From contig JAGBKI010000066.1 in the NCBI GenBank assembly GCA_017933995.1, positions 26,075-90,074 on the forward strand: DNA of 64,000 nucleotides, read 5' to 3'. The position numbers were made by a program, and so were the translations under genes. The notes beneath the pieces were generated by a model, which saw only the letters and a list, made by a program, of their open reading frames with translations, was not told the DNA's origin and did no database searches. This DNA is from Bacteroidaceae bacterium. Its GTDB lineage: Bacteria > Bacteroidota > Bacteroidia > Bacteroidales > Bacteroidaceae. Position 1 is the stretch's first letter, and every line of letters begins with the position of its first letter. Positions 1 through 64,000 of the stretch are shown piece after piece.

Positions 1-753
1 CGCATCATCGTGAACGTCTGCGAAATTCCCGGCGACAAGATAAAGAGCGGCAACCTCGCCCCGTACGAATGGGGGCAGCTGGATCACAAGATTACTGAAC
101 TCTACGGTGCGCCGCTTTTCATCGATGACACGCCTTCGCTCTCGGTGTTCGAACTGCGCACCAAGGCACGGCGGCTGGTACGCGAACACGGCGTGCGTAT
201 CATCATGATTGACTACCTCCAACTGATGAACGCTTCGGGCATGACCTACCACAGCCGTCAGGAGGAGGTGTCCACCATCAGCCGCTCACTCAAAGGGCTG
301 GCTAAGGAACTCAACATCCCCATCATCGCCCTCTCCCAGCTCAACCGTGGTGTGGAGAGCCGCGAGGGCGAGCAGGGAAAACGCCCGCAGCTGAGCGACC
401 TGCGCGAGTCGGGAGCCATTGAGCAGGATGCCGACATCGTTACGTTCATCCACCGCCCGGAGTACTACCACATATACGCCGACGCGCAAGGACGCGACTT
501 GCACGGCATGGCCGAAATCATCATAGCCAAGCACCGCAACGGCGCAGTGGCCGACGTACTGCTGCGCTTCAAGGCCAAGTTCGCCCGTTTCGAGAACCTC
601 AACTCCGCAGGCGACATCCCCCACCCCGGCGAGCAAAACGGTGTCATCGCTTCGCGCATGAACACACAGGATGCTCCCGCACCCGCTGGGCTTCCCGCTC
701 CCGACGCAAACGATATGCCCTTCGCCCCGTCCTCGGAGGAAGTCCCCTTCTGA
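1..753 (+). CDS. dnaB: Replicative DNA helicase DnaB, C-terminal part (5' truncated by window edge)
   Basis: The frame is open from base 1, so this is the last 250 codons of a longer gene; the GTG at base 10 is internal. It encodes the RecA-like motor of the hexameric helicase that unwinds DNA at the fork. Visible signatures are the Walker B strand IIMIDYLQLM (fragment residues 67-76), the ALSQLNRGVESR segment, LRESGAIEQDAD and the IIAKHRNG motif that carries the arginine finger region. After the core there is a roughly 50-residue Pro/Ala-rich acidic tail ending SSEEVPF, as in other Bacteroidota DnaB proteins. The N-terminal primase-interacting domain and Walker A lie outside the window. It converges on lptB, with a shared hairpin between the two stops. 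The identification is firm. Confidence 0.96.
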   Translation, partial: RIIVNVCEIPGDKIKSGNLAPYEWGQLDHKITELYGAPLFIDDTPSLSVFELRTKARRLVREHGVRIIMIDYLQLMNASGMTYHSRQEEVSTISRSLKGLAKELNIPIIALSQLNRGVESREGEQGKRPQLSDLRESGAIEQDADIVTFIHRPEYYHIYADAQGRDLHGMAEIIIAKHRNGAVADVLLRFKAKFARFENLNSAGDIPHPGEQNGVIASRMNTQDAPAPAGLPAPDANDMPFAPSSEEVPF

Positions 754-801
754 CCGTCCCGCCCGCTGGGCGACAGACTTTAGGAAGCACCAAACGCCGC
801 G

Positions 802-835
802 CGGCCTCCAGCATCGTCATGAATGCTGGAGGCCG
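802..835. terminator. Bidirectional hairpin between dnaB and lptB
   Basis: A perfect 13-bp inverted repeat (802-814 with 823-835, loop 815-822) lies between the converging stops of dnaB and lptB. There is no long T-run on either side, so it is a structural terminator by position rather than a textbook intrinsic one. Confidence 0.6.
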
Positions 836-875
836 TGCTGGGTATATTCTGGAGGGGAGGGGACTGTGCGGGGGG

Positions 876-1664
876 TCACTCGAAGATGTCCTTTTGCTGG
901 CCCATCAGTTGGAAGTCCTTCTTGCGCAGCTTGAAGGAGTTGGTGAGGTACTTGTCGCGGACGGTCTGGTTCTCGGAGAGTTCCTCGGGCGTGCCGTGGA
1001 AGAGGATGCGCCCCTCGAAAAGCAGGTAGGCGCGCTCGGTGATGCAGAGCGTCTCCTCGACGTTGTGGTCGGTGATGAGGATGCCGATGTTGCGGTCCTT
1101 GAGTTTCCAGACGATGTACTGGATGTCCTCGACGGCGATGGGATCGACACCCGCGAACGGCTCGTCGAGCATGATGAACTTGGGGTCGATGGCCAGGCAG
1201 CGGGCTATCTCGGTGCGCCGCCGCTCGCCGCCGCTGAGCTGGTCGCCGTTGTTCTTGCGCACTTTGTCGAGGCGGAACTCCTTGATGAGGCTTTCGAGTT
1301 TGTCGCGCTGGTAGTCGCGGGGCTTGCCGGTCATTTCGAGGACGGAGCGTATGTTGTCCTCGACGGACATCTTGCGGAAGACGCTGGCCTCCTGCGCCAG
1401 GTAGCCGATGCCGGCCTGTGCGCGGCGGTAGACGGGGTAGTCGGTGATTTCGCGGTCGTCGAGGTAGATGTGGCCGGCGTTGGGCACGACGAGGCCGGTG
1501 GTCATGTAGAACGACGTGGTCTTGCCCGCGCCGTTGGGGCCGAGCAGGCCGACAATCTCGCCCTGGCGGACGTGGAACGACACGTCGTTGACGACGGTGC
1601 GCTTGCCGTAGCGTTTCACCAGCCCCTCGCTGCGGAGGGTCATCTGTTGCTGTCCGTTATCCAC
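876..1664 (-). CDS. lptB: LPS export ABC transporter ATP-binding protein LptB
   Basis: This is the cytoplasmic ATPase that powers lipopolysaccharide extraction by LptFG. At 262 residues it is slightly longer than the usual 240. It shows Walker A GPNGAGKT (42-49), the ABC signature LSGGE (143-147), Walker B IMLDEP (164-169) followed by the FAGVDP D-loop typical of LptB, and the switch histidine in ITDHNV. The longest frame begins at a GTG (1664); an ATG at 1643 ([16 protein letters not shown]) is closer to the family's usual N-terminus and could be the real start. It lies 21 bp downstream of the acyl-CoA synthetase gene on the same strand, so the two are probably co-transcribed. Confidence in function is high; the start is uncertain by seven codons. 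Confidence 0.95.
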
Positions 1665-1685
1665 CTTTTCTGCCTTTTATTCACT

Positions 1686-3416
1686 TTATACCTCCTCGTT
1701 CATATAGAGGTAACGCTTGATGCTGCGCTTGGGCGTCTTCTCGAACTCCTCGGTGTAGATGCGCACGCCGGCAATCTTCTGGTAGGCGGGGACGATGCCG
1801 TTGAGTTCGGCGCGGTTCTGCTCCATCTGGCGGGCTATGGCGGCGGCGTCGAGGCCGTCCTTCTGCGCTTCGTCGTAGTCGGGGTGGACGAGGGCGTAGA
1901 GCTGGTCGCCCTTCTGGATGACGATGCTCTCGGCGATGTAGGGCAGCGTGTTGAGCTTGTCCTCGATTTCCTCGGGATAGATGTTGGTGCCGTTGGCGCC
2001 GAGCAGCATGTTCTTGCTGCGACCACGGATGAAGAGGTTGCCGTCCTCGTCAATCACGCCGAGGTCGCCCGTGTGGTACCAGCCGTCGGCGTCGATGGTT
2101 TCGCGTGTGGCCTCCTCGTTCTTGTAGTAGCCGAGCATCACGTTCATGCCGCGCGCCAGGATTTCGCCGACGACGTTCTGCGGGTCGGGGCTGTCGATGC
2201 GTATCTCCATGCGCGGGGCAACCTTGCCGCACGACCCCGGCACGAACTCGTTCCACGGGGCGTAGCAGATGATGGGTGCGCACTCGGTGGCGCCGTAGCC
2301 CACGGTGAAGGGGAAACCGATGCGGTGGAGGAACTCCTCTATCTCGCTGTTGAAGGCCGCGCCGCCCACTATGATTTCGTTGAACTGGCCGCCGAAGGCT
2401 TCGTAGAGCGTCTCGCGTATCTTGTCGAGAATCTTGTTGTTGAGCAGCGGCACGCGCAGCAGCAGTTTCATACTGGGCGCTTCGAGTTTGGGCCACACCA
2501 TCTTCTTGATGACCTTCTCGATGATGAGCGGCACGCTGATGATGACGTGGGGCTTGACGGTGTTGAAGGCGTTGAAGATAATTTTGGGCGAGGGGATGCG
2601 GGTGAGGAAGAAGATGTGCCCGCCCCGGAAGAACTCGTAGATGAACTCGAACGACATGCCGTACATGTGTGCCAGCGGCAGTATGCTGACCACGCGGCCC
2701 TCGCCCTCGGGGAAGACGGCGTTGTAGACTTCGCAGGCGAACATGTAGTTGCTCCACAGCGCGCGGAAGGGCACGAGGACGCCCTTGGAGCGGCTGGTGG
2801 TGCCACTGGTGTAGTTGATGAGGGCCAGCTGCTCGCCGTCCTGGCGGCGGTAGTGGACGTGCTGGGTGCGGAAGTATTTGGGGTACTTGTTGCCGTAGAG
2901 GGCGTTGAGGCGTTCGCGGGCGTCGGTGAGGCGCTCGGAGCGGCTGACGTGCAGCTGGAAGTCCATCACGTTGATGATGCCCTCCAGGTGGGGCATGGCC
3001 TCGGGGTCGACGTCCTTCCACACGTGGTCGCCGACGAAGAGCAGGCGTGCGTCGCTGTGGTTCACGATGTCGTGCACCTGCTGCGCTTTGAACTCGTGGA
3101 GGATGGGCACGGCCACGGCGCCGTAGGTCAGCGTGGCGAGGAAGGCCACGGCCCAGTGGGAGCAGTTGCGCCCGCAGAGGGCCACCTTGTCGCCCGGCTC
3201 CAGCCCGGCGTTCTCGAAAAGTATGTGGAGTTTCTCAATCTTGCGCGCCACGTCCTTGTATTGGAACGTCTCGCCCTGGTAGTCGGTCAGCGCGTCCTTG
3301 TTCCAGTGGCGCACGATGGTGTCCTCTATCAGCCCGATGAAGTCCACCTCGCTCACGTTGTGCTCGAACATCGTGGTGTTATCTTTAATAGGAGTGAGCT
3401 TGCTTGTCTCGCTCAT
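1686..3416 (-). CDS. AMP-forming acyl-CoA synthetase (long-chain fatty-acid--CoA ligase family)
   Basis: A 576-residue ANL-superfamily adenylating enzyme that would activate a fatty acid as an acyl-AMP and then a CoA thioester. The P-loop YTSGTTSRSKG is at about 202-212, the adenine-binding GYGATE motif follows near 360, and the GWYHTGDLG hinge motif and the lysine-bearing KTPKRSIKRYL end complete the family pattern. The open frame extends 70 codons further upstream, but that segment is low-complexity and lies across a promoter, so the ATG at 3416 (MSETSKLTPIKD) is chosen. It is the first gene of a pair with lptB. The acyl substrate cannot be read from the sequence; coupling to LptB suggests envelope lipid metabolism, which is inference. 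Confidence 0.9.
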   Translation of the reverse strand: MSETSKLTPIKDNTTMFEHNVSEVDFIGLIEDTIVRHWNKDALTDYQGETFQYKDVARKIEKLHILFENAGLEPGDKVALCGRNCSHWAVAFLATLTYGAVAVPILHEFKAQQVHDIVNHSDARLLFVGDHVWKDVDPEAMPHLEGIINVMDFQLHVSRSERLTDARERLNALYGNKYPKYFRTQHVHYRRQDGEQLALINYTSGTTSRSKGVLVPFRALWSNYMFACEVYNAVFPEGEGRVVSILPLAHMYGMSFEFIYEFFRGGHIFFLTRIPSPKIIFNAFNTVKPHVIISVPLIIEKVIKKMVWPKLEAPSMKLLLRVPLLNNKILDKIRETLYEAFGGQFNEIIVGGAAFNSEIEEFLHRIGFPFTVGYGATECAPIICYAPWNEFVPGSCGKVAPRMEIRIDSPDPQNVVGEILARGMNVMLGYYKNEEATRETIDADGWYHTGDLGVIDEDGNLFIRGRSKNMLLGANGTNIYPEEIEDKLNTLPYIAESIVIQKGDQLYALVHPDYDEAQKDGLDAAAIARQMEQNRAELNGIVPAYQKIAGVRIYTEEFEKTPKRSIKRYLYMNEEV

Positions 3417-3488
3417 TGCGTTACTGTTTTCTTGTCTAAAATTACGGAAAACCCTAAGCGCGTTTTGCTCATTTCGGTTTTCCGTGTG

Positions 3489-3519
3489 CAAAAGTAGCAA
3501 GAAAAGCGGAAGCGGCAAG
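3489..3519 (-). promoter_or_regulatory. Bacteroidota-type promoter for acyl-CoA synthetase/lptB
   Basis: On the minus strand the -7 box TACTTTTG (3489-3496) lies 19 bp from CTTG (3516-3519), which matches the TTTG-N19-21-TAnnTTTG layout with one change in the upstream box. It is about 70 bp upstream of the ATG at 3416. Confidence 0.55.
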
Positions 3520-3730
3520 CACTGCTTGTTAATTTTTTGCACACATTGGCCGCCTTTTGGGCAAAAGAGAAGTTTAGGCCACCCTTGGCGCGTATTCAGC
3601 CATTGGGCAAACGAATAAACGTGCAACAGAGTTCCCTATACCGTATTATATATATAAGGGAGACGGAAACGGGAACATGAGTTTCCCAAAAGGCTTCGGG
3701 AATGACCCGAAATAGCATGGTGGCTGCGGC
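3520..3730. other. Gene-free stretch with an AT-rich 16-bp motif
   Basis: No credible gene. It contains CCGTATTATATATATA at 3641-3656, one of four exact copies of this motif in the window. A 12-codon frame begins with ATG at 3677 (MSFPKGFGNDPK) downstream of the motif, too short to call. The lipoprotein stop lies at 3731. Confidence 0.5.
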
Positions 3731-4177
3731 TCAGTACTTGCGGAAAGTGAGGCGGGTGGCGGGGCCGATGAGGACGAGGCGGCTGTCGGTGAGGCAGTCG
3801 ATGGTGAAGGTTTCGGTGGGGGCGGTGATGCCGAGGGGGGCGAGGGTGAGGGCGTCGGCGGGGTCGGTGACGGGGATGTCGGCCTCGCGCAGGTGGTGGT
3901 AGACGGCGGTGAGGGCGAGTGTGCCGCCGCTGACGCTGACGCGCGCCACTACCTCGCCAGGATCTTGGTCGGCTGGAATGCCGGTGTGGGTGATGAGCAG
4001 CAGGCCGAGCTGCATACGCCAGTAGACGCCGCTGGACTTGACATCGCGCGCATCGCTACCGTCGGGCTGGGCAATCTCGGTGAGTTGCCACATCCCCTCG
4101 TAGTCCTCGTCGCTGTACTTTTGGCAGGAGGCGAGGGCAAGGAGCAATAGAATAAGAAAGGGGGCGATGCGGTTCAT
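3731..4177 (-). CDS. Small putative lipoprotein (lipocalin-like fold possible)
   Basis: A 148-residue protein with a signal peptide and lipobox LALASC, giving a lipidated cysteine at residue 18, so it should be anchored to a membrane facing the periplasm. After the cysteine comes EDYEGMWQLTEI, a W-containing start seen in the small lipocalin-like or DUF4847-type lipoproteins of Bacteroides and Prevotella; that family link is from memory of the pattern and is tentative. The rest is beta-rich with no catalytic motif. It is a single gene between repeat-rich gaps. Function unknown. Confidence 0.75.
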   Translation of the reverse strand: MNRIAPFLILLLLALASCQKYSDEDYEGMWQLTEIAQPDGSDARDVKSSGVYWRMQLGLLLITHTGIPADQDPGEVVARVSVSGGTLALTAVYHHLREADIPVTDPADALTLAPLGITAPTETFTIDCLTDSRLVLIGPATRLTFRKY

Positions 4178-4197
4178 AAGCGATTATGCGAATGTTT

Positions 4198-4297
4198 TGT
4201 GCAACCCCGTTGGGGTTGGTTTATATCGTGTCAGCAGCCCGGGGCGCTGCCCCGGTCTATCTTCTATAACCCCCGCTGGGGGTTAATTGCTACGCAA
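4198..4297. repeat. Multi-hairpin intergenic repeat, copy 1
   Basis: A run of short perfect hairpins: AACCCC/GGGGTT (about 4203-4217), CCGGGGCGCTGCCCCGG (4239-4255), AACCCCC/GGGGGTT (4268-4284) and ATTGC/GCAAT (4285-4297). The same order and spacing recur at 47452-47540 and, inverted, at 47352-47437. It sits between the lipoprotein start and the Wzi-like stop. Confidence 0.8.
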
Positions 4298-4336
4298 TGT
4301 GGCGGGCGGCAACGTTTAATACTTAACGTTTATTGT

Positions 4337-5866
4337 TCAGTGTAGAAGCCCTCGCTTGGTCAAGGTAAGTTGGATGCCGGTGTTGTTGCCGAGGGCGGTA
4401 CCACGGTCGAAGGCGAAGGCGGCGGTGACGGCCCAGCCGCGCAGCAGGTCGGCGCGGCGTTTCTTATAGTCGAGGTAGGTGGCGCGGGGCTGCAGCTTGG
4501 GCTGTAGCGTGACCTCGGCCATAAGGCTGCTGTTGCGTCGCGGCTCGGCGTAGGGGCGGGCGTAGGTGCCCCAACTCTTGGTGTGGGAGAAGAGCAGGCG
4601 CCACGAGAGCCGCTCGGTGGGGTTACCTTCAAAGCCCACGTGGTGGCCGTTGAAGCGGTTGCCGCTGATGTAGAGCGTGCCGTCGTCGCGGTAGAGGCCG
4701 GTGTAGTAGAGCGGGTTGCCCACAGGCTGTCCCCAGTGCATCCAGCCGCTGTAGGAGTCGTGGTTGTAGTAGTTGTCAGCGGCGCTGATCTGGTCAGGCA
4801 CGGCCTCGGTGTGGTCGTGGTAGACGGCACCGCTCTGGTTCTTGGTAGTGATGTACTCGTAGACGGCGGAGGTAACAAAGGGGTTGCGCGGCGGCGTGAC
4901 CTCCAGCCCGATGAGGGCGTCGCGCCAGCCGTATTCGAGGAACAGCCCGGAGTGGTCCTCGAAGAAATGGTCGGCGTAGGCACTGACTTTCCACTGCCCG
5001 GGATAGGCCGTGAGGCGCATCGTCCAGCTGCCGAGGGAGTTGCCGGCGGCGTTCCCGTAGATACCGTCGCTGGCATCGCTGCCGCCGCCGTAGATGGCTT
5101 TGACGAAGCCCATAGGGCCGTAGCCTTTCTTCTCGTTGTTGCCGGGCACGTCGCTGATGTTCTTAGCCGAGCCGCCGAAGAGGGTGGCCCACTCCAGTCC
5201 GCCTTCGAGCGTCAGGGGGAACTTGCGCGCGTCGCCCAGGCGAATGTAGCCCGCCTTGCTGTGGTAGAGGGGGAAGCGCACGTGGTGCTGCCCGCTCTTG
5301 AGGTAGCTGTCCTCAAACCACGTGTCGGTCAGCGCGCCGTAGCCGAAGTGGCCTTTGACGGCGAGCCACTTCCAGCGCGGCACGACGTTCCACCAATCCT
5401 GCACCTCGAAGCGCACCTGCGGCACGGGGCGGGCGTTGATGCCCAGCGTCTGCGAACCGCTGCTGAGGCGGGTGTTCTTGAGTTCCATAGGCCGCTGTTT
5501 GCTGCCCACGGAGAGGGTGAAGCGTCCAGCGTGGATGTCGGCGTAGAGTTGGTTGATGACGGGGATAGACGTGAAGCCGTAGGCGACGGCCACCTGCGCG
5601 CCGTAGCCGATGCGCCACACATAGTCGCTGTCCATAGCGGCTTCGCGGAAGACGCCGGCCATGGCGTAGCCGTTCTGGTTCTTGACGCTGGAGAGGCCGT
5701 GGCGGTTGGCCTGTAGCCACAGCGGGTTGTTGTGGATGGCGGTGCTGACCTGCCCCTGCAACTCGTAGGTGACGTTTTCGCGGCAGCGGTAGAGCGCGTC
5801 CTGCGCTTGGAGCGGGAGGCAAGTAAAAAGTAAAAGGTAAAAAGTAAAAAAGGAGATACGCTTCAG
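4337..5866 (-). CDS. Wzi-like capsule assembly / outer-membrane barrel protein, start codon unclear
   Basis: A roughly 509-residue beta-barrel protein of the Wzi-like type (Caps_assemb_Wzi family), which in other bacteria helps hold capsule at the cell surface. Features are an N-terminal hydrophobic segment KRISFFTFYLLLFTCLPLQAQ, then alternating aromatic-rich strands and the GYIRLGDARKFPLTLEGG region near the middle. The frame is open for 200 codons further upstream, but that part is made of palindromic repeats and looks non-coding. No ATG, GTG or TTG lies in frame directly before the signal peptide; the codon where a start is expected is CTG at 5864-5866, inside a palindrome. The h-region itself is encoded by a TTTTTAC-type heptamer array. 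The gene may use CTG, start far upstream at an ATG near 6062, or have lost its start. Confidence 0.7.
   Translation of the reverse strand: MKRISFFTFYLLLFTCLPLQAQDALYRCRENVTYELQGQVSTAIHNNPLWLQANRHGLSSVKNQNGYAMAGVFREAAMDSDYVWRIGYGAQVAVAYGFTSIPVINQLYADIHAGRFTLSVGSKQRPMELKNTRLSSGSQTLGINARPVPQVRFEVQDWWNVVPRWKWLAVKGHFGYGALTDTWFEDSYLKSGQHHVRFPLYHSKAGYIRLGDARKFPLTLEGGLEWATLFGGSAKNISDVPGNNEKKGYGPMGFVKAIYGGGSDASDGIYGNAAGNSLGSWTMRLTAYPGQWKVSAYADHFFEDHSGLFLEYGWRDALIGLEVTPPRNPFVTSAVYEYITTKNQSGAVYHDHTEAVPDQISAADNYYNHDSYSGWMHWGQPVGNPLYYTGLYRDDGTLYISGNRFNGHHVGFEGNPTERLSWRLLFSHTKSWGTYARPYAEPRRNSSLMAEVTLQPKLQPRATYLDYKKRRADLLRGWAVTAAFAFDRGTALGNNTGIQLTLTKRGLLH
5821..5850 (-). repeat. Heptamer array inside the Wzi signal-peptide region
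   Basis: Four imperfect copies of a 7-bp unit (AGTAAAA on the plus strand) occupy the bases that encode FFTFYLLLFT. The same unit makes up the arms of the intercistronic elements at 8417, 11468 and 51357. Confidence 0.75.
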
Positions 5867-5947
5867 CGTCGTGCCCGCGCCCGATACGACTACATTGGAA
5901 GGTAACGAAAGCCCAAGCGCACGGATTGTTCTGTCTGCGTTAGTGGG

Positions 5948-6049
5948 GCACGCTTTCAGCGTGCATTCAGGGGAGTGCAGCGCGCTGTAGGTGCGCTCCG
6001 TTTCACGTCGCGTACCTACAGTTACAGAGGGGGAGACGCTTTCAGCGTC
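5948..6049. repeat. Cluster of REP-like palindromes between Wzi-like gene and rny
   Basis: Three hairpins in a row: GCACGCTTTCAGCGTGC (5948-5964), a TGTAGGT/ACCTACA-bounded hairpin (5986-6020) and GACGCTTTCAGCGTC (6035-6049). A relative, GCACGCTTCCAGCGTGC, is at 55208-55224. The rest of this 300-bp gap shows no gene. Confidence 0.8.
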
Positions 6050-6165
6050 ATAACGCTGCATTCTTTCCCACATATACTGAAAGCAAATTGTATTGGATTG
6101 TGATGGCGCAGGCAGACGCAGACGTCTGTGTCTGTGCCATTTATGGTGAACGCCTGCGTGGTTGC

Positions 6166-7722
6166 CTATTTCGCGATGCTGACGGAGCGGGTTTCGCGGA
6201 TGACGGTGATTTTGACCTGGCCGGGATAGGTCATCTCGTCCTGTATGCGGCGCGCGATGTCGGCGCTGAGACCTTCGAGCTGCGCGTCGCCAATCTGGTC
6301 GGCGCCCACGATGACACGCAGTTCGCGCCCGGCCTGTATGGCGTAAGTCTTCGTCACGCCGGGATAGCTGGCGGCGATGCTCTCCAGGTCGTTGAGGCGC
6401 TTGACGTAAGCCTCGGCAATCTCGCGGCGGGCGCCGGGGCGCGCACCGCTGATGGCATCGCAAATCTGCACGATGGGGGCGATGAGCGTCTCCATCTCCA
6501 CCTCGTCGTGGTGGGCGGCGATGGCGTTGCAGATTTCGGGCTTCTCCTTGTACTTCTCGGCCAGACGCCCGCCGTAGATGGCGTGGGGCGTCTCCACCTC
6601 CTCGTCGGGCACCTTGCCGATGTCGTGGAGCAGTCCGGCGCGCTTGGCCTTCTTGGTGTTGAGACCCAGTTCGGCGGCCATAACGGCACAGAGGTTGGCC
6701 GTCTCGCGGGCGTGCATCAGCAGGTTTTGGCCATAGCTGGAGCGGTACTTCATCTTGCCGATGATGCGTATGAGTTCGGGGTGCAGGCCGTGGATGCCGA
6801 GGTCGATGGCGGTGCGCTTGCCCGTCTCGACAATCTCCTCCTCTACCTGGTGGCGCACCTTGGAGACGACCTCCTCGATGCGGGCGGGGTGGATGCGCCC
6901 GTCGGCGATGAGCTGGTGGAGGGCCAGGCGGGCAATCTCGCGGCGCACGGGGTCGAAAGCACTGATGACGATGGCCTCGGGCGTGTCGTCCACCACGATT
7001 TCGACGCCGGTGGCGGCTTCGAGGGCGCGGATGTTGCGGCCCTCGCGTCCGATGATGCGGCCTTTCACCTCGTCGTTGTCGATGTGGAAAACGGTGACGC
7101 TGTTCTCGATGGCCGTCTCGCTGGCCACGCGCTGCATGCTCTGTATGATGATTTTCTTGGCCTCCTTGTTGGCGGTCATCTTGGCATCGTCAATCATTTC
7201 GTTGATGAGCGACTGCGCCTCGGTGCGCGCCTCGTCCTCCATCGACTTGATGAGGCGGTTCTTGGCTTCTTCGGCAGAGAGGCCGCTGAGTTCTTCGAGT
7301 TTTTCGCGCTCCTTGCTTTGTAGACGCGAGAGTTCCTCCTCCTTCTTGACGAGCGCCTGCTTCTGTTGCTCCAGGGCGGCGTGGTGCTGGTCGAGGCGCG
7401 ACTGCTGGCGGTCGAGTTCCTGCTTGCGGCGCGAGAGCTCGTCATGGCGCCCGTTGAGGCTGTTCTCGCGCTGCTTGAGTTTGCCCTCAATCTGCGCTAT
7501 CTTCTGGTTGCGCTGCTGCACTTCCTTTTCGAGATCGGCCTTTTTGTTGAGGAACTTCTCCTTGACTTCGAGGAGTTTCTTTTCCTTGATGACCTCTGCC
7601 TGTCGCTCGGCCTCGGCGAGGCTTTCCTTGTAGCGTCCGTTGATGACGTATCTTAGGATGAGGTAGCCAGCCGCTGCGCCGATGATGACGGCGGCCAGCC
7701 CTACGATGATGTTCACTAACAT
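6166..7722 (-). CDS. rny: Ribonuclease Y
   Basis: A membrane-anchored endoribonuclease that starts mRNA decay, 518 residues, the normal size. It has an N-terminal membrane helix (about 3-27), a long charged coiled coil (about 30-180), a KH RNA-binding domain with [10 protein letters not shown] (221-230), and an HD metal-dependent phosphodiesterase domain with H337 and HDIGK (366-370). The start ATG gives the hydrophobic anchor at once. It follows zapA by 27 bp on the same strand, an arrangement common in Bacteroidota. The assignment is secure. Confidence 0.97.
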
Positions 7723-7749
7723 AGGTTTATGGTTGGTTTTTTAGGTTCA

Positions 7750-8046
7750 TTATTTGTTTGCCAGCAGGGTGTCGAGTTCTTGTCCCAGCGTGGCGATGAG
7801 TTGTTCGTATGGCTCGGTGTCGCCCGCCGCCTCGGCCTGGAGTGCGCGCACGGCGAAGTCGACGAGCACGATGGCGAGATAGCGTTCCTCCTCCTGGTCG
7901 GGATAGCGCGTGCGGTAGCGTCCCAGTTTCTCCTCAATGGCGCGGGCGGCGAGGCGGTACACCTCCTCCTTGTCGCGGCTGACGGTGAGCGGGATGATGC
8001 TGCGGCCTACCGTGAGGCGTATCTGTATCTTTTCGGGGAGAGCCAA
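7750..8046 (-). CDS. zapA: Cell division protein ZapA
   Basis: A 98-residue FtsZ-associated protein that bundles protofilaments at the division ring. It begins IQIRLTVGRSIIPLTVSRDKEE, the small N-terminal domain, then has the conserved arginine-rich stretch EEKLGRYRTRYP and a C-terminal helix for tetramer formation. Length and order match the family. It lies between a coiled-coil gene upstream and rny downstream and is probably in one transcript with both. Confidence 0.9.
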   Translation of the reverse strand: MALPEKIQIRLTVGRSIIPLTVSRDKEEVYRLAARAIEEKLGRYRTRYPDQEEERYLAIVLVDFAVRALQAEAAGDTEPYEQLIATLGQELDTLLANK

Positions 8047-8119
8047 AACTTACAAGAAACGTTAGACAATAAACAATAAACGTTGGCGTGCGGACGAGGG
8101 GCGCAGGCGGAACGCGGGC

Positions 8120-8410
8120 TTATGCGCCGATCAGGGCTATGCACTTGTCCACTTCGCGCACCATGCGGTTTATCTTGGCGCGCGCCTCCTTGACGTCGCC
8201 CTCTTCCAATCGCACGATGTGGGCCATGCGAAGCGAGGCGAGTTCGCGGCGCAGCCCGGCGGCGGCGGCTTTTTCCCCCTCCAGCTGCTGCCCGGCCTCG
8301 TCGAGACGGGCGCGCAGCGTGGCGTTCTCGCCGCGCAGGCGGCGGTAGTCCAGCATCAACTGGCGCACGCGCGTCTCGAAGTCGCGCAAGGGCTGGGGGG
8401 AGGGGGACAT
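8120..8410 (-). CDS. Small coiled-coil protein next to zapA (possible ZapB-like role)
   Basis: A 96-residue, almost wholly alpha-helical protein. Residues 8-55 form a heptad coiled coil (LRDFETRVRQLMLDYRRLRGE and onward) and the end reads INRMVREVDKCIALIGA. Genes of this kind commonly sit just upstream of zapA in Bacteroidota, so a part in Z-ring organisation is plausible by context only. Its ATG at 8410 is six bases from the pyrimidine-rich arm of an intercistronic element. Confidence 0.75.
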   Translation of the reverse strand: MSPSPQPLRDFETRVRQLMLDYRRLRGENATLRARLDEAGQQLEGEKAAAAGLRRELASLRMAHIVRLEEGDVKEARAKINRMVREVDKCIALIGA

Positions 8411-8416
8411 CTCTTG

Positions 8417-8546
8417 GGGTAAGTAAAAATGAATAATTAAAAAGTAAAAATTGGGTTACGCACACTGGCGGTGTCCCGCAGCATTGCCATCATCATCTTT
8501 TACCTTTTAATTTTTAATTATTACTTGAATGAAGTTTACTTACCCT
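8417..8546 (-). repeat. Heptad-armed intercistronic element E1
   Basis: Read on the minus strand it begins at the stop of the 213-residue gene with an A-rich arm of AGTAAAA/ATTAAAA units (right arm 8494-8525), a core of about 40 bp (8453-8493), and the complementary T-rich arm (8421-8450) ending just before the ATG at 8410. An outer pair GGTAAGTAAA / TTTACTTACC brackets the whole. Confidence 0.75.
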
Positions 8547-9177
8547 CGTCGGCATCAGCGGGCTTGGGTTCTTTCTTGGCCAGCATAATGACGTTGAAGG
8601 CGTATTCGCTCATCCACTCGGCGGAGTAGCCCAACTGGTGGTGTCCCTGGCGCACATTGGCCACGGCGGTGCGGACGGCGGCATCCTTCCAGTTGTCCTT
8701 GGTGAGGATGTCCTGCACGGTGCGCTCGGTCATGGCGCGCAACGTGCCTTTCATAAAGCCGGGCAGACGGAACTTCCACTTCATCAGGTTGCCCATCAGC
8801 ATCATCAGTTCCTGCGAAAAGCCCTGGAACTGGTACAGGTAGCGTTGCATAGCCTGCAAGTTGCGGCAATTTTTCTTCACGCTGCCGTCAATTTCATGGA
8901 AGAAGTTCTCGGACAAGCCGTAGATGTCGATGAGCATCTTGCGGCTGCGATTTTTCTCGCTCACACCAAGTTTGTTGCCTGCCGTGGGCACCTTGAGGGT
9001 GCGCTTGAACTCGCGCAGGTCGGGCAGTGCGGCGAGGTTCGTTATGCCCAGCGAGGAGGCCATGAGGCTTTGGTAGTACACGCGGATGAGCATCATAAAG
9101 TCCTCGATGCCCCCCACGCGCCACCCGGCCTCGCCGACGCTGGGCTTTCGTCGGAAAAGTTTGCTTAAAAATGACAT
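8536..9177 (-). CDS. Conserved hypothetical protein
   Basis: A 213-residue protein with no signal peptide, membrane segment or motif that I recognise. It starts MSFLSKLFRRKPSVGEAG, a basic amphipathic N-terminus, and is then helical and rich in Met, Arg and Lys (for example QELMMLMGNLMKWKFRLPGFMKG). It ends in a charged KKEPKPADADEGK tail. The uninterrupted frame, sensible start and promoter upstream support a real gene; it resembles uncharacterised Prevotella/Bacteroides proteins. It is the likely first gene of the group leading to zapA and rny. Confidence 0.75.
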   Translation of the reverse strand: MSFLSKLFRRKPSVGEAGWRVGGIEDFMMLIRVYYQSLMASSLGITNLAALPDLREFKRTLKVPTAGNKLGVSEKNRSRKMLIDIYGLSENFFHEIDGSVKKNCRNLQAMQRYLYQFQGFSQELMMLMGNLMKWKFRLPGFMKGTLRAMTERTVQDILTKDNWKDAAVRTAVANVRQGHHQLGYSAEWMSEYAFNVIMLAKKEPKPADADEGK

Positions 9178-9205
9178 AAGTTGGGTTTCGGTTTGTGTTT
9201 GGCTG

Positions 9206-9237
9206 CGAAAGTACAGCTTTTTTACCGAAACGGCAAG
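9206..9237 (-). promoter_or_regulatory. Promoter for the 213-residue hypothetical gene
   Basis: Minus-strand TACTTTCG (9206-9213, one mismatch to TAnnTTTG) with CTTG 20 bp upstream (9234-9237). The upstream box sits in the same GCTTGCCG context as the promoter at 3489-3519. Confidence 0.45.
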
Positions 9238-9302
9238 CTAAACGTGGGATAAAGTGCGCTTTACCCCACGTCGGCTGAAGTTTCAGGCCAAATGCGGCGC
9301 GT

Positions 9303-10007
9303 TCAGAAAAGCGTACAAGCCACGCTGTCCACAGCGGCGAACTGCCGGAGCAGGCTGGCCGTGTACGCAAGTGCCTCTTCAACCGCTGCACGGTCGCCGT
9401 GGTAGCCGTTGATGAGGATGAGCAAGCGGCGCGTATCGGGCGTGATGCGCGTGCGCATGGAGTCGCTCGTTGGCGTAGCGAAGGCACCGAGCGCGTCGCG
9501 GTAGACGGGCATGTTCAAAATATGGAGCGACCCGCGCCCAATGGCTTCATAGGGTTCTTCGTCGCGTCCCAGGCCAAGCGAAGCCTCGCTGCCCCCTACC
9601 CTATCGGCATCGATTACGCCGACGGAGCAGCCCGTGCGGAGCGAAACCAAATTGCCGAGGTCTACGGCCAAACCGACGCGGAACAAATCCTTGCCCTGTA
9701 ACAACCGGCGTGCCAGTTGCTCACACGAAGGGCGGTAGCGCGAGGGGTCGAGCCCAGCAGCGCGATAGGCTTCGCGCGTTTCGCGGATTCCCTTGCGCTC
9801 GCGGACGGAAAGCGTGTCGTAGTGTGCACGCAACTGCACGGCCTCAGCCTCAATCAAGTCCCAAAGCGGTTGCGGTGTGGCGGCGGCAGCAGCGGGACAG
9901 TCGCATTCCAGCGCGCCGCCCACGAAACGTGGTGCCACGGCGCGCAGTTCAGTCGCGACCGAAAGCGAGATACGGCCTGCGGCGGCCTTTTTCGTTTCTT
10001 CCATCAT
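9303..10007 (-). CDS. B3/B4 tRNA-binding domain protein
   Basis: A 234-residue stand-alone B3/B4 domain, the fold used for editing in the beta subunit of phenylalanyl-tRNA synthetase. Supporting features are the IRETREAYRAAGLDPSRYRPSCEQLARR segment (given here only as a landmark near residues 75-103), LVSLRTGCSVGVIDAD, and a C-terminal TRRLLILINGY stretch. Stand-alone forms are thought to act on misacylated tRNA or free amino acids, but this is not shown for this family. Two ATG codons are adjacent at the start. The 21-bp array lies between its start and the histidine kinase stop. Confidence 0.8.
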   Translation of the reverse strand: MMEETKKAAAGRISLSVATELRAVAPRFVGGALECDCPAAAAATPQPLWDLIEAEAVQLRAHYDTLSVRERKGIRETREAYRAAGLDPSRYRPSCEQLARRLLQGKDLFRVGLAVDLGNLVSLRTGCSVGVIDADRVGGSEASLGLGRDEEPYEAIGRGSLHILNMPVYRDALGAFATPTSDSMRTRITPDTRRLLILINGYHGDRAAVEEALAYTASLLRQFAAVDSVACTLF

Positions 10008-10063
10008 ATACCTTATTTATATATAGTGCGGGATAAATCTCACGCAGTGTGGGGTAATTCTAC

Positions 10064-10147
10064 AAATTAAGCCTTAATTTGTACAAACTAAGCCTATATT
10101 TCGCCAAACTAAGCCTTAATTTGTAGAAACTTAGGCTTAATTTGGAG
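10064..10147. repeat. Array of four 21-bp dyad units, copy A1
   Basis: Four units of exactly 21 bp (10064, 10085, 10106, 10127). Each has an 18-bp conserved dyad of the form AAACTAAGCCTTAATTTG followed by three variable bases. Flanks TAATTCTAC (left) and GATTTGCGTGGG (right) are related to those of the copies at 47185 and 55021. Confidence 0.9.
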
Positions 10148-10271
10148 ATTTGCGTGGGTTTACGCGAGTTTTTCGTGGGCTCTGTCGGTTTTTATGGGGC
10201 GACAAAACCGTCTGACTATGGGAATCGGAAGCGTCCGAATCCTATGATGAGGCTTGGGAGGAGTGAAACGG

Positions 10272-11456
10272 TCAAACCAAGGCCGTCTCGATGCAGAACG
10301 TGGTGCCGTGGCCGGGCTGGCTGTCGCGGACGTAGATACGCCCGCCGTGGTATTCCTCGACAATGCGCTTGGCCAGCGACAGGCCCAGTCCCCAGCCGCG
10401 CTTCTTGGTGGTGAAGCCGGGGCGGAACACGTTCTTGAAGTCCTTGCGGGGGATGCCCTTGCCGGTGTCGGTGACGAGGATGACGGCGCGCCCCTCGCGC
10501 AGGGCGAGGCTGAGGCTGAGGCGCCCCATGCCGCCGGGAATGGCGTCGATGGCGTTGCGGCACAGGTTTTCGAGCACCCACTGGTAGAGCGGGGCGCAGA
10601 GCATGGCCTTGGCGGCCTCGGCCTCGGGTTCGATGCGCAGGCTGACCTTGACCTGCTCGGGCGCGCGGCGCCGCATATATTCGTAGGTGGCGCGCAGCGT
10701 GTCGCTGAGGCGCGAGGGGACGAGTTCGGGGCGGCTGCCGATTTTCGAGAAGCGCTCGGCCACGAGTTGCAGCCGCTCGACGTCCTTTTCCATTTCGGGC
10801 AGCAGTTCGTCGTCGGGGTACGTCTCGCGCAGGATTTGGCTCCAGCCCATCAGCGAACTGAGCGGCGTGCCGAGCTGGTGCGCCGTTTCGCGCGACAGAC
10901 CCACCCACACGCGGTTCTGCTCGGCGCGCTTGGACGAAAGGATGGCGAAGATGGCCACAAAAAGGAACACGGCCATCACACCGAGCTGTATGTAGGGGTA
11001 GCGGGCGAGGCGTTGCAGCATCACGCTCTCGCCGTAGCAGATTTGCAGCGTGCCGAGGCTTTCGGTGCTGCCCGGCTGCGAGAGGGGGAGGCGCAACACC
11101 TGGCCGCTGCGGCGCATGTCGCGCGCCCGCCGCTGCACGCTGCCCACGCTGTCGGCGCGCTCGGAACGGGTGAGCGACACGTTACGGCAGTCGAGCAGGT
11201 TGTCGGCCTCGTCGAGCACAATGACGGGGATGGTGTGGTTGCTCTCCATTACCTTGAGCACCAGGCTGAGGTCGGTCTCTTCGTCGGCCTCCACCATGGC
11301 GCGCATGGCCTCCGCCCACACCTCGACGTTGCGCCGCTCCTCGTCCTGGAGGTCGCGCGTGAGGCTGTAGGACACCAGCAGCGACGCCGCCACAATCACC
11401 ACGGCGGCGGCCACAAGCGCTATCCTGACGTTGCGCAGGCGGTCGGTCCAGAGCAC
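10272..11456 (-). CDS. Membrane sensor histidine kinase
   Basis: A 394-residue kinase with two membrane helices (about 10-31 and 155-173) bounding a roughly 120-residue extracytoplasmic sensor. The H-box is LSRETAHQLGTPLSSL with the phospho-accepting His at 193, followed by the N-box (ENLCRNAIDAI), G1 (DTGKGI), F-box (VFRPGFTTK) and G2 (GWGLGLSLAKR). There is no response regulator beside it, so its partner is elsewhere. The start is GTG at 11456. It follows the Na/Pi cotransporter gene on the same strand across element E2, so a phosphate-linked role is possible but unproven. Confidence 0.92.
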   Translation of the reverse strand: MLWTDRLRNVRIALVAAAVVIVAASLLVSYSLTRDLQDEERRNVEVWAEAMRAMVEADEETDLSLVLKVMESNHTIPVIVLDEADNLLDCRNVSLTRSERADSVGSVQRRARDMRRSGQVLRLPLSQPGSTESLGTLQICYGESVMLQRLARYPYIQLGVMAVFLFVAIFAILSSKRAEQNRVWVGLSRETAHQLGTPLSSLMGWSQILRETYPDDELLPEMEKDVERLQLVAERFSKIGSRPELVPSRLSDTLRATYEYMRRRAPEQVKVSLRIEPEAEAAKAMLCAPLYQWVLENLCRNAIDAIPGGMGRLSLSLALREGRAVILVTDTGKGIPRKDFKNVFRPGFTTKKRGWGLGLSLAKRIVEEYHGGRIYVRDSQPGHGTTFCIETALV

Positions 11457-11464
11457 AGGCTTTG

Positions 11465-11636
11465 AAGTAATAATTAATAATTAAAAATTAAAAAATAAAA
11501 GTTGAGTTACTCTTCGTCTCGGTTGCTGCCTCCGTCTTTTCCATCGTGCAGTTTCGTCGCGAAGCCCGTTGTGTTTGCGGCTGCATCGCAGCCGCCCAAG
11601 GGCAAACAGTAACTCAACTTTTACTTTTTAATTGAT
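11465..11636 (-). repeat. Heptad-armed intercistronic element E2
   Basis: The arms 11486-11511 and 11608-11633 pair over 25 of 26 bases. The core contains GGCTGCATCGCAGCC (about 11579-11593) preceded by GTTGTGTTTGC; the reverse complement of this core is closely matched at 51410-51440 in element E8. It fills the gap between the Na/Pi cotransporter stop and the GTG of the histidine kinase. Confidence 0.88.
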
Positions 11637-13328
11637 TTACCGCCTCCCCATCCTGGCCTGCAAGACGTTGATGACGTAGTCGCCGAGTTTCTCGCACTCG
11701 CTGATGACGTCCATGTACATCGTGCCGACGGCGTAGTTGTACTCGTGGGCGTCGATGGAGACGATGTTCTGCGTGCGCAGCTGGTCGCGGTAGTTGTTGA
11801 TTTCGTGCTCGATGTTGTACGAGCGGTTGATGTCGAAGTCGCTCTTGCGGCCTCCCAGCAGGCGGTTCATCTGTTCGAGGCTGGCGTCCACAAGGAGGAA
11901 CATCTGGTGCATGTGCTGCTTCTGCGCGTCGGTGAAGTGCTCGTTGCCGGCCAGCTTGCGGTTGATGGTGCGGGCGATGTTGAAGCACGAGTCGCCGATG
12001 CTCTCCAGTTCGCTTATCTGGCGCAGCATGGAGCGTATCTTCTCCTTCGACTCGGGCGACAGGCGGGCCTCCGAAACCTCGTCGAGGTACTTCGCGATTT
12101 CTATCTCCATGTTGTCGCTGATGCCCTCGTACTTCTGGATGCGCGTGTACTGCTTCACGAAGTCCTCGTTCTTGAGGTCGAGCAGCGTCTTGCAGATGCC
12201 GAACATCTTCTGCATCCTTGCGCCGAACGAGGCAATCTCCTTCTGCGCGGCCAGCAGCGACAGTTCCGGCGTTTCGAGCATACCACCCGTGATGAACTGC
12301 AGTTTGGAATCCTCCTCCTCCTCGGTGGCCTTCTTGGGCTTGATGACGCGGCAGACGAACTTCTCAATCTGCGGCACGAACCAGATGAGCAGCAGCGTGT
12401 TCGACACGTTGAAGGCCGAGTGGAACGCCGCCAGCACCATCGACGCCTGCACGGCGAAGCCCGGGTCGGTGGCCTTCATCGCGGGGTCGAAGCCCACGAG
12501 GCTGCACACCGCACCGTAGAAAGGCTTGAGCAGGATGAGCACCCAGATGACGCCCAGCACATTGATGCTCATGTGGGCGAAGGCGGCGCGCCGCGCCTGC
12601 GTGTTGGCCGTCATCGCCACGATGTTCGACGTGATGGTCGTGCCGATGTTCTCGCCCAGCACCAGCATGATGCCCTGGTCGATGTGGAGCACGCCCGTGG
12701 AGCACAGCGTCATCGTGATGGCCATAATAGCCGCCGACGACTGCACGCAGAGCGTCAGCACCGTGCCCATAAAGAGGAACAGCAGGGAGTTCCAGATGGT
12801 CGGCGCGTTGAAGTGGGCGAAGAAGCCGGTGATGGCGCCCGTCGTGTCGTTCACCACGAGGTCGGAACCCGTCTCTTTCAGCGTCGTGAGGCCCAGGAAC
12901 AGGAAGGCGATGCCGAACAGGAAGTCGCCGCCCACGCGCCGCCGCTTCATATAACTGAGGATGATGCCGATAAAGAACGCCGGCCACACGAAGTCGCCGA
13001 TGTTGAAGCCGAAGCCCAGCGACATGATCCAGGCCGTCACCGTCGTGCCGATGTGCGCGCCCATAATCACACTGATGGCCTGCACCAGCGTGAGCAGGCC
13101 GGCGTTGACGAACGACACGGTCATCAGCGTCGTGGCCGTACTCGACTGCACGGCGGCGGTGACGAACATGCCCGTAAGCATACCCGTGAAACGGTTGGTG
13201 GTCATCGCGCCCAGCACGTGGCGCAGCTGCGGGCCGGCCATCTTCTGCAGGGCTTCGCTCATCGACTTCATACCGAACATCAGCAGGGCAAGCGAGCCGA
13301 GGAGCTTGAGGATAATCATTAGGGACAT
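11637..13328 (-). CDS. Na+/phosphate cotransporter with C-terminal PhoU-like domain
   Basis: A 563-residue inner-membrane protein. The first 340 residues form the NptA/PNaS domain with the duplicated QSS signatures VQSSTATTLMTVSF and VQSSAAIMAITMTL and further helices; the last 200 residues form two PhoU-like helical bundles. It should import phosphate with sodium, the PhoU part modulating it. The frame extends 19 codons upstream, but MSLMIILKLLGSLALLMFG from the ATG at 13328 gives the expected hydrophobic start. A possible minus-strand -7 box TAATTTTG lies at 13468-13475. Confidence 0.93.
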   Translation of the reverse strand: MSLMIILKLLGSLALLMFGMKSMSEALQKMAGPQLRHVLGAMTTNRFTGMLTGMFVTAAVQSSTATTLMTVSFVNAGLLTLVQAISVIMGAHIGTTVTAWIMSLGFGFNIGDFVWPAFFIGIILSYMKRRRVGGDFLFGIAFLFLGLTTLKETGSDLVVNDTTGAITGFFAHFNAPTIWNSLLFLFMGTVLTLCVQSSAAIMAITMTLCSTGVLHIDQGIMLVLGENIGTTITSNIVAMTANTQARRAAFAHMSINVLGVIWVLILLKPFYGAVCSLVGFDPAMKATDPGFAVQASMVLAAFHSAFNVSNTLLLIWFVPQIEKFVCRVIKPKKATEEEEDSKLQFITGGMLETPELSLLAAQKEIASFGARMQKMFGICKTLLDLKNEDFVKQYTRIQKYEGISDNMEIEIAKYLDEVSEARLSPESKEKIRSMLRQISELESIGDSCFNIARTINRKLAGNEHFTDAQKQHMHQMFLLVDASLEQMNRLLGGRKSDFDINRSYNIEHEINNYRDQLRTQNIVSIDAHEYNYAVGTMYMDVISECEKLGDYVINVLQARMGRR

Positions 13329-13741
13329 AAGTGTTTGTGAAAAAGTTGTCAGCGGTGGGGACGCGCGGTTGGTGGTGGCGGGCAAGGTTTTCTTGTTACA
13401 CCGTTGCTTTGCTCGTGGTGGCTTTTACACGGCCATATTGCCGCCGCGCGGTTTGCAGCGTCGCGTACAAAATTACGTCCCCACGCCCCGCCGTGTTAAA
13501 GTTTCGTTAAAAAACTTTTACATTCTTGCAAAAAAAGCCAAGCCCGCGCGCCCAAACCCCTTTGTTTCAGGAAAAAAGCGTACCTTTGCGGGCTGAAATG
13601 ACGTTAATCCCTCCAATAGACAGCGCAAAGCGATGTTTGCCAGGCAGTGAGGGGCAGTCAGACGTAAGCGTGATGAGGTATGTCTCGCCCCCTTTGAAGT
13701 AGCACGCCACGACCTAGTTTCTGCAACGCCTTAAATATACA
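13329..13741. other. Divergent intergenic region with promoters for Na/Pi gene and toxin-antitoxin pair
   Basis: No gene is visible. A minus-strand -7 box TAATTTTG is at 13468-13475 (toward the cotransporter) and a plus-strand -7 box TACCTTTG at 13581-13588 (toward the antitoxin). The 150 bp between the latter and the antitoxin ATG would be an unusually long leader. Confidence 0.45.
13581..13588 (+). promoter_or_regulatory. -7 box upstream of the toxin-antitoxin pair
   Basis: TACCTTTG in the same TACCTTTGCG context as the promoter at 21521. A TTTG lies at 13561-13564 with a 16-bp spacer, shorter than usual, so the upstream box is uncertain. Confidence 0.45.
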
Positions 13742-13999
13742 ATGAAGATGATAAGGAAAGCAACCACCGTCCGTTTGCCCGACTACCTGCTGGCCGATAT
13801 GAGTGCGGCAGCACGTCGCAAAGGAGTATCTGTGAGCCGTTTCATAGAGGAAATCGCTGCTGCGGCTATCTACAAACCTAACGCTGAAACGATGGAGGCA
13901 TTGCGCGAGTGCCGTTCTGACGCTGAACTTGAAGACTTCAACCCCGCCGATCTCGACCAGTATATTTATGCCACGCCTCAAACAGTCCACGCAATTTAA
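13742..13999 (+). CDS. Ribbon-helix-helix antitoxin of a type II TA pair
   Basis: An 85-residue protein. The N-terminal RKATTVRLPDYLLADMSAA followed by RKGVSVSRFIEEIAAAA is a classic ribbon-helix-helix DNA-binding domain; the acidic C-terminal part (SDAELEDFNPADLDQ) would wrap the toxin and neutralise it. The complex probably represses its own promoter. Its last 32 bases overlap the toxin gene, a hallmark of coupled expression. Confidence 0.85.
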   Translation: MKMIRKATTVRLPDYLLADMSAAARRKGVSVSRFIEEIAAAAIYKPNAETMEALRECRSDAELEDFNPADLDQYIYATPQTVHAI

Positions 14000-14243
14000 G
14001 AAAGACCTCAAAAGGTATCTTCGTAGGCCGTCCAAATTGCGGGCGTTACGCGAGGTTACGGAACACTTGAAGGCGACAGGACATGTACCGCAGGAGTTCA
14101 AGCCCCATAAACTTCACGGTGTCTTTGAAGGTTGTATCGAGTGTCACGTCGAGGATGACTTTTTGTTGATTTGGATAGACATGGCGACAGATGTAATAAA
14201 ACTGGTTCGCCTCGGCACGCACCACGAACTCTTCGGAAACTGA
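13968..14243 (+). CDS. YafQ-family mRNA interferase toxin
   Basis: A 91-residue RelE-superfamily toxin that would cut mRNA on the ribosome. Compared with E. coli YafQ (from memory), it keeps the KPHKLHGVFEGCIECHVEDD segment with two histidines and an acidic pair, and the C-terminal LVRLGTHHELFG, which carries the catalytic histidine. The Trp after the acidic pair in YafQ is Phe here. The open frame begins earlier, but ATG 13968 (MPRLKQSTQFKKDLKRY) gives the normal family N-terminus and the usual overlap with the antitoxin. Horizontal acquisition is likely for such modules. Confidence 0.88.
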   Translation: MPRLKQSTQFKKDLKRYLRRPSKLRALREVTEHLKATGHVPQEFKPHKLHGVFEGCIECHVEDDFLLIWIDMATDVIKLVRLGTHHELFGN

Positions 14244-14310
14244 AGCGGATATAGCCTTACTAGAAAATAATTACAACACACATACAAGAATATAAACCAC
14301 ACCAAAACCA

Positions 14311-15669
14311 ATGAAAGTTACGTTTGAAAAGCCTACGGCCCAGCGCGGCGTTGTCACCGTCAGCATCGAACAGGCCGACTACGCGCCGCAGGTGAAGAAA
14401 GCCCTCAAAGACTACCAGAAGAAAGCCCAACTGCCCGGTTTCCGTCCCGGCAACGTGCCGATGGGCCTCATCCAGAAGCGCGTCGGCCCGGCCATCAAGG
14501 CCGAGGAGGTGGACAAGGCCGTGACCAAGGCCCTCTTCGACTATATCCGCGAGAACAAGGTGGCCGTACTGGGCCAGCCGCTCGGCGACGACAGCCAGGA
14601 GCAGCAGAACATCGAGGGGCAGGACAACTTCGAGTTCCGCTTCCTGGTGGCCCTGGAGCCGGAGTTCGACGCCACGCTCACGCAGAAGGACAAGATACCG
14701 TATTATAATATAACGGTGGACGACGCCCGCGTGGACGAGCAGGTGAAAGGCTTCCAGCAGCGCGGCTCGCGTCCCGCCGAGGCTTCGGAATACGAGGACG
14801 GCGACGTGCTGCGCGGCAACATCAGCGAGCTCGACGAGACCGGCGCGCCCAAGGAGGGCGGCGTCTATGCCGAGGGTTCCAGCCTGATGCCCAAGTACTT
14901 CAAGGCCGACGACCAGAAAGCCTACTTCGAGGGCGCCAAGAAGGGCGACGCCATCATCTTCAACCCCACCAAGGCCAACGACGGCAACGAGGCCGAACTG
15001 GCGGCCATCCTCAAACTGCCCAAGGAGGAGGTCAAGGAACACACCGGCGACTTCCTCTTCACCATCACCGACATCTCGCGTATGAAGCCCGCCGAAGTCG
15101 ACCAGGAATTGTTCGACCAGGTGTACGGCAAGGACGCCGTGAAGAGCGAGGAGGAGTTCCGCGCCCGCATCAAGGAGGAACTCACCCAGCAGTTCGCCGC
15201 CGACAGCGACTTCCGCTTCCTCATCGACGTGCGCGAGTACCTGACGAAGCGCGTGGGCAAACTGGAGTTCGACGAGGAACTGCTGCGCCGCATCGTGAAG
15301 CAGGGCGAGCAGGACGGCGACAAGGAGATGAGCGACGAGGACTTCCAGAAGAGCGTCGAGGAACTGCAGTGGCACCTGACGCGCCAGCAGCTCATCGAGA
15401 AGCAGGGCCTGAAACTGGAGGCCGACGAACTGCAGCAGACCGCCGTGCAGGCCGCCCGTTTCCAGTTCGCGCAATACGGCATGTCGAACATCCCCGACGA
15501 GTACCTCCTGGACTACGCCAAGCGTATGCTCGACAACGAGGAGCAGCGTCAGAGCCTCGTCCGCCGCGCCCTCGACACCAAGCTCAGCCTCGCGCTGAAG
15601 AACGTCGTGACGCTCGACCAGAAGCAGGTGTCGCTCGACGACTTCAACAAACTCTTTGAAAAGGCGTAA
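14311..15669 (+). CDS. tig: Trigger factor, ribosome-associated chaperone
   Basis: A 452-residue chaperone that meets nascent chains at the ribosome exit tunnel. The ribosome-binding signature appears as LPGFRPGNVPMGLIQKR (about 41-57). The middle domain is diverged from the FKBP type, as usual in Bacteroidota, and the C-terminal helical domain is rich in Glu and Lys. It precedes clpP and clpX, the conserved order, but a strong terminator follows its stop, so it is probably transcribed separately. An AT-rich tract (14694-14708) within this GC-rich gene resembles the 16-bp motif. Confidence 0.95.
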   Translation: MKVTFEKPTAQRGVVTVSIEQADYAPQVKKALKDYQKKAQLPGFRPGNVPMGLIQKRVGPAIKAEEVDKAVTKALFDYIRENKVAVLGQPLGDDSQEQQNIEGQDNFEFRFLVALEPEFDATLTQKDKIPYYNITVDDARVDEQVKGFQQRGSRPAEASEYEDGDVLRGNISELDETGAPKEGGVYAEGSSLMPKYFKADDQKAYFEGAKKGDAIIFNPTKANDGNEAELAAILKLPKEEVKEHTGDFLFTITDISRMKPAEVDQELFDQVYGKDAVKSEEEFRARIKEELTQQFAADSDFRFLIDVREYLTKRVGKLEFDEELLRRIVKQGEQDGDKEMSDEDFQKSVEELQWHLTRQQLIEKQGLKLEADELQQTAVQAARFQFAQYGMSNIPDEYLLDYAKRMLDNEEQRQSLVRRALDTKLSLALKNVVTLDQKQVSLDDFNKLFEKA

Positions 15670-15700
15670 GCGCCGTTTGGCACGTTTTTGGCTAAACACA

Positions 15701-15763
15701 GGGCGGGCTTGCGGGTTGGAAGGCTTTCCGCCGGACACCCGGAAGCCCGCCCCAATGTTTTTT
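15701..15763 (+). terminator. Intrinsic terminator after tig
   Basis: GGGCGGGCTT (15701-15710) pairs with AAGCCCGCCC (15743-15752), with further pairing inside, and is followed by TTTTTT at 15758-15763. Confidence 0.75.
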
Positions 15764-15766
15764 AAC

Positions 15767-15936
15767 AAGGAGTTATGGGGAGTTAGAGGTAGTTAGTAGG
15801 AGTTAGGGGCCGTTTGGCAAAAGCCACGGCAGCCGCCTGAACTCTTCTCCTGCACCACTCTCCCGCCACCACTATCGGCACTTTAACTCCCTCTAACTCC
15901 TTCTAACTCCCCTTTAACTCCCCTTTAACTCCCCAT
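15767..15936 (+). repeat. Heptad-armed intercistronic element E3
   Basis: The left arm (15769-15808) is built of GGAGTTAG-type units, the right arm (15882-15934) of the complementary TAACTCC units at 7-11 bp spacing. The core begins GCCGTTTGGCAAAAGCC (15808-15824) and includes CTCTTCTCC and two CCACCAC-like blocks; it is nearly the same as the core of E4. The right arm ends two bases before the clpP ATG. Confidence 0.9.
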
Positions 15937-16608
15937 ATGATTAAAGACTTCAAAAAGTTCGCCCAGGACCGCACGGGAATCAGCGGCCTGGCCCTCGACG
16001 GCGTAATCAACGCGCAGAGCCAGTACCTCAACCCCTATATCCTTGAGGAGCGCCAGCTCAACGTCACGCAGATGGACGTCTTCTCGCGCCTGATGATGGA
16101 CCGCATCATCTTCCTCGGCACGCAGATTGACGACTACACCGCCAACACCCTCCAGGCGCAGCTCCTCTACCTCGACAGCGCCGACCCCGGCAAGGACATC
16201 AGCATCTACATCAACTCCCCCGGCGGCAGCGTCTACGCCGGCCTGGGCATCTACGACACGATGCAGTTCGTGCAGTCGCCCGTGGCCACCATCTGCACGG
16301 GTATGGCCGCCTCGATGGCCGCCGTGCTGCTTGTCGCCGGCACCGAGGGCAAGCGAAGCGCACTGCCCCACAGCCGCGTGATGATACACCAGCCCCTCGG
16401 CGGCGTGCAGGGACAGGCAAGCGACATCGAAATCACCGCCCGCGAGATTCAGAAACTCAAGAAAGAACTCTACACCATCATTGCCGACCACTCCCACACC
16501 GACTACGACAAGGTATGGGCCGACAGCGACCGCGACTACTGGATGACGGCGCAGGAGGCACTCGAATACGGCATGATTGACCGCGTGCTCGCCAAGGGCG
16601 CGAAGTAA
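15937..16608 (+). CDS. clpP: ATP-dependent Clp protease proteolytic subunit
   Basis: A 223-residue serine protease that forms the tetradecameric chamber fed by ClpX. The catalytic triad is Ser126 in GMAASMA, His151 in RVMIHQP and Asp200 in SDRDYWMTAQEA. The oxyanion-loop SPGGSVYAG and the end GMIDRV are as expected. The ATG follows element E3 directly; clpX follows across element E4. No ambiguity about function. Confidence 0.98.
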   Translation: MIKDFKKFAQDRTGISGLALDGVINAQSQYLNPYILEERQLNVTQMDVFSRLMMDRIIFLGTQIDDYTANTLQAQLLYLDSADPGKDISIYINSPGGSVYAGLGIYDTMQFVQSPVATICTGMAASMAAVLLVAGTEGKRSALPHSRVMIHQPLGGVQGQASDIEITAREIQKLKKELYTIIADHSHTDYDKVWADSDRDYWMTAQEALEYGMIDRVLAKGAK

Positions 16609-16615
16609 TTTTTAT

Positions 16616-16787
16616 TGGAGTTAAGGGGAGTTAGAGGGAGTTGGTAGGAGTTAGGAGCCGTTTGGCAAAAGCCCCGGCTACCGCAATCCGGCTTAAACTC
16701 TTCTCCCACACCACTTTCCCGCCACCACATACGGCTTTTAACTCCCTCTAACTCCCCCTTAACTCCCCAATAACTCCCTTTCTCTTT
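16616..16787 (+). repeat. Heptad-armed intercistronic element E4
   Basis: The left arm (16617-16656) is built of GGAGTTAG units and the right arm (16737-16780) of TAACTCC units. The core starts GCCGTTTGGCAAAAGCC (16657-16673) and repeats the block order of E3. Together E3 and E4 bracket clpP as direct copies. Confidence 0.9.
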
Positions 16788-18065
16788 ATGTCCAAGGACA
16801 ATAAGAACCGCTGCAGTTTCTGCGGGCGCACGGAGAGCGAAGTGCCCATGATGCTCATCGGCAACGACGGCTGCATCTGCTCCGACTGCGTGCAGCAGGC
16901 CACCGAGGTGGTGCGCCAGAACGGCATCGCCACCGCCCCCGCCAAGCCTGGTGCTGCCGCCAAGTCTGGTGCCACGCCCAGCCTCAAAGACATTCCCCGC
17001 CCGCAGGAAATCAAAGCCTATCTCGACCAGTACGTCATCGGTCAGGACGACGCCAAGCGCACGCTGGCCGTGGCCGTCTACAACCACTACAAGCGCTTGC
17101 AGACGGCGAACAGCCTGCCTGGCGGCCCCGACGACGACGGCGTGGAACTCGAAAAGTCCAACATCGTGATGCTCGGCCCCACCGGCACGGGCAAGACCCT
17201 CCTCGTGCGCTCCATCGCCCGCCTGCTCAACGTCCCCTTCACCATCGTCGATGCCACCGTCTTCACCGAGGCCGGCTATGTGGGTGAGGATGTCGAGAGC
17301 ATCCTCTCGCGCCTCCTCCAGGTGTGCGACTACGATGAGGGACGAGCCGCACAGGGCATCGTCTTCATCGACGAGATTGACAAGATAGCCCGCAAACAGG
17401 ACAACCCCTCCCTCTCGCGCGAAGTGGGCGGCGAGGGCGTGCAGCAGTCGCTGCTCAAACTCCTGGAGGGCAGCGTGGTCAACGTGCCGCCAAAGGGCGG
17501 GCGCAAGCACCCCGACCAGGAGTACGTCCACCTCGACACCCGCGAGATACTCTTCATCTGCGGCGGCGCCTTCGAGGGCATCGAGCGGCGCATCGCCCGC
17601 CGCCTCGGCTCGCGCACCGTGGGCTACAACAGCCTGCGCCACACCGCCCGCTACGACAACGCCGACCTGTTGCGCTACGTCGAGCCGCAGGACCTCCGCT
17701 CCTTCGGCCTCATCCCCGAACTGGTGGGCCGCCTGCCCGTCATCACCTCCCTGCAACCCCTGGGGCGCGAGATGCTGCGCGAAATCCTGCTCACGCCCAG
17801 GAACAGCATCGTCAAGCAATACACCAAGATACTGGCCATCGACGGCGTCGAACTCACCTTCGAGGACGCCGCGCTTGACTACATCGTGGAGCAGGCTATG
17901 CAATACAAACTCGGCGCGCGCGGCCTGCGCAGCATCACCGAGCGCATCATGAACGAGGCCATGTACGACGCCCCCAACCCCGAGGAGGGCAACCGCCACC
18001 TCGTCATCACCGCCGACTACTGCCGCCGCCAGACCGACAAGTTCCGCCCGCCAACGGAGGAATGA
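16788..18065 (+). CDS. clpX: ClpX unfoldase subunit of ClpXP
   Basis: A 425-residue AAA+ ATPase that unfolds substrates for ClpP. The N-terminal zinc-binding domain has Cys9, Cys12, Cys31 and Cys34; Walker A GPTGTGKT is at 130-137, Walker B IVFIDEID at 191-198, with the GYVGEDVE pore loop at 163-170 and the sensor-2 GARGLRSI near the end. A ClpP-binding loop position reads LGSRTVGY rather than the usual IGF, so the docking motif may differ and is worth checking. In many Bacteroidales recQ follows clpX; here a restriction-modification gene does. Confidence 0.97.
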   Translation: MSKDNKNRCSFCGRTESEVPMMLIGNDGCICSDCVQQATEVVRQNGIATAPAKPGAAAKSGATPSLKDIPRPQEIKAYLDQYVIGQDDAKRTLAVAVYNHYKRLQTANSLPGGPDDDGVELEKSNIVMLGPTGTGKTLLVRSIARLLNVPFTIVDATVFTEAGYVGEDVESILSRLLQVCDYDEGRAAQGIVFIDEIDKIARKQDNPSLSREVGGEGVQQSLLKLLEGSVVNVPPKGGRKHPDQEYVHLDTREILFICGGAFEGIERRIARRLGSRTVGYNSLRHTARYDNADLLRYVEPQDLRSFGLIPELVGRLPVITSLQPLGREMLREILLTPRNSIVKQYTKILAIDGVELTFEDAALDYIVEQAMQYKLGARGLRSITERIMNEAMYDAPNPEEGNRHLVITADYCRRQTDKFRPPTEE

Positions 18066-18080
18066 GGTTTTCTCCTGTTG

Positions 18081-18290
18081 TGTTTGCGGCGGTCGCAGGC
18101 GTCTCGCCTGCGACCGCCGCGAAACGTAACAAAAGTTTGCCATAGCCCTCGTCGCAGGCCAGTTGGAGCGCAGGCGTGTTACCGGCGCGAAACGTAACAT
18201 AAGAACGGCCTGAAAGGCCAACAGCGATCAGCCCAGGGCAGCGCCCTGGGGAAACGGCACACACAATAACCCGCCCTGTAAGGGCAAAAG
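18081..18290. repeat. Palindromic repeats upstream of the R-M gene
   Basis: A 16-bp perfect stem (18086-18101 with 18105-18120) is followed by two copies of a block containing CGAAACGTAAC (about 18120 and 18187), with GCCCTCGTCGCAGGC at 18145-18159. A hairpin CCCAGGGCAGCGCCCTGGG lies at 18232-18250. The same blocks recur just downstream of the R-M gene at 21269-21437. Confidence 0.85.
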
Positions 18291-18304
18291 CGTTAAAACC
18301 TCCC

Positions 18305-21300
18305 GTGAAAAACCCCGTCCTTGACTTCATCGCCCGCTGGCAAGATAAAGGCTACGAGAAAGGCGAAACCCAGCAGTTCTGGATTGACCTCCTCGCCACC
18401 CTTTTCAATGTCGAAAAGCCCGAACAATGGTTCACCTTCGAGCAGCACGTCCCCTCCGTCGGCTTCATCGACGCGCGCATACCCCGCACCCGCGTACTCA
18501 TCGAGCAGAAAGGCGCGGACAAGGACCTGCGCAAGCCCGCCCCGCAGAGCGACGGCACGCTCCTCACCCCGTTCCTACAAGCCAAGCGCTACGCCGACTG
18601 GCTGCCCACCTCCGAGCGCCCCCGCTGGATCGTCGTCTGCAACTTCCACGAGTTCCTTATATATAATATGGAGACGCCCCAGGCCGAGCCCGAAAGCGTC
18701 CTACTCAAAGACCTCGCCAAGGAGCACTACCGCCTCGCCTTTCTCGTCAAGGAGGAGGCCGACCACCTCTCCCGCGAACTGGAAGTCTCTATGCGCGCCG
18801 GGGAAATCATCGGCCAGATCCACGACGCACTCTTGGAGCAGTACCGACTCGGCGGCGGCGTGGAAAACGCCCGCGCCCTCAACATCCTCTGCACCCGCCT
18901 CGTCTTCTGCCTATACGCCGAGGACGCAGACATCTTCAAGAAAGACCAACTCCACGCTTACCTAAAAGCCCGCGAAACACGCGAGTGGAGGCGCGCGCTT
19001 TTAGACCTCTTCCAAACCCTCAACACCCCGCAGGACGCCCGCGACCCGTATCTCGAAGAAGACCTCGCCGCCTTCCCCTACGTCAATGGCGGCCTCTTCA
19101 AGGAAACTATCCCCGTCCCCCAGTTCACCCCCGCCCTCCGCCAACTCATCCTGCAAAACGCCTCGCTCGACTTCGACTGGTCCGAAATCTCACCCACCAT
19201 CTTCGGCGCCGTCTTCGAGAGCACACTCAACCCCGCCACACGGCGCAGCGGCGGCATGCACTACACCAGCATAGAGAACATACACAAGGTCATCGACCCG
19301 CTCTTCCTCGACAGCCTCAAAGACGAGTTCAACGCCATTAAAGCCGAACCCGCCGCCAAGAAGCGCGAACGCCTTTTGGCGGACTTCCAGACCAAACTCG
19401 CAGGATTAACTTTCCTCGACCCCGCCTGCGGCTCCGGCAACTTCCTCACCGAGACCTACCTCTCGTTGCGCCGCCTGGAGAACGAAGTGATCAAAGCCCG
19501 CACACAAGGCCAGTCGTTCCTCGGCTTTGAGGAGACGAACCCGGTTAAGGTGAGCATCCGCCAGTTCCGCGGCATCGAGGTGAACGACTTTGCCGTGACC
19601 GTCGCCACCACCGCGCTGTGGATATCGGAGGCGCAGACGCTGCGCGAGACCGAGGCCATCGTGCGCCGCGACATCGACTTCCTGCCCCTCAAGTCCCACG
19701 CCGGCATCGCCGAGGGCAACGCCCTCGCGCTCGAATGGCCAGCCGCCGATTATATAATAGGCAACCCGCCGTTCATCGGGGCGCGCGTGATGTCAGCGGC
19801 GCAGAAGGCCGACATGCTCAGCGTATTCGGCAAGAAGTGGAAGAACCTCGGCAATATGGACTACGTCTGCGCGTGGTACAAGCGTGCTGCCGAGCAACTC
19901 GCCGCCGCGCCCCGCACCCGCGCCGCCTTCGTCTCCACCAACTCCATCACGCAGGGCGAGCAGGTGGCCTTGCTGTGGAAACCCCTTGTGGAGCAGTACG
20001 GCGTGCAGATTGACTTCGCCCACCGCACTTTCCGCTGGGACAGCGAGGCGTCGCAGAAGGCGCACGTGCACTGTGTGATTGTCGGGTTTAGCTCGTCCGC
20101 TGTTTCGTCCGCATCCGGGACGCAGGGAGTTGGGAGCGCGGGCGGCCTCGCCCGCACCAACGCAGATGCCGCGCAGTGCGCCCGCACCAACGCAGCACCC
20201 GCGCAGTGCTCCCGCATAGGAGAAGTTACTTTAAACGCTTCTGCGGGCGAGGCCGCCCGCGCTCCCAGCATGCAGCGCACCGGACGCGGACGGGACAACA
20301 AGCGCATCTTCCTCCCCGACGGCACGGCCATTGCCGCCGCCCACATCAACGCCTACTTGATGGACGCGCCCGAAGTTTTCATTGAGAGCCGCAAGAAGCC
20401 GCTCGCAGACGTGCCGGAGATGGGCATCGGCAACAAGCCCATTGACGGCGGCCACTACCTCTTCACCACTGAGGAAAAGGAAGCCTTCGTGAAGCGCGAA
20501 CCTGCTGCCGAGCAATACTTCCGACCGTGGTACGGGGCGCAGGAGTTCCTCCACAACAGCCCGCGCTGGTGTCTGTGGCTCGGCGACTGTACGTCCGCAC
20601 AACTGCACGCCATGCCCCGCTGCCTGGAGCGCGTGCGTGCCGTGCGCGAGTACCGCCTGGCCAGTCCCAGCGAGGGCACGCGACGCCTTGCAGACACGCC
20701 CACACGTTTCCATGTGGAGAATATGCCCGCCTCTGGCCATTACCTCCTTGTCCCCCGCGTTTCCTCCGAACGCCGCCCCTACGTCCCCATCGGCTTTATG
20801 GACACCGGTACCATTGCCAGCGACGCAGTGCAAATCATCCCCTCCGCCACGCTCTCCCACTTCGCCGTTCTCACCTCCTCCGTACACATGGCCTGGATGC
20901 GCGCCGTTTGCGGACGCCTCAAAAGTGATTACCGCTACTCCGCATCCGTCGTATACAACAACTTCCCCTGGCCCGGCGGGATGGCGTCCGCGTCCGAAGC
21001 GCAGCAGGCTGGGAGCGCGGGCGGCCTCGCCCGCACCGCCGAAGACACCGCCGCCCTCGAACGCTGCGCGCAAAACATCCTCGATGCCCGCGCCCTTTAC
21101 CCCGACTCCTCGCTGGCCGACCTCTACGACCCGCTCACCATGCCCGCCGAACTGCGCAAGGCCCACCGCGACAACGACCGCGAGGTGCTCCGCCTCTACG
21201 GCCTCCCCGCCGACGCCACCGACGAGCAAATCGTAGCCAAGTTGTTCACGATGTACGCCGACCAGTTGGAGCGCAGGCGTCCCGCCTGCGACCATTGCAA

Positions 21301-21307
21301 AACGTAA
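18305..21307 (+). CDS. Type IIG/IIL-like fused DNA methyltransferase-restriction enzyme
   Basis: A 1000-residue single-chain enzyme of the MmeI-like class, in which one polypeptide cuts and methylates DNA. The N-terminal nuclease-like motif is D56 with E67-Q-K69 (IDARIPRTRVLIEQK), then a helical linker, adenine methyltransferase motif I DPACGSG (about 372-378) and motif IV NPPF (about 486-489), and a C-terminal target-recognition region. It starts at GTG 18305. Two segments are not part of the fold: about 609-655 and about 902-911 are encoded by palindromic repeats inserted in frame, and the last residues ERRRPACDHCKT run into another repeat that supplies the stop. It sits alone between clpX and a GH20 gene with matching repeats on both sides, which suggests transfer. 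Confidence 0.88.
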   Translation: MKNPVLDFIARWQDKGYEKGETQQFWIDLLATLFNVEKPEQWFTFEQHVPSVGFIDARIPRTRVLIEQKGADKDLRKPAPQSDGTLLTPFLQAKRYADWLPTSERPRWIVVCNFHEFLIYNMETPQAEPESVLLKDLAKEHYRLAFLVKEEADHLSRELEVSMRAGEIIGQIHDALLEQYRLGGGVENARALNILCTRLVFCLYAEDADIFKKDQLHAYLKARETREWRRALLDLFQTLNTPQDARDPYLEEDLAAFPYVNGGLFKETIPVPQFTPALRQLILQNASLDFDWSEISPTIFGAVFESTLNPATRRSGGMHYTSIENIHKVIDPLFLDSLKDEFNAIKAEPAAKKRERLLADFQTKLAGLTFLDPACGSGNFLTETYLSLRRLENEVIKARTQGQSFLGFEETNPVKVSIRQFRGIEVNDFAVTVATTALWISEAQTLRETEAIVRRDIDFLPLKSHAGIAEGNALALEWPAADYIIGNPPFIGARVMSAAQKADMLSVFGKKWKNLGNMDYVCAWYKRAAEQLAAAPRTRAAFVSTNSITQGEQVALLWKPLVEQYGVQIDFAHRTFRWDSEASQKAHVHCVIVGFSSSAVSSASGTQGVGSAGGLARTNADAAQCARTNAAPAQCSRIGEVTLNASAGEAARAPSMQRTGRGRDNKRIFLPDGTAIAAAHINAYLMDAPEVFIESRKKPLADVPEMGIGNKPIDGGHYLFTTEEKEAFVKREPAAEQYFRPWYGAQEFLHNSPRWCLWLGDCTSAQLHAMPRCLERVRAVREYRLASPSEGTRRLADTPTRFHVENMPASGHYLLVPRVSSERRPYVPIGFMDTGTIASDAVQIIPSATLSHFAVLTSSVHMAWMRAVCGRLKSDYRYSASVVYNNFPWPGGMASASEAQQAGSAGGLARTAEDTAALERCAQNILDARALYPDSSLADLYDPLTMPAELRKAHRDNDREVLRLYGLPADATDEQIVAKLFTMYADQLERRRPACDHCKT
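20131..20269 (+). repeat. In-frame palindromic insertion inside the R-M gene
   Basis: A 28-bp palindromic block (20131-20158) and its inverted copy (20242-20269) enclose a 30-bp tandem repeat whose units begin CCCGCACCAA at 20151 and 20181 and CCCGCATAGG at 20211. The insertion is read through as about 47 residues, including GSAGGLARTN and SAGEAARAPS. Confidence 0.88.
21010..21037 (+). repeat. Second in-frame copy of the 28-bp palindromic block
   Basis: Identical over 28 bp to 20131-20158 and read as GSAGGLART within the target-recognition part of the same gene. A degenerate inverted copy lies at about 23700-23722 after the GH20 terminator. Confidence 0.88.
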
Positions 21308-21437
21308 CTAAAGTTTGGTTTAGCCCTTGTCGCAGGCGAGACGCCTGCGCTCCAACTGGCGTGCGACCCGCGCGAAACGTAACTAAAGTTTGGCACAGCC
21401 CTCGTCGCAGGCGGGACACCTGCGCTCCAACTGGCGC
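21269..21437. repeat. Palindromic repeats at the 3' end of the R-M gene
   Basis: Three blocks pairing GGAGCGCAGGCG with CGCCTGCGCTCC, separated by two copies of CGTAACTAAAGTTTGG (21303 and 21378), each leading into AGCCCTYGTCGCAGGC. The first block covers the last codons and the stop of the R-M gene. Matching blocks precede the gene. Confidence 0.85.
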
Positions 21438-21520
21438 AGCCAAAACCTCTCCGAGGTTGCTGGCCTGCGCTCCCAAACCAATAATCCCCGCCAAGCCCCT
21501 CGTTCCTCTTAAACTTTTTT

Positions 21521-21528
21521 TACCTTTG
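21521..21528 (+). promoter_or_regulatory. -7 box for the GH20 gene
   Basis: TACCTTTG, 42 bp before the ATG at 21571. No clear TTTG is found 19-21 bp upstream. Confidence 0.5.
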
Positions 21529-21570
21529 CGCCGCAAGACGGAAACCGAATTAACAAACACCTAAATACCT

Positions 21571-23625
21571 ATGAAAAAATTCCTTTTGACCCTCCTTGTC
21601 GCCCTGGGCGCGCTGAGCGCGGCTGCGCAGGCCGAAAAACCCTTCACCATCCCTGAGGTGAATGGCTGGATGCCCGCCGAGGGCACGTTCGCCACGACGG
21701 GGCGCGTGGTCTATCCCAAGAAGGACGCTGCCGCCCTCCACGTGGCAGCCGCCCTCGTCAAGGACGCCAAGGCGCTGATGGGCATCGACCTCGTGCCGGT
21801 CACGGGACGCACGCGCCCAGGCGACATCGTGCTGCGCAGCGGCGAGGTGCAGACGCTTGGGCAGGAGGGCTACCAGATACGCATCGGCGAACAGGCCGAG
21901 TTAGTGGCTCCCACTGAAACCGGCCTCTATTGGGCCACACGCACGTTGCTACAAATGATGGAGCAGACGAGCGGCCACTTGCTGCCGCGCGGCACGGTGA
22001 CCGACCGCCCGCAGTACGCTCACCGTGGTTTCTCAATCGACGTGGCGCGCAAGTTTATCCCCATGAGCTACCTACGCAGCCTTGTCAAGATAATGGGTTA
22101 CCATAAGATGAATGTGCTGCAAGTGCACCTCAATGACAATGGTTACAAGCAGTATTTCGGCAACGACTGGCAGCGCACGCCGTCAGCCTTCCGCCTGGAG
22201 TGCGACACGTATCCTGGCCTCACCGCCCGCGATGGCAGCTACACCAAGCAGGAGTTCCGCGACCTGCAAGCCTTGGCGCGCGAAAACGGCGTGGAGATTA
22301 TCCCCGAAATCGACGTGCCCGCCCACAGTCTGGCCTTTACGCACTACCGTCCCTCGCTGGGCAGCGAGCGCTACGGTGCCGACCACCTTGACTTGGGCAA
22401 CCCCGAAGTCTACACCTTCCTCGACAGTCTCTTTGCCGAGTATATCGGCGGCACGAACCCCGTGTTCCAAGGGCCGCGCGTGTGTATCGGCACTGACGAG
22501 TACAGCAATGCCGAGCAAAAAGTTGTGGAGCAGTTCCGCGCCTTCACCGACCACTACATCCGCTATGTCGAGTCGTTCGGCAAGACGGCGGTCGTGTGGG
22601 GCGCGCTGACCCACGCCAAGGGCACGACGCCCGTCAAGGCAGACGGCGTGCTGATGAACTGCTGGTACAACGGCTACGCCCAGCCCCAGGACATGAAGGA
22701 GCAGGGCTACAAACTGGTAAGCATCCCAGACGGCGCGGTCTACATCGTACCCGCCGCCGGCTACTACTATGACTACCTCAACACCGAGTGGCTCTACGAC
22801 CACTGGACGCCTGCCAACATCGGCGGCGTGCAGTTCGCCGAGGGCGACAGCGCGGTGGTGGGCGGTATGTTCGCCGTGTGGAACGACCACGCTGGCAACG
22901 GCATCAGCACCAAGGACATCCACCATCGCGTGATGCCCGCCTTGCAGGTTCTTGCCGCGAAGTGCTGGAGCGGTAAGGGCGTCACCATTCCCTATAACGT
23001 TTGGGAGACCGACCGCCATATCCTCAGCGAGGCACCTGGTGTGAACGAACTGGGCCGCCCCGTGGCCCTGCAACTCGACCGCCGCAATCCGCACGACACG
23101 CTGCTCGCCCTTCCCGCCGTCAAGCCTGGCGACACGCTCGCACTGGGTGAAATCGGTTGGGACTACAGCGTCTCGTTCACCGTCGACGCCCGCCCCGAGG
23201 CGCGCGGCACGGTGCTTTTCGAGAATCCCTCGGCCAAATTCTTCCTGGCCGACCCCGTGGAGGGCAAGGTTGGCTTCGCCCGCGATGGCTACCTCAACAC
23301 CTTCAACTACCGCCTACCCGCCGGACAGCGCGTGCGCCTCACCGTGCAGGGCACCAACAAACTGGTGCGCCTGATGGTGGACGACCGCGTGGTTGACGAA
23401 CTGAAGCCCATCACGCTCACTACGGCCAACGACGACAAACTCTTCACGCTTCCGCAGGATCCTGCCATCGCCACAGCCGACGGTGCCGTGCAGGCGTGGC
23501 CCACGACGGTCTATCGCGAAGGCTCCAAGATGTACTACCAGCGCACGCTCGTCTTCCCCCTGCGCCATGCCGGGCGTTTCGCCAGCACCGTAACGGGGCT
23601 GCAAGTGCTCAACTACATTCCCTAA
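21571..23625 (+). CDS. Family GH20 beta-N-acetylhexosaminidase, secreted
   Basis: A 684-residue exported glycosidase that removes terminal beta-GlcNAc or GalNAc by substrate-assisted catalysis. A signal peptide (MKKFLLTLLVALGALSAAAQ) is followed by the small GH20 N-terminal domain and the barrel beginning YAHRGFSIDVARKFIP. The catalytic pair is Asp309-Glu310 in IGTDEYSN, where most relatives have GGDE. The end (about 510-684) is a beta-sandwich of the LamG/concanavalin kind. It has its own promoter and a strong terminator, so it is a single-gene unit. Likely substrates are host glycans or cell-wall sugars; this is inference. Confidence 0.92.
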   Translation: MKKFLLTLLVALGALSAAAQAEKPFTIPEVNGWMPAEGTFATTGRVVYPKKDAAALHVAAALVKDAKALMGIDLVPVTGRTRPGDIVLRSGEVQTLGQEGYQIRIGEQAELVAPTETGLYWATRTLLQMMEQTSGHLLPRGTVTDRPQYAHRGFSIDVARKFIPMSYLRSLVKIMGYHKMNVLQVHLNDNGYKQYFGNDWQRTPSAFRLECDTYPGLTARDGSYTKQEFRDLQALARENGVEIIPEIDVPAHSLAFTHYRPSLGSERYGADHLDLGNPEVYTFLDSLFAEYIGGTNPVFQGPRVCIGTDEYSNAEQKVVEQFRAFTDHYIRYVESFGKTAVVWGALTHAKGTTPVKADGVLMNCWYNGYAQPQDMKEQGYKLVSIPDGAVYIVPAAGYYYDYLNTEWLYDHWTPANIGGVQFAEGDSAVVGGMFAVWNDHAGNGISTKDIHHRVMPALQVLAAKCWSGKGVTIPYNVWETDRHILSEAPGVNELGRPVALQLDRRNPHDTLLALPAVKPGDTLALGEIGWDYSVSFTVDARPEARGTVLFENPSAKFFLADPVEGKVGFARDGYLNTFNYRLPAGQRVRLTVQGTNKLVRLMVDDRVVDELKPITLTTANDDKLFTLPQDPAIATADGAVQAWPTTVYREGSKMYYQRTLVFPLRHAGRFASTVTGLQVLNYIP

Positions 23626-23640
23626 GTAGTGCCCACAAAG

Positions 23641-23680
23641 AAAAGGCGGGAAACGTCGCTTGACGTTTCCCGCCTTTTTA
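23641..23680. terminator. Strong intrinsic terminator after GH20 gene
   Basis: A 17-bp perfect stem (23641-23657 with 23662-23678) with a 4-base loop, ending in a T-run on the plus strand and flanked by A residues on the left, so it can serve both the GH20 gene and the facing SPFH gene. Confidence 0.9.
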
Positions 23681-23751
23681 TTTGTCCCTGCGCCGGGTCG
23701 GGCGAAGCCGCCCGCGCTTCCGGGGGTACGCAGCGGCTTTGGGGATAACGG

Positions 23752-24711
23752 CTACTTCTTCTCTTCGAAGAGTTCCTTGATGCCGCCGAGCGAGCCGAGG
23801 GTACCAGTGGCTTCGACGGGGAGGAAGACGGTCTTGCTGCCCTGCTTGCCGGCGGCCACCTCTTGCAACATCTGGATATACTTCTGCGCCAGCAGGTAGT
23901 TGGCGGGATTGGTACTCTTGCCCACAGCCTCGGTCACCTTCTGGATGGCGATGGCTTCGGCCTCGGCCTTGCGCACGCGGGCCTCGGCCTCACCCTCGGC
24001 TTCGAGTATGGCTTTTTGCTTCTGTGCCTCGGCGGTGTTGATGACAGCGGCCTTTTCGCCCTCCGACTGTAGGATGGCGCTGGCTTTTTCGCCTTCGGAC
24101 TGCAGGATGAGGGCGCGTTTGTTGCGTTCGGCCTGCATCTGTTTCTCCATGGCCTGGAGCACGGTGACGGGCGGCATGATGTCCGTCAACTCCACGCGGT
24201 TCACCTTGACGCCCCACTTGTCGGTGGCGTCGTCGAGCACGGCGCGCAGTTTGGTGTTGATGGTGTCGCGCGAGGTCAGCGTCTCGTCGAGTTCCAGTTC
24301 GCCGATGATGTTACGCAGCGTGGTCTGCGTGAGTTTCTCGATGGCGTTGGGCAGGTTGTTGATTTCGTAGACAGCCTTGAACGGGTCTACAATCTGGAAG
24401 TAGAGCAGGGCGTTGATCTCGGTCTGCACGTTGTCCTTGGTGATGACGTTCTGCTTGTCGAAGTCATAGACTTGCTCACGCAGGTCGATGGTGGCGGTGT
24501 AGACGTAGCGCCCGGCACGGATGGCCACGATTTCCTTGGCGCGGTCGATGAAAGGGATGATGATGTTGATGCCGGGGTTGAGCGTGGCGTGGTAGCGCCC
24601 GAGGCGCTCAATGATGCGCGTTTCGCTCTGCGGGATGATTTGGATGCTCTTGGCAATGACGGCAACGGCCACCAGCACGAGGATGAGCAGGAAGATGAGA
24701 ACGGAGTCCAT
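23752..24711 (-). CDS. SPFH/band 7 membrane protein (QmcA/stomatin-like)
   Basis: A 319-residue protein with one N-terminal membrane helix (about 4-22), the SPFH domain starting IQIIPQSETRIIERLGRYHATL, then an Ala/Glu/Lys-rich coiled coil (about 200-270) with repeated LQSEGEKA units, and a C-terminal VFLPVEATGTLGSLGG stretch. Such proteins form large membrane rings or rafts and often work with an NfeD partner, whose gene lies directly upstream here. The start ATG touches a direct-repeat array. Confidence 0.93.
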   Translation of the reverse strand: MDSVLIFLLILVLVAVAVIAKSIQIIPQSETRIIERLGRYHATLNPGINIIIPFIDRAKEIVAIRAGRYVYTATIDLREQVYDFDKQNVITKDNVQTEINALLYFQIVDPFKAVYEINNLPNAIEKLTQTTLRNIIGELELDETLTSRDTINTKLRAVLDDATDKWGVKVNRVELTDIMPPVTVLQAMEKQMQAERNKRALILQSEGEKASAILQSEGEKAAVINTAEAQKQKAILEAEGEAEARVRKAEAEAIAIQKVTEAVGKSTNPANYLLAQKYIQMLQEVAAGKQGSKTVFLPVEATGTLGSLGGIKELFEEKK

Positions 24712-24712
24712 A

Positions 24713-24826
24713 GTTATTTAGTTAATCAGTTGATGAGTTTATCAGTTAATCAGTTATTAGTTGATTAGTTTATGAGTTGATAAGTTATTTAGTTAATCAG
24801 TTGATGAGTTTATCAGTTAATCAGTT
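24713..24826 (-). repeat. Heptad array element E5 with 43-bp direct repeat
   Basis: A gap between nfeD-like and SPFH genes made only of AGTTAAT/CAGTTGA/TGAGTTT-type 7-bp units. A 43-bp segment (24713-24755) is repeated exactly at 24784-24826, the second copy overlapping the NfeD stop codon. Unlike other elements it has no GC-rich core and the copies are direct, not inverted. Confidence 0.88.
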
Positions 24827-25258
24827 TGCTGGCTCGACAGTGACGACGAGGCTCTTGCGCTGGGCTATGCGCACGCGCGTGCCCTTGGCAAGGGGTTGGC
24901 CGTCGAGAGTCTGGGCTTTCCAGTCGTCGCCGTCGAGTGCCACACGTCCGTAGCCATGAGCGGGGATGTCCTGGCTCACTGTGCCAATGCGGCCCAGTAT
25001 GGCGTCGGCGTTGCTGATGGTGTCACGCTCGTCCTTGCGGTGCAGGTAGCGCTTGGCCAGCGGGCGCAGCGTGTAGATGCTGCCCACGGACACGATGACG
25101 AAAACCACGATTTGCCACGTCAGGCTGAGGCCCATGGCGGCAACGGGTATCGCGGCCAGCGCACCCACGGAGAGGCAGATGATGTAGAGGCCGCCCGTGA
25201 GCAACTCGAAGAAAGCGCAGACGAGCATCAGGATGGCCCAGAAGATTGTTGTTGTCAT
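24821..25258 (-). CDS. NfeD family membrane protein
   Basis: A 145-residue protein of the short NfeD type: two to three membrane helices (about 5-75) followed by a C-terminal OB-fold (GRIGTVSQDIPAHGYGRVAL and onward). Partners of SPFH proteins in membrane organisation. It lies upstream of the SPFH gene on the same strand. The stop codon is inside the second 43-bp repeat. Confidence 0.88.
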   Translation of the reverse strand: MTTTIFWAILMLVCAFFELLTGGLYIICLSVGALAAIPVAAMGLSLTWQIVVFVIVSVGSIYTLRPLAKRYLHRKDERDTISNADAILGRIGTVSQDIPAHGYGRVALDGDDWKAQTLDGQPLAKGTRVRIAQRKSLVVTVEPAN

Positions 25259-25295
25259 TGGTATTAGGATTTGGGATTAAGATTCACCACTTCGT

Positions 25296-25460
25296 TCAGA
25301 ACGTTTCGCCCATTTCTTCGCTCCACTGCATACGGCGCGTCCATTGGTCTGTGACCGGGGTGTCGCCGATGGGCAGTTCAGTTCGGTCGGAATTGAGTGC
25401 GAGCGGCTGCAAGCGCACGCTGCATACAAGCGAATCCGGGGTGATATATCTTTTTTTCAT
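25296..25460 (-). CDS. Small hypothetical protein, 54 residues
   Basis: A short frame from ATG 25460 to TGA 25296, missed by a 60-residue cut-off. It reads MKKRYITPDSLVCSVRLQPL, continues with LALNSDRTELPIGDTPVTDQ and ends with an acidic part containing WSEEMGETF. Short proteins starting MKK(R/I)Y..P and carrying acidic ends are frequently found beside surface-protein genes in Prevotella and Bacteroides; their role is unknown. It lies 56 bp after the 1675-residue gene and 36 bp before NfeD, all on the minus strand, filling an otherwise empty 258-bp gap. Confidence 0.7.
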   Translation of the reverse strand: MKKRYITPDSLVCSVRLQPLALNSDRTELPIGDTPVTDQWTRRMQWSEEMGETF

Positions 25461-25516
25461 TGCGGAGTGTCATATTTAGGAGTTAGCAAACAATGTACCA
25501 AAGGGAGGAAAAACTG

Positions 25517-28500
25517 TCAGAAAACGTACCTTCTCCCGCCAACGATGTAGATGCCACCCTTACGGGGTGTGGCCACACGGCGGCCTTGAAGGTCGTAAAC
25601 AGGCTGCTGACGAAGAGTTTCGGGCAGGACGGATGTAGCACCGAGGGCGGTCTGCGTGTCATCGAACACGATGGCCAGACGCTGCACAGCCGAGGTCAGT
25701 GTGACGAAAGCGCGGTTGGCGCGGAGCGTAGTGCCTGCAAACGGATAGAAACCGGCCACACCGCCGACGGCACCGAATACATAAGTACCGGCAGGCACTT
25801 CATCGAGTGCCGTGTTCGTGCCTTGCAGGTCGTTGGGATAGTCCACGTCGTTTTCGCCCCCGATAGTGGCCTCCACGCTGGTTTCGGCCTCGTCGCTGAC
25901 GAGCAGCACAGCGGTTGCAGCGGGTATGACGCACTCGTCGGCGCGTCGGGCCACGAGCGCATCGGCCTCAACCGTGGCGGTGTAGAAGTTGAGCCGTCGT
26001 GCGGCCACTTCCGCCGCGTCGAGTGTCACGGGGAAGGGCAGGTGGAGCGTGGTATAGGAGCGGCTGCCCAGCACGTTGAGCGGCAGGGTGAGCGTCGCGG
26101 CGGGCACGAGGTGCCACGCGGCGGCGGGCTGTGCGGATGTAGCCGCGCCCACCGTGCCGTTGGCCAACAGGGCGATACAGTCCGCACCGCCGCTATTGCC
26201 TGCCCGCAAGGCACAGGTGCCTGCACGGGAGGTGTCTGTATATATATAATACGGAGTGTCGCCACAAGGCACTTCGTTTGCTCCGGGCACAGTTTCTCCC
26301 ACGAAGAGTCCCTGTGCGCTCAGCGAGGCACCGTTGGCTGCCGAGGGGGTGATATAGAAAACGGCGGCGGGGTCGCTCCCGGCCAAAGCGCCTTCCACAG
26401 CAACGAGTGCCGATGTGCCGCAGGCCAGATAGTCTCCGGCGGCAGTGGCGGCGGTGGTATACACACGGTAATAGCCCTCGGTGAGTGCCACGAGGTCGGC
26501 CTTCACGTCGTCAAGCAGTGCGGTGTAGTCGCCCAGCGTAGCGGCTGCGTTGGCGTCGAGCGCCTGCAAGGCTGCTGCAAAGCCGGGCGCACCCGCCAGC
26601 GAAACGGCGTTCACGCTGCCCGGCACGGCGAGGTAGGCTTCAATCATCGCACGTACCTCGCCCACGCCCTGCACGGCCACGGTGAGGTCGCTCCCCACGA
26701 CGGTGGCGGCAGTAAATGTGCCGACGCCGCCCGATGCATCGGTAAACACCAGGACGTCGGCGGCGTCCAGTCCGAATTGTTCGGGAGTAAACGTCCCGAA
26801 AGCGCCGCTGTTGCGATAGGCAGTGCCGACAGCGCTGCCGTTTTTCACAAACGTGACTTTATGGACGCGCAGGGCGCTGTCGGTGGTGGGCAGGGGCTTG
26901 TCGTCCGTGCCGAGGCGCTGCCCCCAGAAAGTTTCGGCGCGCCCGGCCTGTAGGAGGTGGGTCAGCGAACCGTCGGTGAGGACGGACGTGTCGTCAATCT
27001 GCGTGCCCTGCTTTTCGCTGAACGAATAGAGTTGGTCGCCAAACTTGGCCAGATAGAATCCGTCGGTCAGCGCAACGTTGGCATTGTTGCGGGCGAACGA
27101 GGCGCTCCCTTGCAGGAAACCCTGGTGCCACTCTGCGGGCAGCACAAGTCCGCGTTCGATGGTCACGCTGCCTGCTGCCCAACCCGCGAAGCCACCGCTA
27201 CAGGTGGTGGAAGTGCCGCCGTACATCGTGCCGTCGAAGAGGCAGTCGCTGATGACCACCTGGCCGTCGGCCACACCGATGAAGCCTCCCGCCGTGGCGT
27301 CGCCGCTGCGGTCGGGCCAGATGTGGACTTCGCTGCGGCAGCCCCGGATGGTCACGCCGCCACTCTGGCTGCGCCCCACAAGGCCGGTGCAGAACTGCGC
27401 CTTGCTGCGCACCGAGCCGGTGGTGTGGAGATTGAGAATGGTCGCGCCGCTGACGTAGGAGAACGGGGCTGTGGCCTCTACGTTCGTGTCGATGCTCAGG
27501 TTCAGTGTGTGGCCAGCGCCGTCGAACGTGCCGCTATAGGGCACTGACGCGCTACCCACCATGGTGTTGGTGCCGAAAAGATTGATGTCGCAGGCCATGC
27601 GCGCATTGGCAGCGGGGACGATGGGCACAATCTGCGTGGCAAAGAAAATCCAGTCGGTCATTGAGGCGAGCACGTATGTGCCGTCGGCATCGCGCGCCAG
27701 TTCGTAGTCCTGCGCACCGAGGCGCACGCTGAGGTCGCCTGCGATGACGGTCTCGGCGGTGAACTCGACGGTGTTGCCCCCGGCGTCGTCAAACACAAGC
27801 ACGTCGCCCGTGCTGTAGCCGAACTGCGCAAGGCTGAAGGCGCCGAACGCTCCGGGATTGCGGTAGGTCGTGGCCACCGTCACGCCATACTTGTCGAAGG
27901 TCACCTTGTATACGCGCTGGGCAGCGTCGGTCGTGGGATGGGGCTTGTCGTCCGTGCCGAGGCGCTGCCCCCAGTAGGTGTCGGCGCGGTCGCCTTGCAG
28001 GCTGTGGGCCATCGCGCCGCTGGCGAGCACGGACGTGTCGTCGAGGCGCGTGCCCTGCTCGTACTGGAAGGTGTAGAGAGATGCATCGTAGTAGGCCTGG
28101 TAGTAGCCCTCGGTGAGCGTAAGGTTGCTGCCGTTACGCGCAAACGAAGCGCTCTCGTTATAGAACTGCTGGTGCCACTCTGCGGGCAGCATCAGGCCGC
28201 GCGCTATATTCACGCTGCCTGCTGCCCAGCCCACGAAGCCACCGCTCGACGTGGTGGTGCTGAAACCGTCCATCCGTCCGTCGAAGAGGCAGTCGGTGAT
28301 GCTGACGTTGCCCTCGGCCACACCGATGAAACCACCAGCCGTGGCGTCGCCCGAGCGGGCGGGATAGACCGTCGCTTCGCTGCGACAGCCTGCAATGGTC
28401 ACACCGCCGCTCAGGCTGCGTCCCACGAGCCCCGTGCAGAATTGCTCGCTGCTGCGCACGGTGCCCGCTGTGTGGAGGTTGCGAATGGTCGCGCCGCTCA

Positions 28501-30544
28501 CTACGGAGAAAGGCGCCGTGGCCTGAACCGACGTGTTGTAGTTCAACACGAGTTTGTGGCCGCCTCCGTCGAACGTGCCGCTGTAGGGCACGGCGTTGCT
28601 GCCCACCATGTGGGGACTCGACGTGAGGTCGATGTCGGCAGTGAGACGCGCATTGGCATCAGGACGGGCAGGGGTGATTTGGAGAGCGAACCAGTTCCAT
28701 TCCCGCTCCGTGCCGAGCAGGTAGAAACCGTCGTCATCGGTCTGTAGTTCCACCTCGCTCTGCGTCACGCTGACGGTGAGGTCGCCAAAGACAGACGTTT
28801 CCGAGGTGAAAGGCTGCGGGTCGCCCATCGCGTCGTTGTAGAAGAACTGTGCGCCAACCGTGCCCATATCGGTGTCGGCGGGAAGTGGGCCATAGACACC
28901 GGTGTTGCGGTAGGCGGTGTAGACCACATCGCCGCCATCGAGCACAAAGTCCACTTTGTACACCAGTTTCCCCATGTCGGTCGTAAGCACCGGGGCGGCG
29001 TCCGTTCCGATAGTCTGTCCCCACATCGCCGTGCCGGGTGTCTGTTGCAAGGCATAGGCGGCTTCGCCCGACGCGATGGCGCTGCGGGCGAGTTTTGTGC
29101 CTTGCGCGTCGCCCATGTCCTCCACATAGTAGGCCGCTGTGAGCGAGGTGGTGCCGTTGCGGCTGAAGGTGGCCGACCCGACGGTGCTGCCCAGGTTCAG
29201 CGTGCAGGCATTGAGCACACGGGTGAGCGTCACGGAAGCGCCATCGCTGCGCCAACCCACGAATCCGCCGCAGTTAGTCGGGGCGTAATAGCCCACGCGG
29301 CTCATCGCTCCGAGAACGGCGCAGTCGGTGAAGGCCACGTCGCCGCCGGCCAGCCCTACAAAGCCGCCGGCGGTGGCGTCGCCCGAAAGGATCATGCTGA
29401 GAGTGACGCGGCTGAAGCACCGCTCGATAACCGTGGGCTGTCCGCTTGAGGCCGTGGTCTCGCTGATGAGGCCGCCGGCGCGCTGGGCACGGACGGTGAG
29501 GGTGCCAGCCGTGGTGAGGTCGGTGAACCTGGCACCGCTCACATAGCGGAACGGCGCGTAAAAGCCGTCGCCCGTGCCGCTCCCGATGGTGAGCGTGTGA
29601 CCCGCGCCGTCGAACGTGCCGCTGAAAGGCACCGCCGACGTGCCCACCGACACGGCCAGCGGGCTGATGTCCACGTCGGCAGCAAGGCGGGCGCTGGCCG
29701 AAGGAGCCGTCTGCGTGAGCAGGCAGAAGCCCTCCCAGTCAAGCGGCGAGGCGATGAGGTTAAAACCGTCGCTGTCCTCGTCGAGCGACCACACGAACAG
29801 GCTGTAGGACAAATCCTTGGCGGCATAGTCGCCCGCCTCTGGGCAACTCACCGTGATGGTGGCGTGCCCCTTGCCTCTGAAAGTGACAAGCCCCGTCGCC
29901 GCGTCCACCTCGGCCACGTCGGGGTCGCTCGAGGAATAGACGGGCGCGCCCGTGTAGTCGGCCTGCACGATGGCGGGCGAAGCCATGGTGGACACCGTGC
30001 CGAGCCGCACCCTATAGTCCGTCTGCGCAAGCGCCAACGTTTCCTTCCGCTCGTTGTACACGACGGTGATGCGCTCGATGCAGTAGTTCTTGTTGTAGGC
30101 GTAGTTGAAAATGGGCAGGCTCTCGAACGTCACCGTGCGCGACGAGCCGTCAAAACTCTGGCTTTTGGAAATTTGCTTGCCCATACGGACGTGGCCAAGT
30201 TCGATGTCCACAAACGTGATGTAGCCCGGCGCCGTGACGGTGAAGTTGTCCGAACCTTTGTTGGCGGGAATCTTGTCGAAATCGACCACGGGCGAGAAAA
30301 CCCCGTCCAGGCTCTGCACAAAATACTGAAGGTTGTAGGCGCTTGAGGGGGCTTGGAAAGTGATGCCCTCGAGCGTGAACTGTTGCCCAAGGTCTTTCCA
30401 AAAACCGTCCGTCGTGCCCCATGGCGTGGAGGTGAAGTCGATGGTGACGGTCGTGCTGTTACCAGCCTTGGCCAGCAAGGCCACCGTGAACGCGAACACA
30501 GCAACAAAGTGCCGCAGGAGCGTTCCAGTCCTGTTGGTTGTCAT
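25517..30544 (-). CDS. Large modular surface protein with GLUG-like repeats
   Basis: A 1675-residue exported protein. A signal peptide (about 1-27) is followed by a beta-rich domain (about 30-170), a BIG-2-like segment (ATGLVTFRGKGHATITV), then three long modules of about 330 residues (roughly 255-600, 600-935, 935-1275). Each has an AR(L/M)..DI opener, PYSGTFDGAGHTL, a CTGLVGRS..GGVTI block, GDATAGGFIGVA, GGFVGWAAGSV and a WGQ..GTD.(K)P.PTTD closer, of the GLUG-motif type seen in adhesins. The end QPVYDLQGRRVATPRKGG then IYIVGGRRYVF is a typical Bacteroidales C-terminal tail. Modules 2 and 3 are much more alike than module 1, suggesting recent duplication. Ligand unknown. Confidence 0.85.
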   Translation of the reverse strand: MTTNRTGTLLRHFVAVFAFTVALLAKAGNSTTVTIDFTSTPWGTTDGFWKDLGQQFTLEGITFQAPSSAYNLQYFVQSLDGVFSPVVDFDKIPANKGSDNFTVTAPGYITFVDIELGHVRMGKQISKSQSFDGSSRTVTFESLPIFNYAYNKNYCIERITVVYNERKETLALAQTDYRVRLGTVSTMASPAIVQADYTGAPVYSSSDPDVAEVDAATGLVTFRGKGHATITVSCPEAGDYAAKDLSYSLFVWSLDEDSDGFNLIASPLDWEGFCLLTQTAPSASARLAADVDISPLAVSVGTSAVPFSGTFDGAGHTLTIGSGTGDGFYAPFRYVSGARFTDLTTAGTLTVRAQRAGGLISETTASSGQPTVIERCFSRVTLSMILSGDATAGGFVGLAGGDVAFTDCAVLGAMSRVGYYAPTNCGGFVGWRSDGASVTLTRVLNACTLNLGSTVGSATFSRNGTTSLTAAYYVEDMGDAQGTKLARSAIASGEAAYALQQTPGTAMWGQTIGTDAAPVLTTDMGKLVYKVDFVLDGGDVVYTAYRNTGVYGPLPADTDMGTVGAQFFYNDAMGDPQPFTSETSVFGDLTVSVTQSEVELQTDDDGFYLLGTEREWNWFALQITPARPDANARLTADIDLTSSPHMVGSNAVPYSGTFDGGGHKLVLNYNTSVQATAPFSVVSGATIRNLHTAGTVRSSEQFCTGLVGRSLSGGVTIAGCRSEATVYPARSGDATAGGFIGVAEGNVSITDCLFDGRMDGFSTTTSSGGFVGWAAGSVNIARGLMLPAEWHQQFYNESASFARNGSNLTLTEGYYQAYYDASLYTFQYEQGTRLDDTSVLASGAMAHSLQGDRADTYWGQRLGTDDKPHPTTDAAQRVYKVTFDKYGVTVATTYRNPGAFGAFSLAQFGYSTGDVLVFDDAGGNTVEFTAETVIAGDLSVRLGAQDYELARDADGTYVLASMTDWIFFATQIVPIVPAANARMACDINLFGTNTMVGSASVPYSGTFDGAGHTLNLSIDTNVEATAPFSYVSGATILNLHTTGSVRSKAQFCTGLVGRSQSGGVTIRGCRSEVHIWPDRSGDATAGGFIGVADGQVVISDCLFDGTMYGGTSTTCSGGFAGWAAGSVTIERGLVLPAEWHQGFLQGSASFARNNANVALTDGFYLAKFGDQLYSFSEKQGTQIDDTSVLTDGSLTHLLQAGRAETFWGQRLGTDDKPLPTTDSALRVHKVTFVKNGSAVGTAYRNSGAFGTFTPEQFGLDAADVLVFTDASGGVGTFTAATVVGSDLTVAVQGVGEVRAMIEAYLAVPGSVNAVSLAGAPGFAAALQALDANAAATLGDYTALLDDVKADLVALTEGYYRVYTTAATAAGDYLACGTSALVAVEGALAGSDPAAVFYITPSAANGASLSAQGLFVGETVPGANEVPCGDTPYYIYTDTSRAGTCALRAGNSGGADCIALLANGTVGAATSAQPAAAWHLVPAATLTLPLNVLGSRSYTTLHLPFPVTLDAAEVAARRLNFYTATVEADALVARRADECVIPAATAVLLVSDEAETSVEATIGGENDVDYPNDLQGTNTALDEVPAGTYVFGAVGGVAGFYPFAGTTLRANRAFVTLTSAVQRLAIVFDDTQTALGATSVLPETLRQQPVYDLQGRRVATPRKGGIYIVGGRRYVF

Positions 30545-30583
30545 ATCTATATAAGTTTTGAATGTGTTTTCGGAAAAATCTTC

Positions 30584-30598
30584 AAGCCCTTGCGGCTT
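30584..30598 (-). terminator. Weak hairpin after aroC
   Basis: AAGCC/GGCTT with a five-base loop directly after the aroC stop, followed on the minus strand by GAAGATTTTTCC. It may attenuate rather than end transcription into the surface-protein gene. Confidence 0.35.
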
Positions 30599-31677
30599 TA
30601 GCGGAGGTGCCTGGCGTGCTGCTGCAACAGGAAGTCGAGCACCGTCATCGCGGCCATAGCCTCGACTATAGGCACTGCGCGCGGCACCACGCAGGCATCG
30701 TGGCGCCCCCGTGGCTCTACGACAGCGGGCTGCCCAGCCACGTCGACGGTGGGCTGTGGGCGCAACAAGGTGGGCACGGGCTTAAAGGCCACGCGGAACA
30801 CCACGTCCTCGCCGTTGGTAAGCCCGCCCTGCACGCCGCCGCTATGGTTGGTGGCCGTATGCACACGGCCGTCCTGCCCAGGCACGAAAACGTCGTTCGC
30901 CTCGCTGCCGCGCATCGCCGCCAGAGCGAAACCGTCGCCGATTTCAAAGCCCTTCACGGCGTTGATGCCCAGCATGGCCGCACCCAGTGTGGCGTGGAAC
31001 TTGTCGAACACCGGCTCGCCCAGTCCCACAGGCAGCCCCGTGATGACGCCCGTGACGACACCGCCCACGGTGTCGCCCTCGGCTTTCACCTGGCGTATGT
31101 GCGCGGCCATCCGCTCCGCCACAGCGGGGTCGGGACAACGCACGTCGTTGGTTTCGGCAAGGGCGAGGTCGCAGTCCTTGTAGGTTTTTTCGAGCGCAAC
31201 AGCACCCGCCTGCGAAGTGTAGGCACTGACGGCAATTCCGTAGCGGCGCAACACGAGTTTGGCAAAGGCACCGCCCACCACGCGGCTCACGGTTTCGCGC
31301 GCCGAGGTGCGCCCCCCGCCACGCGGGTCGCGCACACCGTATTTATTATAATAGGTGTAGTCGGCGTGCGACGGGCGGAACACGCGCGCCAAGTCGGCAT
31401 AGTCGCCACTGCGCTGGTCGGTGTTGCGCACGATGAAGCCGATAGGCGTTCCCGTGCTGCGCCCCTCGAAAATTCCGCTCAGCAGTTCCACGCTGTCGGC
31501 CTCTTTGCGCGACGTGCCGAGAGCGCTCTGCCCCGGACGGCGACGCGCCAGTTCGCGAGCAATGAAGGCTTCGTCGATTTCGATGCCCGGCGGCATCCCG
31601 TCGACAACACCGCCGAGAGCCGCGCCGTGGCTTTCGCCAAAAGTAGTCAGGCGGAAAAGCGTGCCGAAAGTGTTCAT
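30598..31677 (-). CDS. aroC: Chorismate synthase
   Basis: A 359-residue flavin-dependent enzyme that makes chorismate from EPSP, the last step of the shikimate pathway. Signatures are the start [17 protein letters not shown], the central [30 protein letters not shown] region (residues about 100-130) and [19 protein letters not shown] near the end. Full length. Its promoter region is a duplicated 85-bp unit. aroK is also in the window but far away and in another transcript. Confidence 0.98.
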
Positions 31678-31756
31678 GCGCTAAACGGTAAGGGAAAAGG
31701 AACGACGGCTTCAGTCCACAGCCGTCCGAATCAGACCTAATAGAAAAATCTCGGTG

Positions 31757-31787
31757 CAAAGTTACGCAAAAACGAGCGCATAGCAAG
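31757..31787 (-). promoter_or_regulatory. aroC promoter P1
   Basis: TAACTTTG (31757-31764) with CTTG (31784-31787) 19 bp upstream on the minus strand. This places transcription start about 75 bp before the aroC ATG. Confidence 0.65.
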
Positions 31788-31841
31788 CAGAAAACTTGTT
31801 TTCGTGCTTGCTATGCCGAGTGCGAGTGACTTCGGCGGCGC

Positions 31842-31872
31842 CAAAGTTACGCAAAAACGAGCGCATAGCAAG
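31842..31872 (-). promoter_or_regulatory. aroC promoter P2 (duplicate)
   Basis: The same boxes and spacing, exactly 85 bp upstream of P1: TAACTTTG at 31842-31849 and CTTG at 31869-31872. Confidence 0.6.
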
Positions 31873-32011
31873 CAGAAAACTTGTTTTCGTGCTTGCTATG
31901 CCGAGTGCAAGTAACTTCGGCGCAAACCAGAGTTACGACAAAACGAACGCAGAGCAAAGGCAAAAGGTGTATAGTTCTTGTCGAAAAGCATATAGTTCGT
32001 GTTATGGCCGC

Positions 32012-32143
32012 TTCGCGCGCATTGCACAGCCGTGTGCAAAAAATTGCTCTACGCTGTGCAAAAAATTGCTGTGCCGTGTGCAAACTTTTGCTCTACGCTG
32101 TGCAAAAAATTGCACAGCCCTTTGCAAGGCATTGCAAAACATG
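32012..32143. repeat. Array of 22-bp dyad units
   Basis: Units of 22 bp start at 32034, 32056, 32078, 32100 and 32122, with a partial one before. The consensus opens GTGCAAAAAATTGC, a GCAA-N4-TTGC dyad, followed by eight variable bases (TCTACGCT, TGTGCCGT or ACAGCCCT). No protein reading is credible. Confidence 0.88.
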
Positions 32144-32160
32144 AATGCACAGAGAAAAAC

Positions 32161-32205
32161 AAGCCTCAGTCTGCACGGAACGGGAGTCCGTAGAGACTGA
32201 GGCTT
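32161..32205 (-). terminator. Terminator of the winged-helix gene
   Basis: AAGCCTCAGTCT (32161-32172) pairs with AGACTGAGGCTT (32194-32205), with inner ACGGA/TCCGT; on the minus strand it is followed by TTGTTTTTC. Confidence 0.8.
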
Positions 32206-32332
32206 AGTTTGAAGTTTTTCGCCCGTACAGTGCGGCGCGCAGCAATGGAGTCGTTAAGACGCGAACTGGGCCGACGGGCGTCTATGTAGGGAGTGGAGCG
32301 CGCAAAATGCGCGGACAAACGGAGCGTTCTGC

Positions 32333-32536
32333 TTACTTCAGCGTAACGGCGATGTCCTTGCCTTCCTCGGCCAGGGCAACCTTGTCCTCGCGGAGCAACC
32401 AGCCCAGGGCCAGCAGCACGTCCTTCTCGGTCTTGGCCTTGGCAGCCTTCTTGAGGTCCTTGACGGTGAGTGTGCCCTGGGCGTCGAGAGCGGCCCAAAC
32501 GGCACCGGCGAGTTCGCCTACCTTTTCTTGAAACAT
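32333..32536 (-). CDS. Small winged helix-turn-helix protein (DUF2582-like)
   Basis: A 67-residue protein starting MFQEKVGELAGAVWAALDAQ, with TVKDLKKAAKAKTEKDVLLA and a wing DKVALAEEGKDIAVTLK. This matches the small winged-helix family common in Bacteroidota; its DNA target is unknown. The frame continues 31 codons upstream across the promoter, so ATG 32536 is chosen. It has its own promoter and terminator. Confidence 0.85.
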   Translation of the reverse strand: MFQEKVGELAGAVWAALDAQGTLTVKDLKKAAKAKTEKDVLLALGWLLREDKVALAEEGKDIAVTLK

Positions 32537-32584
32537 AGCTTTTGTGTCTGTTTGGATTGGAGATGTTCTTGTCTTAAGGCAAGG

Positions 32585-32615
32585 CAAAAGTACTTCCGCG
32601 CCAATTTCTTGCAAA
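32585..32615 (-). promoter_or_regulatory. Promoter for winged-helix gene
   Basis: A full match: TACTTTTG (32585-32592) and TTTG (32612-32615) with a 19-bp spacer on the minus strand, about 50 bp from the ATG. Confidence 0.7.
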
Positions 32616-32760
32616 TGTTTTTGTCGCAAATTGCGTTTTTTCGCCGCCTGGCGCGCCGCAAAGGCGTGCGAGTGGAAACCTTGCCTTGCAAAACGTGCCG
32701 CCGCGCAATTTTCCGCCGTGCGCGTGCAATAACTTGCGCCCGCGCGCGTTATTATTATGT

Positions 32761-35157
32761 ATGCACAACGCCGCCCGCCGCTGCGCGCTCGTCTGCGCGC
32801 TCTTCTTCGCCGCCCTCGCCGCCCTGGCGCAGGGCGGGCGCACGCGCGTGTTCGGCAGCGTTAAGGACGAGGCGGGCGAGCCGCTCGAACTGGCCAGCGT
32901 GCGCCGACAGGGCACGGCGCAACTGGTACTCACCAACCTGCAGGGCCGCTACGAGATTTTCGTCGAGCAGGGCGACACGTGCACGCTCGTCTACGGCCTC
33001 ATCGGCTACGAGCAGCGCAAGCGTAAGTTCACGCCCCTGGGCGACAGCCTGCGCCTTGACGTCACGCTGCCCTCGCTGGCCGCCATGACGGGCGAGGCCG
33101 TGGTCAGCGCGCAGCACGTGCAGACCGACGCCATGCAGCGCCTCCACGCCGAAGACACGCGCCACATGCCCAGCACCACCGGCAACGGCGTCGAGGAACT
33201 CGTGGCCACGCAAGCGGGCGTCAGCACGCGCAACGAACTCTCCTCGCAATACAACGTGCGCGGCGGCTCGTTCGACGAAAACCTGGTCTACCTCAACGGC
33301 GTCGAGATTTACCGCCCGATGCTGGTGCGCAGCGGCGAGCAGGAAGGTCTCTCGGTCATCAACAGCGACATGGTGGAGCGCATCGACTTCAGCAACGGAG
33401 GCTTCGCCGCGCGCTACGCCGACAAGATGTCGTCCGTGCTCGACATCACCTACAAGCGCCCGGAGGCGTTCGAGGCCAAACTCGACGCGAGCCTGCTCGG
33501 CGCGTCGGCCTATGTCGGCGCGGGCAACAAGCACGTCAGTTTCATGACCGGCCTGCGCTACAAAACCACCGAGTACCTCCTCGGCTCCACCGACACCAAG
33601 GCCGAGTACGCCCCGCGCTTCCTCGACTACCAGGCCTACCTCTCCTGGCGGCCCAACGCGCGCTGGAGCCTCGACCTGCTGGGCAACATCAACGACAACC
33701 ACTACCTGTTCCGCCCCAAGGACCGCGAAACGCACTTCGGCACCATCGACAACCCGCGCACGTTCCGCGTCTATTTCGACGGGCAGGAGAAGGACAGCTA
33801 CCGCACCTACCTCGGCGCGCTCACGCTGACCCACCATTTCAACCCCGAAACCTACCTGGCCCTCACGGCCTCGGCCTTCACCACCCGCGAGTACGAGAAC
33901 TACGACATCAGCGGGCAGTACTGGCTGCAAGAGGCCACGTCGCAGGACGAACTCGGTGTGGGCACCTATATGGAGCACGCCCGCAACCGCCTCCAGGCGC
34001 GCGTTGTGCAGGGCGGCCTGACGTTCCGCACGCGCCTCACCGGCCACACGCTCATGGCGGGCGCGGGCCTCCAGAGCGAGCGCATCCGCGAGCGCGCCCG
34101 CGAGTGGGAGATGCGCGACTCGATGGGCTACAGCCTGCCCTACGACCCGCAGGCACTGCAACTCATCTACAGCCTCGCCGCGCGCGAGGAAATCAGTTCG
34201 CGCCGCCTCTCGGCATACGTGCAGGACACGTGGCGCATGTACCCCAGCGCCGGCCTCATCAACCTGACCTACGGCGTGCGTGTGAGCCACTGGAGCTGGA
34301 ACGGCGAAACGCTCATCTCGCCCCGCGCCTCCGTCGGGTTCATTCCCGCCGCAAACGACCGCTGGACGCTGCGCGCCGCGCTGGGCATGTACTACCAGGC
34401 GCCGTTCTACAAGGAACTGCGCGACACCACGCTCAACGCCGGCATCGCCACCGTGCGCCTCAACAAGGACATCCGCGCCCAGCGCTCCGTGCAGTTCATC
34501 GTGGGCGGCGACTACGCCTTCCGTATGCTCGACCGCCCCTTCCGCTTCACCGCCGAGGCGTACTACAAGAGCCTCTCGCGCCTCATCCCCTACAGCGTGT
34601 CGGGCGTGCGCACCGTCTACGAGGGCGAGAACCTCAGCCGGGGCTACGCCGTGGGCGTCGACTTCAAACTCTTCGGCGAATTCGTGCCGGGCACCGACTC
34701 GTGGGTGACGCTCTCCGTGATGCAGACGCGCGAGCGCATCGCCGGGCAGTGGCTACCGCGACCCACCGACGGACGCTACGCCCTGTCGCTGTTCCTGACC
34801 GACTACTTCCCCGGCACCACGCGATGGAAACTGACGCTCAAGGCCGCCGTGGCCGACGGACTGCCCTTCGGCCCGCCCCACAGCGAGCGCGCACAGCAGC
34901 GCTTCCGCGCACCGGCCTACAAGCGCGTCGACGTCGGCCTCAGCTACCGCCTCTACGGCGGCGAGGACCGCCTGGGGCGCAGCGGGCTGGCGCGCGCCGT
35001 CAAGAACGTATGGCTCGGCGTCGACGCCTTCAACCTGCTCGGCATCAGCAATGTCAGTTCCTACTACTGGGTGACCGACATCACCAACACGCGCTACGCC
35101 GTGCCCAACTACCTCACCGGCCGCCTCATCTCCGCCCGCGTCAGCGTAGAGTTCTGA
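32761..35157 (+). CDS. TonB-dependent outer-membrane receptor
   Basis: A 798-residue receptor. A signal peptide (MHNAARRCALVCALFFAALA) is followed by a carboxypeptidase-like regulatory domain (about 27-105, with GSVKDEAGEPLELASV), a plug (about 125-235, SSQYNVRGGSFDENLVYLNG) and a 22-strand type barrel ending in SARVSVEF with terminal Phe. It imports an unknown ligand with energy from TonB. No SusD partner is adjacent, so a metal complex or cobalamin-type ligand is as likely as a glycan. The ATG at 32761 is preceded by an AT-rich tract; an upstream in-frame ATG (32686) would spoil the signal peptide. Confidence 0.92.
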   Translation: MHNAARRCALVCALFFAALAALAQGGRTRVFGSVKDEAGEPLELASVRRQGTAQLVLTNLQGRYEIFVEQGDTCTLVYGLIGYEQRKRKFTPLGDSLRLDVTLPSLAAMTGEAVVSAQHVQTDAMQRLHAEDTRHMPSTTGNGVEELVATQAGVSTRNELSSQYNVRGGSFDENLVYLNGVEIYRPMLVRSGEQEGLSVINSDMVERIDFSNGGFAARYADKMSSVLDITYKRPEAFEAKLDASLLGASAYVGAGNKHVSFMTGLRYKTTEYLLGSTDTKAEYAPRFLDYQAYLSWRPNARWSLDLLGNINDNHYLFRPKDRETHFGTIDNPRTFRVYFDGQEKDSYRTYLGALTLTHHFNPETYLALTASAFTTREYENYDISGQYWLQEATSQDELGVGTYMEHARNRLQARVVQGGLTFRTRLTGHTLMAGAGLQSERIRERAREWEMRDSMGYSLPYDPQALQLIYSLAAREEISSRRLSAYVQDTWRMYPSAGLINLTYGVRVSHWSWNGETLISPRASVGFIPAANDRWTLRAALGMYYQAPFYKELRDTTLNAGIATVRLNKDIRAQRSVQFIVGGDYAFRMLDRPFRFTAEAYYKSLSRLIPYSVSGVRTVYEGENLSRGYAVGVDFKLFGEFVPGTDSWVTLSVMQTRERIAGQWLPRPTDGRYALSLFLTDYFPGTTRWKLTLKAAVADGLPFGPPHSERAQQRFRAPAYKRVDVGLSYRLYGGEDRLGRSGLARAVKNVWLGVDAFNLLGISNVSSYYWVTDITNTRYAVPNYLTGRLISARVSVEF

Positions 35158-35203
35158 GCGCGCGGTTTTCATAGTATTCCCAGTATTCCCCAGTCCTCCC
35201 CCA

Positions 35204-36112
35204 ATGAAACGCCCCTCCAACTACACCCCCTTCATTGTCCAGCCCGCCGACCACGGCACCGAGTTGTTGCCCTTCCTCATGAAATGCCTCGACGGCGCCA
35301 GCCGCACCAAGGTGAAAGGCATCCTCTCGGGCGGCGGCGTGCGCGTCGACGGCATGAACACCACGCAGTTCGACCTTGTGCTCGCCCGGGGGCAGCGCGT
35401 CGAAATCAGCAAGGCCAAGCCCCTCGCCACGCTCAACAACCGCTACGTGCGCCTCGTCTACGAAGACCACCACCTGCTCGTCGTCGAGAAGCAGCCCGGC
35501 ATCCTCTCCATGGCCACGCGCGCCCACAGCTTCTGCGTCAAGACCCTGCTCGACGACTATCTGCACAAGTGCCACCGCAAGTGCACCGCCCACGTCGTCC
35601 ACCGCCTCGACCGCGACACCAGCGGCCTGATGGTCTACGCCAAGACGATGGAGGCCGAGCGCATACTCGAAGAGCATTGGCACGAAATCGTCACCGACCG
35701 CCGCTACGTCGCCCTCGTAAGCGGGCGCATGGAGCGGCAGAAAGGCTCCGTCGAAAGCTGGCTCAAGGAGAACAAGGCTTTCTTCACCTACTCCTCCCAC
35801 GTGCCCGACGACGGCAAGTACGCCCTGACGCACTACCGCGTGCTACAGGCGGACAACCGCCACACCCTCGTCGAACTGCAACTGGAGACCGGGCGCAAGA
35901 ACCAGATACGCGTCCACATGCAGGACCTCGGCCACCCCGTCTGCGGCGACCCCAAGTACGGCGGCCACGACGACAACCCCTGCCGCCGCCTCTGCCTCCA
36001 CGCTTTCCGCCTCTTCCTGCGCCACCCCGTCACCGGCGAACCCCTCCGCTTCGAAACCCCCATCCCCAAAGCCTTTCGCGAGGTGATGCAGAATACATCC
36101 GCCACGCGATGA
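35204..36112 (+). CDS. RluA-family 23S rRNA/tRNA pseudouridine synthase
   Basis: A 302-residue enzyme that isomerises uridine in RNA. An N-terminal S4-like domain (about 25-75) precedes the catalytic domain with HRLDRDTSG (133-141, catalytic Asp136), RYVALVSGRM, and the QLETGRKNQIRVHMQDLGHPVCGDPKYG region near 230-257. The target uridine cannot be told from sequence. Its stop overlaps the next gene's ATG by four bases. Confidence 0.94.
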   Translation: MKRPSNYTPFIVQPADHGTELLPFLMKCLDGASRTKVKGILSGGGVRVDGMNTTQFDLVLARGQRVEISKAKPLATLNNRYVRLVYEDHHLLVVEKQPGILSMATRAHSFCVKTLLDDYLHKCHRKCTAHVVHRLDRDTSGLMVYAKTMEAERILEEHWHEIVTDRRYVALVSGRMERQKGSVESWLKENKAFFTYSSHVPDDGKYALTHYRVLQADNRHTLVELQLETGRKNQIRVHMQDLGHPVCGDPKYGGHDDNPCRRLCLHAFRLFLRHPVTGEPLRFETPIPKAFREVMQNTSATR

Positions 36113-36750
36113 ACCTTGATGCCAAAAAGCGAGAAGCCACCACCGATATGCTCAACGTACTCCTTGTAACCGCCTTGCAGGCCGAGCAAATTAGTCTGCC
36201 AAAATCTTTGTTCCGCACAAGCACGCTCATCACCGGCGTGGGAAAGGTGCCAGCCACCTACAGTCTGGCGCGCGTACTCAACGTGATGCGCCCGCAGCTG
36301 GTGCTCAACGTGGGTAGCGCAGGCACCGTGCGCTACGAGCCGGGCGACGTGCTTGTTTGCCGCGACTTCGTAGACCGCAACTTGCTGGGTCTGGAAATAG
36401 AGAGCGTACCCGCGCACATAGAAAGCACCGTGCCCGACCTCTTTGAGCTGCCGCCCTCCGTGGTAAAGGGTGTTGAAGATCGTGAAGTCTGCCCCGTATG
36501 CGCCACAGGCGACAGTTTCGTGACCAAAGAGGAGGAAGCGTGCGGCGACGTGGTCGACATGGAAGCCTTCGCGATGGCCTACGTATGCCAGCAGGCTGGG
36601 ATAGACTTCCTCAGCGTGAAGTGCGTCACCGACGTGGTGGGGCGCAACAGCATCGGACTTTGGGAAGAACGCCTGGCCGAGGCGCGGCACACGCTTCACG
36701 AATATTTTGAACGCTACGGCCACGTGCTCGCGGCCAACTACGGCGACTGA
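36109..36750 (+). CDS. MTA/SAH-type nucleosidase (purine nucleoside phosphorylase superfamily)
   Basis: A 213-residue protein of the PNP/MTAN family that cleaves N-glycosidic bonds, probably of methylthioadenosine or S-adenosylhomocysteine. It shows the GVGKVPATYSLARVL opener, LVLNVGSAGTV, CATGDSFV, the ribose-binding VVDMEAFAMAYVC and the VKCVTDVVG segment with the catalytic Asp. ATG 36109 overlaps the upstream stop (ATGA), suggesting coupling; ATG 36148 (MLNVLLVTALQAE) gives the more usual family start. A futalosine hydrolase role is an alternative. Confidence 0.83.
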   Translation: MNLDAKKREATTDMLNVLLVTALQAEQISLPKSLFRTSTLITGVGKVPATYSLARVLNVMRPQLVLNVGSAGTVRYEPGDVLVCRDFVDRNLLGLEIESVPAHIESTVPDLFELPPSVVKGVEDREVCPVCATGDSFVTKEEEACGDVVDMEAFAMAYVCQQAGIDFLSVKCVTDVVGRNSIGLWEERLAEARHTLHEYFERYGHVLAANYGD

Positions 36751-36771
36751 ACCGCCTACATCCACACCGCA

Positions 36772-37710
36772 ATGCCTCCCCTCCCCTCGCGCCATACCTT
36801 GCGCGGCTACGCCGTTTGGGCAGCCGTGTTGTTGGCCGTGGCTGTGGCGGGCATAGCATTGCATCTACACGTCTCCCCCCATCGCGACGCACCCCTCGCT
36901 CCCAGCGAAACCGCGTCGCTCGACAGTTTCCGGCAGGCCGTAGCAGCCGACAGCGCGGCGCGGCAGGCAGCGTGGGAACAGCGCTATCCGCAACACCCCA
37001 CGCGGAAATACGGAAGCGGGCATCGCATAGCCGAGTCCTTTCCCTTTGATCCGAACAAGGCCGACAGCGCCACCTTTTTGCGGCTCGGCCTCGCACCGTG
37101 GCAGGCACACAATGCACTGCAATACCGACGTAAGGGCGGGAAATGGCGCAGCGCGGAGCACTTCAGCCATCTCTATGGTCTCAGCGAGGCCGACTACAAG
37201 CGTCTCGCCCCCTATGTGCGCATAGACACAACAGCCCTCACGGCAGGGCGGCACACCCACCGTGCCCTTACGGATGCCGCGCAGACCGAACGCCGCTACC
37301 CCGAAAAACTTACTCCCGGAAGCGCCCCGCTTGACCTCAACGAAGCCGACACCACCGACTTGCAGCGCATTCCCGGAATAGGTTCGTACCGCGCGCGGCT
37401 CATCGTGCGCTATCGCGAGCAACTCGGTGGCTTCGTCAGCACGTCGCAACTGGCCGAAATCCAAGGTTTGCCCGAAGACATTGCGCAGTGGGTCGCCGTA
37501 GACCCGCAGGCCTCCCCAACCCGCTTGAACGTGAACCGCGCCACGTTCCAACAATTGGTACGCCACCCATACCTAAGCTACGAACAGGTACGCGAAATAG
37601 CCAACTACCGCCGCCGCTACGGTGATCTGCGTGCTTGGGACGACTTGCGGCTCTCCCCGTACTTCACTACGGCTGACTTCCAGCGGCTTTCACCCTACTT
37701 CGACTTCTGA
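36772..37710 (+). CDS. Membrane-anchored helix-hairpin-helix (ComEA-like) DNA-binding protein
   Basis: A 312-residue protein with an N-terminal membrane helix (about 12-32) and three HhH regions: FDPNKADSATFLRLGLAPWQA (about 92), LDLNEADTTDLQRIPGIG (about 186) and LNVNRATFQQLVRHPYLSYE (about 245). This arrangement suggests binding of DNA outside or at the membrane, as in ComEA competence proteins; the function in Bacteroidota is unproven. It ends the operon begun by the pseudouridine synthase and is followed by a terminator. Confidence 0.85.
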   Translation: MPPLPSRHTLRGYAVWAAVLLAVAVAGIALHLHVSPHRDAPLAPSETASLDSFRQAVAADSAARQAAWEQRYPQHPTRKYGSGHRIAESFPFDPNKADSATFLRLGLAPWQAHNALQYRRKGGKWRSAEHFSHLYGLSEADYKRLAPYVRIDTTALTAGRHTHRALTDAAQTERRYPEKLTPGSAPLDLNEADTTDLQRIPGIGSYRARLIVRYREQLGGFVSTSQLAEIQGLPEDIAQWVAVDPQASPTRLNVNRATFQQLVRHPYLSYEQVREIANYRRRYGDLRAWDDLRLSPYFTTADFQRLSPYFDF

Positions 37711-37732
37711 AAGAAACACCCATAAAGCCTAA

Positions 37733-37777
37733 CGCACCCCCTGGACTCCTACAAGTAATCCAGGGGGTGCGCTCTTT
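37733..37777. terminator. Terminator between HhH gene and aroK
   Basis: A 13-bp perfect stem (37733-37745 with 37759-37771) followed by CTCTTTTTC on the plus strand, between two converging genes. Confidence 0.85.
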
Positions 37778-37830
37778 TTCTTGCTACAAATGTCAGAGAA
37801 GTTCCTCAAGCAGCCTGCGGGCACAAGGGA

Positions 37831-38370
37831 CTATTCAAAGAATCCACCGCGCTCGGCGGCCACAACAGCACTGGCCACTTCGGCCACCTTGGTGGTGTCG
37901 CGCAGCACTTCGACGGGCACGGTGTGGCGGGCGCAGGCGTAGAACGGCTCGCGTTCGGCCAGCTGGGCAGCGACGTAAGCGGCCAATTCATCGGGCGTTT
38001 TGCCTTCGAGCAGCGGGCGGCGGCCTTTGGCCAGTTTTAAGTGGGCCAGAATGGTTTCGGGCGTGGCTTTAAGATAGACCGTTTCGGCCACGGCATTCAT
38101 GTAATCCGCATTATCAAAAAAACAAGGGGTGCCACCGCCACACGAGATGACCACATCCTCGAACTCGGCGACCTCGTGGAGCATACGACGCTCCATGTCG
38201 CGGAAACGCTCCTCGCCGTCGTCGGCAAAGATTTGGGGAATGCGCTTGTGGAAACGCTCCTCAATGTACCAATCGAGGTCGTAGAACCTGCGCCCCGTGC
38301 GCCGCGCCACCTCGCGTCCGATGGTGGTCTTGCCCACGCACATGTAGCCGATAAGTATCAGGGCTTTCAT
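37831..38370 (-). CDS. aroK: Shikimate kinase
   Basis: A 179-residue P-loop kinase that phosphorylates shikimate at O3. Walker A GYMCVGKT is at 8-15, the substrate-binding DLDWYIE at 31-37, the FRDMERRMLHEV helix next and GGGTP at about 78-82, with the lid arginines in KGRRPLL. It starts 13 bp after topA on the same strand and is likely co-transcribed with it. Confidence 0.96.
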   Translation of the reverse strand: MKALILIGYMCVGKTTIGREVARRTGRRFYDLDWYIEERFHKRIPQIFADDGEERFRDMERRMLHEVAEFEDVVISCGGGTPCFFDNADYMNAVAETVYLKATPETILAHLKLAKGRRPLLEGKTPDELAAYVAAQLAEREPFYACARHTVPVEVLRDTTKVAEVASAVVAAERGGFFE

Positions 38371-38383
38371 CTTCTTTTAGCGC

Positions 38384-40714
38384 TTACTTCTTCCCTTTCT
38401 TCTTGCCCTGCTCCTCCATAATCTTGCAGCAGTCCGCATAGGTGAGGGTGGCGGCCTTCTCATGGAGGGCTTTGGGAATGCGGAAGTTTTCACCGTCGCG
38501 CGTGAGGTAAGGTCCCCAGCGCCCCTTTAGGATTTCGAGCGCGGGGTCTTCGTCGAAGCGCTTGATGTGTTTCTCGCGCTCGGCCTGCCGCTTGCCTTCG
38601 ATGAGGCCAACGGCCTCGTCGAGGGTGAGGGCGAAGAGGTCGGTGCCTTTGGGTACGGAGGCGAAGAGGCTGCCGTGCTTGACGTAAGGGCCGAAGCGCC
38701 CCTCGGAGACCGTCACCTCCTTGCCCTCGTACTCACCCAGCGTGCGCGGCAAGCGGAAAAGGTCGAGCGCCTCTTCGAGCGTGATGGTCTGTAAGCTCTG
38801 CGTGCGCTTCATCGTGGCGAAACGGGGTTTAGCACCATCCTCGGTGCTTCCAACCTGCACCATCGGGCCGTAACGCCCAATGCGCACACTGACAGGAAGG
38901 CCGCTCTGTGGGTCAATGCCAAGCTGGCGCTCGCCCACATGACGTTCGGTGCGCTCGTGAAGCGTTTGCTCCACCTGCGGCTCGAAGTCGGTGTAGAAGC
39001 GGCGCATCATGTCCGTCCAGTCGGCCTTGCCATCGGCTACGGCGTCAAATTCCTTTTCGACGTCGGCGGTGAAGTTGTAGTCCAGGATGGCGGGGAAGTG
39101 CTCCAGCAGGAAGTCGTTTACCACCAGGCCAAGGTCGGTGGGCACCAGGCGCCCGCGCTCGCTGCCCACACTTTCCTCTTTTGTGGCGGCTTTTAGCTGG
39201 CCTTTCTCTGTAAGCGTGAGGGTGCGGCACTGACGCTTCTCGCCCTCTTTTTCACCGCGCGCCACATATTCGCGCTGCTGAATAGTGGAAATGGTCGGAG
39301 CATAGGTGGAAGGACGACCGATGCCCAGTTCTTCGAGTTTGCGCACCAAGGCTGCCTCATTGTAGCGCGCGGGCGGCAAGGAATAGCGCTCGGTGGCGGT
39401 GACGCTCTGGCGAATCAGCACCTCGCCAGCCTCGGTGGGCGGCAGCAGCGTGCCGTAAGCGGTGGTAGCAATATCGTCGGCGGAAGCGTTTTCGTCGGGA
39501 GCCGCAGTGTCATGGTACACACTGAGGAAACCGTCGAACTTGATGACTTCGCCCTGTGCGGCAAACGTACCCTGTGCACCTGCCACGTCGATGTTCACGA
39601 CGGTGCGCTCCAGCTCGGCGTCGGCCATCTGGCAGGCGAGGGTGCGCTTGCGGATGAGGTCGTAGAGGCGGCGCTCCTGCGCATTGGCACCAGCACTTTC
39701 GCGATCGATGTAAGTGGGGCGGATGGCTTCGTGCGCCTCCTGCGCGCCCTTGGCTCCCGTGCGATAACGGCGCGCCTTGTGATACTGCTTGCCGAGGGTT
39801 TCCTCAATGAGTTTCTTAGCCGTGCCGAGCGCCAGAGTCGAGAGATTAGTGCTGTCGGTACGCATGTAGGTGATGTGTCCGGCCTCATAGAGTGACTGCG
39901 CCAGGCGCATCGTGGTGGAGACGGGCAGACCGAGACGGCGGGCGGCCTCCTGCTGTAGCGTGCTGGTGGTAAAAGGCGGCGCGGGCGAGCGTTTAACAGG
40001 TTTCTTCTGCACGTCGCTCACCGTGAACGTGGCATCCTTGCAGTGCATAAGGAATGCCTCGGCCTCCTTCTGCGTCTTGAAGCGGCGGGAATAGGTGGCC
40101 GTGAGCGGCTGGCCCGATGGGGTGAGGAAAGTGGCAGTAACGCGGAAGGCCGCTTCGCTCTTGAATGCTTCGATTTCGCGCTCGCGCTCTACGACGAGGC
40201 GCACAGCAACGCTCTGCACACGCCCAGCGGAGAGGCCGCGACGCACCTTGCGCCACAGCACCGGCGAAAGTTTGAAACCCACAAGGCGGTCAAGCACACG
40301 CCGAGCCTGCTGCGCGTCGACCAATGCGAGGTTGATGGTACGCGGGTGCTCGATGGCGTACTCGATGGCGGGCTTGGTGATTTCGTGGAAGACGATGCGG
40401 TTTTGCGCCGTCTCGTCGAGCTTCAGTACCTCGGCCAGGTGCCACGAGATGGCCTCTCCCTCGCGGTCTTCATCGGAGGCGAGCCACACCTTGTCGGCTT
40501 TCTTGGCCTCCGTGCGAAGGGCACGAACGGTGGCCTGCTTGTCTTCGGGTATCTCATATTGCGGCTGGAACGTGTCGAGGTCCACGCCGAAGTTCTTTTT
40601 CTTGAGGTCGCGTATGTGCCCCTTTGAGGAGAGTACCTTGAAGTCCTTGCCGAGAAAGCGCTCAATGGTTTTGGCCTTGGCTGGCGACTCCACGATGACG
40701 AGGTTTTTGGGCAT
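38384..40714 (-). CDS. topA: DNA topoisomerase I
   Basis: A 776-residue type IA topoisomerase that relaxes negative supercoils. The Toprim acidic residues are Glu9 (VIVESPAKAKT) and DEDREGE (81-87); the active-site Tyr283 is in HITYMRTDST. The C-terminal part lacks the Cys4 zinc fingers of E. coli TopA and has instead repeated GR(Y/F/W)GP(M/Y) units (RIGRYGPMVQVG, SEGRFGPYVKHG, LKGRWGPYLTRD), ending in EEQGKKKGKK. The frame runs 128 codons upstream through the promoter and is trimmed to ATG 40714. Confidence 0.96.
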   Translation of the reverse strand: MPKNLVIVESPAKAKTIERFLGKDFKVLSSKGHIRDLKKKNFGVDLDTFQPQYEIPEDKQATVRALRTEAKKADKVWLASDEDREGEAISWHLAEVLKLDETAQNRIVFHEITKPAIEYAIEHPRTINLALVDAQQARRVLDRLVGFKLSPVLWRKVRRGLSAGRVQSVAVRLVVEREREIEAFKSEAAFRVTATFLTPSGQPLTATYSRRFKTQKEAEAFLMHCKDATFTVSDVQKKPVKRSPAPPFTTSTLQQEAARRLGLPVSTTMRLAQSLYEAGHITYMRTDSTNLSTLALGTAKKLIEETLGKQYHKARRYRTGAKGAQEAHEAIRPTYIDRESAGANAQERRLYDLIRKRTLACQMADAELERTVVNIDVAGAQGTFAAQGEVIKFDGFLSVYHDTAAPDENASADDIATTAYGTLLPPTEAGEVLIRQSVTATERYSLPPARYNEAALVRKLEELGIGRPSTYAPTISTIQQREYVARGEKEGEKRQCRTLTLTEKGQLKAATKEESVGSERGRLVPTDLGLVVNDFLLEHFPAILDYNFTADVEKEFDAVADGKADWTDMMRRFYTDFEPQVEQTLHERTERHVGERQLGIDPQSGLPVSVRIGRYGPMVQVGSTEDGAKPRFATMKRTQSLQTITLEEALDLFRLPRTLGEYEGKEVTVSEGRFGPYVKHGSLFASVPKGTDLFALTLDEAVGLIEGKRQAEREKHIKRFDEDPALEILKGRWGPYLTRDGENFRIPKALHEKAATLTYADCCKIMEEQGKKKGKK

Positions 40715-40723
40715 AGCTGTATC

Positions 40724-40762
40724 TATATATATAATACGGAGTGTTTTCGGGGTGCAAAAGTA
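40724..40762 (-). promoter_or_regulatory. topA 5' region: AT-rich motif and -7 box
   Basis: The minus-strand -7 box TACTTTTG is at 40755-40762; no clear upstream box is 19-21 bp away. Between it and the ATG lies CCGTATTATATATATA (40724-40739, minus strand), one of the four exact copies of this motif. Confidence 0.5.
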
Positions 40763-40837
40763 ATCACGAAACGCGCGTCGGCGGTGTTTTGCGCTGACTT
40801 TTTGCACCGTATAGGGGTCAAAGGGTGGCAGAGTGTG

Positions 40838-40845
40838 TAACTTTG
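40838..40845 (+). promoter_or_regulatory. -7 box for uvrB
   Basis: TAACTTTG on the plus strand, 34 bp before the first ATG of uvrB and back to back with the topA -7 box. Confidence 0.55.
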
Positions 40846-40879
40846 CAGCGCAAAATGAGACACAAAAGGCCGTCGGACG

Positions 40880-42937
40880 ATGGCCAGAAATAGCAGGAAT
40901 ATCCCGATGGGAAACTTCAACCTCCACAGCGACTACCGGCCCACGGGCGACCAGCCCGAGGCCATACGCCAGCTCACCGAGGGCGTGCTCTCGGGCTGCC
41001 CGGCGCAGACCCTGCTCGGCGTGACGGGCAGCGGCAAGACGTTCACCATTGCCAACGTCATCGCAAACGCGGGCAAGCCCACACTCGTCCTTTCGCACAA
41101 CAAGACGCTCGCCGCACAGCTATACGGCGAGTTCAAGCAGTTCTTCCCCGAGAACGCCGTGGAGTACTACGTCTCCTACTACGACTACTACCAGCCCGAG
41201 GCCTACATCGCCAGCACCGACACCTACATCGAGAAAGACCTGGCCATCAACGAGGAGATTGACCGCCTGCGCCTGCGCGCCACGTCGGCCCTGTTGTCAG
41301 GACGCAAGGACGTGGTGGTGGTCAGCAGCGTGTCGTGCATCTACGGCATGGGCAACCCCGGCGCGTTCTACGAGAACCTCATCGAGCTGCAGCAGGGGCG
41401 CACGCTGGCGCAGAGCATGTTGCTCAACAAACTTGTGGCCTGCCTCTACACGCGCAACGACGTGGCGCCCAAGGGCGGGTGCTTCCGCGTCAAGGGCGAC
41501 ACCGTCGAGGTGTTCCCGCCCTACGCCGAAAACATGGTGCGCGTCACCTTCTGGGGCGACGAGGTGGAGAGCATCGAGGAGGCGGACATAGACAGCGGCG
41601 TGCGCACCGGGCGTTTCGCCGAATACAAAATCTATCCCGCCAACCTCTTCCTCACCAGCAAGGAGATGCAGGAGGCCGCCATCGTCAAGATACAGGACGA
41701 CCTCGCCGTGCGCCTCGACGAACTGGAGGCCGCCGGCAAGACGCTCGAAGCCCAAAGGCTCAAGGAGCGCGTGGAGTACGACGTCGAGATGATACGCGAA
41801 CTGGGCCACTGCGCCGGCATCGAGAACTACTCGCGCTACTTCGACGGGCGCGCGCCCGGCACCCGGCCCTACTGCCTGCTGGACTTCTTCCCCCGCGACT
41901 TCCTCATCGTCATCGACGAGAGCCACGTCAGCGTGCCGCAGATACAGGCCATGTACGGCGGCGACCGCAGCCGCAAGACGGCCCTCGTGGACTACGGTTT
42001 CCGCCTGCCCGCCGCCCTCGACAACCGCCCGCTGACGTTCGACGAGTTCCGCGAGATGGCGCGCCAGGTCATCTACGTCAGCGCCACGCCCGCCGACTAC
42101 GAACTCGCCGAGAGCGGCGGCGTGGTGGTCGAACAGGTGATACGCCCCACGGGCCTGCTCGACCCCTACATCGACGTGCGCGACAGCGACTTCCCCGTGG
42201 ACGACCTCGTGGAGGAGATACAGCGCGAGCGCGAGCGCGGCCACCGCACGCTCGTCACCACCCTGACCAAGCGCATGGCCGAGGAGATGAGCGAGTACCT
42301 GCTGAACCTCGGCGTGCCCACGGCCTACATCCACAGCGACGTCGACACGCTGGAGCGCGTGCAGATTATGGAAGACCTGCGGCGCGGCGCCTACGACGTG
42401 CTGGTGGGCGTCAACCTGCTGCGCGAGGGGCTCGACCTGCCCGAGGTGGCACTCGTGGCCATCCTCGACGCCGACAAGGAGGGTTTCCTGCGCTCGCACC
42501 GCAGCCTGACGCAGACCGCCGGGCGCGCCGCCCGCAACGTCGAGGGCCGCGTCATCATGTACGCCAAGACCGTCACGCAGTCCATGCAGCAGACCATCGA
42601 CGAGACCAACCGCCGCCGCGAAAAACAGCGCGCCTACAACGAGGCCCACGGCATCACGCCGCGCCAGATTGTGCGCGCCGTGGGCAACGGCGGCCTCACC
42701 TCCGCCTCCGCGCGCCACGCCGAGCGGAAGTCGCAGTACGCCCTGGCCGCCGAACCCTCCGCCGTGGCCTCCGAGCAGATGGCCGCGTACCTCAGCGGCG
42801 GCACTGTCGAGGAGCGCATAGCCCGCATCGAGCGCGACATGCGCGCCGCAGCCAAGGCCCTCGATTTCGTCACCGCAGCCCAACTCCGCGACCTGATGCT
42901 CGAACTCAAGCGGCAGCAGGAAGAGGGCGGGCGTTGA
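40880..42937 (+). CDS. uvrB: Excinuclease ABC subunit B
   Basis: A 685-residue nucleotide-excision-repair helicase that loads onto damage with UvrA and recruits UvrC. Walker A GVTGSGKT is at 47-54; the damage-sensing beta-hairpin YYDYYQPEAYIASTDTYIEKD lies near 96-118 (quoted as a landmark in part); later motifs IDESHV, SATPADYEL, REGLDLPEV and QTAGRAARN are all present, and a UVR domain closes the protein. The ATG at 40907 (MGNFNLHSDYRPTGDQP) is a possible alternative start. Confidence 0.97.
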   Translation: MARNSRNIPMGNFNLHSDYRPTGDQPEAIRQLTEGVLSGCPAQTLLGVTGSGKTFTIANVIANAGKPTLVLSHNKTLAAQLYGEFKQFFPENAVEYYVSYYDYYQPEAYIASTDTYIEKDLAINEEIDRLRLRATSALLSGRKDVVVVSSVSCIYGMGNPGAFYENLIELQQGRTLAQSMLLNKLVACLYTRNDVAPKGGCFRVKGDTVEVFPPYAENMVRVTFWGDEVESIEEADIDSGVRTGRFAEYKIYPANLFLTSKEMQEAAIVKIQDDLAVRLDELEAAGKTLEAQRLKERVEYDVEMIRELGHCAGIENYSRYFDGRAPGTRPYCLLDFFPRDFLIVIDESHVSVPQIQAMYGGDRSRKTALVDYGFRLPAALDNRPLTFDEFREMARQVIYVSATPADYELAESGGVVVEQVIRPTGLLDPYIDVRDSDFPVDDLVEEIQRERERGHRTLVTTLTKRMAEEMSEYLLNLGVPTAYIHSDVDTLERVQIMEDLRRGAYDVLVGVNLLREGLDLPEVALVAILDADKEGFLRSHRSLTQTAGRAARNVEGRVIMYAKTVTQSMQQTIDETNRRREKQRAYNEAHGITPRQIVRAVGNGGLTSASARHAERKSQYALAAEPSAVASEQMAAYLSGGTVEERIARIERDMRAAAKALDFVTAAQLRDLMLELKRQQEEGGR

Positions 42938-42956
42938 ACATAGCCCCGTTAGGGGC

Positions 42957-43000
42957 GGCATAGGATAGGCGGGGGCTTACACCCCCGCCTATCCTATGCC
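42957..43000. repeat. 19-bp perfect-stem palindrome after uvrB
   Basis: The arms 42957-42975 and 42982-43000 pair without mismatch around a six-base loop. It lacks a T-run and is followed by GTCGCTACGCGAC, a second small hairpin (about 43001-43013). It resembles the multi-hairpin repeats more than an intrinsic terminator but could serve as one for uvrB and the facing gene. Confidence 0.75.
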
Positions 43001-43130
43001 GTCGCTACGCGACTAAAATAAACCTCAAAACCATCTTATGACCGATTTGGCTTTATATTCTGTCATATAAGTTCCTTCCGGCACCCGTGTCAGACCTTCA
43101 TCGTTCCCCCAGTAGCGGCAAACGGCGGAA

Positions 43131-44330
43131 CTACCACTTGCTCTTTCCCGGCGTGCGATACTCCTTGCGCCGCTGGAAGTTCACGCCGACGTAGACGTTG
43201 AAGTAGGTCAGGGCGTTGGTCACACCGAACTTGCCACTGCGGTAATTGTAGAGATAGTTCACCACACTGGCACCAGCGAAGAGGCGCCCCGTGTTCCACA
43301 CGACGGCGGCGCGGTTCACGAAGTCAATGTTGAGGTTCTTGACGTTGGTCCACACGCGGTGGCGGTCAAGCTCAAAGCGTTCGCCCTTTTGCAGGCGGTA
43401 GCCAAGCGACGGCATCACGGAGGCGGAGACAAGCACATTGCGCAGAGGCACCCAGTTGTAGGCGTAGCCGAAACTGACGCTGTAGTTGCGATTGTCGAAA
43501 CTGATGCCCTTGAAACCCTCAAAAAGGCGGTCGTCCTCAGTAAGGAGGTCGGGCAAGGTGGTGTAGTCGAAGGCGCAGCGTGTCTGGTCGTAGCGCAGGC
43601 CGAGCAGAAAGGAACCCGCGCTGCGCCGCTGCACAGTGCTTTGGCTATAGGCCGCAGGATAGGAGAAACGGCGGTGGTTGAACACGTAGTAAAGGTTGAG
43701 CGAAAGGTTGTAGGTGCTCATCCCGCTCACGTCGGCATCCTTCACCTGCCAGCTGTGAACGCCCTCAAACCCACGCACAGACGTGATGGAGAAGTTGCTC
43801 TTGTTCTTCACATAGACCATGTCCACGCCGAGGCGGGCGCTGTAGAGCGACACGTTGAACTGAACGGCCTGCCCTGCCCGCTGCGGGCGCGACACGTCGA
43901 ACGTGTAGCCCAGGAACAGCCAGCGCCAGCCGAAGTACGGCCCCACGCGGAAAGTGGCTGCGGGCGACAGGGAGATGCGCTGCACGTCGCCGTTGTCGTT
44001 TTGCGCGCGGAGGTTGTAGGACTGGTAGAAGTTCGTGTTCTGCAACATCGCGGCGTAGTTGAAGTAGTTCGGCTCGATATAGGCGGGGTCGGTGGCGTCG
44101 AACGTCTCGATGAGGCGGGCGAAGAAACCCTTGCGCTTGAGGGCGGAAGCAACGGTGTCGGCGGCAAGGGTGTCGGCGGCAAGGGTGTCGGCAGCAAGGG
44201 TGTCGGCAGCAAGGGGCATGAGGGTGTCGGCGACGGTAGGTTGTAGGGTGTCGGGCTGCGCCACGTCAGTCCCCTGCCCCGCCAGGGCGACGGAGCAGAA
44301 CAGGAGCAACAGGGTCAGGCGCAGTTTCAT
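43131..44330 (-). CDS. DUF4421-like outer-membrane protein with AADTL repeat
   Basis: A 399-residue exported protein, predicted beta-barrel (alternating aromatic strands such as FFGWRWLFLGYTFD-like segments near 130, LFAGASVVNYLYNYR near the end). It fits the DUF4421 family of Bacteroidota. After the signal peptide (MKLRLTLLLLFCSVALAGQG) there is a run AADTLAADTLAADTLAADTV (41-60) encoded by four 15-bp tandem repeats, expected to vary in number. The ATG at 44330 is preferred over an upstream TTG. Function unknown. Confidence 0.78.
   Translation of the reverse strand: MKLRLTLLLLFCSVALAGQGTDVAQPDTLQPTVADTLMPLAADTLAADTLAADTLAADTVASALKRKGFFARLIETFDATDPAYIEPNYFNYAAMLQNTNFYQSYNLRAQNDNGDVQRISLSPAATFRVGPYFGWRWLFLGYTFDVSRPQRAGQAVQFNVSLYSARLGVDMVYVKNKSNFSITSVRGFEGVHSWQVKDADVSGMSTYNLSLNLYYVFNHRRFSYPAAYSQSTVQRRSAGSFLLGLRYDQTRCAFDYTTLPDLLTEDDRLFEGFKGISFDNRNYSVSFGYAYNWVPLRNVLVSASVMPSLGYRLQKGERFELDRHRVWTNVKNLNIDFVNRAAVVWNTGRLFAGASVVNYLYNYRSGKFGVTNALTYFNVYVGVNFQRRKEYRTPGKSKW
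44154..44213 (-). repeat. 15-bp tandem repeat, four units
   Basis: GGTGTCGGCGGCAAG twice, then GGTGTCGGCAGCAAG twice, on the plus strand; it encodes the ADTLA repeat of the DUF4421-like protein. The 15-bp period preserves frame. Confidence 0.95.
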
Positions 44331-44371
44331 CAGTGCTTGCAAGGGATTTTCATCGGCCTTCAGTCGTGCCG

Positions 44372-44415
44372 CAAGGATTAAACCTCATTAAACCTCTTAA
44401 ACCTCATTAAACCTC
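44372..44415 (-). repeat. Half element E6 (upstream arm only)
   Basis: On the minus strand, GAGGTTTAA-type units at 10-11 bp spacing follow the oxidoreductase stop, then a CGGCACGACT core (about 44361-44371), with no complementary arm before the DUF4421 gene. The arm matches that of E9 and the core matches E9 and E10. Confidence 0.7.
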
Positions 44416-44419
44416 TTTC

Positions 44420-45412
44420 TCACAGTTTGCCAAGTATGCGGTCCATCACCCAGTTGGCCGACGTGGCGCTCACGCTGTCGCAGGTGCAGATAGCGCGGCC
44501 CTGCAAGTGGCGCACCACCTGCTCGATGAGCGGCAGCTGGACGTATTGCGGGTTCTCGGGGCGGAACTCCTGACGCCCGTCAGCGTTGTGGAGTACAATG
44601 GGGTGGTAGTTGAAGACGCTGAAATGCAGGCTGCCGCTTTCGCCGGTGAGTTGTATGCAGTCCTCCTTAGCACTCTCGTGGCCCACGAAGCACCACGTGC
44701 CGCTGCCGGGCAGTCCGCACTGGAAGCGGAAACAGCCCGCCACGGTGTCCTCGCTGTCGTAGAGGCCGCGCCGGTTGGCAGTGAAGCCCTCGGCCTCGGT
44801 GATGGGGCCGAGCATCTGTTGCAGGAGGTCAATCTGATGGGGCGCGAGGTCATAGAAATAGCCGCCGCCCGCGATGTCGGGCAGCACGCGCCAGGGCAGG
44901 TTGGTTCGGTTGTAGTCGAGGTCGCGCGGCGGCACGCTGAAGCGTATCTGAACACCCATCACGCGCCCGATGGCCCCGGCGTCGAGCAACGCCTTCACCT
45001 TTTGGAAGTAGGGCAGCTGGCGGCGGTAGTAGGCCACAAAGCACGGCACGCCGGTCTTCTCGGCGATGCGGTTCACGCGGCAGCAGTCCTCGTAGCTCGC
45101 GGCCAGCGGTTTCTCGACGTAGACGGGCTTTTCGCTCTTCATGGCCATGATGGCGTAGGTGGCGTGCGTGCTGGGCGGCGTGGCGATGTAGACGGCGTTC
45201 ACGTCGGGGTCGTCGATGAGCAGTTGGGCGTCGTCGTAGTAGCGCGGGATGTTGTGGCGCTCGGCGTAGGAGCGCGCCTTGTCCTTGTTGCGGCTCATCA
45301 CGGCGACGATTTCCGAGCCTTCGACGAGGTTGAAGGCCGGGCCGCTCTTGCGCTCCGTCACTTCGCCGCAGCCGATGAAGCCCCAGCGGACGTTGGAAAG
45401 TAGGGTGGGCAT
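44420..45412 (-). CDS. Gfo/Idh/MocA-family NAD(P)-dependent oxidoreductase
   Basis: A 330-residue dehydrogenase. The Rossmann motif GFIGCGEVTE starts at about residue 11, YIATPPSTHA and the dinucleotide/substrate-binding VEKPLA follow, and the presumed catalytic pair is in YDLAPHQIDLL. It probably oxidises or reduces a sugar or cyclitol; the substrate is unknown. The longer frame upstream is the RapZ-C gene's shadow. ATG 45412 abuts a short-unit array. Confidence 0.9.
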   Translation of the reverse strand: MPTLLSNVRWGFIGCGEVTERKSGPAFNLVEGSEIVAVMSRNKDKARSYAERHNIPRYYDDAQLLIDDPDVNAVYIATPPSTHATYAIMAMKSEKPVYVEKPLAASYEDCCRVNRIAEKTGVPCFVAYYRRQLPYFQKVKALLDAGAIGRVMGVQIRFSVPPRDLDYNRTNLPWRVLPDIAGGGYFYDLAPHQIDLLQQMLGPITEAEGFTANRRGLYDSEDTVAGCFRFQCGLPGSGTWCFVGHESAKEDCIQLTGESGSLHFSVFNYHPIVLHNADGRQEFRPENPQYVQLPLIEQVVRHLQGRAICTCDSVSATSANWVMDRILGKL

Positions 45413-45413
45413 G

Positions 45414-45452
45414 AAGACTATAGAGACTTTAGAGACAATAGAGATTTTAGAG
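45414..45452 (-). repeat. Short-unit array E7 before the oxidoreductase start
   Basis: Minus-strand CTCTAAAAT, CTCTATTGT, CTCTAAAGT, CTCTATAGT: four 9-bp units ending one base before the ATG and overlapping the RapZ-C stop. There is no core or opposite arm. Confidence 0.75.
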
Positions 45453-45866
45453 GCTCTCGGCAATCCCTTGTTCGCGGTGCTCAAGCTCGACGCGCACGGG
45501 GTAGCGGGCGGCGAGGTGGCGGGCTGTGCGCTCGGCGCAGTAGACGCTGCGGTGCTGGCCGCCCGTGCAGCCGAAGCACACTTGCAGGTGGGTGAAGCCG
45601 CGCTCCAGGAAACGCTCCACGTGGTGTTCCACAAGCGGCAGTACATGGGCGAGGAACGCCGTGATTTCGCCGTCGTCCTCCAGGAACTTGATGACCGCCG
45701 CGTCGCGCCCCGTCTGGTGCTTATACTCCTCGTAGCGTCCGGGGTTGTGCGTGCTGCGGCAGTCGAAGACGTAGCCCCCGCCGTTGCCGCTGGGGTCTTG
45801 GGGTATTCCGCGCTTGAAACTGAAACTCACCACGCGGACGGTGAGCGTCGCTGTTGTGTTGTCCAT
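45447..45866 (-). CDS. RapZ C-terminal-domain protein
   Basis: A 139-residue stand-alone version of the C-terminal half of RapZ, the adaptor that in E. coli binds small RNAs and senses GlcN6P. It contains VFDCRSTHNPGRYEEYKHQTG (landmark near 33-53) and the strongly conserved FGCTGGQHRSVYCAE. The N-terminal P-loop domain of RapZ is missing. It starts five bases after a phosphotransferase gene; the two activities are combined in some Bacteroidota proteins as I recall, so they may work together. Confidence 0.87.
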   Translation of the reverse strand: MDNTTATLTVRVVSFSFKRGIPQDPSGNGGGYVFDCRSTHNPGRYEEYKHQTGRDAAVIKFLEDDGEITAFLAHVLPLVEHHVERFLERGFTHLQVCFGCTGGQHRSVYCAERTARHLAARYPVRVELEHREQGIAESL

Positions 45867-45871
45867 TGCGT

Positions 45872-46867
45872 TCAGTCGGCCTTGCACAGTCGGCGCAAGG
45901 TGGTTTCGAGATAGGGATAAGGGCGGCAGACACCCGCGTCGAGCAACTTGCCAAGGTTGGCCAGTGCGGCGGGGATGCTGTCGAGAAAATACTGCTTGCG
46001 CTCCACGATGCCGCGCAGGCCGTAGGCGCCGAGCACTTGCAACGTGCGCAGCAACACGAAGCCTTGCAGCCGCTCGCGAAAAGCGTCTTTCGACACGGGC
46101 TGTATCGCGGCAAGTTCGTCAAGATACGCCTCCACAAGACGCGCGCGCAGGTCGTCGGGATAGCGCGCCGAAGCCTGCCAGAGGAACGAGGCCACGTCGT
46201 ATTCCAGCGGGCCGAGCCGCCCGCCCTGAAAGTCGATGAAGCGCGGCGTGTCGTCCGGTGCGAGCATCACGTTGCGCGCCTGGAAGTCGCGGTAGAGGAA
46301 CGTGGCGGCGGGCGTGCCGCAAAGGTCAGCGGCCAAACGCAGCATATCGTCCTCCAGCCGCACCTCGTCCACGGGGATGTCCTGCGTGCGCAGGAACATG
46401 TACTTGAAGTAGTTGAGGTCGAACATCGCCGCGCGGGCGTCCATGCGGCGCGGGCTAAGCAGTTGCGTCTCGCCGATGCCCTGCGCGCCCTCGGTCTGCA
46501 AGTGGGCCAGTGCGCGCAGCGTGCGCTCCAAGAGCCGCTCCTCCCCCACTCCGTATATATATACGCGCGCGCGTGCCGGAGCCAGCGCGTCGTAGAGCGA
46601 GCGCGCGCCAAGGTCTTCCTGCAAATAGCGCAGGCCGTCGTCGCTCACAGCGTAGACCTCCGGCACGGCGATGCCGCGCGCACGGAAGTGGCGCGAAAGG
46701 TAGACGAAAGCGCGGTTCTCCTCCACCGACGTACCCACCACACCGACGCAGCCCACCGCACCTTCGAGGCGGAAATAGCGGCGGTTGCTGCCCGCCCCGG
46801 CCATCGGTGTGACGGACGTGGGCGGCGCGGCGAAGCGTTCACGATAGAGCGAAGCGAGGGTTTCCAT
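45872..46867 (-). CDS. Phosphotransferase-family (APH/choline-kinase-like) protein
   Basis: A 331-residue kinase-fold protein. GAGSNRRYFRLEG opens the small lobe, TFLYRDFQARNVML is the catalytic loop (Asp and Asn; His of the HxD motif is Tyr) and FIDFQGGRLGPLEYDVASFL holds the metal-binding Asp. The substrate may be a sugar: anomeric sugar kinases of this type (AmgK-like) belong to the same fold. It heads a minus-strand group with the RapZ-C and oxidoreductase genes. ATG 46867 follows a possible -7 box TATTTTTG at 46889-46896. Confidence 0.82.
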   Translation of the reverse strand: METLASLYRERFAAPPTSVTPMAGAGSNRRYFRLEGAVGCVGVVGTSVEENRAFVYLSRHFRARGIAVPEVYAVSDDGLRYLQEDLGARSLYDALAPARARVYIYGVGEERLLERTLRALAHLQTEGAQGIGETQLLSPRRMDARAAMFDLNYFKYMFLRTQDIPVDEVRLEDDMLRLAADLCGTPAATFLYRDFQARNVMLAPDDTPRFIDFQGGRLGPLEYDVASFLWQASARYPDDLRARLVEAYLDELAAIQPVSKDAFRERLQGFVLLRTLQVLGAYGLRGIVERKQYFLDSIPAALANLGKLLDAGVCRPYPYLETTLRRLCKAD

Positions 46868-47184
46868 TATTAACTGTGGATTTGCCCGCAAAAATACGCT
46901 TTTCCTACGATTTGCGCGCCCTGCCGCCCCGCAAGCACCCCGCAAAGGCGCATATTTTGACAGAAAAAGCACCGTCCGCAAACCCTGCCGCCCCGTCTCG
47001 CCATTCGCCCAACAGCCACAAGGCAACATCAGCCACGCAAATCCTCTTTATTCCCCAATAAATCCAAACCCTTCGCCACGCCTCCCCCAATAAGCTCCTA
47101 TAGAAGCCTACTTCGTTCTTGATAATTCCCACACAAATCTCACCCCTCCACACACAAATCTCAACCGCTCCCACACAATTCTGC

Positions 47185-47268
47185 AAATATAGCCTAAGTT
47201 TCTACAAACTAAGCCTTAATTTACACAAACTAAGCCTAAGTTTCGCCAAATTAAGCCTTAATTTGCAG
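47185..47268. repeat. Array of four 21-bp dyad units, copy A2
   Basis: Units begin at 47185, 47206, 47227 and 47248. Flanks CCCACACAATTCTGC (left) and GCAGATTTGTGTGGG (right) are near-perfect inverted copies of each other, so the array may be a bounded element. Confidence 0.9.
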
Positions 47269-47351
47269 ATTTGTGTGGGAACAATTTGGAATTGTGTGGT
47301 ATCTGTTGAAAATTGTGTGGGAACAGGCACGAATATTCGTGCAACTAACAA

Positions 47352-47437
47352 CACCGGCGGGGTTGAAGATATTAGGCCAGGGCAGCGCCCCGGTTATGCG
47401 GCCATACTAAAACCAACCCCAGCGGGGTTGCACAAAA
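47352..47437 (-). repeat. Multi-hairpin intergenic repeat, copy 2 (inverted)
   Basis: The reverse complement carries the same series as 4198-4297: GTGCAACCCCGCTGGGGTT, then CCGGGGCGCTGCCC, then a CCCCGCCGG end. It faces copy 3 across about 15 bp. Confidence 0.8.
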
Positions 47438-47449
47438 TGAATGTAGTAA

Positions 47450-47540
47450 GTCTTTGTGCAACCCCGCTGGGGTTGGAGATTTGATTGCACCCGAACCGGG
47501 GCGCTGCCCCGGCCTAACTTCTATTACCCCCGCTGGGGGG
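47450..47540 (+). repeat. Multi-hairpin intergenic repeat, copy 3
   Basis: TTTGTGCAACCCCGCTGGGG, CCGGGGCGCTGCCCCGG (47496-47512) and CTTCTATTACCCCCGCTGGG in the same order and spacing as copy 1. Confidence 0.85.
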
Positions 47541-47597
47541 AAGACACACAATGCCACTCCTTCTGTTCTTCTACAACAAACACCCATATACCTCCAA

Positions 47598-47640
47598 CGC
47601 ACAAAAAAGCCGCCCCGAAACGGGGCGGCTTTTTTGTGCG
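47598..47640. terminator. 20-bp perfect hairpin with T-run
   Basis: The arms 47598-47617 and 47621-47640 enclose AAA; the stem includes six A-T pairs at its base, so transcripts from either side would end in U. No gene reads into it from the left, so it may end transcripts of the repeat region or thymidine kinase read-through. Confidence 0.7.
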
Positions 47641-47734
47641 TTGTGTGGCAGAATGATGAGAGTGCGCTTTCGTACAGCAATCAAGTCTTACCCGGTGTGT
47701 GCGATATGCCGCAACCTAAACTCCGTTTACAGAA

Positions 47735-47758
47735 AAGCGCTTGCCGTAACAAGCGCTT
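47735..47758 (-). terminator. Thymidine kinase terminator
   Basis: AAGCGCTTG (47735-47743) pairs with CAAGCGCTT (47750-47758); TTTTCTG follows on the minus strand, 20 bp after the tdk stop. Confidence 0.8.
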
Positions 47759-47778
47759 CCACCGGGCGTGGTTGCCTA

Positions 47779-48363
47779 TCACGCCTTGCTTAGTTCCTCA
47801 TAGCAATGGCGGCATAGGGGTTCGTATTCCTGCGTTTCGCCGAGCATCACGCGGCGGTCATCGTCCACGATTCGGTGGGAAATATAGGCCAAGTCGCCGC
47901 AGCGCACACAGATAGCATGTACCTTGGTCACGTCCTCGGCAATGGCACAAAGGGCGGGCATGGGGCCGAAAGGCACTCCCTTGAAGTCCATGTCGAGGCC
48001 GGCAATGATGACGCGTTTTCCCCGGCATGCCAGTTCACGACACACGTCCACCAGTCCGTCGTCGAAGAACTGCGCCTCGTCGATTCCCACCACGTCGGCC
48101 TCATCTGTCATCAGCAGCAATGATGCCGAACTTTCGATGGGCGTAGAGGCGACGGCGTTGCTGTCGTGCGACACCACGTCCTCTTCACTGTAGCGCGTGT
48201 CTACGGCGGGCTTGTAAATCTCCACGCGCTGCTTGGCTATGCGCGCGCGCTTCAGGCGACGTATCAGCTCCTCGGTCTTTCCCGAGAACATCGAGCCGCA
48301 AATCACTTCGATACGTCCGCGTGTGAAGAGTTCGCGTCCGTGGTTTTCTTCGTACTTTTCCAT
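47779..48363 (-). CDS. tdk: Thymidine kinase
   Basis: A 194-residue type II thymidine kinase of the salvage pathway. Walker A GSMFSGKT is at about 23-30, the Walker B-like [10 protein letters not shown] follows, with the lasso and a zinc site formed by CVRCG and CRHC. Length and motifs are standard. A weak -7 box TACCTTCG lies at 48450-48457. Confidence 0.96.
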
Positions 48364-48523
48364 GGTTAGTAGTTATTGTGGTGCGCACTTGATGCACAAG
48401 ACTGCTGCGCGGCAGTGCGGTTTCTGTTATGTTTATCTCAAATCGGGGGCGAAGGTACGAATAAAAGAGCGCACCCCCTACCCTAATCGTCTCCCTTTTC
48501 TCGCAACCACCCGCCCCGCTTCA

Positions 48524-50125
48524 TTATAGGAGGCTTGCAGCCAGTGCCTCGGCGCAACGCTCGCCGTCGATGGCAGCGGAGACAATGCCGCCTGCATAGC
48601 CCGCTCCTTCGCCACAAGGATAAAGCCCGCATACAGCTATACTCTGCAAACTGTCGGCATGGCGCAGCAGACGCACGGGCGACGAGGTGCGCGTCTCGGC
48701 GGCCACGACAAGTGCCTCGGCGGTGAGGAAGCCGTGACTGCGTTTGCCAAAGAGGCGGAACGCCCCTTGTAGACGCTGCGTGACAAAGGGCGGCAGCCAG
48801 AAGTGGAGCGGCGAAGCCACCACGCCCGGTGCGTAGCTGCATTCGGGCAATGTGGCACCGAGCCGACTGTTCACAAAGTCCGTCATGCGCTGTGCGGGTG
48901 CGGTCTGTGTGCGCCCGCCCTGCATCCAGGCCATGCGCTCTGCGGCTTCTTGCAGTTTCAACATGCGCAAGGGGTCATCGGGCGTGGGAGCGTCCATGTC
49001 GCACGCTTGGAAGAAGTCGGAAAAGGATGCCGTCACGTCTTCGGGGCGCAACTCCACCACCATGCCGCTGTTGCTCCAGCGACCTGCGCGCGACGAGGGG
49101 CTCATGCCGTTCACTACGACCTGTTCCTGGGCTGTGGCGGCTGGCACGACAAAACCTCCAGGACACATGCAGAAGCTGTACACGCCGCGCCCGTCCTGCT
49201 GCGCCGTGAAACTGTATTCGGCGGCAGGCAGATAGCATCCGCGCCCTTCGGGATTGTGATACTGTATGCGGTCAATGAGTTCAGCGGGATGCTCCAAGCG
49301 CACGCCGACGGCAAGCCCCTTAGGCTCTACACCCAAATGGCGGGCGTGCAGATAGCGGTAAGTATCGCGCGCGCTGTGGCCAGTGGCCAGTATGACGGGG
49401 CCACGAAACTCCCGCCCGTCGCTTGTGACTGCGCCGACAACTTCCGCGCAATCGTCAGTGAAGAGCAACTCGTCCACACGCGCCCCAAAATGTACCTCGC
49501 CGCCGCAAACTATAATTTGGTTGCGCATCCGCTCAATCACAGCGGGCAGGCGGTCGGTGCCGATGTGGGGATGAGCGTCGATGAGGATGTCGGTGTCGGC
49601 ACCGTGCTGGCAGAAGACGCGCAGCACTTTGTCCACATTGCCGCGTTTCTTGCTCCGCGTGAAAAGTTTGCCGTCGCTGAACGCCCCGGCTCCGCCTTCG
49701 CCGAAAGAATAGTTGCTCTCGGCATCCACAAGGTGTTCACGCGATATGCGCGCCACGTCCTTGCGCCGTTCGTGTACGTCCTTTCCGCGTTCGAGCACCA
49801 CGGGGCGCACGCCCAGCTCGATGAGACGCAAGGCCGCAAAGAGTCCTGCCGGACCCGCCCCGACGACAATGGCTTGCGGAGCGCGTTCCACGTTGGCATA
49901 CTCCACCTGCTCGAATCGGGCTTGCGGCACTGGCTCGCCCACATAGGCCGTGAGCGTCAGGTTGATGTAAATGTTTCGCTGGCGGGCGTCTATGCTGCGA
50001 CGTGTCACACGCACGCCGTCCACAGCGGCGGCCTTCACGCCAAGTTCGCCCGCCACGGCCTGGCGCAGCGCGCGCTCGTTGGCCGCTACGTGTGGCGGCA
50101 GACGGAGTTGGAGGGTATGTTGCAT
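48524..50125 (-). CDS. FAD-dependent oxidoreductase (YtfP/HI0933-like 'NAD(FAD)-utilizing dehydrogenase')
   Basis: A 533-residue flavoprotein. A roughly 80-residue alpha/beta N-terminal domain comes before the FAD-binding GAGPAGLFAALRL (about 89-101); EGGAGAFSDGKLFTRS, CPGGFVVPAATA and the C-terminal GLYPCGEGAGYAGGIVSAA are conserved in this uncharacterised family. The substrate is unknown. The ATG at 50125 is preceded by the 16-bp AT-rich motif. Confidence 0.85.
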   Translation of the reverse strand: MQHTLQLRLPPHVAANERALRQAVAGELGVKAAAVDGVRVTRRSIDARQRNIYINLTLTAYVGEPVPQARFEQVEYANVERAPQAIVVGAGPAGLFAALRLIELGVRPVVLERGKDVHERRKDVARISREHLVDAESNYSFGEGGAGAFSDGKLFTRSKKRGNVDKVLRVFCQHGADTDILIDAHPHIGTDRLPAVIERMRNQIIVCGGEVHFGARVDELLFTDDCAEVVGAVTSDGREFRGPVILATGHSARDTYRYLHARHLGVEPKGLAVGVRLEHPAELIDRIQYHNPEGRGCYLPAAEYSFTAQQDGRGVYSFCMCPGGFVVPAATAQEQVVVNGMSPSSRAGRWSNSGMVVELRPEDVTASFSDFFQACDMDAPTPDDPLRMLKLQEAAERMAWMQGGRTQTAPAQRMTDFVNSRLGATLPECSYAPGVVASPLHFWLPPFVTQRLQGAFRLFGKRSHGFLTAEALVVAAETRTSSPVRLLRHADSLQSIAVCGLYPCGEGAGYAGGIVSAAIDGERCAEALAASLL

Positions 50126-50129
50126 CCTT

Positions 50130-50145
50130 TATATATATAATACGG
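50130..50145 (-). promoter_or_regulatory. AT-rich 16-bp motif before FAD oxidoreductase start
   Basis: CCGTATTATATATATA on the minus strand, four bases before the ATG. The surrounding CTATACCG prefix is shared with the copy at 3641. Position suggests a translation-initiation or promoter-proximal role, which is inference. Confidence 0.4.
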
Positions 50146-50201
50146 TATAGGCTTCTCCCGCAACGGGGAGTGTTCTGCCGGTTTGCCTTCCACTGCGTCC
50201 G

Positions 50202-51341
50202 CTATAGGGAAGGGGCTTTCAGCACACCGCGCGGCAACTGCATAGCGGCGCAGTGGATGCTGCCGTGCTGGAGGATGAGGGTGCGGGCGTCGATGCCCAC
50301 GAGGCTGTACTTGGGGTAAAGGCGTGCGAGCTGGCGGCGGGCTTGTTCGTCGAGGGCAGGGTGGCCGTAGGTGGGAAAAAGCACGGCGTCGTTGAGGACG
50401 AGGTAGTTGGCGTAGGTGGCTGGCAGACGCTGGCCGTCGTCGTCGCGGCAGACGGGAGCCATAGGCAGCGGCACAAGGGTGTAGGGGCGTCCGTCGGGCT
50501 GCTTGAAGGTGCGCAGTTGCTGCTCCATCTGTCGGAGGTCGTCGTAGTGTTCGTCGGCGGGGTCGTCGCAGCGGACGTAGGCTATCACACCGCCGGGGCA
50601 GAGGCGCGCCAGGGTGTCGATGTGTCCGTCGGTGTCGTCGCCCGCGAGGTGTCCGTGGTCGAGCCACAGGACGCGCTCGGTGCCGAAAAGTGAGGCAAGG
50701 CGTTCCTCGATGGCTTGGCGTGTGCGCCCCTCGCCGCGCGTGGGGGTGAGGAGGCACTGCGAGGTGGTGAGGATGGTGCCTTGTCCGTCGCTCTCTATGC
50801 TGCCTCCCTCCAGCACGAAGTCGAGGGCGTCAATATAGTGCCCATGCAGCACACCTGCGTCGTAGAGGCGGCGCGTGAGGGCGTTGTCGCGCGCGGCGGG
50901 GAACTTGCCGCCCCAGCCGTTGAAGCAGCAGTCCACGAGTTCGGTACCGCCGGTGCCGTAGGCGGTGAGCACACCATGGTCGCGCGTCCAGGTGTCGTCG
51001 GTGGGGGCGGGAAAAAAAGTAATGTTGTCCACAACACGCTTGGGCAACCTGGCGCGCAGCGTGGCCTCAAGAACCTTGGCATCGGGGTGTACGACGAGAA
51101 GCGGCTCGCGGAGGGCTATCTCGTAGGCGAGGCGTGTGTAGGTCTCAGTTATTTGCGGGAGTACGTCGGCCCAGTCCGTACCTTCGTGCGGCCAGGTGAG
51201 CCACACGCCGCTCTGCGGTGCCCACTCGGCGGGCAAGGCGCGACGCAGGCGGCGCTCCTGCGGCAACCCGCCGTCGGCGAGCAGCGTCTCGAAATCGGCG
51301 TCATGCTTGGGCGGCTTGGGGGGAAAGGCGATGAGGGACAC
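50202..51341 (-). CDS. Agmatine deiminase family protein (porphyromonas-type PAD fold)
   Basis: A 379-residue guanidine-modifying enzyme that would hydrolyse agmatine to N-carbamoylputrescine, a putrescine route. It has TWPHEGTDW, DTWTRDHG, LEGGSIESDG, the catalytic His in TDGHIDTLAR and the nucleophilic Cys in GSIHCAAMQLP. The last motif differs from the usual NIHCITQQ(Q)P, so substrate may vary. It starts at GTG 51341, just after the T-rich arm of element E8. Confidence 0.88.
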   Translation of the reverse strand: MSLIAFPPKPPKHDADFETLLADGGLPQERRLRRALPAEWAPQSGVWLTWPHEGTDWADVLPQITETYTRLAYEIALREPLLVVHPDAKVLEATLRARLPKRVVDNITFFPAPTDDTWTRDHGVLTAYGTGGTELVDCCFNGWGGKFPAARDNALTRRLYDAGVLHGHYIDALDFVLEGGSIESDGQGTILTTSQCLLTPTRGEGRTRQAIEERLASLFGTERVLWLDHGHLAGDDTDGHIDTLARLCPGGVIAYVRCDDPADEHYDDLRQMEQQLRTFKQPDGRPYTLVPLPMAPVCRDDDGQRLPATYANYLVLNDAVLFPTYGHPALDEQARRQLARLYPKYSLVGIDARTLILQHGSIHCAAMQLPRGVLKAPSL

Positions 51342-51351
51342 TCTTTCTTAG

Positions 51352-51515
51352 TGAAAAATTAAAAAGTAAAAGTTAAAAGTGGAGTTACTGTTTGCTGGAG
51401 AGTGGCCAGGGGGCGGCTGCACTACAGCTGCAAACACAACAACAGACGAGAAACTGGGAGGCTGGGCTTGTCACAGCATACTCAACTTTTACCTTTTACT
51501 TTTTAATTATTAACT
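51352..51515 (-). repeat. Heptad-armed intercistronic element E8
   Basis: The arms 51357-51385 and 51480-51508 pair over 27 of 29 bases. The core GGGCGGCTGC..CAGCTGCAAACACAAC (51411-51440) is the reverse complement of the core of E2, 40 kb away. It lies between the 5'-nucleotidase stop and the agmatine deiminase start. Confidence 0.88.
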
Positions 51516-51522
51516 AAACGAA

Positions 51523-53193
51523 CTACAGCCTTGCGGGGAGGCGGCGGAGGTTGAGTTTCTTGTAGGGGAGGATGCAGGGCCGGGCGTAGCCGGGGATGGC
51601 GGGGCGGCGCTGCAGGTAGTTGATGAACGCCTGCGTGCTGGTGGGCATACCGGTGAAGCGGAGTTCCTGCGACTCGGGGAAGTACTCCTTGCGGTAGCCG
51701 TCGCCGCCGCCGGACTGGAATTCGTCGGCCACGACGAGGTAGGTGCGGTTCTTGCGCAGCACGGTGCGCGTGCCGTCGGCGTTGATGTAGGCCAGTTCGC
51801 GAACGTGGCCGGTCTTGGTAGTGTCAATCTCCAGCGAACTGGTCTGTAGCCATCCGTAGGTTTCGTTGTGTAGGCCGAACTCCACGATTTCCATTATCTG
51901 CTCGCCCTTGAGGCGGAACACGCGCAGCTGGTTGGCGAAAGGCAGCGCCTCGCCGACGTCGAGGATGCGTATCTGGCCCTCGGGGAATCCGCCACGTATG
52001 CTGCCGAAGTGGCTCATACCGATGACTGGCGTGGAGGCAGGCAGGTGGCCGGCGTCGCGCACAGCCTCGGCATAGGCTTCGCAGACCATATAGCCCATCT
52101 CGGTCTGGCAGTACTTGTCGGTGGTGCGGTCGTGGACGAGGTTGCGCGTGCAGTAGGTGACGTTCTCGCTGAGGCTGTGGCCTTCAATCTGCGTGTCGGC
52201 CAGGAGCGATTCAAGTTCCTTGAGATAGGCGCGCTGCTTGTCGCCAAGGGCGATGGCGGGGTTGACGTGGACTATCTCGGGCGTGGCGGAGAGCACCTTG
52301 CGGGTCTGCAAGTCAATCTCGAACTTGACGACGCTGATGTATTCGCCGTGCCACTTTCCCTGCACAACGGGATACTGGCTGGCGTTGATGCGCCCGCAAA
52401 CGGGGTTATGGCTGTGGCCGGTGAGCAGGGCGTGGAAGTCGGGGTCGTTGAAAGCGGCGATGTTGGCGCTGTCGCGGTCGTCCCACACGGGGTGGCCGTC
52501 CTGCATTTTGGTGCCCACGTGAGTGAGCAGCATACGGATGTCGGCCTGCTGGACGGGCTGGTACTGCGGGGTGCGCTTCAAGGCCTCGATGACGCCGGTG
52601 TAGTTGCCGTCGAAGGTGAGGCCGGTGAGTTTGCTCTTGGACGTCTGATTGGGAGTGTTGCTGGTGAGCAGTCCGACGAAGCCAAGGGTAACGGTCTGGC
52701 CCGTGGGCAGCGTGACCACCTGCGTGGCGCAGGGCTGGGCGAAAGGCGCGAGGCGTCCCTGCTCGTCGAACACGTTGGCGCAGACGTAGGTGAGGTTCCA
52801 CCCGGCGGGGCGGTACGCGCTCCACTTGTCGGCGAGTTTGGCCTGCCCGTCGTCGAACTCGTGGTTGCCCACCGCCGAGAGCGTCACGCCGATGCGGCTG
52901 AAGAAGTCCGGCACGAGGCGTCCGCCCGTGACGTTGTAGAAGTAGCTGCCGCCGAAGTTGTCGCCAGCGGCCACGGTGACACTGTTGGGATAGACGGTGC
53001 GCAGGCTGTCGAGCGTCTGCCACACGGCGGGCGCGCCGGGAATGTCCTTCCGTGCGTCGGGCAGGAATCCACCGTGGAAATCATTGAGGCTGAAAACGGC
53101 GACGGTGGCCGTCTGTGCAAGGGCGGTCGTGACGGTGAGCAGCAGGGTGGCCAGCGTCGCGCCGAAACGGAGTTTAGGTAATCGCGTGAACAT
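51523..53193 (-). CDS. 5'-nucleotidase / metallophosphatase, secreted
   Basis: A 556-residue exported protein. A signal peptide (about 1-27) precedes a calcineurin-like phosphatase domain with FSLNDFHGG, AAGDNFGGS, GNHEFDDG and LLTGHSH, all metal ligands, and a C-terminal 5'-nucleotidase domain (from about 330) with the GMSHFGSIRGGFPEG and DEFQSGGGDGY substrate-binding segments. It releases nucleosides and phosphate from nucleotides outside the inner membrane. ATG 53193 gives the signal peptide. Confidence 0.92.
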   Translation of the reverse strand: MFTRLPKLRFGATLATLLLTVTTALAQTATVAVFSLNDFHGGFLPDARKDIPGAPAVWQTLDSLRTVYPNSVTVAAGDNFGGSYFYNVTGGRLVPDFFSRIGVTLSAVGNHEFDDGQAKLADKWSAYRPAGWNLTYVCANVFDEQGRLAPFAQPCATQVVTLPTGQTVTLGFVGLLTSNTPNQTSKSKLTGLTFDGNYTGVIEALKRTPQYQPVQQADIRMLLTHVGTKMQDGHPVWDDRDSANIAAFNDPDFHALLTGHSHNPVCGRINASQYPVVQGKWHGEYISVVKFEIDLQTRKVLSATPEIVHVNPAIALGDKQRAYLKELESLLADTQIEGHSLSENVTYCTRNLVHDRTTDKYCQTEMGYMVCEAYAEAVRDAGHLPASTPVIGMSHFGSIRGGFPEGQIRILDVGEALPFANQLRVFRLKGEQIMEIVEFGLHNETYGWLQTSSLEIDTTKTGHVRELAYINADGTRTVLRKNRTYLVVADEFQSGGGDGYRKEYFPESQELRFTGMPTSTQAFINYLQRRPAIPGYARPCILPYKKLNLRRLPARL

Positions 53194-53216
53194 AAAGTAT
53201 AGTTGTTTCCGAGGCG

Positions 53217-53248
53217 CAAAGATAGTGATTAGAGGGGGCAAAAGCAAC
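53217..53248 (-). promoter_or_regulatory. Promoter for 5'-nucleotidase
   Basis: Minus-strand TATCTTTG (53217-53224) with GTTG 20 bp upstream (53245-53248), about 25 bp before the ATG. Confidence 0.55.
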
Positions 53249-53264
53249 GCATTGCCCCGTTTTG

Positions 53265-53296
53265 TTTGCTTTTGACCAGCCTATTCACTATCTTTG
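53265..53296 (+). promoter_or_regulatory. Promoter for DUF4301 gene
   Basis: Full match: TTTG (53265-53268), 20-bp spacer, TATCTTTG (53289-53296); it is back to back with the 5'-nucleotidase promoter. Confidence 0.7.
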
Positions 53297-53339
53297 CGCC
53301 ACCGACCTGAACTATACCTTAATTTATATACCACCCATT

Positions 53340-54857
53340 ATGCTTACAGCACAAGACCGCGCGCTGCTGGACCGTAAAGGCATCAGCGAAGCGCAACTCA
53401 GGGAGCAGCTCGAACGTTTTGCCAAGGGCTTCCCCTATCTCAAACTCAAAGGCGCTGCCGCCGTGGGGCAGGGCATTCTCCGTATCGAGGAGGCCGAACA
53501 GGACAAACTCCTCAAAGCCTGGGACGACTACCTCGCGCAGAATCCCACCGTCGTGAAGTTCGTGCCTGCAAGCGGTGCAGCCAGCCGCATGTTCAAGGAT
53601 CTCTTCGCTTTTGTGGACGGCGACCACGACGAACCCGAAACAGCTTTCGAAAAACTCTTTTTCGGCAAACTTGGCACCGCTGCGTTCAAGGCCGATATCG
53701 ACGCAGCCTGCACCAGGCTCTTTGGCAAAGACACCGACGCTCTGATGCGCGAAGGCCGTTACAAGGACGTGGCGCGCACCCTGCTCGGCAAGGAGGGGCT
53801 GAACTACGGCGCCCTGCCCAAAGGGCTGCTGAAGTTCCACCGCTACACCGACAGCGTGCGCACACCCGTCGAGGAACATCTTGTAGAGGCCGCGCTCTAT
53901 GCCTGCGGCGGCGACGGCAAAGCGCAAGTCCACTTCACCGTGTCGCCAGAGCACCGCGCGCTGTTCGAAGCCCTCGTGAGCGAGGTCACACCCGTCTACG
54001 AAAAAGTTTTCGGCGTGAAATATCACGTCACATTCAGCGAACAAAGCCCCGCCACCGACACCGTAGCGGCCAACGCCGACAACACGCCGTTCCGCAACGC
54101 CGACGGCTCGCTGCTGTTCCGTCCCGGCGGACACGGTGCCCTCATCGTCAACCTCAACCGCATCATGGCCGACGTGGTGTTCGTGAAAAACATCGACAAC
54201 GTCGTGCCCGACCGCCTCAAGGACGACACCGTGCGCTACAAAAAGCTCCTGGCCGGACTGCTCGTCACCCTCCAGGAACGCACCTTCGCCTACATGCGCC
54301 GCCTCGACCAAGGCGCCACGCGCACAGAGCTGCTGGAAATGCTCCGATTCCTTGAAGACGAACTCTGCTGCCACAGTGACAAGGCCGAAAGCCTCGACGA
54401 CAAAGCCCTGGCGCGCTACCTCCGCACCAAGTTCAACCGCCCCATGCGCATCGCCGCGATGGTGAAAAACGTAGGCGAGCCAGGCGGCGGCCCCTTCCTT
54501 GCGTACAACAGCGACGGCACCGTGAGCTGTCAGATACTCGAAAGTTCACAAATCGATATGGCCGACCCGAAGAAGAAAGCCCTTTTCGAAAAAGGCACAC
54601 ACTTCAACCCGGTCGACTTGGTTTGCGGCCTGCGCAACTATCGCGGCACAATTTACGACCTGCCTTGCTACGTGGACGAGCAGACAGGCTTCATCTCCCA
54701 CAAAAGCAAGGACGGACGCGAACTTAAAGCCCTCGAGCTGCCCGGTCTGTGGAACGGTGCAATGTCGGATTGGAACACTGTCTTCGTGGAAGTGCCCCTC
54801 TCGACGTTCAACCCCGTAAAGACCGTGAACGACCTCTACCGCGAACAGCACCAATAA
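53340..54857 (+). CDS. DUF4301 protein
   Basis: A 505-residue cytosolic protein of the DUF4301 family, widespread in Bacteroidota and of unknown function. Visible features are KFVPASGAASRMFKDLF near residue 75, which resembles the phosphate-binding loop of sugar-nucleotidyltransferase-like proteins, FRPGGHGALIVNLN near 255, and KNVGEPGGGPFLA near 375. These Gly-rich loops suggest nucleotide-sugar or nucleotide binding, which is inference. ATG 53340 is chosen over 26 upstream codons that overlap the promoter. Confidence 0.85.
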   Translation: MLTAQDRALLDRKGISEAQLREQLERFAKGFPYLKLKGAAAVGQGILRIEEAEQDKLLKAWDDYLAQNPTVVKFVPASGAASRMFKDLFAFVDGDHDEPETAFEKLFFGKLGTAAFKADIDAACTRLFGKDTDALMREGRYKDVARTLLGKEGLNYGALPKGLLKFHRYTDSVRTPVEEHLVEAALYACGGDGKAQVHFTVSPEHRALFEALVSEVTPVYEKVFGVKYHVTFSEQSPATDTVAANADNTPFRNADGSLLFRPGGHGALIVNLNRIMADVVFVKNIDNVVPDRLKDDTVRYKKLLAGLLVTLQERTFAYMRRLDQGATRTELLEMLRFLEDELCCHSDKAESLDDKALARYLRTKFNRPMRIAAMVKNVGEPGGGPFLAYNSDGTVSCQILESSQIDMADPKKKALFEKGTHFNPVDLVCGLRNYRGTIYDLPCYVDEQTGFISHKSKDGRELKALELPGLWNGAMSDWNTVFVEVPLSTFNPVKTVNDLYREQHQ

Positions 54858-54896
54858 GCCTGCGCATACACGCTCCACAGCATCCCCACCACCTTC

Positions 54897-54932
54897 AGTC
54901 CGCACCGGCGACCGCCCGGCGCGGACTTTTTC
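54897..54932 (+). terminator. Terminator after DUF4301 gene
   Basis: AGTCCGC (54897-54903) pairs with GCGGACT (54921-54927), with further CCGG/CCGG pairing inside and TTTTT following. Confidence 0.78.
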
Positions 54933-55020
54933 GTGCGCCGAAGCCCGGAAATTCATCACCGATAGGCCAAGAATCCTGACCAGCACGCACAAAATCCCGC
55001 CCGCAGGGGAGTAATTTTGC

Positions 55021-55104
55021 AAATTAAGGCTTAATTTGGCGAAACTAAGCCTAAGTTTGGCGAAATTAAGGCTTAATTTGTACAAACTAAGGCTTAATTT
55101 GCAG
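55021..55104. repeat. Array of four 21-bp dyad units, copy A3
   Basis: Units at 55021, 55042, 55063 and 55084. The flanks GTAATTTTGC (left) and CAGATTT (right) match those of A1 and A2. Confidence 0.9.
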
Positions 55105-55421
55105 ATTTAACCCACGATAAGAACTTTTTCAAGCGTCAGCGGCGCTTTTTGAGCCGCAGCAGTGACTTTTGCAAACGCCACTAAGGATATAGCACATCGC
55201 TTGCGGAGCACGCTTCCAGCGTGCGCCTGGAGCGATGCGGCGGGACGGCGAGAGAAAACGGACGCCTTTGCGTCCCCCAGAAGCGCAGCGGCACTCCATA
55301 ACCCCTCACAAAGCAGACGAAAACCGCTAAAAAATGCAAGCGGAAAGGAATTTGCGCCCACAAATATGCGTCGCCAAGGGCAAAAACACCGTTGCACCGT
55401 GGCCGAAAGCGCGGATTGTCT

Positions 55422-55429
55422 TAACTTTG
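55422..55429 (+). promoter_or_regulatory. -7 box very close to amidase start
   Basis: TAACTTTG nine bases before the ATG at 55439, which would give a nearly leaderless mRNA. No upstream box is clear. Confidence 0.4.
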
Positions 55430-55438
55430 CCGCTTGAA

Positions 55439-56776
55439 ATGAAGCGCGCACTGCTCACCATATTCTTCACCTGCGCCGCCCTCGCCGCGATGGCCGGGGG
55501 AAACGCGTTTGTGCTCTGCATAGACCCGGGGCACGGCGGCCACGACGCGGGCGCCGTGGGGCTGAAGGGCAAGGAAAAGGACATCAACCTCACTGTCGCA
55601 TTGGCGTTCGGCAAGATGGTGGAGCAGCGCTGCAAGGACGTCAAGGTGGTCTACACGCGCAAGACCGACGTCTACATCACCCTGCAAGGGCGTGCCGACA
55701 TCGCCAACGCGGCGCGCGCCGACCTTTTCATCAGCGTCCACACCAACAGCGTAGAAGCCGGTTCTCCCCTCGCCTACGGCTGCGAGACCTACTGCCTGGG
55801 CCAGCGAAGCCTGGGCACGAACTACAGCGTGGTGCAGACGCAGGGCCGCGTCGTGGCCGTGCAGGGCGGCAAGCAGCGGCAGGAAACCTACGACCCCTCG
55901 CGCGCCGAGAGCCTCGTGGCCTTCGACCTGCTGCACGCCGCCGGGATGGAACAGGGCGCGCTGCTGGCGCAGTGCATACAGCGACAGTACACCCGCGCGG
56001 GCCGTCCCGACAAAGGCGTGAAGGCGGGCGAGTGGCTGGTGCTGCGGCGCACCGTGATGCCCGCCGTGCTGACCGAACTAGGTTTTATCAGCACGCCCGC
56101 CGAGGAGGACTACCTGCTGAGCGAGGCGGGCGCGGCCACACTGGCGCGCTGCCTCTACAACGGCTTCGTGGAATACCGCAACGCCATCGACCACCAGCGC
56201 CGCAAACTCGTCGACCTCAACCCCGCCCCGTCGCCCCGTCCGCAGGCGGGTGTCACCGGCGGCGGCACGCAGGCGCAGCAGAGCGTCGTGCAGCAGCCCC
56301 AGCAGCCCGCACAACAGCAAAAACATCAGCAACAACAGCAACAGCAAGCGCATCCCCAGCGTCCCGCACGCCAGCAACAGCAACAGCAACAACAGCCGCA
56401 GCGCCCCGCACGCCAGCAGCACCAGCAACAACAACAGCACCAACAGCCCCAGCGCCCCGCACGCCAACAGCAGCAACAGCAACAGCAATCCGCCCAGGCC
56501 AAACCCAAGGTGTGCTTCAAGGTGCAGCTCCTTTCCAGCGCCAAGCCGCTCAAGGCCGACGACCCGCAGTTCAAGGGCGTCAAGCCCGTGGAGGAATACC
56601 GCGAGGGCAACGCCTACAAGTACACCACGGACACGTTCGAGAACGTGGCCGACGCGCGCAAGCTCAAAGGCGAACTGGCCGAAAAGTTCCCCGGCGCTTT
56701 CGTCGTGGCTTTCATTGACGGCAAGCGCGTCAGCGTGCAGGAAGCCATCGAGGCGCAGAAAGCCACGACGCGCTAA
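55439..56776 (+). CDS. N-acetylmuramoyl-L-alanine amidase with poly-Gln linker and SPOR-like end
   Basis: A 445-residue periplasmic cell-wall hydrolase. A signal peptide (about 1-20) is followed by an Amidase_3 domain with zinc ligands His32 in DPGHGGHDAGAVG and Glu46, ISVHTNS, and TELGFISTPAEE. Residues about 282-350 are a Gln-rich linker with three PQRPARQQ repeats, unusual in bacteria and encoded largely by CAG/CAA runs. The last 85 residues (CFKVQLLSSAKPLKADD and onward) look like a SPOR peptidoglycan-binding domain. ATG 55439 is chosen because it gives the signal peptide. It is followed by an MCE gene. Confidence 0.92.
   Translation: MKRALLTIFFTCAALAAMAGGNAFVLCIDPGHGGHDAGAVGLKGKEKDINLTVALAFGKMVEQRCKDVKVVYTRKTDVYITLQGRADIANAARADLFISVHTNSVEAGSPLAYGCETYCLGQRSLGTNYSVVQTQGRVVAVQGGKQRQETYDPSRAESLVAFDLLHAAGMEQGALLAQCIQRQYTRAGRPDKGVKAGEWLVLRRTVMPAVLTELGFISTPAEEDYLLSEAGAATLARCLYNGFVEYRNAIDHQRRKLVDLNPAPSPRPQAGVTGGGTQAQQSVVQQPQQPAQQQKHQQQQQQQAHPQRPARQQQQQQQQPQRPARQQHQQQQQHQQPQRPARQQQQQQQQSAQAKPKVCFKVQLLSSAKPLKADDPQFKGVKPVEEYREGNAYKYTTDTFENVADARKLKGELAEKFPGAFVVAFIDGKRVSVQEAIEAQKATTR
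56284..56490 (+). repeat. CAG/CAA-rich poly-glutamine tract
   Basis: Imperfect trinucleotide runs with three copies of a CCCCAGCGTCCCGCACGCCAG-like block, here described by its product PQRPARQ. Likely to change length by slippage. Confidence 0.85.
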
Positions 56777-56824
56777 GCCTCCCCCCCCACCATATAGTCA
56801 AGCCAAACCACCGAAACCCCACCT

Positions 56825-57826
56825 ATGAAGTTCCTGACCAAAGAAGTGAAAATCGCGCTGACGGCCATCGTCGCCGTCGTGCTGCTGTTCTTCACCATAA
56901 ACTTCCTCAAAGGCGTGAACGTGTTCAAGTCGAGCAACACGTACTACGTCCAGTTCACCGACATAGCCGGGCTGGCCGTCTCGAACGCGGTCTACGCCAA
57001 CGGCTACCCCGTGGGCATCGTGCGCGACATCGAGTACGACTACACGCGCACGGACAAGGTGGTAGTGGCCGTGGAACTCGACAAGAACATGAACATCCCG
57101 CGCGGCACGCGCGCCGAACTGGAGACCGGCCTGATGGGCGGCGTGACGATGAGCCTCGTGCTGGGCCAGAACCCGGCGGACGTCATCGCGCGCGGCGACA
57201 CCATACTGGGCGGGATGCACCTCGGCACGATGGCCAAGGTGGAGGAGATGCTCCCCGCCGTGGCCGGGATGCTGCCCAAACTCGACTCCATATTATATAA
57301 CATCAACACGCTCACCGCCTCGCCCGCCCTGGCGCAGACGCTGGGGAACGCCGCCGAGGCGTCGGCCAACCTCAACCGCCTCGTCGTGGGCCTCAACGAG
57401 ACGCTCAGCAGTTCGCTGCCGCCCTTCCTCGCCTCGCTGCAGCAGACGGGGCAGAACGTGCAGACGCTCTCGGCCTCGCTGGCCGGCAACGTGGGCAGCC
57501 TCGACGTCACCACCACGCTCGACCAACTCAACGGCACGCTGGGCGACGCACGCACCCTCATCGGCGGGCTGGAGACGATGACGCAGAACCTGCAGACCGC
57601 CTCCGAGGGCCTCAACACCACGCTCCAGACGCTCAACGCCAGCCTGCAAGGCACCGACAACACGCTCGGCCTGATGCTTAACGACCGCCAGCTCTACGAC
57701 AACCTCAACCTGACCGCCGCCAACCTCTCGCAGACCGCCGCCAGCGCCGACAGCCTGCTGCGCGACCTCAAGGCACACCCCAAGCGCTACGTCCACTTCT
57801 CGGTGTTCGGGAAGAAAGACAAGTGA
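56825..57826 (+). CDS. MlaD/MCE-family protein
   Basis: A 333-residue protein with one N-terminal membrane helix (about 7-26) and an MCE domain (about 38-115: TDIAGLAVSNAVYANGYPVG, MGGVTMSLVLG), followed by long helical heptad segments rich in Leu, Asn and Thr (about 140-310). It would be the substrate-binding part of a phospholipid-trafficking ABC system between the membranes. Permease and ATPase genes are not adjacent downstream. It follows the amidase by 48 bp. Confidence 0.92.
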   Translation: MKFLTKEVKIALTAIVAVVLLFFTINFLKGVNVFKSSNTYYVQFTDIAGLAVSNAVYANGYPVGIVRDIEYDYTRTDKVVVAVELDKNMNIPRGTRAELETGLMGGVTMSLVLGQNPADVIARGDTILGGMHLGTMAKVEEMLPAVAGMLPKLDSILYNINTLTASPALAQTLGNAAEASANLNRLVVGLNETLSSSLPPFLASLQQTGQNVQTLSASLAGNVGSLDVTTTLDQLNGTLGDARTLIGGLETMTQNLQTASEGLNTTLQTLNASLQGTDNTLGLMLNDRQLYDNLNLTAANLSQTAASADSLLRDLKAHPKRYVHFSVFGKKDK

Positions 57827-57837
57827 TTTTGGTTTCC

Positions 57838-58050
57838 GATGAGGTTTAAGAGGTTTAATTAGAGTTTAAGAGATTTAACCCATACGGCGCGAACCACATC
57901 CCATACCTCAAAAAGCCCCATCTTCCCACCCACCCCATATATCTTGTATTCCCCACATTCTTTCATAAGGTTCCGGCACGGTTTCCGCATCCAAGCGTCG
58001 CGTAGCCTTAAACCTCATTAAACCTTTTCAACCACTTAAACCTTTTCCCC
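57838..58050 (+). repeat. Heptad-armed intercistronic element E9
   Basis: The left arm (57841-57879) is built of GAGGTTTAA units, the right arm (58006-58047) of TTAAACCTY units, 10-11 bp apart. The core of about 125 bp ends with CCGGCACGGTTTC (57973-57985), shared with E10. The right arm touches the lysS GTG. Confidence 0.85.
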
Positions 58051-59787
58051 GTGAACATCCTCGAACTCTCCGAACAAGAGATAAACCGCCGCAACTCCCT
58101 CGCGCAGCTGCGCGAAATGGGCATCGACCCCTACCCCGCCCCGCTCTTCCCCGTCGACGCCACGGCAGCCGACGTCGTGGCCAACTTCAACGACGGCGAC
58201 GAGCCGCGCCAAGTGACACTGGCCGGACGCATGATGAGCCGCCGCGTGATGGGCAAGGCCAGCTTCGCCGAACTGCTCGACGCCAGCGGGCGCGTGCAGC
58301 TCTACATCACACGCGACGACATCTGCCCCGGCGACGACAAAACGCTCTACAACACCGTCTTCAAGAAACTCCTCGACTTGGGCGACTACATCGGCGTCAA
58401 GGGCTTCGTGTTCCGCACGCAGACGGGCGAAATCTCCGTACACGTGCAGTCGCTCACGCTGCTCAGCAAGAGCATCAAGCCCCTGCCCGTCGTCAAGGAG
58501 AAAGACGGCCAGACCTACGACTCGTTCGACGACCCCGAACTGCGCTACCGCCAGCGCTACGTCGACCTCATCGTCAACCCGCAGGTGAAGGACACGTTCC
58601 GCAAACGCTCGCAGGTGCTCCGCACGATGCGCCGCTTCTTCGACGAGCGCGGCTATATGGAGGTCGAGACGCCCATCCTGCAAGGCATACCCGGCGGAGC
58701 CAGCGCGCGCCCCTTCATCACCCACCACAACAGCCTCGGCACCGACCTCTACCTGCGCATCGCCACCGAACTCTACCTCAAGCGCCTCATCGTGGGCGGA
58801 TTTGACGGCGTGTACGAAATCGGCAAGAACTTCCGCAACGAGGGCATGGACCGCACCCACAACCCCGAGTTCACCTGTATGGAACTCTACGTGGCCTATA
58901 AGGACTACGAGTGGATGATGCAGCTCACCGAGCAACTCCTGGAGCGTATCTGTCTCGAAGTGAACGGCACCACCGAGGTGCAGGTGGGCGACAACCTCAT
59001 CTCCTTCAAAGCCCCGTTCCGCCGCCTGCCCATCCTCGACGCCATCAAGGAGAAGACCGGCCACGACCTCGACGGCAAGAGCGAGGACGAGATACGCCAA
59101 ATCTGCCGCGAACTCGGCCTGGAGGAAATTGACGAGACCTACGGCAAGGGCAAGATGATAGACGAAATCTTCGGCGAGTTCTGCGAGGGCACCTTCATCC
59201 AGCCCACATTCATCACCGACTACCCCGTCGAGATGTCGCCGCTCACCAAGAAACACCGCAGCAAGCCCGGCCTCACCGAGCGCTTCGAACTGATGGTCAA
59301 CGGCAAAGAGCTGGCCAACGCCTACTCCGAGCTCAACGACCCCATCGACCAGGAGGAGCGTTTCCAGGAGCAGCTGCGCCTCTCCGAAAAGGGCGACGAC
59401 GAAGCCATGTTCATCGACCAGGACTTCCTGCGCGCCATGCAGTACGGCATGCCCCCAATGAGCGGCATCGGCATCGGCATCGACCGCCTCGTGATGCTTA
59501 TGACCGGGCAGTTCTACATCCAGGAAGTGCTCTTCTTCCCCCAGATGCGCCCCGAAAAGAAAGCGCCGCGCGACAACGCCGACCGCTACACCGCCATCGG
59601 CATACCAGCCGACCTCGTACCCGTGCTGCAAAAGGTGGGCTACTACCTCGTGCAAGACCTCGCCGGCAACAACCCGCAGAAAATCCAGCAGCAGATAGGC
59701 GAAGTCCTCAAGAAGTACAAGCTCGACCTCGCCAAGCCCTCCGTCGACGACATCGCGCAGTGGCTCGTGCAACTTGACAAAGAATAA
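58051..59787 (+). CDS. lysS: Lysine--tRNA ligase, class II
   Basis: A 578-residue class II synthetase. The N-terminal OB-fold (about 55-150) binds the anticodon; motif 2 is [18 protein letters not shown] and motif 3 [16 protein letters not shown] roughly 75-residue C-terminal extension ([20 protein letters not shown] onward) is typical of Bacteroidota LysS. It starts at GTG 58051, right after element E9. Secure assignment. Confidence 0.97.
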
Positions 59788-59906
59788 TGAGTAATTAGGA
59801 GTGAGGAATTAGGAATTTCCGTCCGGCACGATTTCACATCCTCATTCCGCGCAGCCCAATTCCTAATTCCTAACTCCTAATTCCTCATTCTTAATCCCTA
59901 ATTCAA
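59786..59906 (+). repeat. Heptad-armed intercistronic element E10
   Basis: The left arm (59786-59818) has GAGGAAT/TAGGAAT-type 7-bp units starting in the lysS stop; the right arm (59858-59904) has AATTCCT/AACTCCT units. The core is CCGGCACGATTTC (59823-59835) plus CGCGCAGCCC (59848-59857). Confidence 0.88.
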
Positions 59907-59916
59907 AGGATACCCG

Positions 59917-60933
59917 ATGCCCCCCACCTCCGCCACTCCCTCTCCCCTGCTCCCCGTCGCCGTCATCGGCAGCGGCAGCTGGGCCACGGCCATCGCCAAA
60001 ATCGTGATGGAGAACGCGCCGGAGATACACTGGTACATGCGCCGCCAGGACGCCATCGACGACTTCCGACGCCAGGGGCACAACCCCTCGTACCTCACCA
60101 GCCTGCAGTTCGACACCGACCGCATCCACTTCACCACCGACCTCAACGAAGTGGCCCGCGAGTGCCGCACGCTCATCTTCGTCACACCCTCGCCCTACCT
60201 CAAGAACCACCTCAAGAAACTCAAGGTGCGTCTCGCCGACAAGTTCGTCGTCACCGCCATCAAGGGCATTGTACCCGACGAAAACCTCGTCTGCACCGAG
60301 TACTTCCGCCAGGTCTACAACGTGCCCGACGAGAACCTCGCCGTCATCGGCGGGCCCAGCCACGCCGAGGAGGTGGCACTGGGTCGCCTGACCTACCTCA
60401 CCACCGCCTGCAACGACCCCGGCAAGGCGCGCCTGCTCTCGCAACTCATCGCCAGCGGGTTCATCAAGACCAAGACCTCGCAGGACGTCATCGGCATCGA
60501 GTACGCCAGCGTCCTGAAGAATGTCTACGCCATCGCCGCCGGCATCTGCGGCGGACTGAAATACGGCGACAACTTCCAGAGCGTCCTCATGAGCAACGCC
60601 GCGCAGGAGATGAACCGCTTCCTGCGCGCCGTCTACCCCGTCGAGCGCAACATCTACGACAGCGTCTACCTGGGCGACCTGCTCGTGACGGGCTACAGCA
60701 ACTTCTCGCGCAACCGCGTCTTCGGCACGATGATAGGCCGGGGCTACAGCGTCAAGTCCGCCCAAATCGAGATGGAGATGATTGCCGAGGGCTACTACGG
60801 CACCAAGTGCATGAAGGACATCAACCGCCGCTTCCACGTCAATATGCCCATCCTCGATGCTGTCTACAACATCCTCTACGAGCGCATCGCCCCCGCCGTC
60901 GAGGTCAAACTGCTCACCGACAGTTTCCGATAA
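59917..60933 (+). CDS. gpsA: Glycerol-3-phosphate dehydrogenase [NAD(P)+]
   Basis: A 338-residue enzyme that makes sn-glycerol 3-phosphate for phospholipids. The nucleotide-binding motif is AVIGSGSWATAIAK (about 15-28); VTAIKGIVPDENLV, GGPSHAEEVA and the catalytic Lys in ASVLKNVYAIAAGI follow, with FSRNRVFG near the end. Slightly shortened relative to E. coli in loops but complete. Confidence 0.96.
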   Translation: MPPTSATPSPLLPVAVIGSGSWATAIAKIVMENAPEIHWYMRRQDAIDDFRRQGHNPSYLTSLQFDTDRIHFTTDLNEVARECRTLIFVTPSPYLKNHLKKLKVRLADKFVVTAIKGIVPDENLVCTEYFRQVYNVPDENLAVIGGPSHAEEVALGRLTYLTTACNDPGKARLLSQLIASGFIKTKTSQDVIGIEYASVLKNVYAIAAGICGGLKYGDNFQSVLMSNAAQEMNRFLRAVYPVERNIYDSVYLGDLLVTGYSNFSRNRVFGTMIGRGYSVKSAQIEMEMIAEGYYGTKCMKDINRRFHVNMPILDAVYNILYERIAPAVEVKLLTDSFR

Positions 60934-60968
60934 CATTATACAATAGACTGTAGACGCCACTTATAACG

Positions 60969-63092
60969 ATGAACGCAAAGACCCTGTTTATGGCAACGAC
61001 CCTGGCCGCAGCCTCGCTCGCGGCGGAGGCGCAAGACGGCCTTATGACGCCCGAAACCCTTTGGGACATGAACCGCATCGGCCAGTTGGCCATCGCGCCC
61101 AATGGCAACACAATCGTTTACGCCACCACACATTTCGACGTAGCGCGCAACAAAGGCACGTCGCGCCTGTACACCACCCCGCTCCAAGCCACCAAAGACG
61201 GCACGCGCACGGCAACTGAACTGGGTACTGGCGCTGCGCCCGCTTTTGTCAAGGGCGACACCTACGCCTTCCTGCGTGGCGGCACGCTCTACGTCAACCG
61301 TCTCGGCGCGGGGGAGGGCGACGCAGTGGCCGTGGCGCAGGATGTGGACGACTTCCTTTTCTCGCCCAACGGCACGAAGGTCATCCTCATCCGCCAGGTC
61401 GACCTGCACCCCAGCATCGCCGACAAGGAACCCGACCTGCCCGAGGCCACGGGTATGGTCGTCACCGACCTGATGTACAAACACTGGGACCACTACGTCA
61501 CGTCCATCCCGCACCCCTTCGTGGGCGACTTCGACGGCAAGGCGGTGACGAACCTGCGCGACATTCTCGAAGGTGAACCCTACGAATGCCCGATGGAGCC
61601 ATTCGGCGGTGCGGAGCAGCTGGCGTGGAGTCCCGACGGACGCTACATAGCCTACACCTGCCGCAAGAAGACGGGACGCGACTACGCCATCTCGACCGAC
61701 TCGGACATCTTCCTCTACGACGTCGAGCAGGGCAAGTCCGTCGCCAACCTCTGCAAGCCCGACGGCTTCACCGAGCCGCAGCGCGACCCCACCGTCAGCC
61801 TGGAACACCAGGCCGCTAACGGTTCGGACTTAGGCGACTGCAACATGGGCTACGACCTCAACCCGCAGTTCTCGCCCGACGGGCGCTATGTGGCCTGGCT
61901 GTCGATGGCGCGCGACGGCTACGAGAGTGACCGCCAGCGCCTCTGCGTCTACGACTTCGCATCGGGCGAAAAGCGCTACGTCACCGAAGCGTTCCAAAGC
62001 GGCGTCGACGAGTTCCTGTGGGCGCCCGACAGCCGGACGCTCTACTTCACCGGCGTGTGGCACGGCAAAGTGAACGTCCACCGCACAGACCTCGACGGCC
62101 ACGTCAGCGCCGTCACCGACGACCAGGCCGACTACAGCCTCTGCGCCGTCACGCCCGACGGCACGCGCCTTGTCGTCAAGCGCCACTCGATGCAACTGCC
62201 CGACGACATCTACTGCATCACGCCCGGCACGGGACGCGCACCGGCCGAGGTACGGCAGGTGACGCACGAGAACCAGGTCATCCTCGACCAACTGGCTCTG
62301 GGCGACGTGCGCGAGCGGTGGGTCACCACCACCGACGACAAGCAGATGCTCTGCTGGGTCATCTACCCGCCCCACTTCGACCCCGCAAAGAAATACCCCG
62401 CGCTGCTCTTCTGCGAGGGCGGCCCGCAGTCGCCCGTGTCGCAGTTCTGGAGCTACCGCTGGAACTTCCAGATGATGGCCGCCCGGGGCTACATTGTCAT
62501 CGCGCCCAACCGCCGCGGCCTGCCCGGCTTCGGCATGGAGTGGCTCGAAGCCATCAGCGGCGACTACACCGGCCAGTGTATGCAGGACTACCTCAGCGCC
62601 ATCGACGACCTCAGCCGCGAACCCTACGTGGACCGCGACCGCCTCGGCGCGGTGGGCGCCTCGTTCGGCGGCTTCAGCGTCTACTGGCTGGCCGGCAACC
62701 ACAACGGGCGCTTCAAGGCGTTCATCGCCCACGACGGCATCTACAACACACAGCAGCAGTACGTCGAGACCGAGGAGATGTGGTTCCCCAACTGGGACCT
62801 TGGCGGCGCGCCGTGGCTCCGTGCCGCCGACGGCCAGACGCGAAAGGCATACGCCGAGAGCCCCCACCTGTACGTCGACCGCTGGGACACGCCCATCCTC
62901 TGCATCCACGGCCAGTGCGACTTCCGCATCGAGTACACGCAGGCCGAGAGCGCTTTCGCCGCCGCCCGCCTGCGCGGCCTCGACGCCCAGCTGCTGCTCT
63001 TCCCCGACGAGAACCACTGGGTGCTGAAGCCGCAGAACGGCATCCTGTGGCAGCGCACCTTCTTCCGTTTCCTGGACAAACACCTGAAATGA
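60969..63092 (+). CDS. S9 family (DPP5-like) secreted peptidase
   Basis: A 707-residue exported serine peptidase. A signal peptide (MNAKTLFMATTLAAASLAAEAQ, cut here) is followed by a seven-bladed beta-propeller with WSPDGRYIAY and FSPDGRYVAW blades, then an alpha/beta-hydrolase domain. The triad is Ser565 in GASFGGF, Asp in HGQCDFRI and His in DENHWVLKP. It removes dipeptides or short peptides from the N-terminus in asaccharolytic and saccharolytic Bacteroidales. It starts 35 bp after gpsA. Confidence 0.93.
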   Translation: MNAKTLFMATTLAAASLAAEAQDGLMTPETLWDMNRIGQLAIAPNGNTIVYATTHFDVARNKGTSRLYTTPLQATKDGTRTATELGTGAAPAFVKGDTYAFLRGGTLYVNRLGAGEGDAVAVAQDVDDFLFSPNGTKVILIRQVDLHPSIADKEPDLPEATGMVVTDLMYKHWDHYVTSIPHPFVGDFDGKAVTNLRDILEGEPYECPMEPFGGAEQLAWSPDGRYIAYTCRKKTGRDYAISTDSDIFLYDVEQGKSVANLCKPDGFTEPQRDPTVSLEHQAANGSDLGDCNMGYDLNPQFSPDGRYVAWLSMARDGYESDRQRLCVYDFASGEKRYVTEAFQSGVDEFLWAPDSRTLYFTGVWHGKVNVHRTDLDGHVSAVTDDQADYSLCAVTPDGTRLVVKRHSMQLPDDIYCITPGTGRAPAEVRQVTHENQVILDQLALGDVRERWVTTTDDKQMLCWVIYPPHFDPAKKYPALLFCEGGPQSPVSQFWSYRWNFQMMAARGYIVIAPNRRGLPGFGMEWLEAISGDYTGQCMQDYLSAIDDLSREPYVDRDRLGAVGASFGGFSVYWLAGNHNGRFKAFIAHDGIYNTQQQYVETEEMWFPNWDLGGAPWLRAADGQTRKAYAESPHLYVDRWDTPILCIHGQCDFRIEYTQAESAFAAARLRGLDAQLLLFPDENHWVLKPQNGILWQRTFFRFLDKHLK

Positions 63093-63145
63093 GCCTTTGG
63101 GCTGGCCTATAGCCACAAAAAACACGGCAAGAAGATAAACAAGGT

Positions 63146-63210
63146 GCCGGAAGCGTCGCCCCGAAGTGCTATAAAGATTACTTTATACCTTAATGAGGGA
63201 TGCTTCCGGC
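63146..63210. other. Nested hairpin in the gap after the S9 peptidase
   Basis: Outer arms GCCGGAAGC (63146-63154) and GCTTCCGGC (63202-63210) enclose an inner perfect stem TATAAAG/CTTTATA (about 63170-63187). There is no T-run, so it is either a structured leader of the next gene or a repeat; the gap (63093-63289) otherwise shows nothing. Confidence 0.5.
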
Positions 63211-63289
63211 GTCTGCTCTATCCCATTTTCTATGTAGCCTTTCGTGCTTAGGCACATATTTTGCCCACAATACGGCATAAAAGACACAC

Positions 63290-64000
63290 ATGTCATCCAC
63301 GCCACTCCCCGAAATGCAGTTTCTCAACCTCAAAACGCTGTCACGCAAACAGCGCGCCGCCATTGGTGCGACGACAGTTATTCTCATAAGCATTGTGGTT
63401 GCCATGTTGCTCCACCGCGAAAAAAACGACGGCCTGCCCGCCGCCGAGACACCCGCCGACACCGGCGCGCTGCGCGTGGCCCTGCTGCCCACGCTCGAAA
63501 CCCTCCCCTTCTACGTCGCCGCCCTCGACGGCACCTACGACAGCCTCGGCCTCGCCCTGCGCATCGCCGACACCGACGCGCAGTTCGACGCCGACACCGC
63601 CCTCTACGGGCACAGCGCCCACCTGGCCTCGACCGACCTCGTGCGCCTGCAATACCAGGCGCGGCGCGGACAGCAGGCCGTCGTGCTGATGGGGCTGCAG
63701 GGGGCGTGGGGCGTGGCCTCGGCGCCCGCCCGGCGCGCTGGCGGCGTGAAGGACTTGCAGGACGGCCTGCTGGGCATCGCCCGCTTCTCGTCGTCCGACC
63801 TGCTCAGTGCCGACGCGCTGGCCAAGGCGGAGTTGGACTACGACGGAATGCTCCGCGCGCAGGCCAACGCGCTGCCCGTGCGCGCCAACATGGTGGTGCA
63901 GGGCCAGACGGAGGCCGCCGTGCTGCCCGAGCCGTGGCTCTCGTGGGCGGTCTCGAAAAAGTGCAAACCCCTGTGGCGCGCCGACGCCGCCGACGCCGCC
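63290..64000 (+). CDS. ABC transporter substrate-binding protein (NMT1/Thi5-like), 3' truncated by window edge
   Basis: The first 237 codons of a gene that runs off the window. A cytoplasmic stretch of about 20 residues and a membrane helix (AAIGATTVILISIVVAMLL) anchor it; then comes the periplasmic-binding fold GALRVALLPTLETLPFYVAA, DADTALYGHSAHLASTDLVR and GQTEAAVLPEPW. Related Bacteroidota proteins sit with ABC permease and ATPase genes, which would lie beyond the edge. The ligand may be a pyrimidine/thiamine precursor or sulfonate type; not determinable here. It was overlooked by ORF length rules because it has no stop in the window. Confidence 0.8.
   Translation, partial: MSSTPLPEMQFLNLKTLSRKQRAAIGATTVILISIVVAMLLHREKNDGLPAAETPADTGALRVALLPTLETLPFYVAALDGTYDSLGLALRIADTDAQFDADTALYGHSAHLASTDLVRLQYQARRGQQAVVLMGLQGAWGVASAPARRAGGVKDLQDGLLGIARFSSSDLLSADALAKAELDYDGMLRAQANALPVRANMVVQGQTEAAVLPEPWLSWAVSKKCKPLWRADAADAA

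What the first reader, a model, noticed from the sequence alone, without database searches (positions are those of the whole stretch)
8417..59906. A family of heptad-armed hairpin elements placed between stop and start of co-directional genes
Gaps at 8417-8546, 11465-11636, 15767-15936, 16616-16787, 51352-51515, 57838-58050 and 59786-59906 share one design in sense orientation: stop codon, purine-rich array of 7-11 bp units, GC-rich core, complementary pyrimidine-rich array, start codon within about 2-15 bases. Partial versions are at 24713, 44372 and 45414. The unit differs by locus (TAACTCC, TTTTTAC, TTAAACC, AATTCCT, AACTGAT, ATCTCT) but both arms of one element always match each other. All lie between genes on the same strand; none is in a convergent or divergent gap. 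The arms can fold the intercistronic mRNA into a long stem that covers the start region. I know of heptameric tandem repeats in cyanobacteria, but not of a described Bacteroidota family with this layout.
Basis: partly seen in the sequence, partly recalled or inferred. Interest (0 to 1): 0.85.

Follow-up and report, generated by a model that had tools for sequence, protein, structure and literature searches.

The report
Paired-repeat hairpins between same-strand genes
A gut bacterium carries many short palindromes built from inverted runs of a 7-10 base word between neighbouring same-strand genes; the word differs from place to place, and in related bacteria such palindromes are gained, flipped or swapped for others, so the layout outlasts the letters.

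Summary
In 864 kb of the window's genome, 64 of 282 co-directional gaps (50-450 nt), 1 of 48 convergent and 0 of 38 divergent gaps carry such an element. No shuffled gap (0 of 945) or coding segment (0 of 215) does. Other palindromes there lean the opposite way. Unit families number about a dozen; the two arms usually, not always, share one (37 of 43). Seven element gaps could be compared with sister species: none has the arms, six are short, so these look like recent gains. In a second species pair one element is inverted, one has both arms changed in concert, and two gaps hold different families. I read these as dispersed palindromic repeats copied and reshuffled at DNA level, kept in this genus almost only between co-directional genes, acting as transcribed intercistronic hairpins; that last step is inferred. 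Similar palindromes occur in other Bacteroidales, not only in co-directional gaps.

The parts
8421..8526 (-). Heptad palindrome, TTAAAAG/GTAAAAG unit family; gap 8411-8535 between two minus-strand genes
   Evidence: inverted repeat score 20.2, arm period 7; RNA fold -31.9 kcal/mol, z -4.1
11486..11633 (-). Palindrome, same unit family, with an inner GC-rich hairpin in the core; gap 11457-11636
   Evidence: inverted repeat score 24.6; RNA fold -62.3 kcal/mol, z -9.0; below the arm-periodicity cut; counterpart gaps in G037 and G015 -4 and 39 nt
15769..15932 (+). Palindrome with GGAGTTA-type units (period 10-11) before the clpP-like gene; a separate GC-rich hairpin precedes it in the same gap
   Evidence: inverted repeat score 26.2; the 147-nt gap of sister G015 and 132-nt gap of G037 lack the arms. 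Gene names here and below are recalled, no family search was made
16617..16777 (+). Second GGAGTTA-type palindrome, 81% identical to the one at 15769, between the clpP-like and clpX-like genes
   Evidence: RNA fold of 16617-16766 -70.1 kcal/mol, z -7.5; counterpart gaps in G015 and G037 22 nt each by projection, 10 nt by gene call in G015
51348..51517 (-). Heptad palindrome, TTAAAAG/GTAAAAG family
   Evidence: inverted repeat score 30.8, period 7; RNA fold of 51348-51497 -40.8 kcal/mol, z -4.1
57842..58043 (+). Palindrome with GTTTAAGAG(G) units before the lysS-like gene
   Evidence: inverted repeat score 20.0; below the periodicity cut; counterpart gap in G015 19 nt
59786..59904 (+). Palindrome with AATTAGG units between the lysS-like and gpsA-like genes
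   Evidence: inverted repeat score 27.6, period 7; RNA fold -43.6 kcal/mol, z -7.3; counterpart gaps in G015 and G037 30 and 41 nt, no arms
24712..24820 (-). Single start-side array, AACTGATT-type 8-nt units, no stop-side arm
   Evidence: period 8, score 53; inverted repeat score only 6.4
44331..44419 (-). Single stop-side array, GTTTAATGAGG-type units plus a CCTTGCGGCACG cap, no start-side arm
45413..45452 (-). Single start-side array, CTCTATAGT-type 9-nt units

Best explanation
These are dispersed palindromic intergenic repeats whose two halves are short tandem arrays reading inward from both ends: 7-10 nt units, mostly with more G than C, a GC-rich cap, a variable core, then the reverse complement. 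SHOWN by sequence: abundance (65 in 864 kb, about 186 per genome if extrapolated); about a dozen unit families; absence from the seven counterpart gaps available in sister species; and, in a second species pair, loss or gain of a unit in one arm, change of both arms in concert, inversion of a whole element, and different families in the same gap. INFERRED: copies arise and spread at DNA level by slippage within arrays, fold-back or template-switch copying that makes one arm the complement of the other, and copying into nearby gaps, not by selection on each base pair. INFERRED: in this genus they persist almost only where genes on both sides are read in the same direction. There they would form a strong intercistronic hairpin that begins about 4 nt after the stop codon and ends about 14 nt before the next start (medians), leaving an open, almost G-free leader. 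The likeliest effect is to separate the two messages, as a stem that blocks exonucleases or is cut by RNase III, without shutting translation of the downstream gene.
For: Co-directional restriction and controls. Arms of one family in 37 of 43 gaps, permutation mean 7.9. Neighbouring gaps share a family in 16 of 91 pairs against 6.8 expected, p 0.0008, pointing to local copying. Arm-less counterparts in sister species, 7 of 7. Inversion of the L262:14782 element in G065: reverse alignment 86.6, forward 53.4; loop 21.2 against 8.0. Concerted arm change at L263:5302. A long palindrome at L264:4732 (score 68) with the same non-unit stretch of about 16 nt in both arms. An element nested in another, L256:4805, by eye. 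Mismatch pattern like that of other inverted repeats. Stem strength. G 5.5% in the 30 nt before the start of 64 element-borne genes against 15.2% in 122 divergent-promoter genes, and an open start region. In three of four families own arms are clearly more alike than arms of other elements (22.0/16.9, 24.5/12.4, 21.5/14.1).
Against: No transcript, processing or strain data. The cause of the co-directional bias is not shown, and the bias is absent in other Bacteroidales. Inversion and concerted change rest on one locus each, in another genus than the window's. In the GTTTAAG family own arms are only slightly more alike than arms of other elements (30.4/26.7), and the comparison favours 'own' by construction. 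Of four arm sets scored between sisters, loci 1 and 2 are more alike by position than by species and locus 6 is mixed. In silico removal of the stop-side arm raises openness before the start from 0.59 to 0.68, so a mild inhibitory effect is not excluded. Only 7 of 44 element gaps in the first sample had a fetched sister counterpart.
Confidence: 0.55

Rival explanations
1. A selected RNA element: the hairpin is a regulatory or processing signal between cistrons, and the arms are kept complementary by selection on pairing in the mRNA while the letters drift.
For: Near-exclusive co-directional location in this genome; strong stems; G-poor arrays close before starts (75 arrays, median distance 9 nt) and G-rich arrays close after stops; one locus with both arms changed together.
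Against: No G.U excess on the mRNA strand: 74 G.U against 102 A.C in G000, 12 against 36 in 21 elements of G058 and G065, same ratio as 54 non-heptad inverted repeats of G000 (65 against 91). One-sided unit loss and one-sided substitutions between sisters. Arms missing from most orthologous clpP and lysS gaps printed for congeners.
Confidence: 0.25
2. Fast-evolving intrinsic transcription terminators at ends of transcription units.
For: In the G058/G065 pair several gaps without the element in one species hold another hairpin there (L263:17450, L265:3954, L264:4732, by eye); elements of G058 carry T-rich arms and two of its eight convergent gaps pass the test.
Against: In G000 elements are nearly absent from convergent gaps (1 of 48), where other palindromes do occur (9 of 48). 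Six of seven sister counterparts are short gaps without arms. No TTTTT within 12 nt of the end of the start-side arm in 0 of 64 elements, and none of the 25 terminator-like sites found in two scanned stretches lies at the end of a window element on the gene strand.
Confidence: 0.1
3. A MITE- or REP-like element moved by a transposase encoded elsewhere in the genome.
For: Dispersed copies with shared caps; five matches to the Y1 transposase family PF01797 in the genome; one inverted copy and arm-less counterpart sites.
Against: A dozen unit families without a common tag. None of the five Y1 loci shows the motifs of five unit families or the caps within the fetched 1.5 kb flanks. Target-site duplication could not be tested: flanks are too diverged.
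Confidence: 0.12

Closest known systems
TAACTGA heptamer direct repeats of Beggiatoaceae, Cyanobacteria and five Bacteroidetes (MacGregor 2015, PMC4679880; abstract, outline and section 10 seen)
   Same: Short-period arrays, mostly intergenic and close upstream of start codons; [quoted passage not shown] indels in 7-nt steps between strains; relatives with shorter gaps lacking the repeats; AACTGATT-type units are one of the families here
   Different: That work centres on one unit as direct repeats, with one indirect repeat; here arrays come in inverted pairs around a core, in about a dozen unit families, at roughly 186 extrapolated sites
REP / BIME palindromes (PMC3733652; listing abstract and passages seen)
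   Same: Dispersed intergenic palindromes, probably transcribed, common between unidirectional genes
   Different: REPs carry GTAG or CGTC tags, lie in convergent gaps as well, and the authors cite the frequency of GT pairs; here no general tag, convergent gaps nearly empty in G000, no G.U excess
BrickBuilt minisatellite MITE of Porphyromonas gingivalis (PMC4596501; abstract and passages seen)
   Same: Bacteroidales intergenic element with a tandem array and inverted ends
   Different: 23-nt unit, one family with 19 copies in ATCC 33277, 49-591 nt from coding sequences; here 7-10 nt units in both arms, filling the gap
Heptanucleotide repeats (STRR/LTRR) of cyanobacteria (recalled, nothing read)
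   Same: Intergenic 7-nt tandem arrays
   Different: Not described, to my recall, as inverted pairs flanking a core between stop and start

Membership tests
REP / BIME | GTAG or CGTC tag | tested here: not met
   GTAG/CTAC in the stop-side arm of 9 of 64 elements, CGTC/GACG in 5 of 64
REP / BIME | Associated Y1 (RAYT) transposase flanked by the repeat | tested here: not met
   Five PF01797 matches, none with the scanned unit motifs or caps in 1.5 kb flanks; the draft genome is 83.7% complete, so one could be missing
REP / BIME | Found in unidirectional and convergent gaps | tested here: not met
   64/282 co, 1/48 convergent in G000; elements of other genera do lie in both
MITE | Inverted repeats at the ends | tested here: met
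MITE | Target-site duplication | not tested
   Counterpart gaps without arms exist, but their flanks are too diverged
TAACTGA-type heptamer arrays | Short direct repeats close upstream of start codons | tested here: met
   75 C-rich start-side arrays in co gaps, 56 within 14 nt of the start; periods vary, not only 7
TAACTGA-type heptamer arrays | One conserved unit, direct repeats | tested here: not met
   13 clusters of three or more arrays, inverted pairs
Intrinsic terminator | Stem followed at once by a T run | tested here: not met
   TTTTT within 12 nt after the start-side arm in 0 of 64; scans of window 8000-17500 and 51000-60500
Rfam families | Match above the gathering score | tested here: not met
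   One Rfam match in the window, at 42969-43014, outside the elements; no looser search was made

The most novel reading that the evidence does not exclude
A class of bacterial intergenic element whose architecture is inherited while its sequence is not: paired inverted short-period arrays that rebuild one arm from the other, flip, exchange unit families in place and spread to neighbouring gaps, and that in one genus are confined to transcribed stop-to-start junctions, where they serve as sequence-free intercistronic insulators.
Probability: 0.3. Interest if true: 0.82.

Novelty: new variant of a known kind. Interest (0 to 1): 0.63.

Why it matters
Nearly a quarter of the sampled co-directional gaps of 50-450 nt hold such an element (64 of 282; 64 of 529 co-directional pairs of any spacing), yet eight literature searches found no description of this layout. 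If the DNA-level reading is right, it is a natural case of palindromes that keep their form while exchanging their letters, and sister species give a ready test of how arms are homogenised and inverted. If the RNA reading is right, it is a widespread post-transcriptional operon feature in a major gut lineage.

Tried and rejected
Rejected: chance (0 of 945 shuffles). Rejected: a general property of palindromes in this genome (other inverted repeats scoring 20 or more lie 16/282 co, 9/48 convergent, 6/38 divergent). Rejected: start-codon burial. Rejected: mismatch type as a sign of RNA selection; the A.C excess first looked meaningful, but other co-directional inverted repeats have the same ratio (65 against 91, Fisher p 0.83). 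Rejected: a Y1 transposase flanked by the elements. Rejected: intrinsic terminators in G000. Considered and dropped: integron attC sites, recalled as palindromes between co-directional cassettes; no integrase search was made, gene order in the compared gaps follows sister species.

Limits. Genes were called with my own codon-usage caller, not a standard one. Family labels come from 5-mer clustering; some clusters are mixed, and 24 of 182 arrays fall in smaller clusters. The loci (L001-L060) were not used for counts. The 80 loci include some from the window's own genus. G058, G059, G060 and G061 were picked because their loci held elements, so their density is biased upward; the G060 element and two of the three G059 elements are the same as. 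Of 52 orthologous gaps of G058/G065, 14 have an element in at least one species; by threshold the 47 co-directional ones split 6 both, 5 G058 only, 2 G065 only, 34 neither. By eye the 14 are: 4 same element, 1 inverted, 1 both arms changed, 2 different families, 6 absent or replaced by another hairpin in one species. For L263:5302 the orientation between species is undecided (forward 35.2, reverse 39.6).

Literature: eight searches listed no paper describing paired inverted heptad arrays between stop and start; the library lacks most subscription journals.
Full report
WHAT IS THERE. Over the 64 co-directional elements the stop-side arm begins a median 4 nt after the stop codon and the start-side arm ends a median 14.5 nt before the start; median arm 41 nt, loop 40.5 nt. 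Arms consist of units of roughly 7-11 nt, followed inward by a GC-rich cap such as CCGTCCGGCACG or GGCTGCGCG; by eye the same caps occur with different units.

HOW COMMON AND WHERE. The window lies in a 2.48 Mb draft genome. A congener, G043, has a contig whose length equals that of a record deposited as uncultured Alloprevotella sp., so I take the genus to be Alloprevotella in that sense. I defined an element as an inverted-repeat score of at least 14, a loop of at least 10 nt and a periodic arm, in gaps of 50-450 nt. On the first 464 kb: 42 of 143 co-directional gaps, 0 of 26 convergent, 0 of 20 divergent, 0 of 945 shuffled gaps, 0 of 215 intragenic segments. On a second 400 kb with the same thresholds: 22 of 139, 1 of 22 and 0 of 18. 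Pooled p is 1.8e-7, and 4.9e-8 for gaps of at least 90 nt. Other inverted repeats scoring at least 20 lie 16/282 co, 9/48 convergent, 6/38 divergent, so the restriction is special to this type (2x2 test p 1.3e-6).

UNITS AND POLARITY. Clustering 182 arrays gave 13 groups of three or more, holding 158 arrays. A stop-side and a start-side array in one gap belong to the same group in 37 of 43 cases (mean of 5000 permutations 7.9, maximum 18). Six differ; some are clear mixtures, others may be clustering artefacts. Neighbouring gaps share a group in 16 of 91 pairs (expected 6.8, p 0.0008). In co-directional gaps, arrays nearer the start have more C than G 75 times and the reverse 5 times; arrays nearer the stop have more G 58 times, more C 29 times and are equal 3 times. 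In gaps without a full element, arrays near a start are C-rich 29 times and G-rich 3 times; near a stop the split is 15 G-rich, 19 C-rich, 1 equal, so the stop-side rule is weak outside full elements. Four divergent gaps hold a start-side array directly before a start codon (L067:15866, L073:18180, L254:7439, L259:16526).

RNA. Five window elements fold at -31.9 to -70.1 kcal/mol, and none of 200 shuffles each folds as well. The start region is not more paired than in ordinary genes; removing the stop-side arm in silico raises openness at -15..-1 from 0.59 to 0.68. The 30 nt before element-borne starts contain 5.5% G, against 15.2% for 122 divergent-promoter genes. Mismatches in the stems, read on the mRNA strand, are 74 G.U and 102 A.C; with a slightly different loop limit 77 and 102, against 65 and 91 for 54 other co-directional inverted repeats. 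I find no sign that pairing in the mRNA is selected. No T run of five follows the start-side arm in any of the 64 elements.

ORIGIN. For 7 of 44 element gaps of the first sample (including the two window gaps below the periodicity cut) a counterpart was available in G015, G037 or other fetched congeners. None has the arms. Six are short (-4 to 61 nt by projection); the gap before clpP is 132-147 nt with other content. In the printed sets of congeners most gaps flanking clpP and lysS lack arms, though a few carry arms of other units (L105, L099, L102). So these elements look like recent gains in the window's lineage. Samples of G015 and G037 show elements of their own, 3 of 21 and 4 of 55 co-directional gaps, none in 5 and 24 other gaps. 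G042 had 3 of 28 co gaps; G055 (27), G028 (22) and G052 (10) had none; G040, G004 and G043 had none in 20-40 kb each.

BEYOND THE GENUS. In 80 Bacteroidales loci, some of them from the genus itself, 16 of 385 co, 6 of 78 convergent and 4 of 120 divergent gaps pass; a few are not heptad-like on reading. The lysS-gpsA gap carries hairpins with different units in different species, while 40 of 79 species have a gap of 28 nt or less there. In G058, a Prevotellaceae draft genome chosen because it held elements, 14 of 59 co and 2 of 8 convergent gaps pass, one of the two convergent ones not heptad-like; G060 has 1 of 22 co, G059 2 of 36 co and 1 of 11 convergent (partly the same elements). G065 has 7 of 70 co, 2 of 20 convergent, 0 of 17 divergent. 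The co-directional restriction is therefore not general.

HOW THEY CHANGE. G058 and its relative G065 (74-93% identity in flanking coding DNA at the 14 gaps) share 52 comparable gaps, 14 with an element in at least one. At L262:14782 the flanks align forward but the element aligns in reverse, loop included (86.6 reverse, 53.4 forward); four other same-element or same-family pairs align forward. At L263:5302 the two arms within each species match better (29.0, 31.0) than the same arm between species (23.4, 22.4). At loci 1 and 2 arms are more alike by position, and at L263:11459 one species has perfect arms and the other does not. At L261:10252 one 8-nt unit is missing from one arm only. At L263:10390 and L263:12682 the species hold different families; independent gains could explain this. 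At L264:4732 both arms carry the same stretch of about 16 nt that is not part of the units. These patterns fit slippage, fold-back or template-switch copying and recombination between arms; the mechanism is inferred.

VERDICT. The feature is real, abundant and, in this genus, confined almost wholly to co-directional gaps. It is best described as a family of dispersed palindromic repeats with interchangeable short-period units. An intercistronic role in message separation is plausible, but the sequence evidence does not show selection on pairing. It resembles the heptamer arrays of PMC4679880 and REP palindromes without meeting all defining features of either.

Noticed in passing
window 10056-10151, 47126-47323, 55012-55109: A 21-nt minisatellite (AAACTAAGCCTTAATTTG type) with inverted halves; similar copies lie in co, convergent and divergent gaps of the sampled genome. 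It recalls the 23-nt BrickBuilt array of P. gingivalis.
   Followed up: partly
L080:7655-7900, L061:1167-1407, L061:12883-13126, L062:18673-18912, L308:929-1491: A long palindrome family (GACGCTGAAAGCGTC ... CCGCAGGTTCGC); a related palindrome lies in the gap upstream of a 151-aa Y1 transposase gene, possibly a REP/RAYT-like pair.
   Followed up: no
window 42969-43014: Rfam match to Acido-Lenti-1 RNA (40.9 bits) inside a palindrome in a convergent gap.
   Followed up: no
window 31757-31957: 85-nt tandem repeat with inverted arms (GCATAGCAAGCA...).
   Followed up: no
L067:10917, L076:3059, L076:4628, L241:17155: Cores of several elements are filled with AAGCCCAGC or CATAAACCCC short-period arrays without an inverted partner, a second layer of repeats.
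   Followed up: no
co-directional gaps of G000, G058, G065: Stem mismatches show more A.C than G.U on the mRNA strand (74:102 in G000, 12:36 in G058+G065); other co-directional palindromes of G000 show the same (65:91), suggesting a strand-linked mutation bias.
   Followed up: partly
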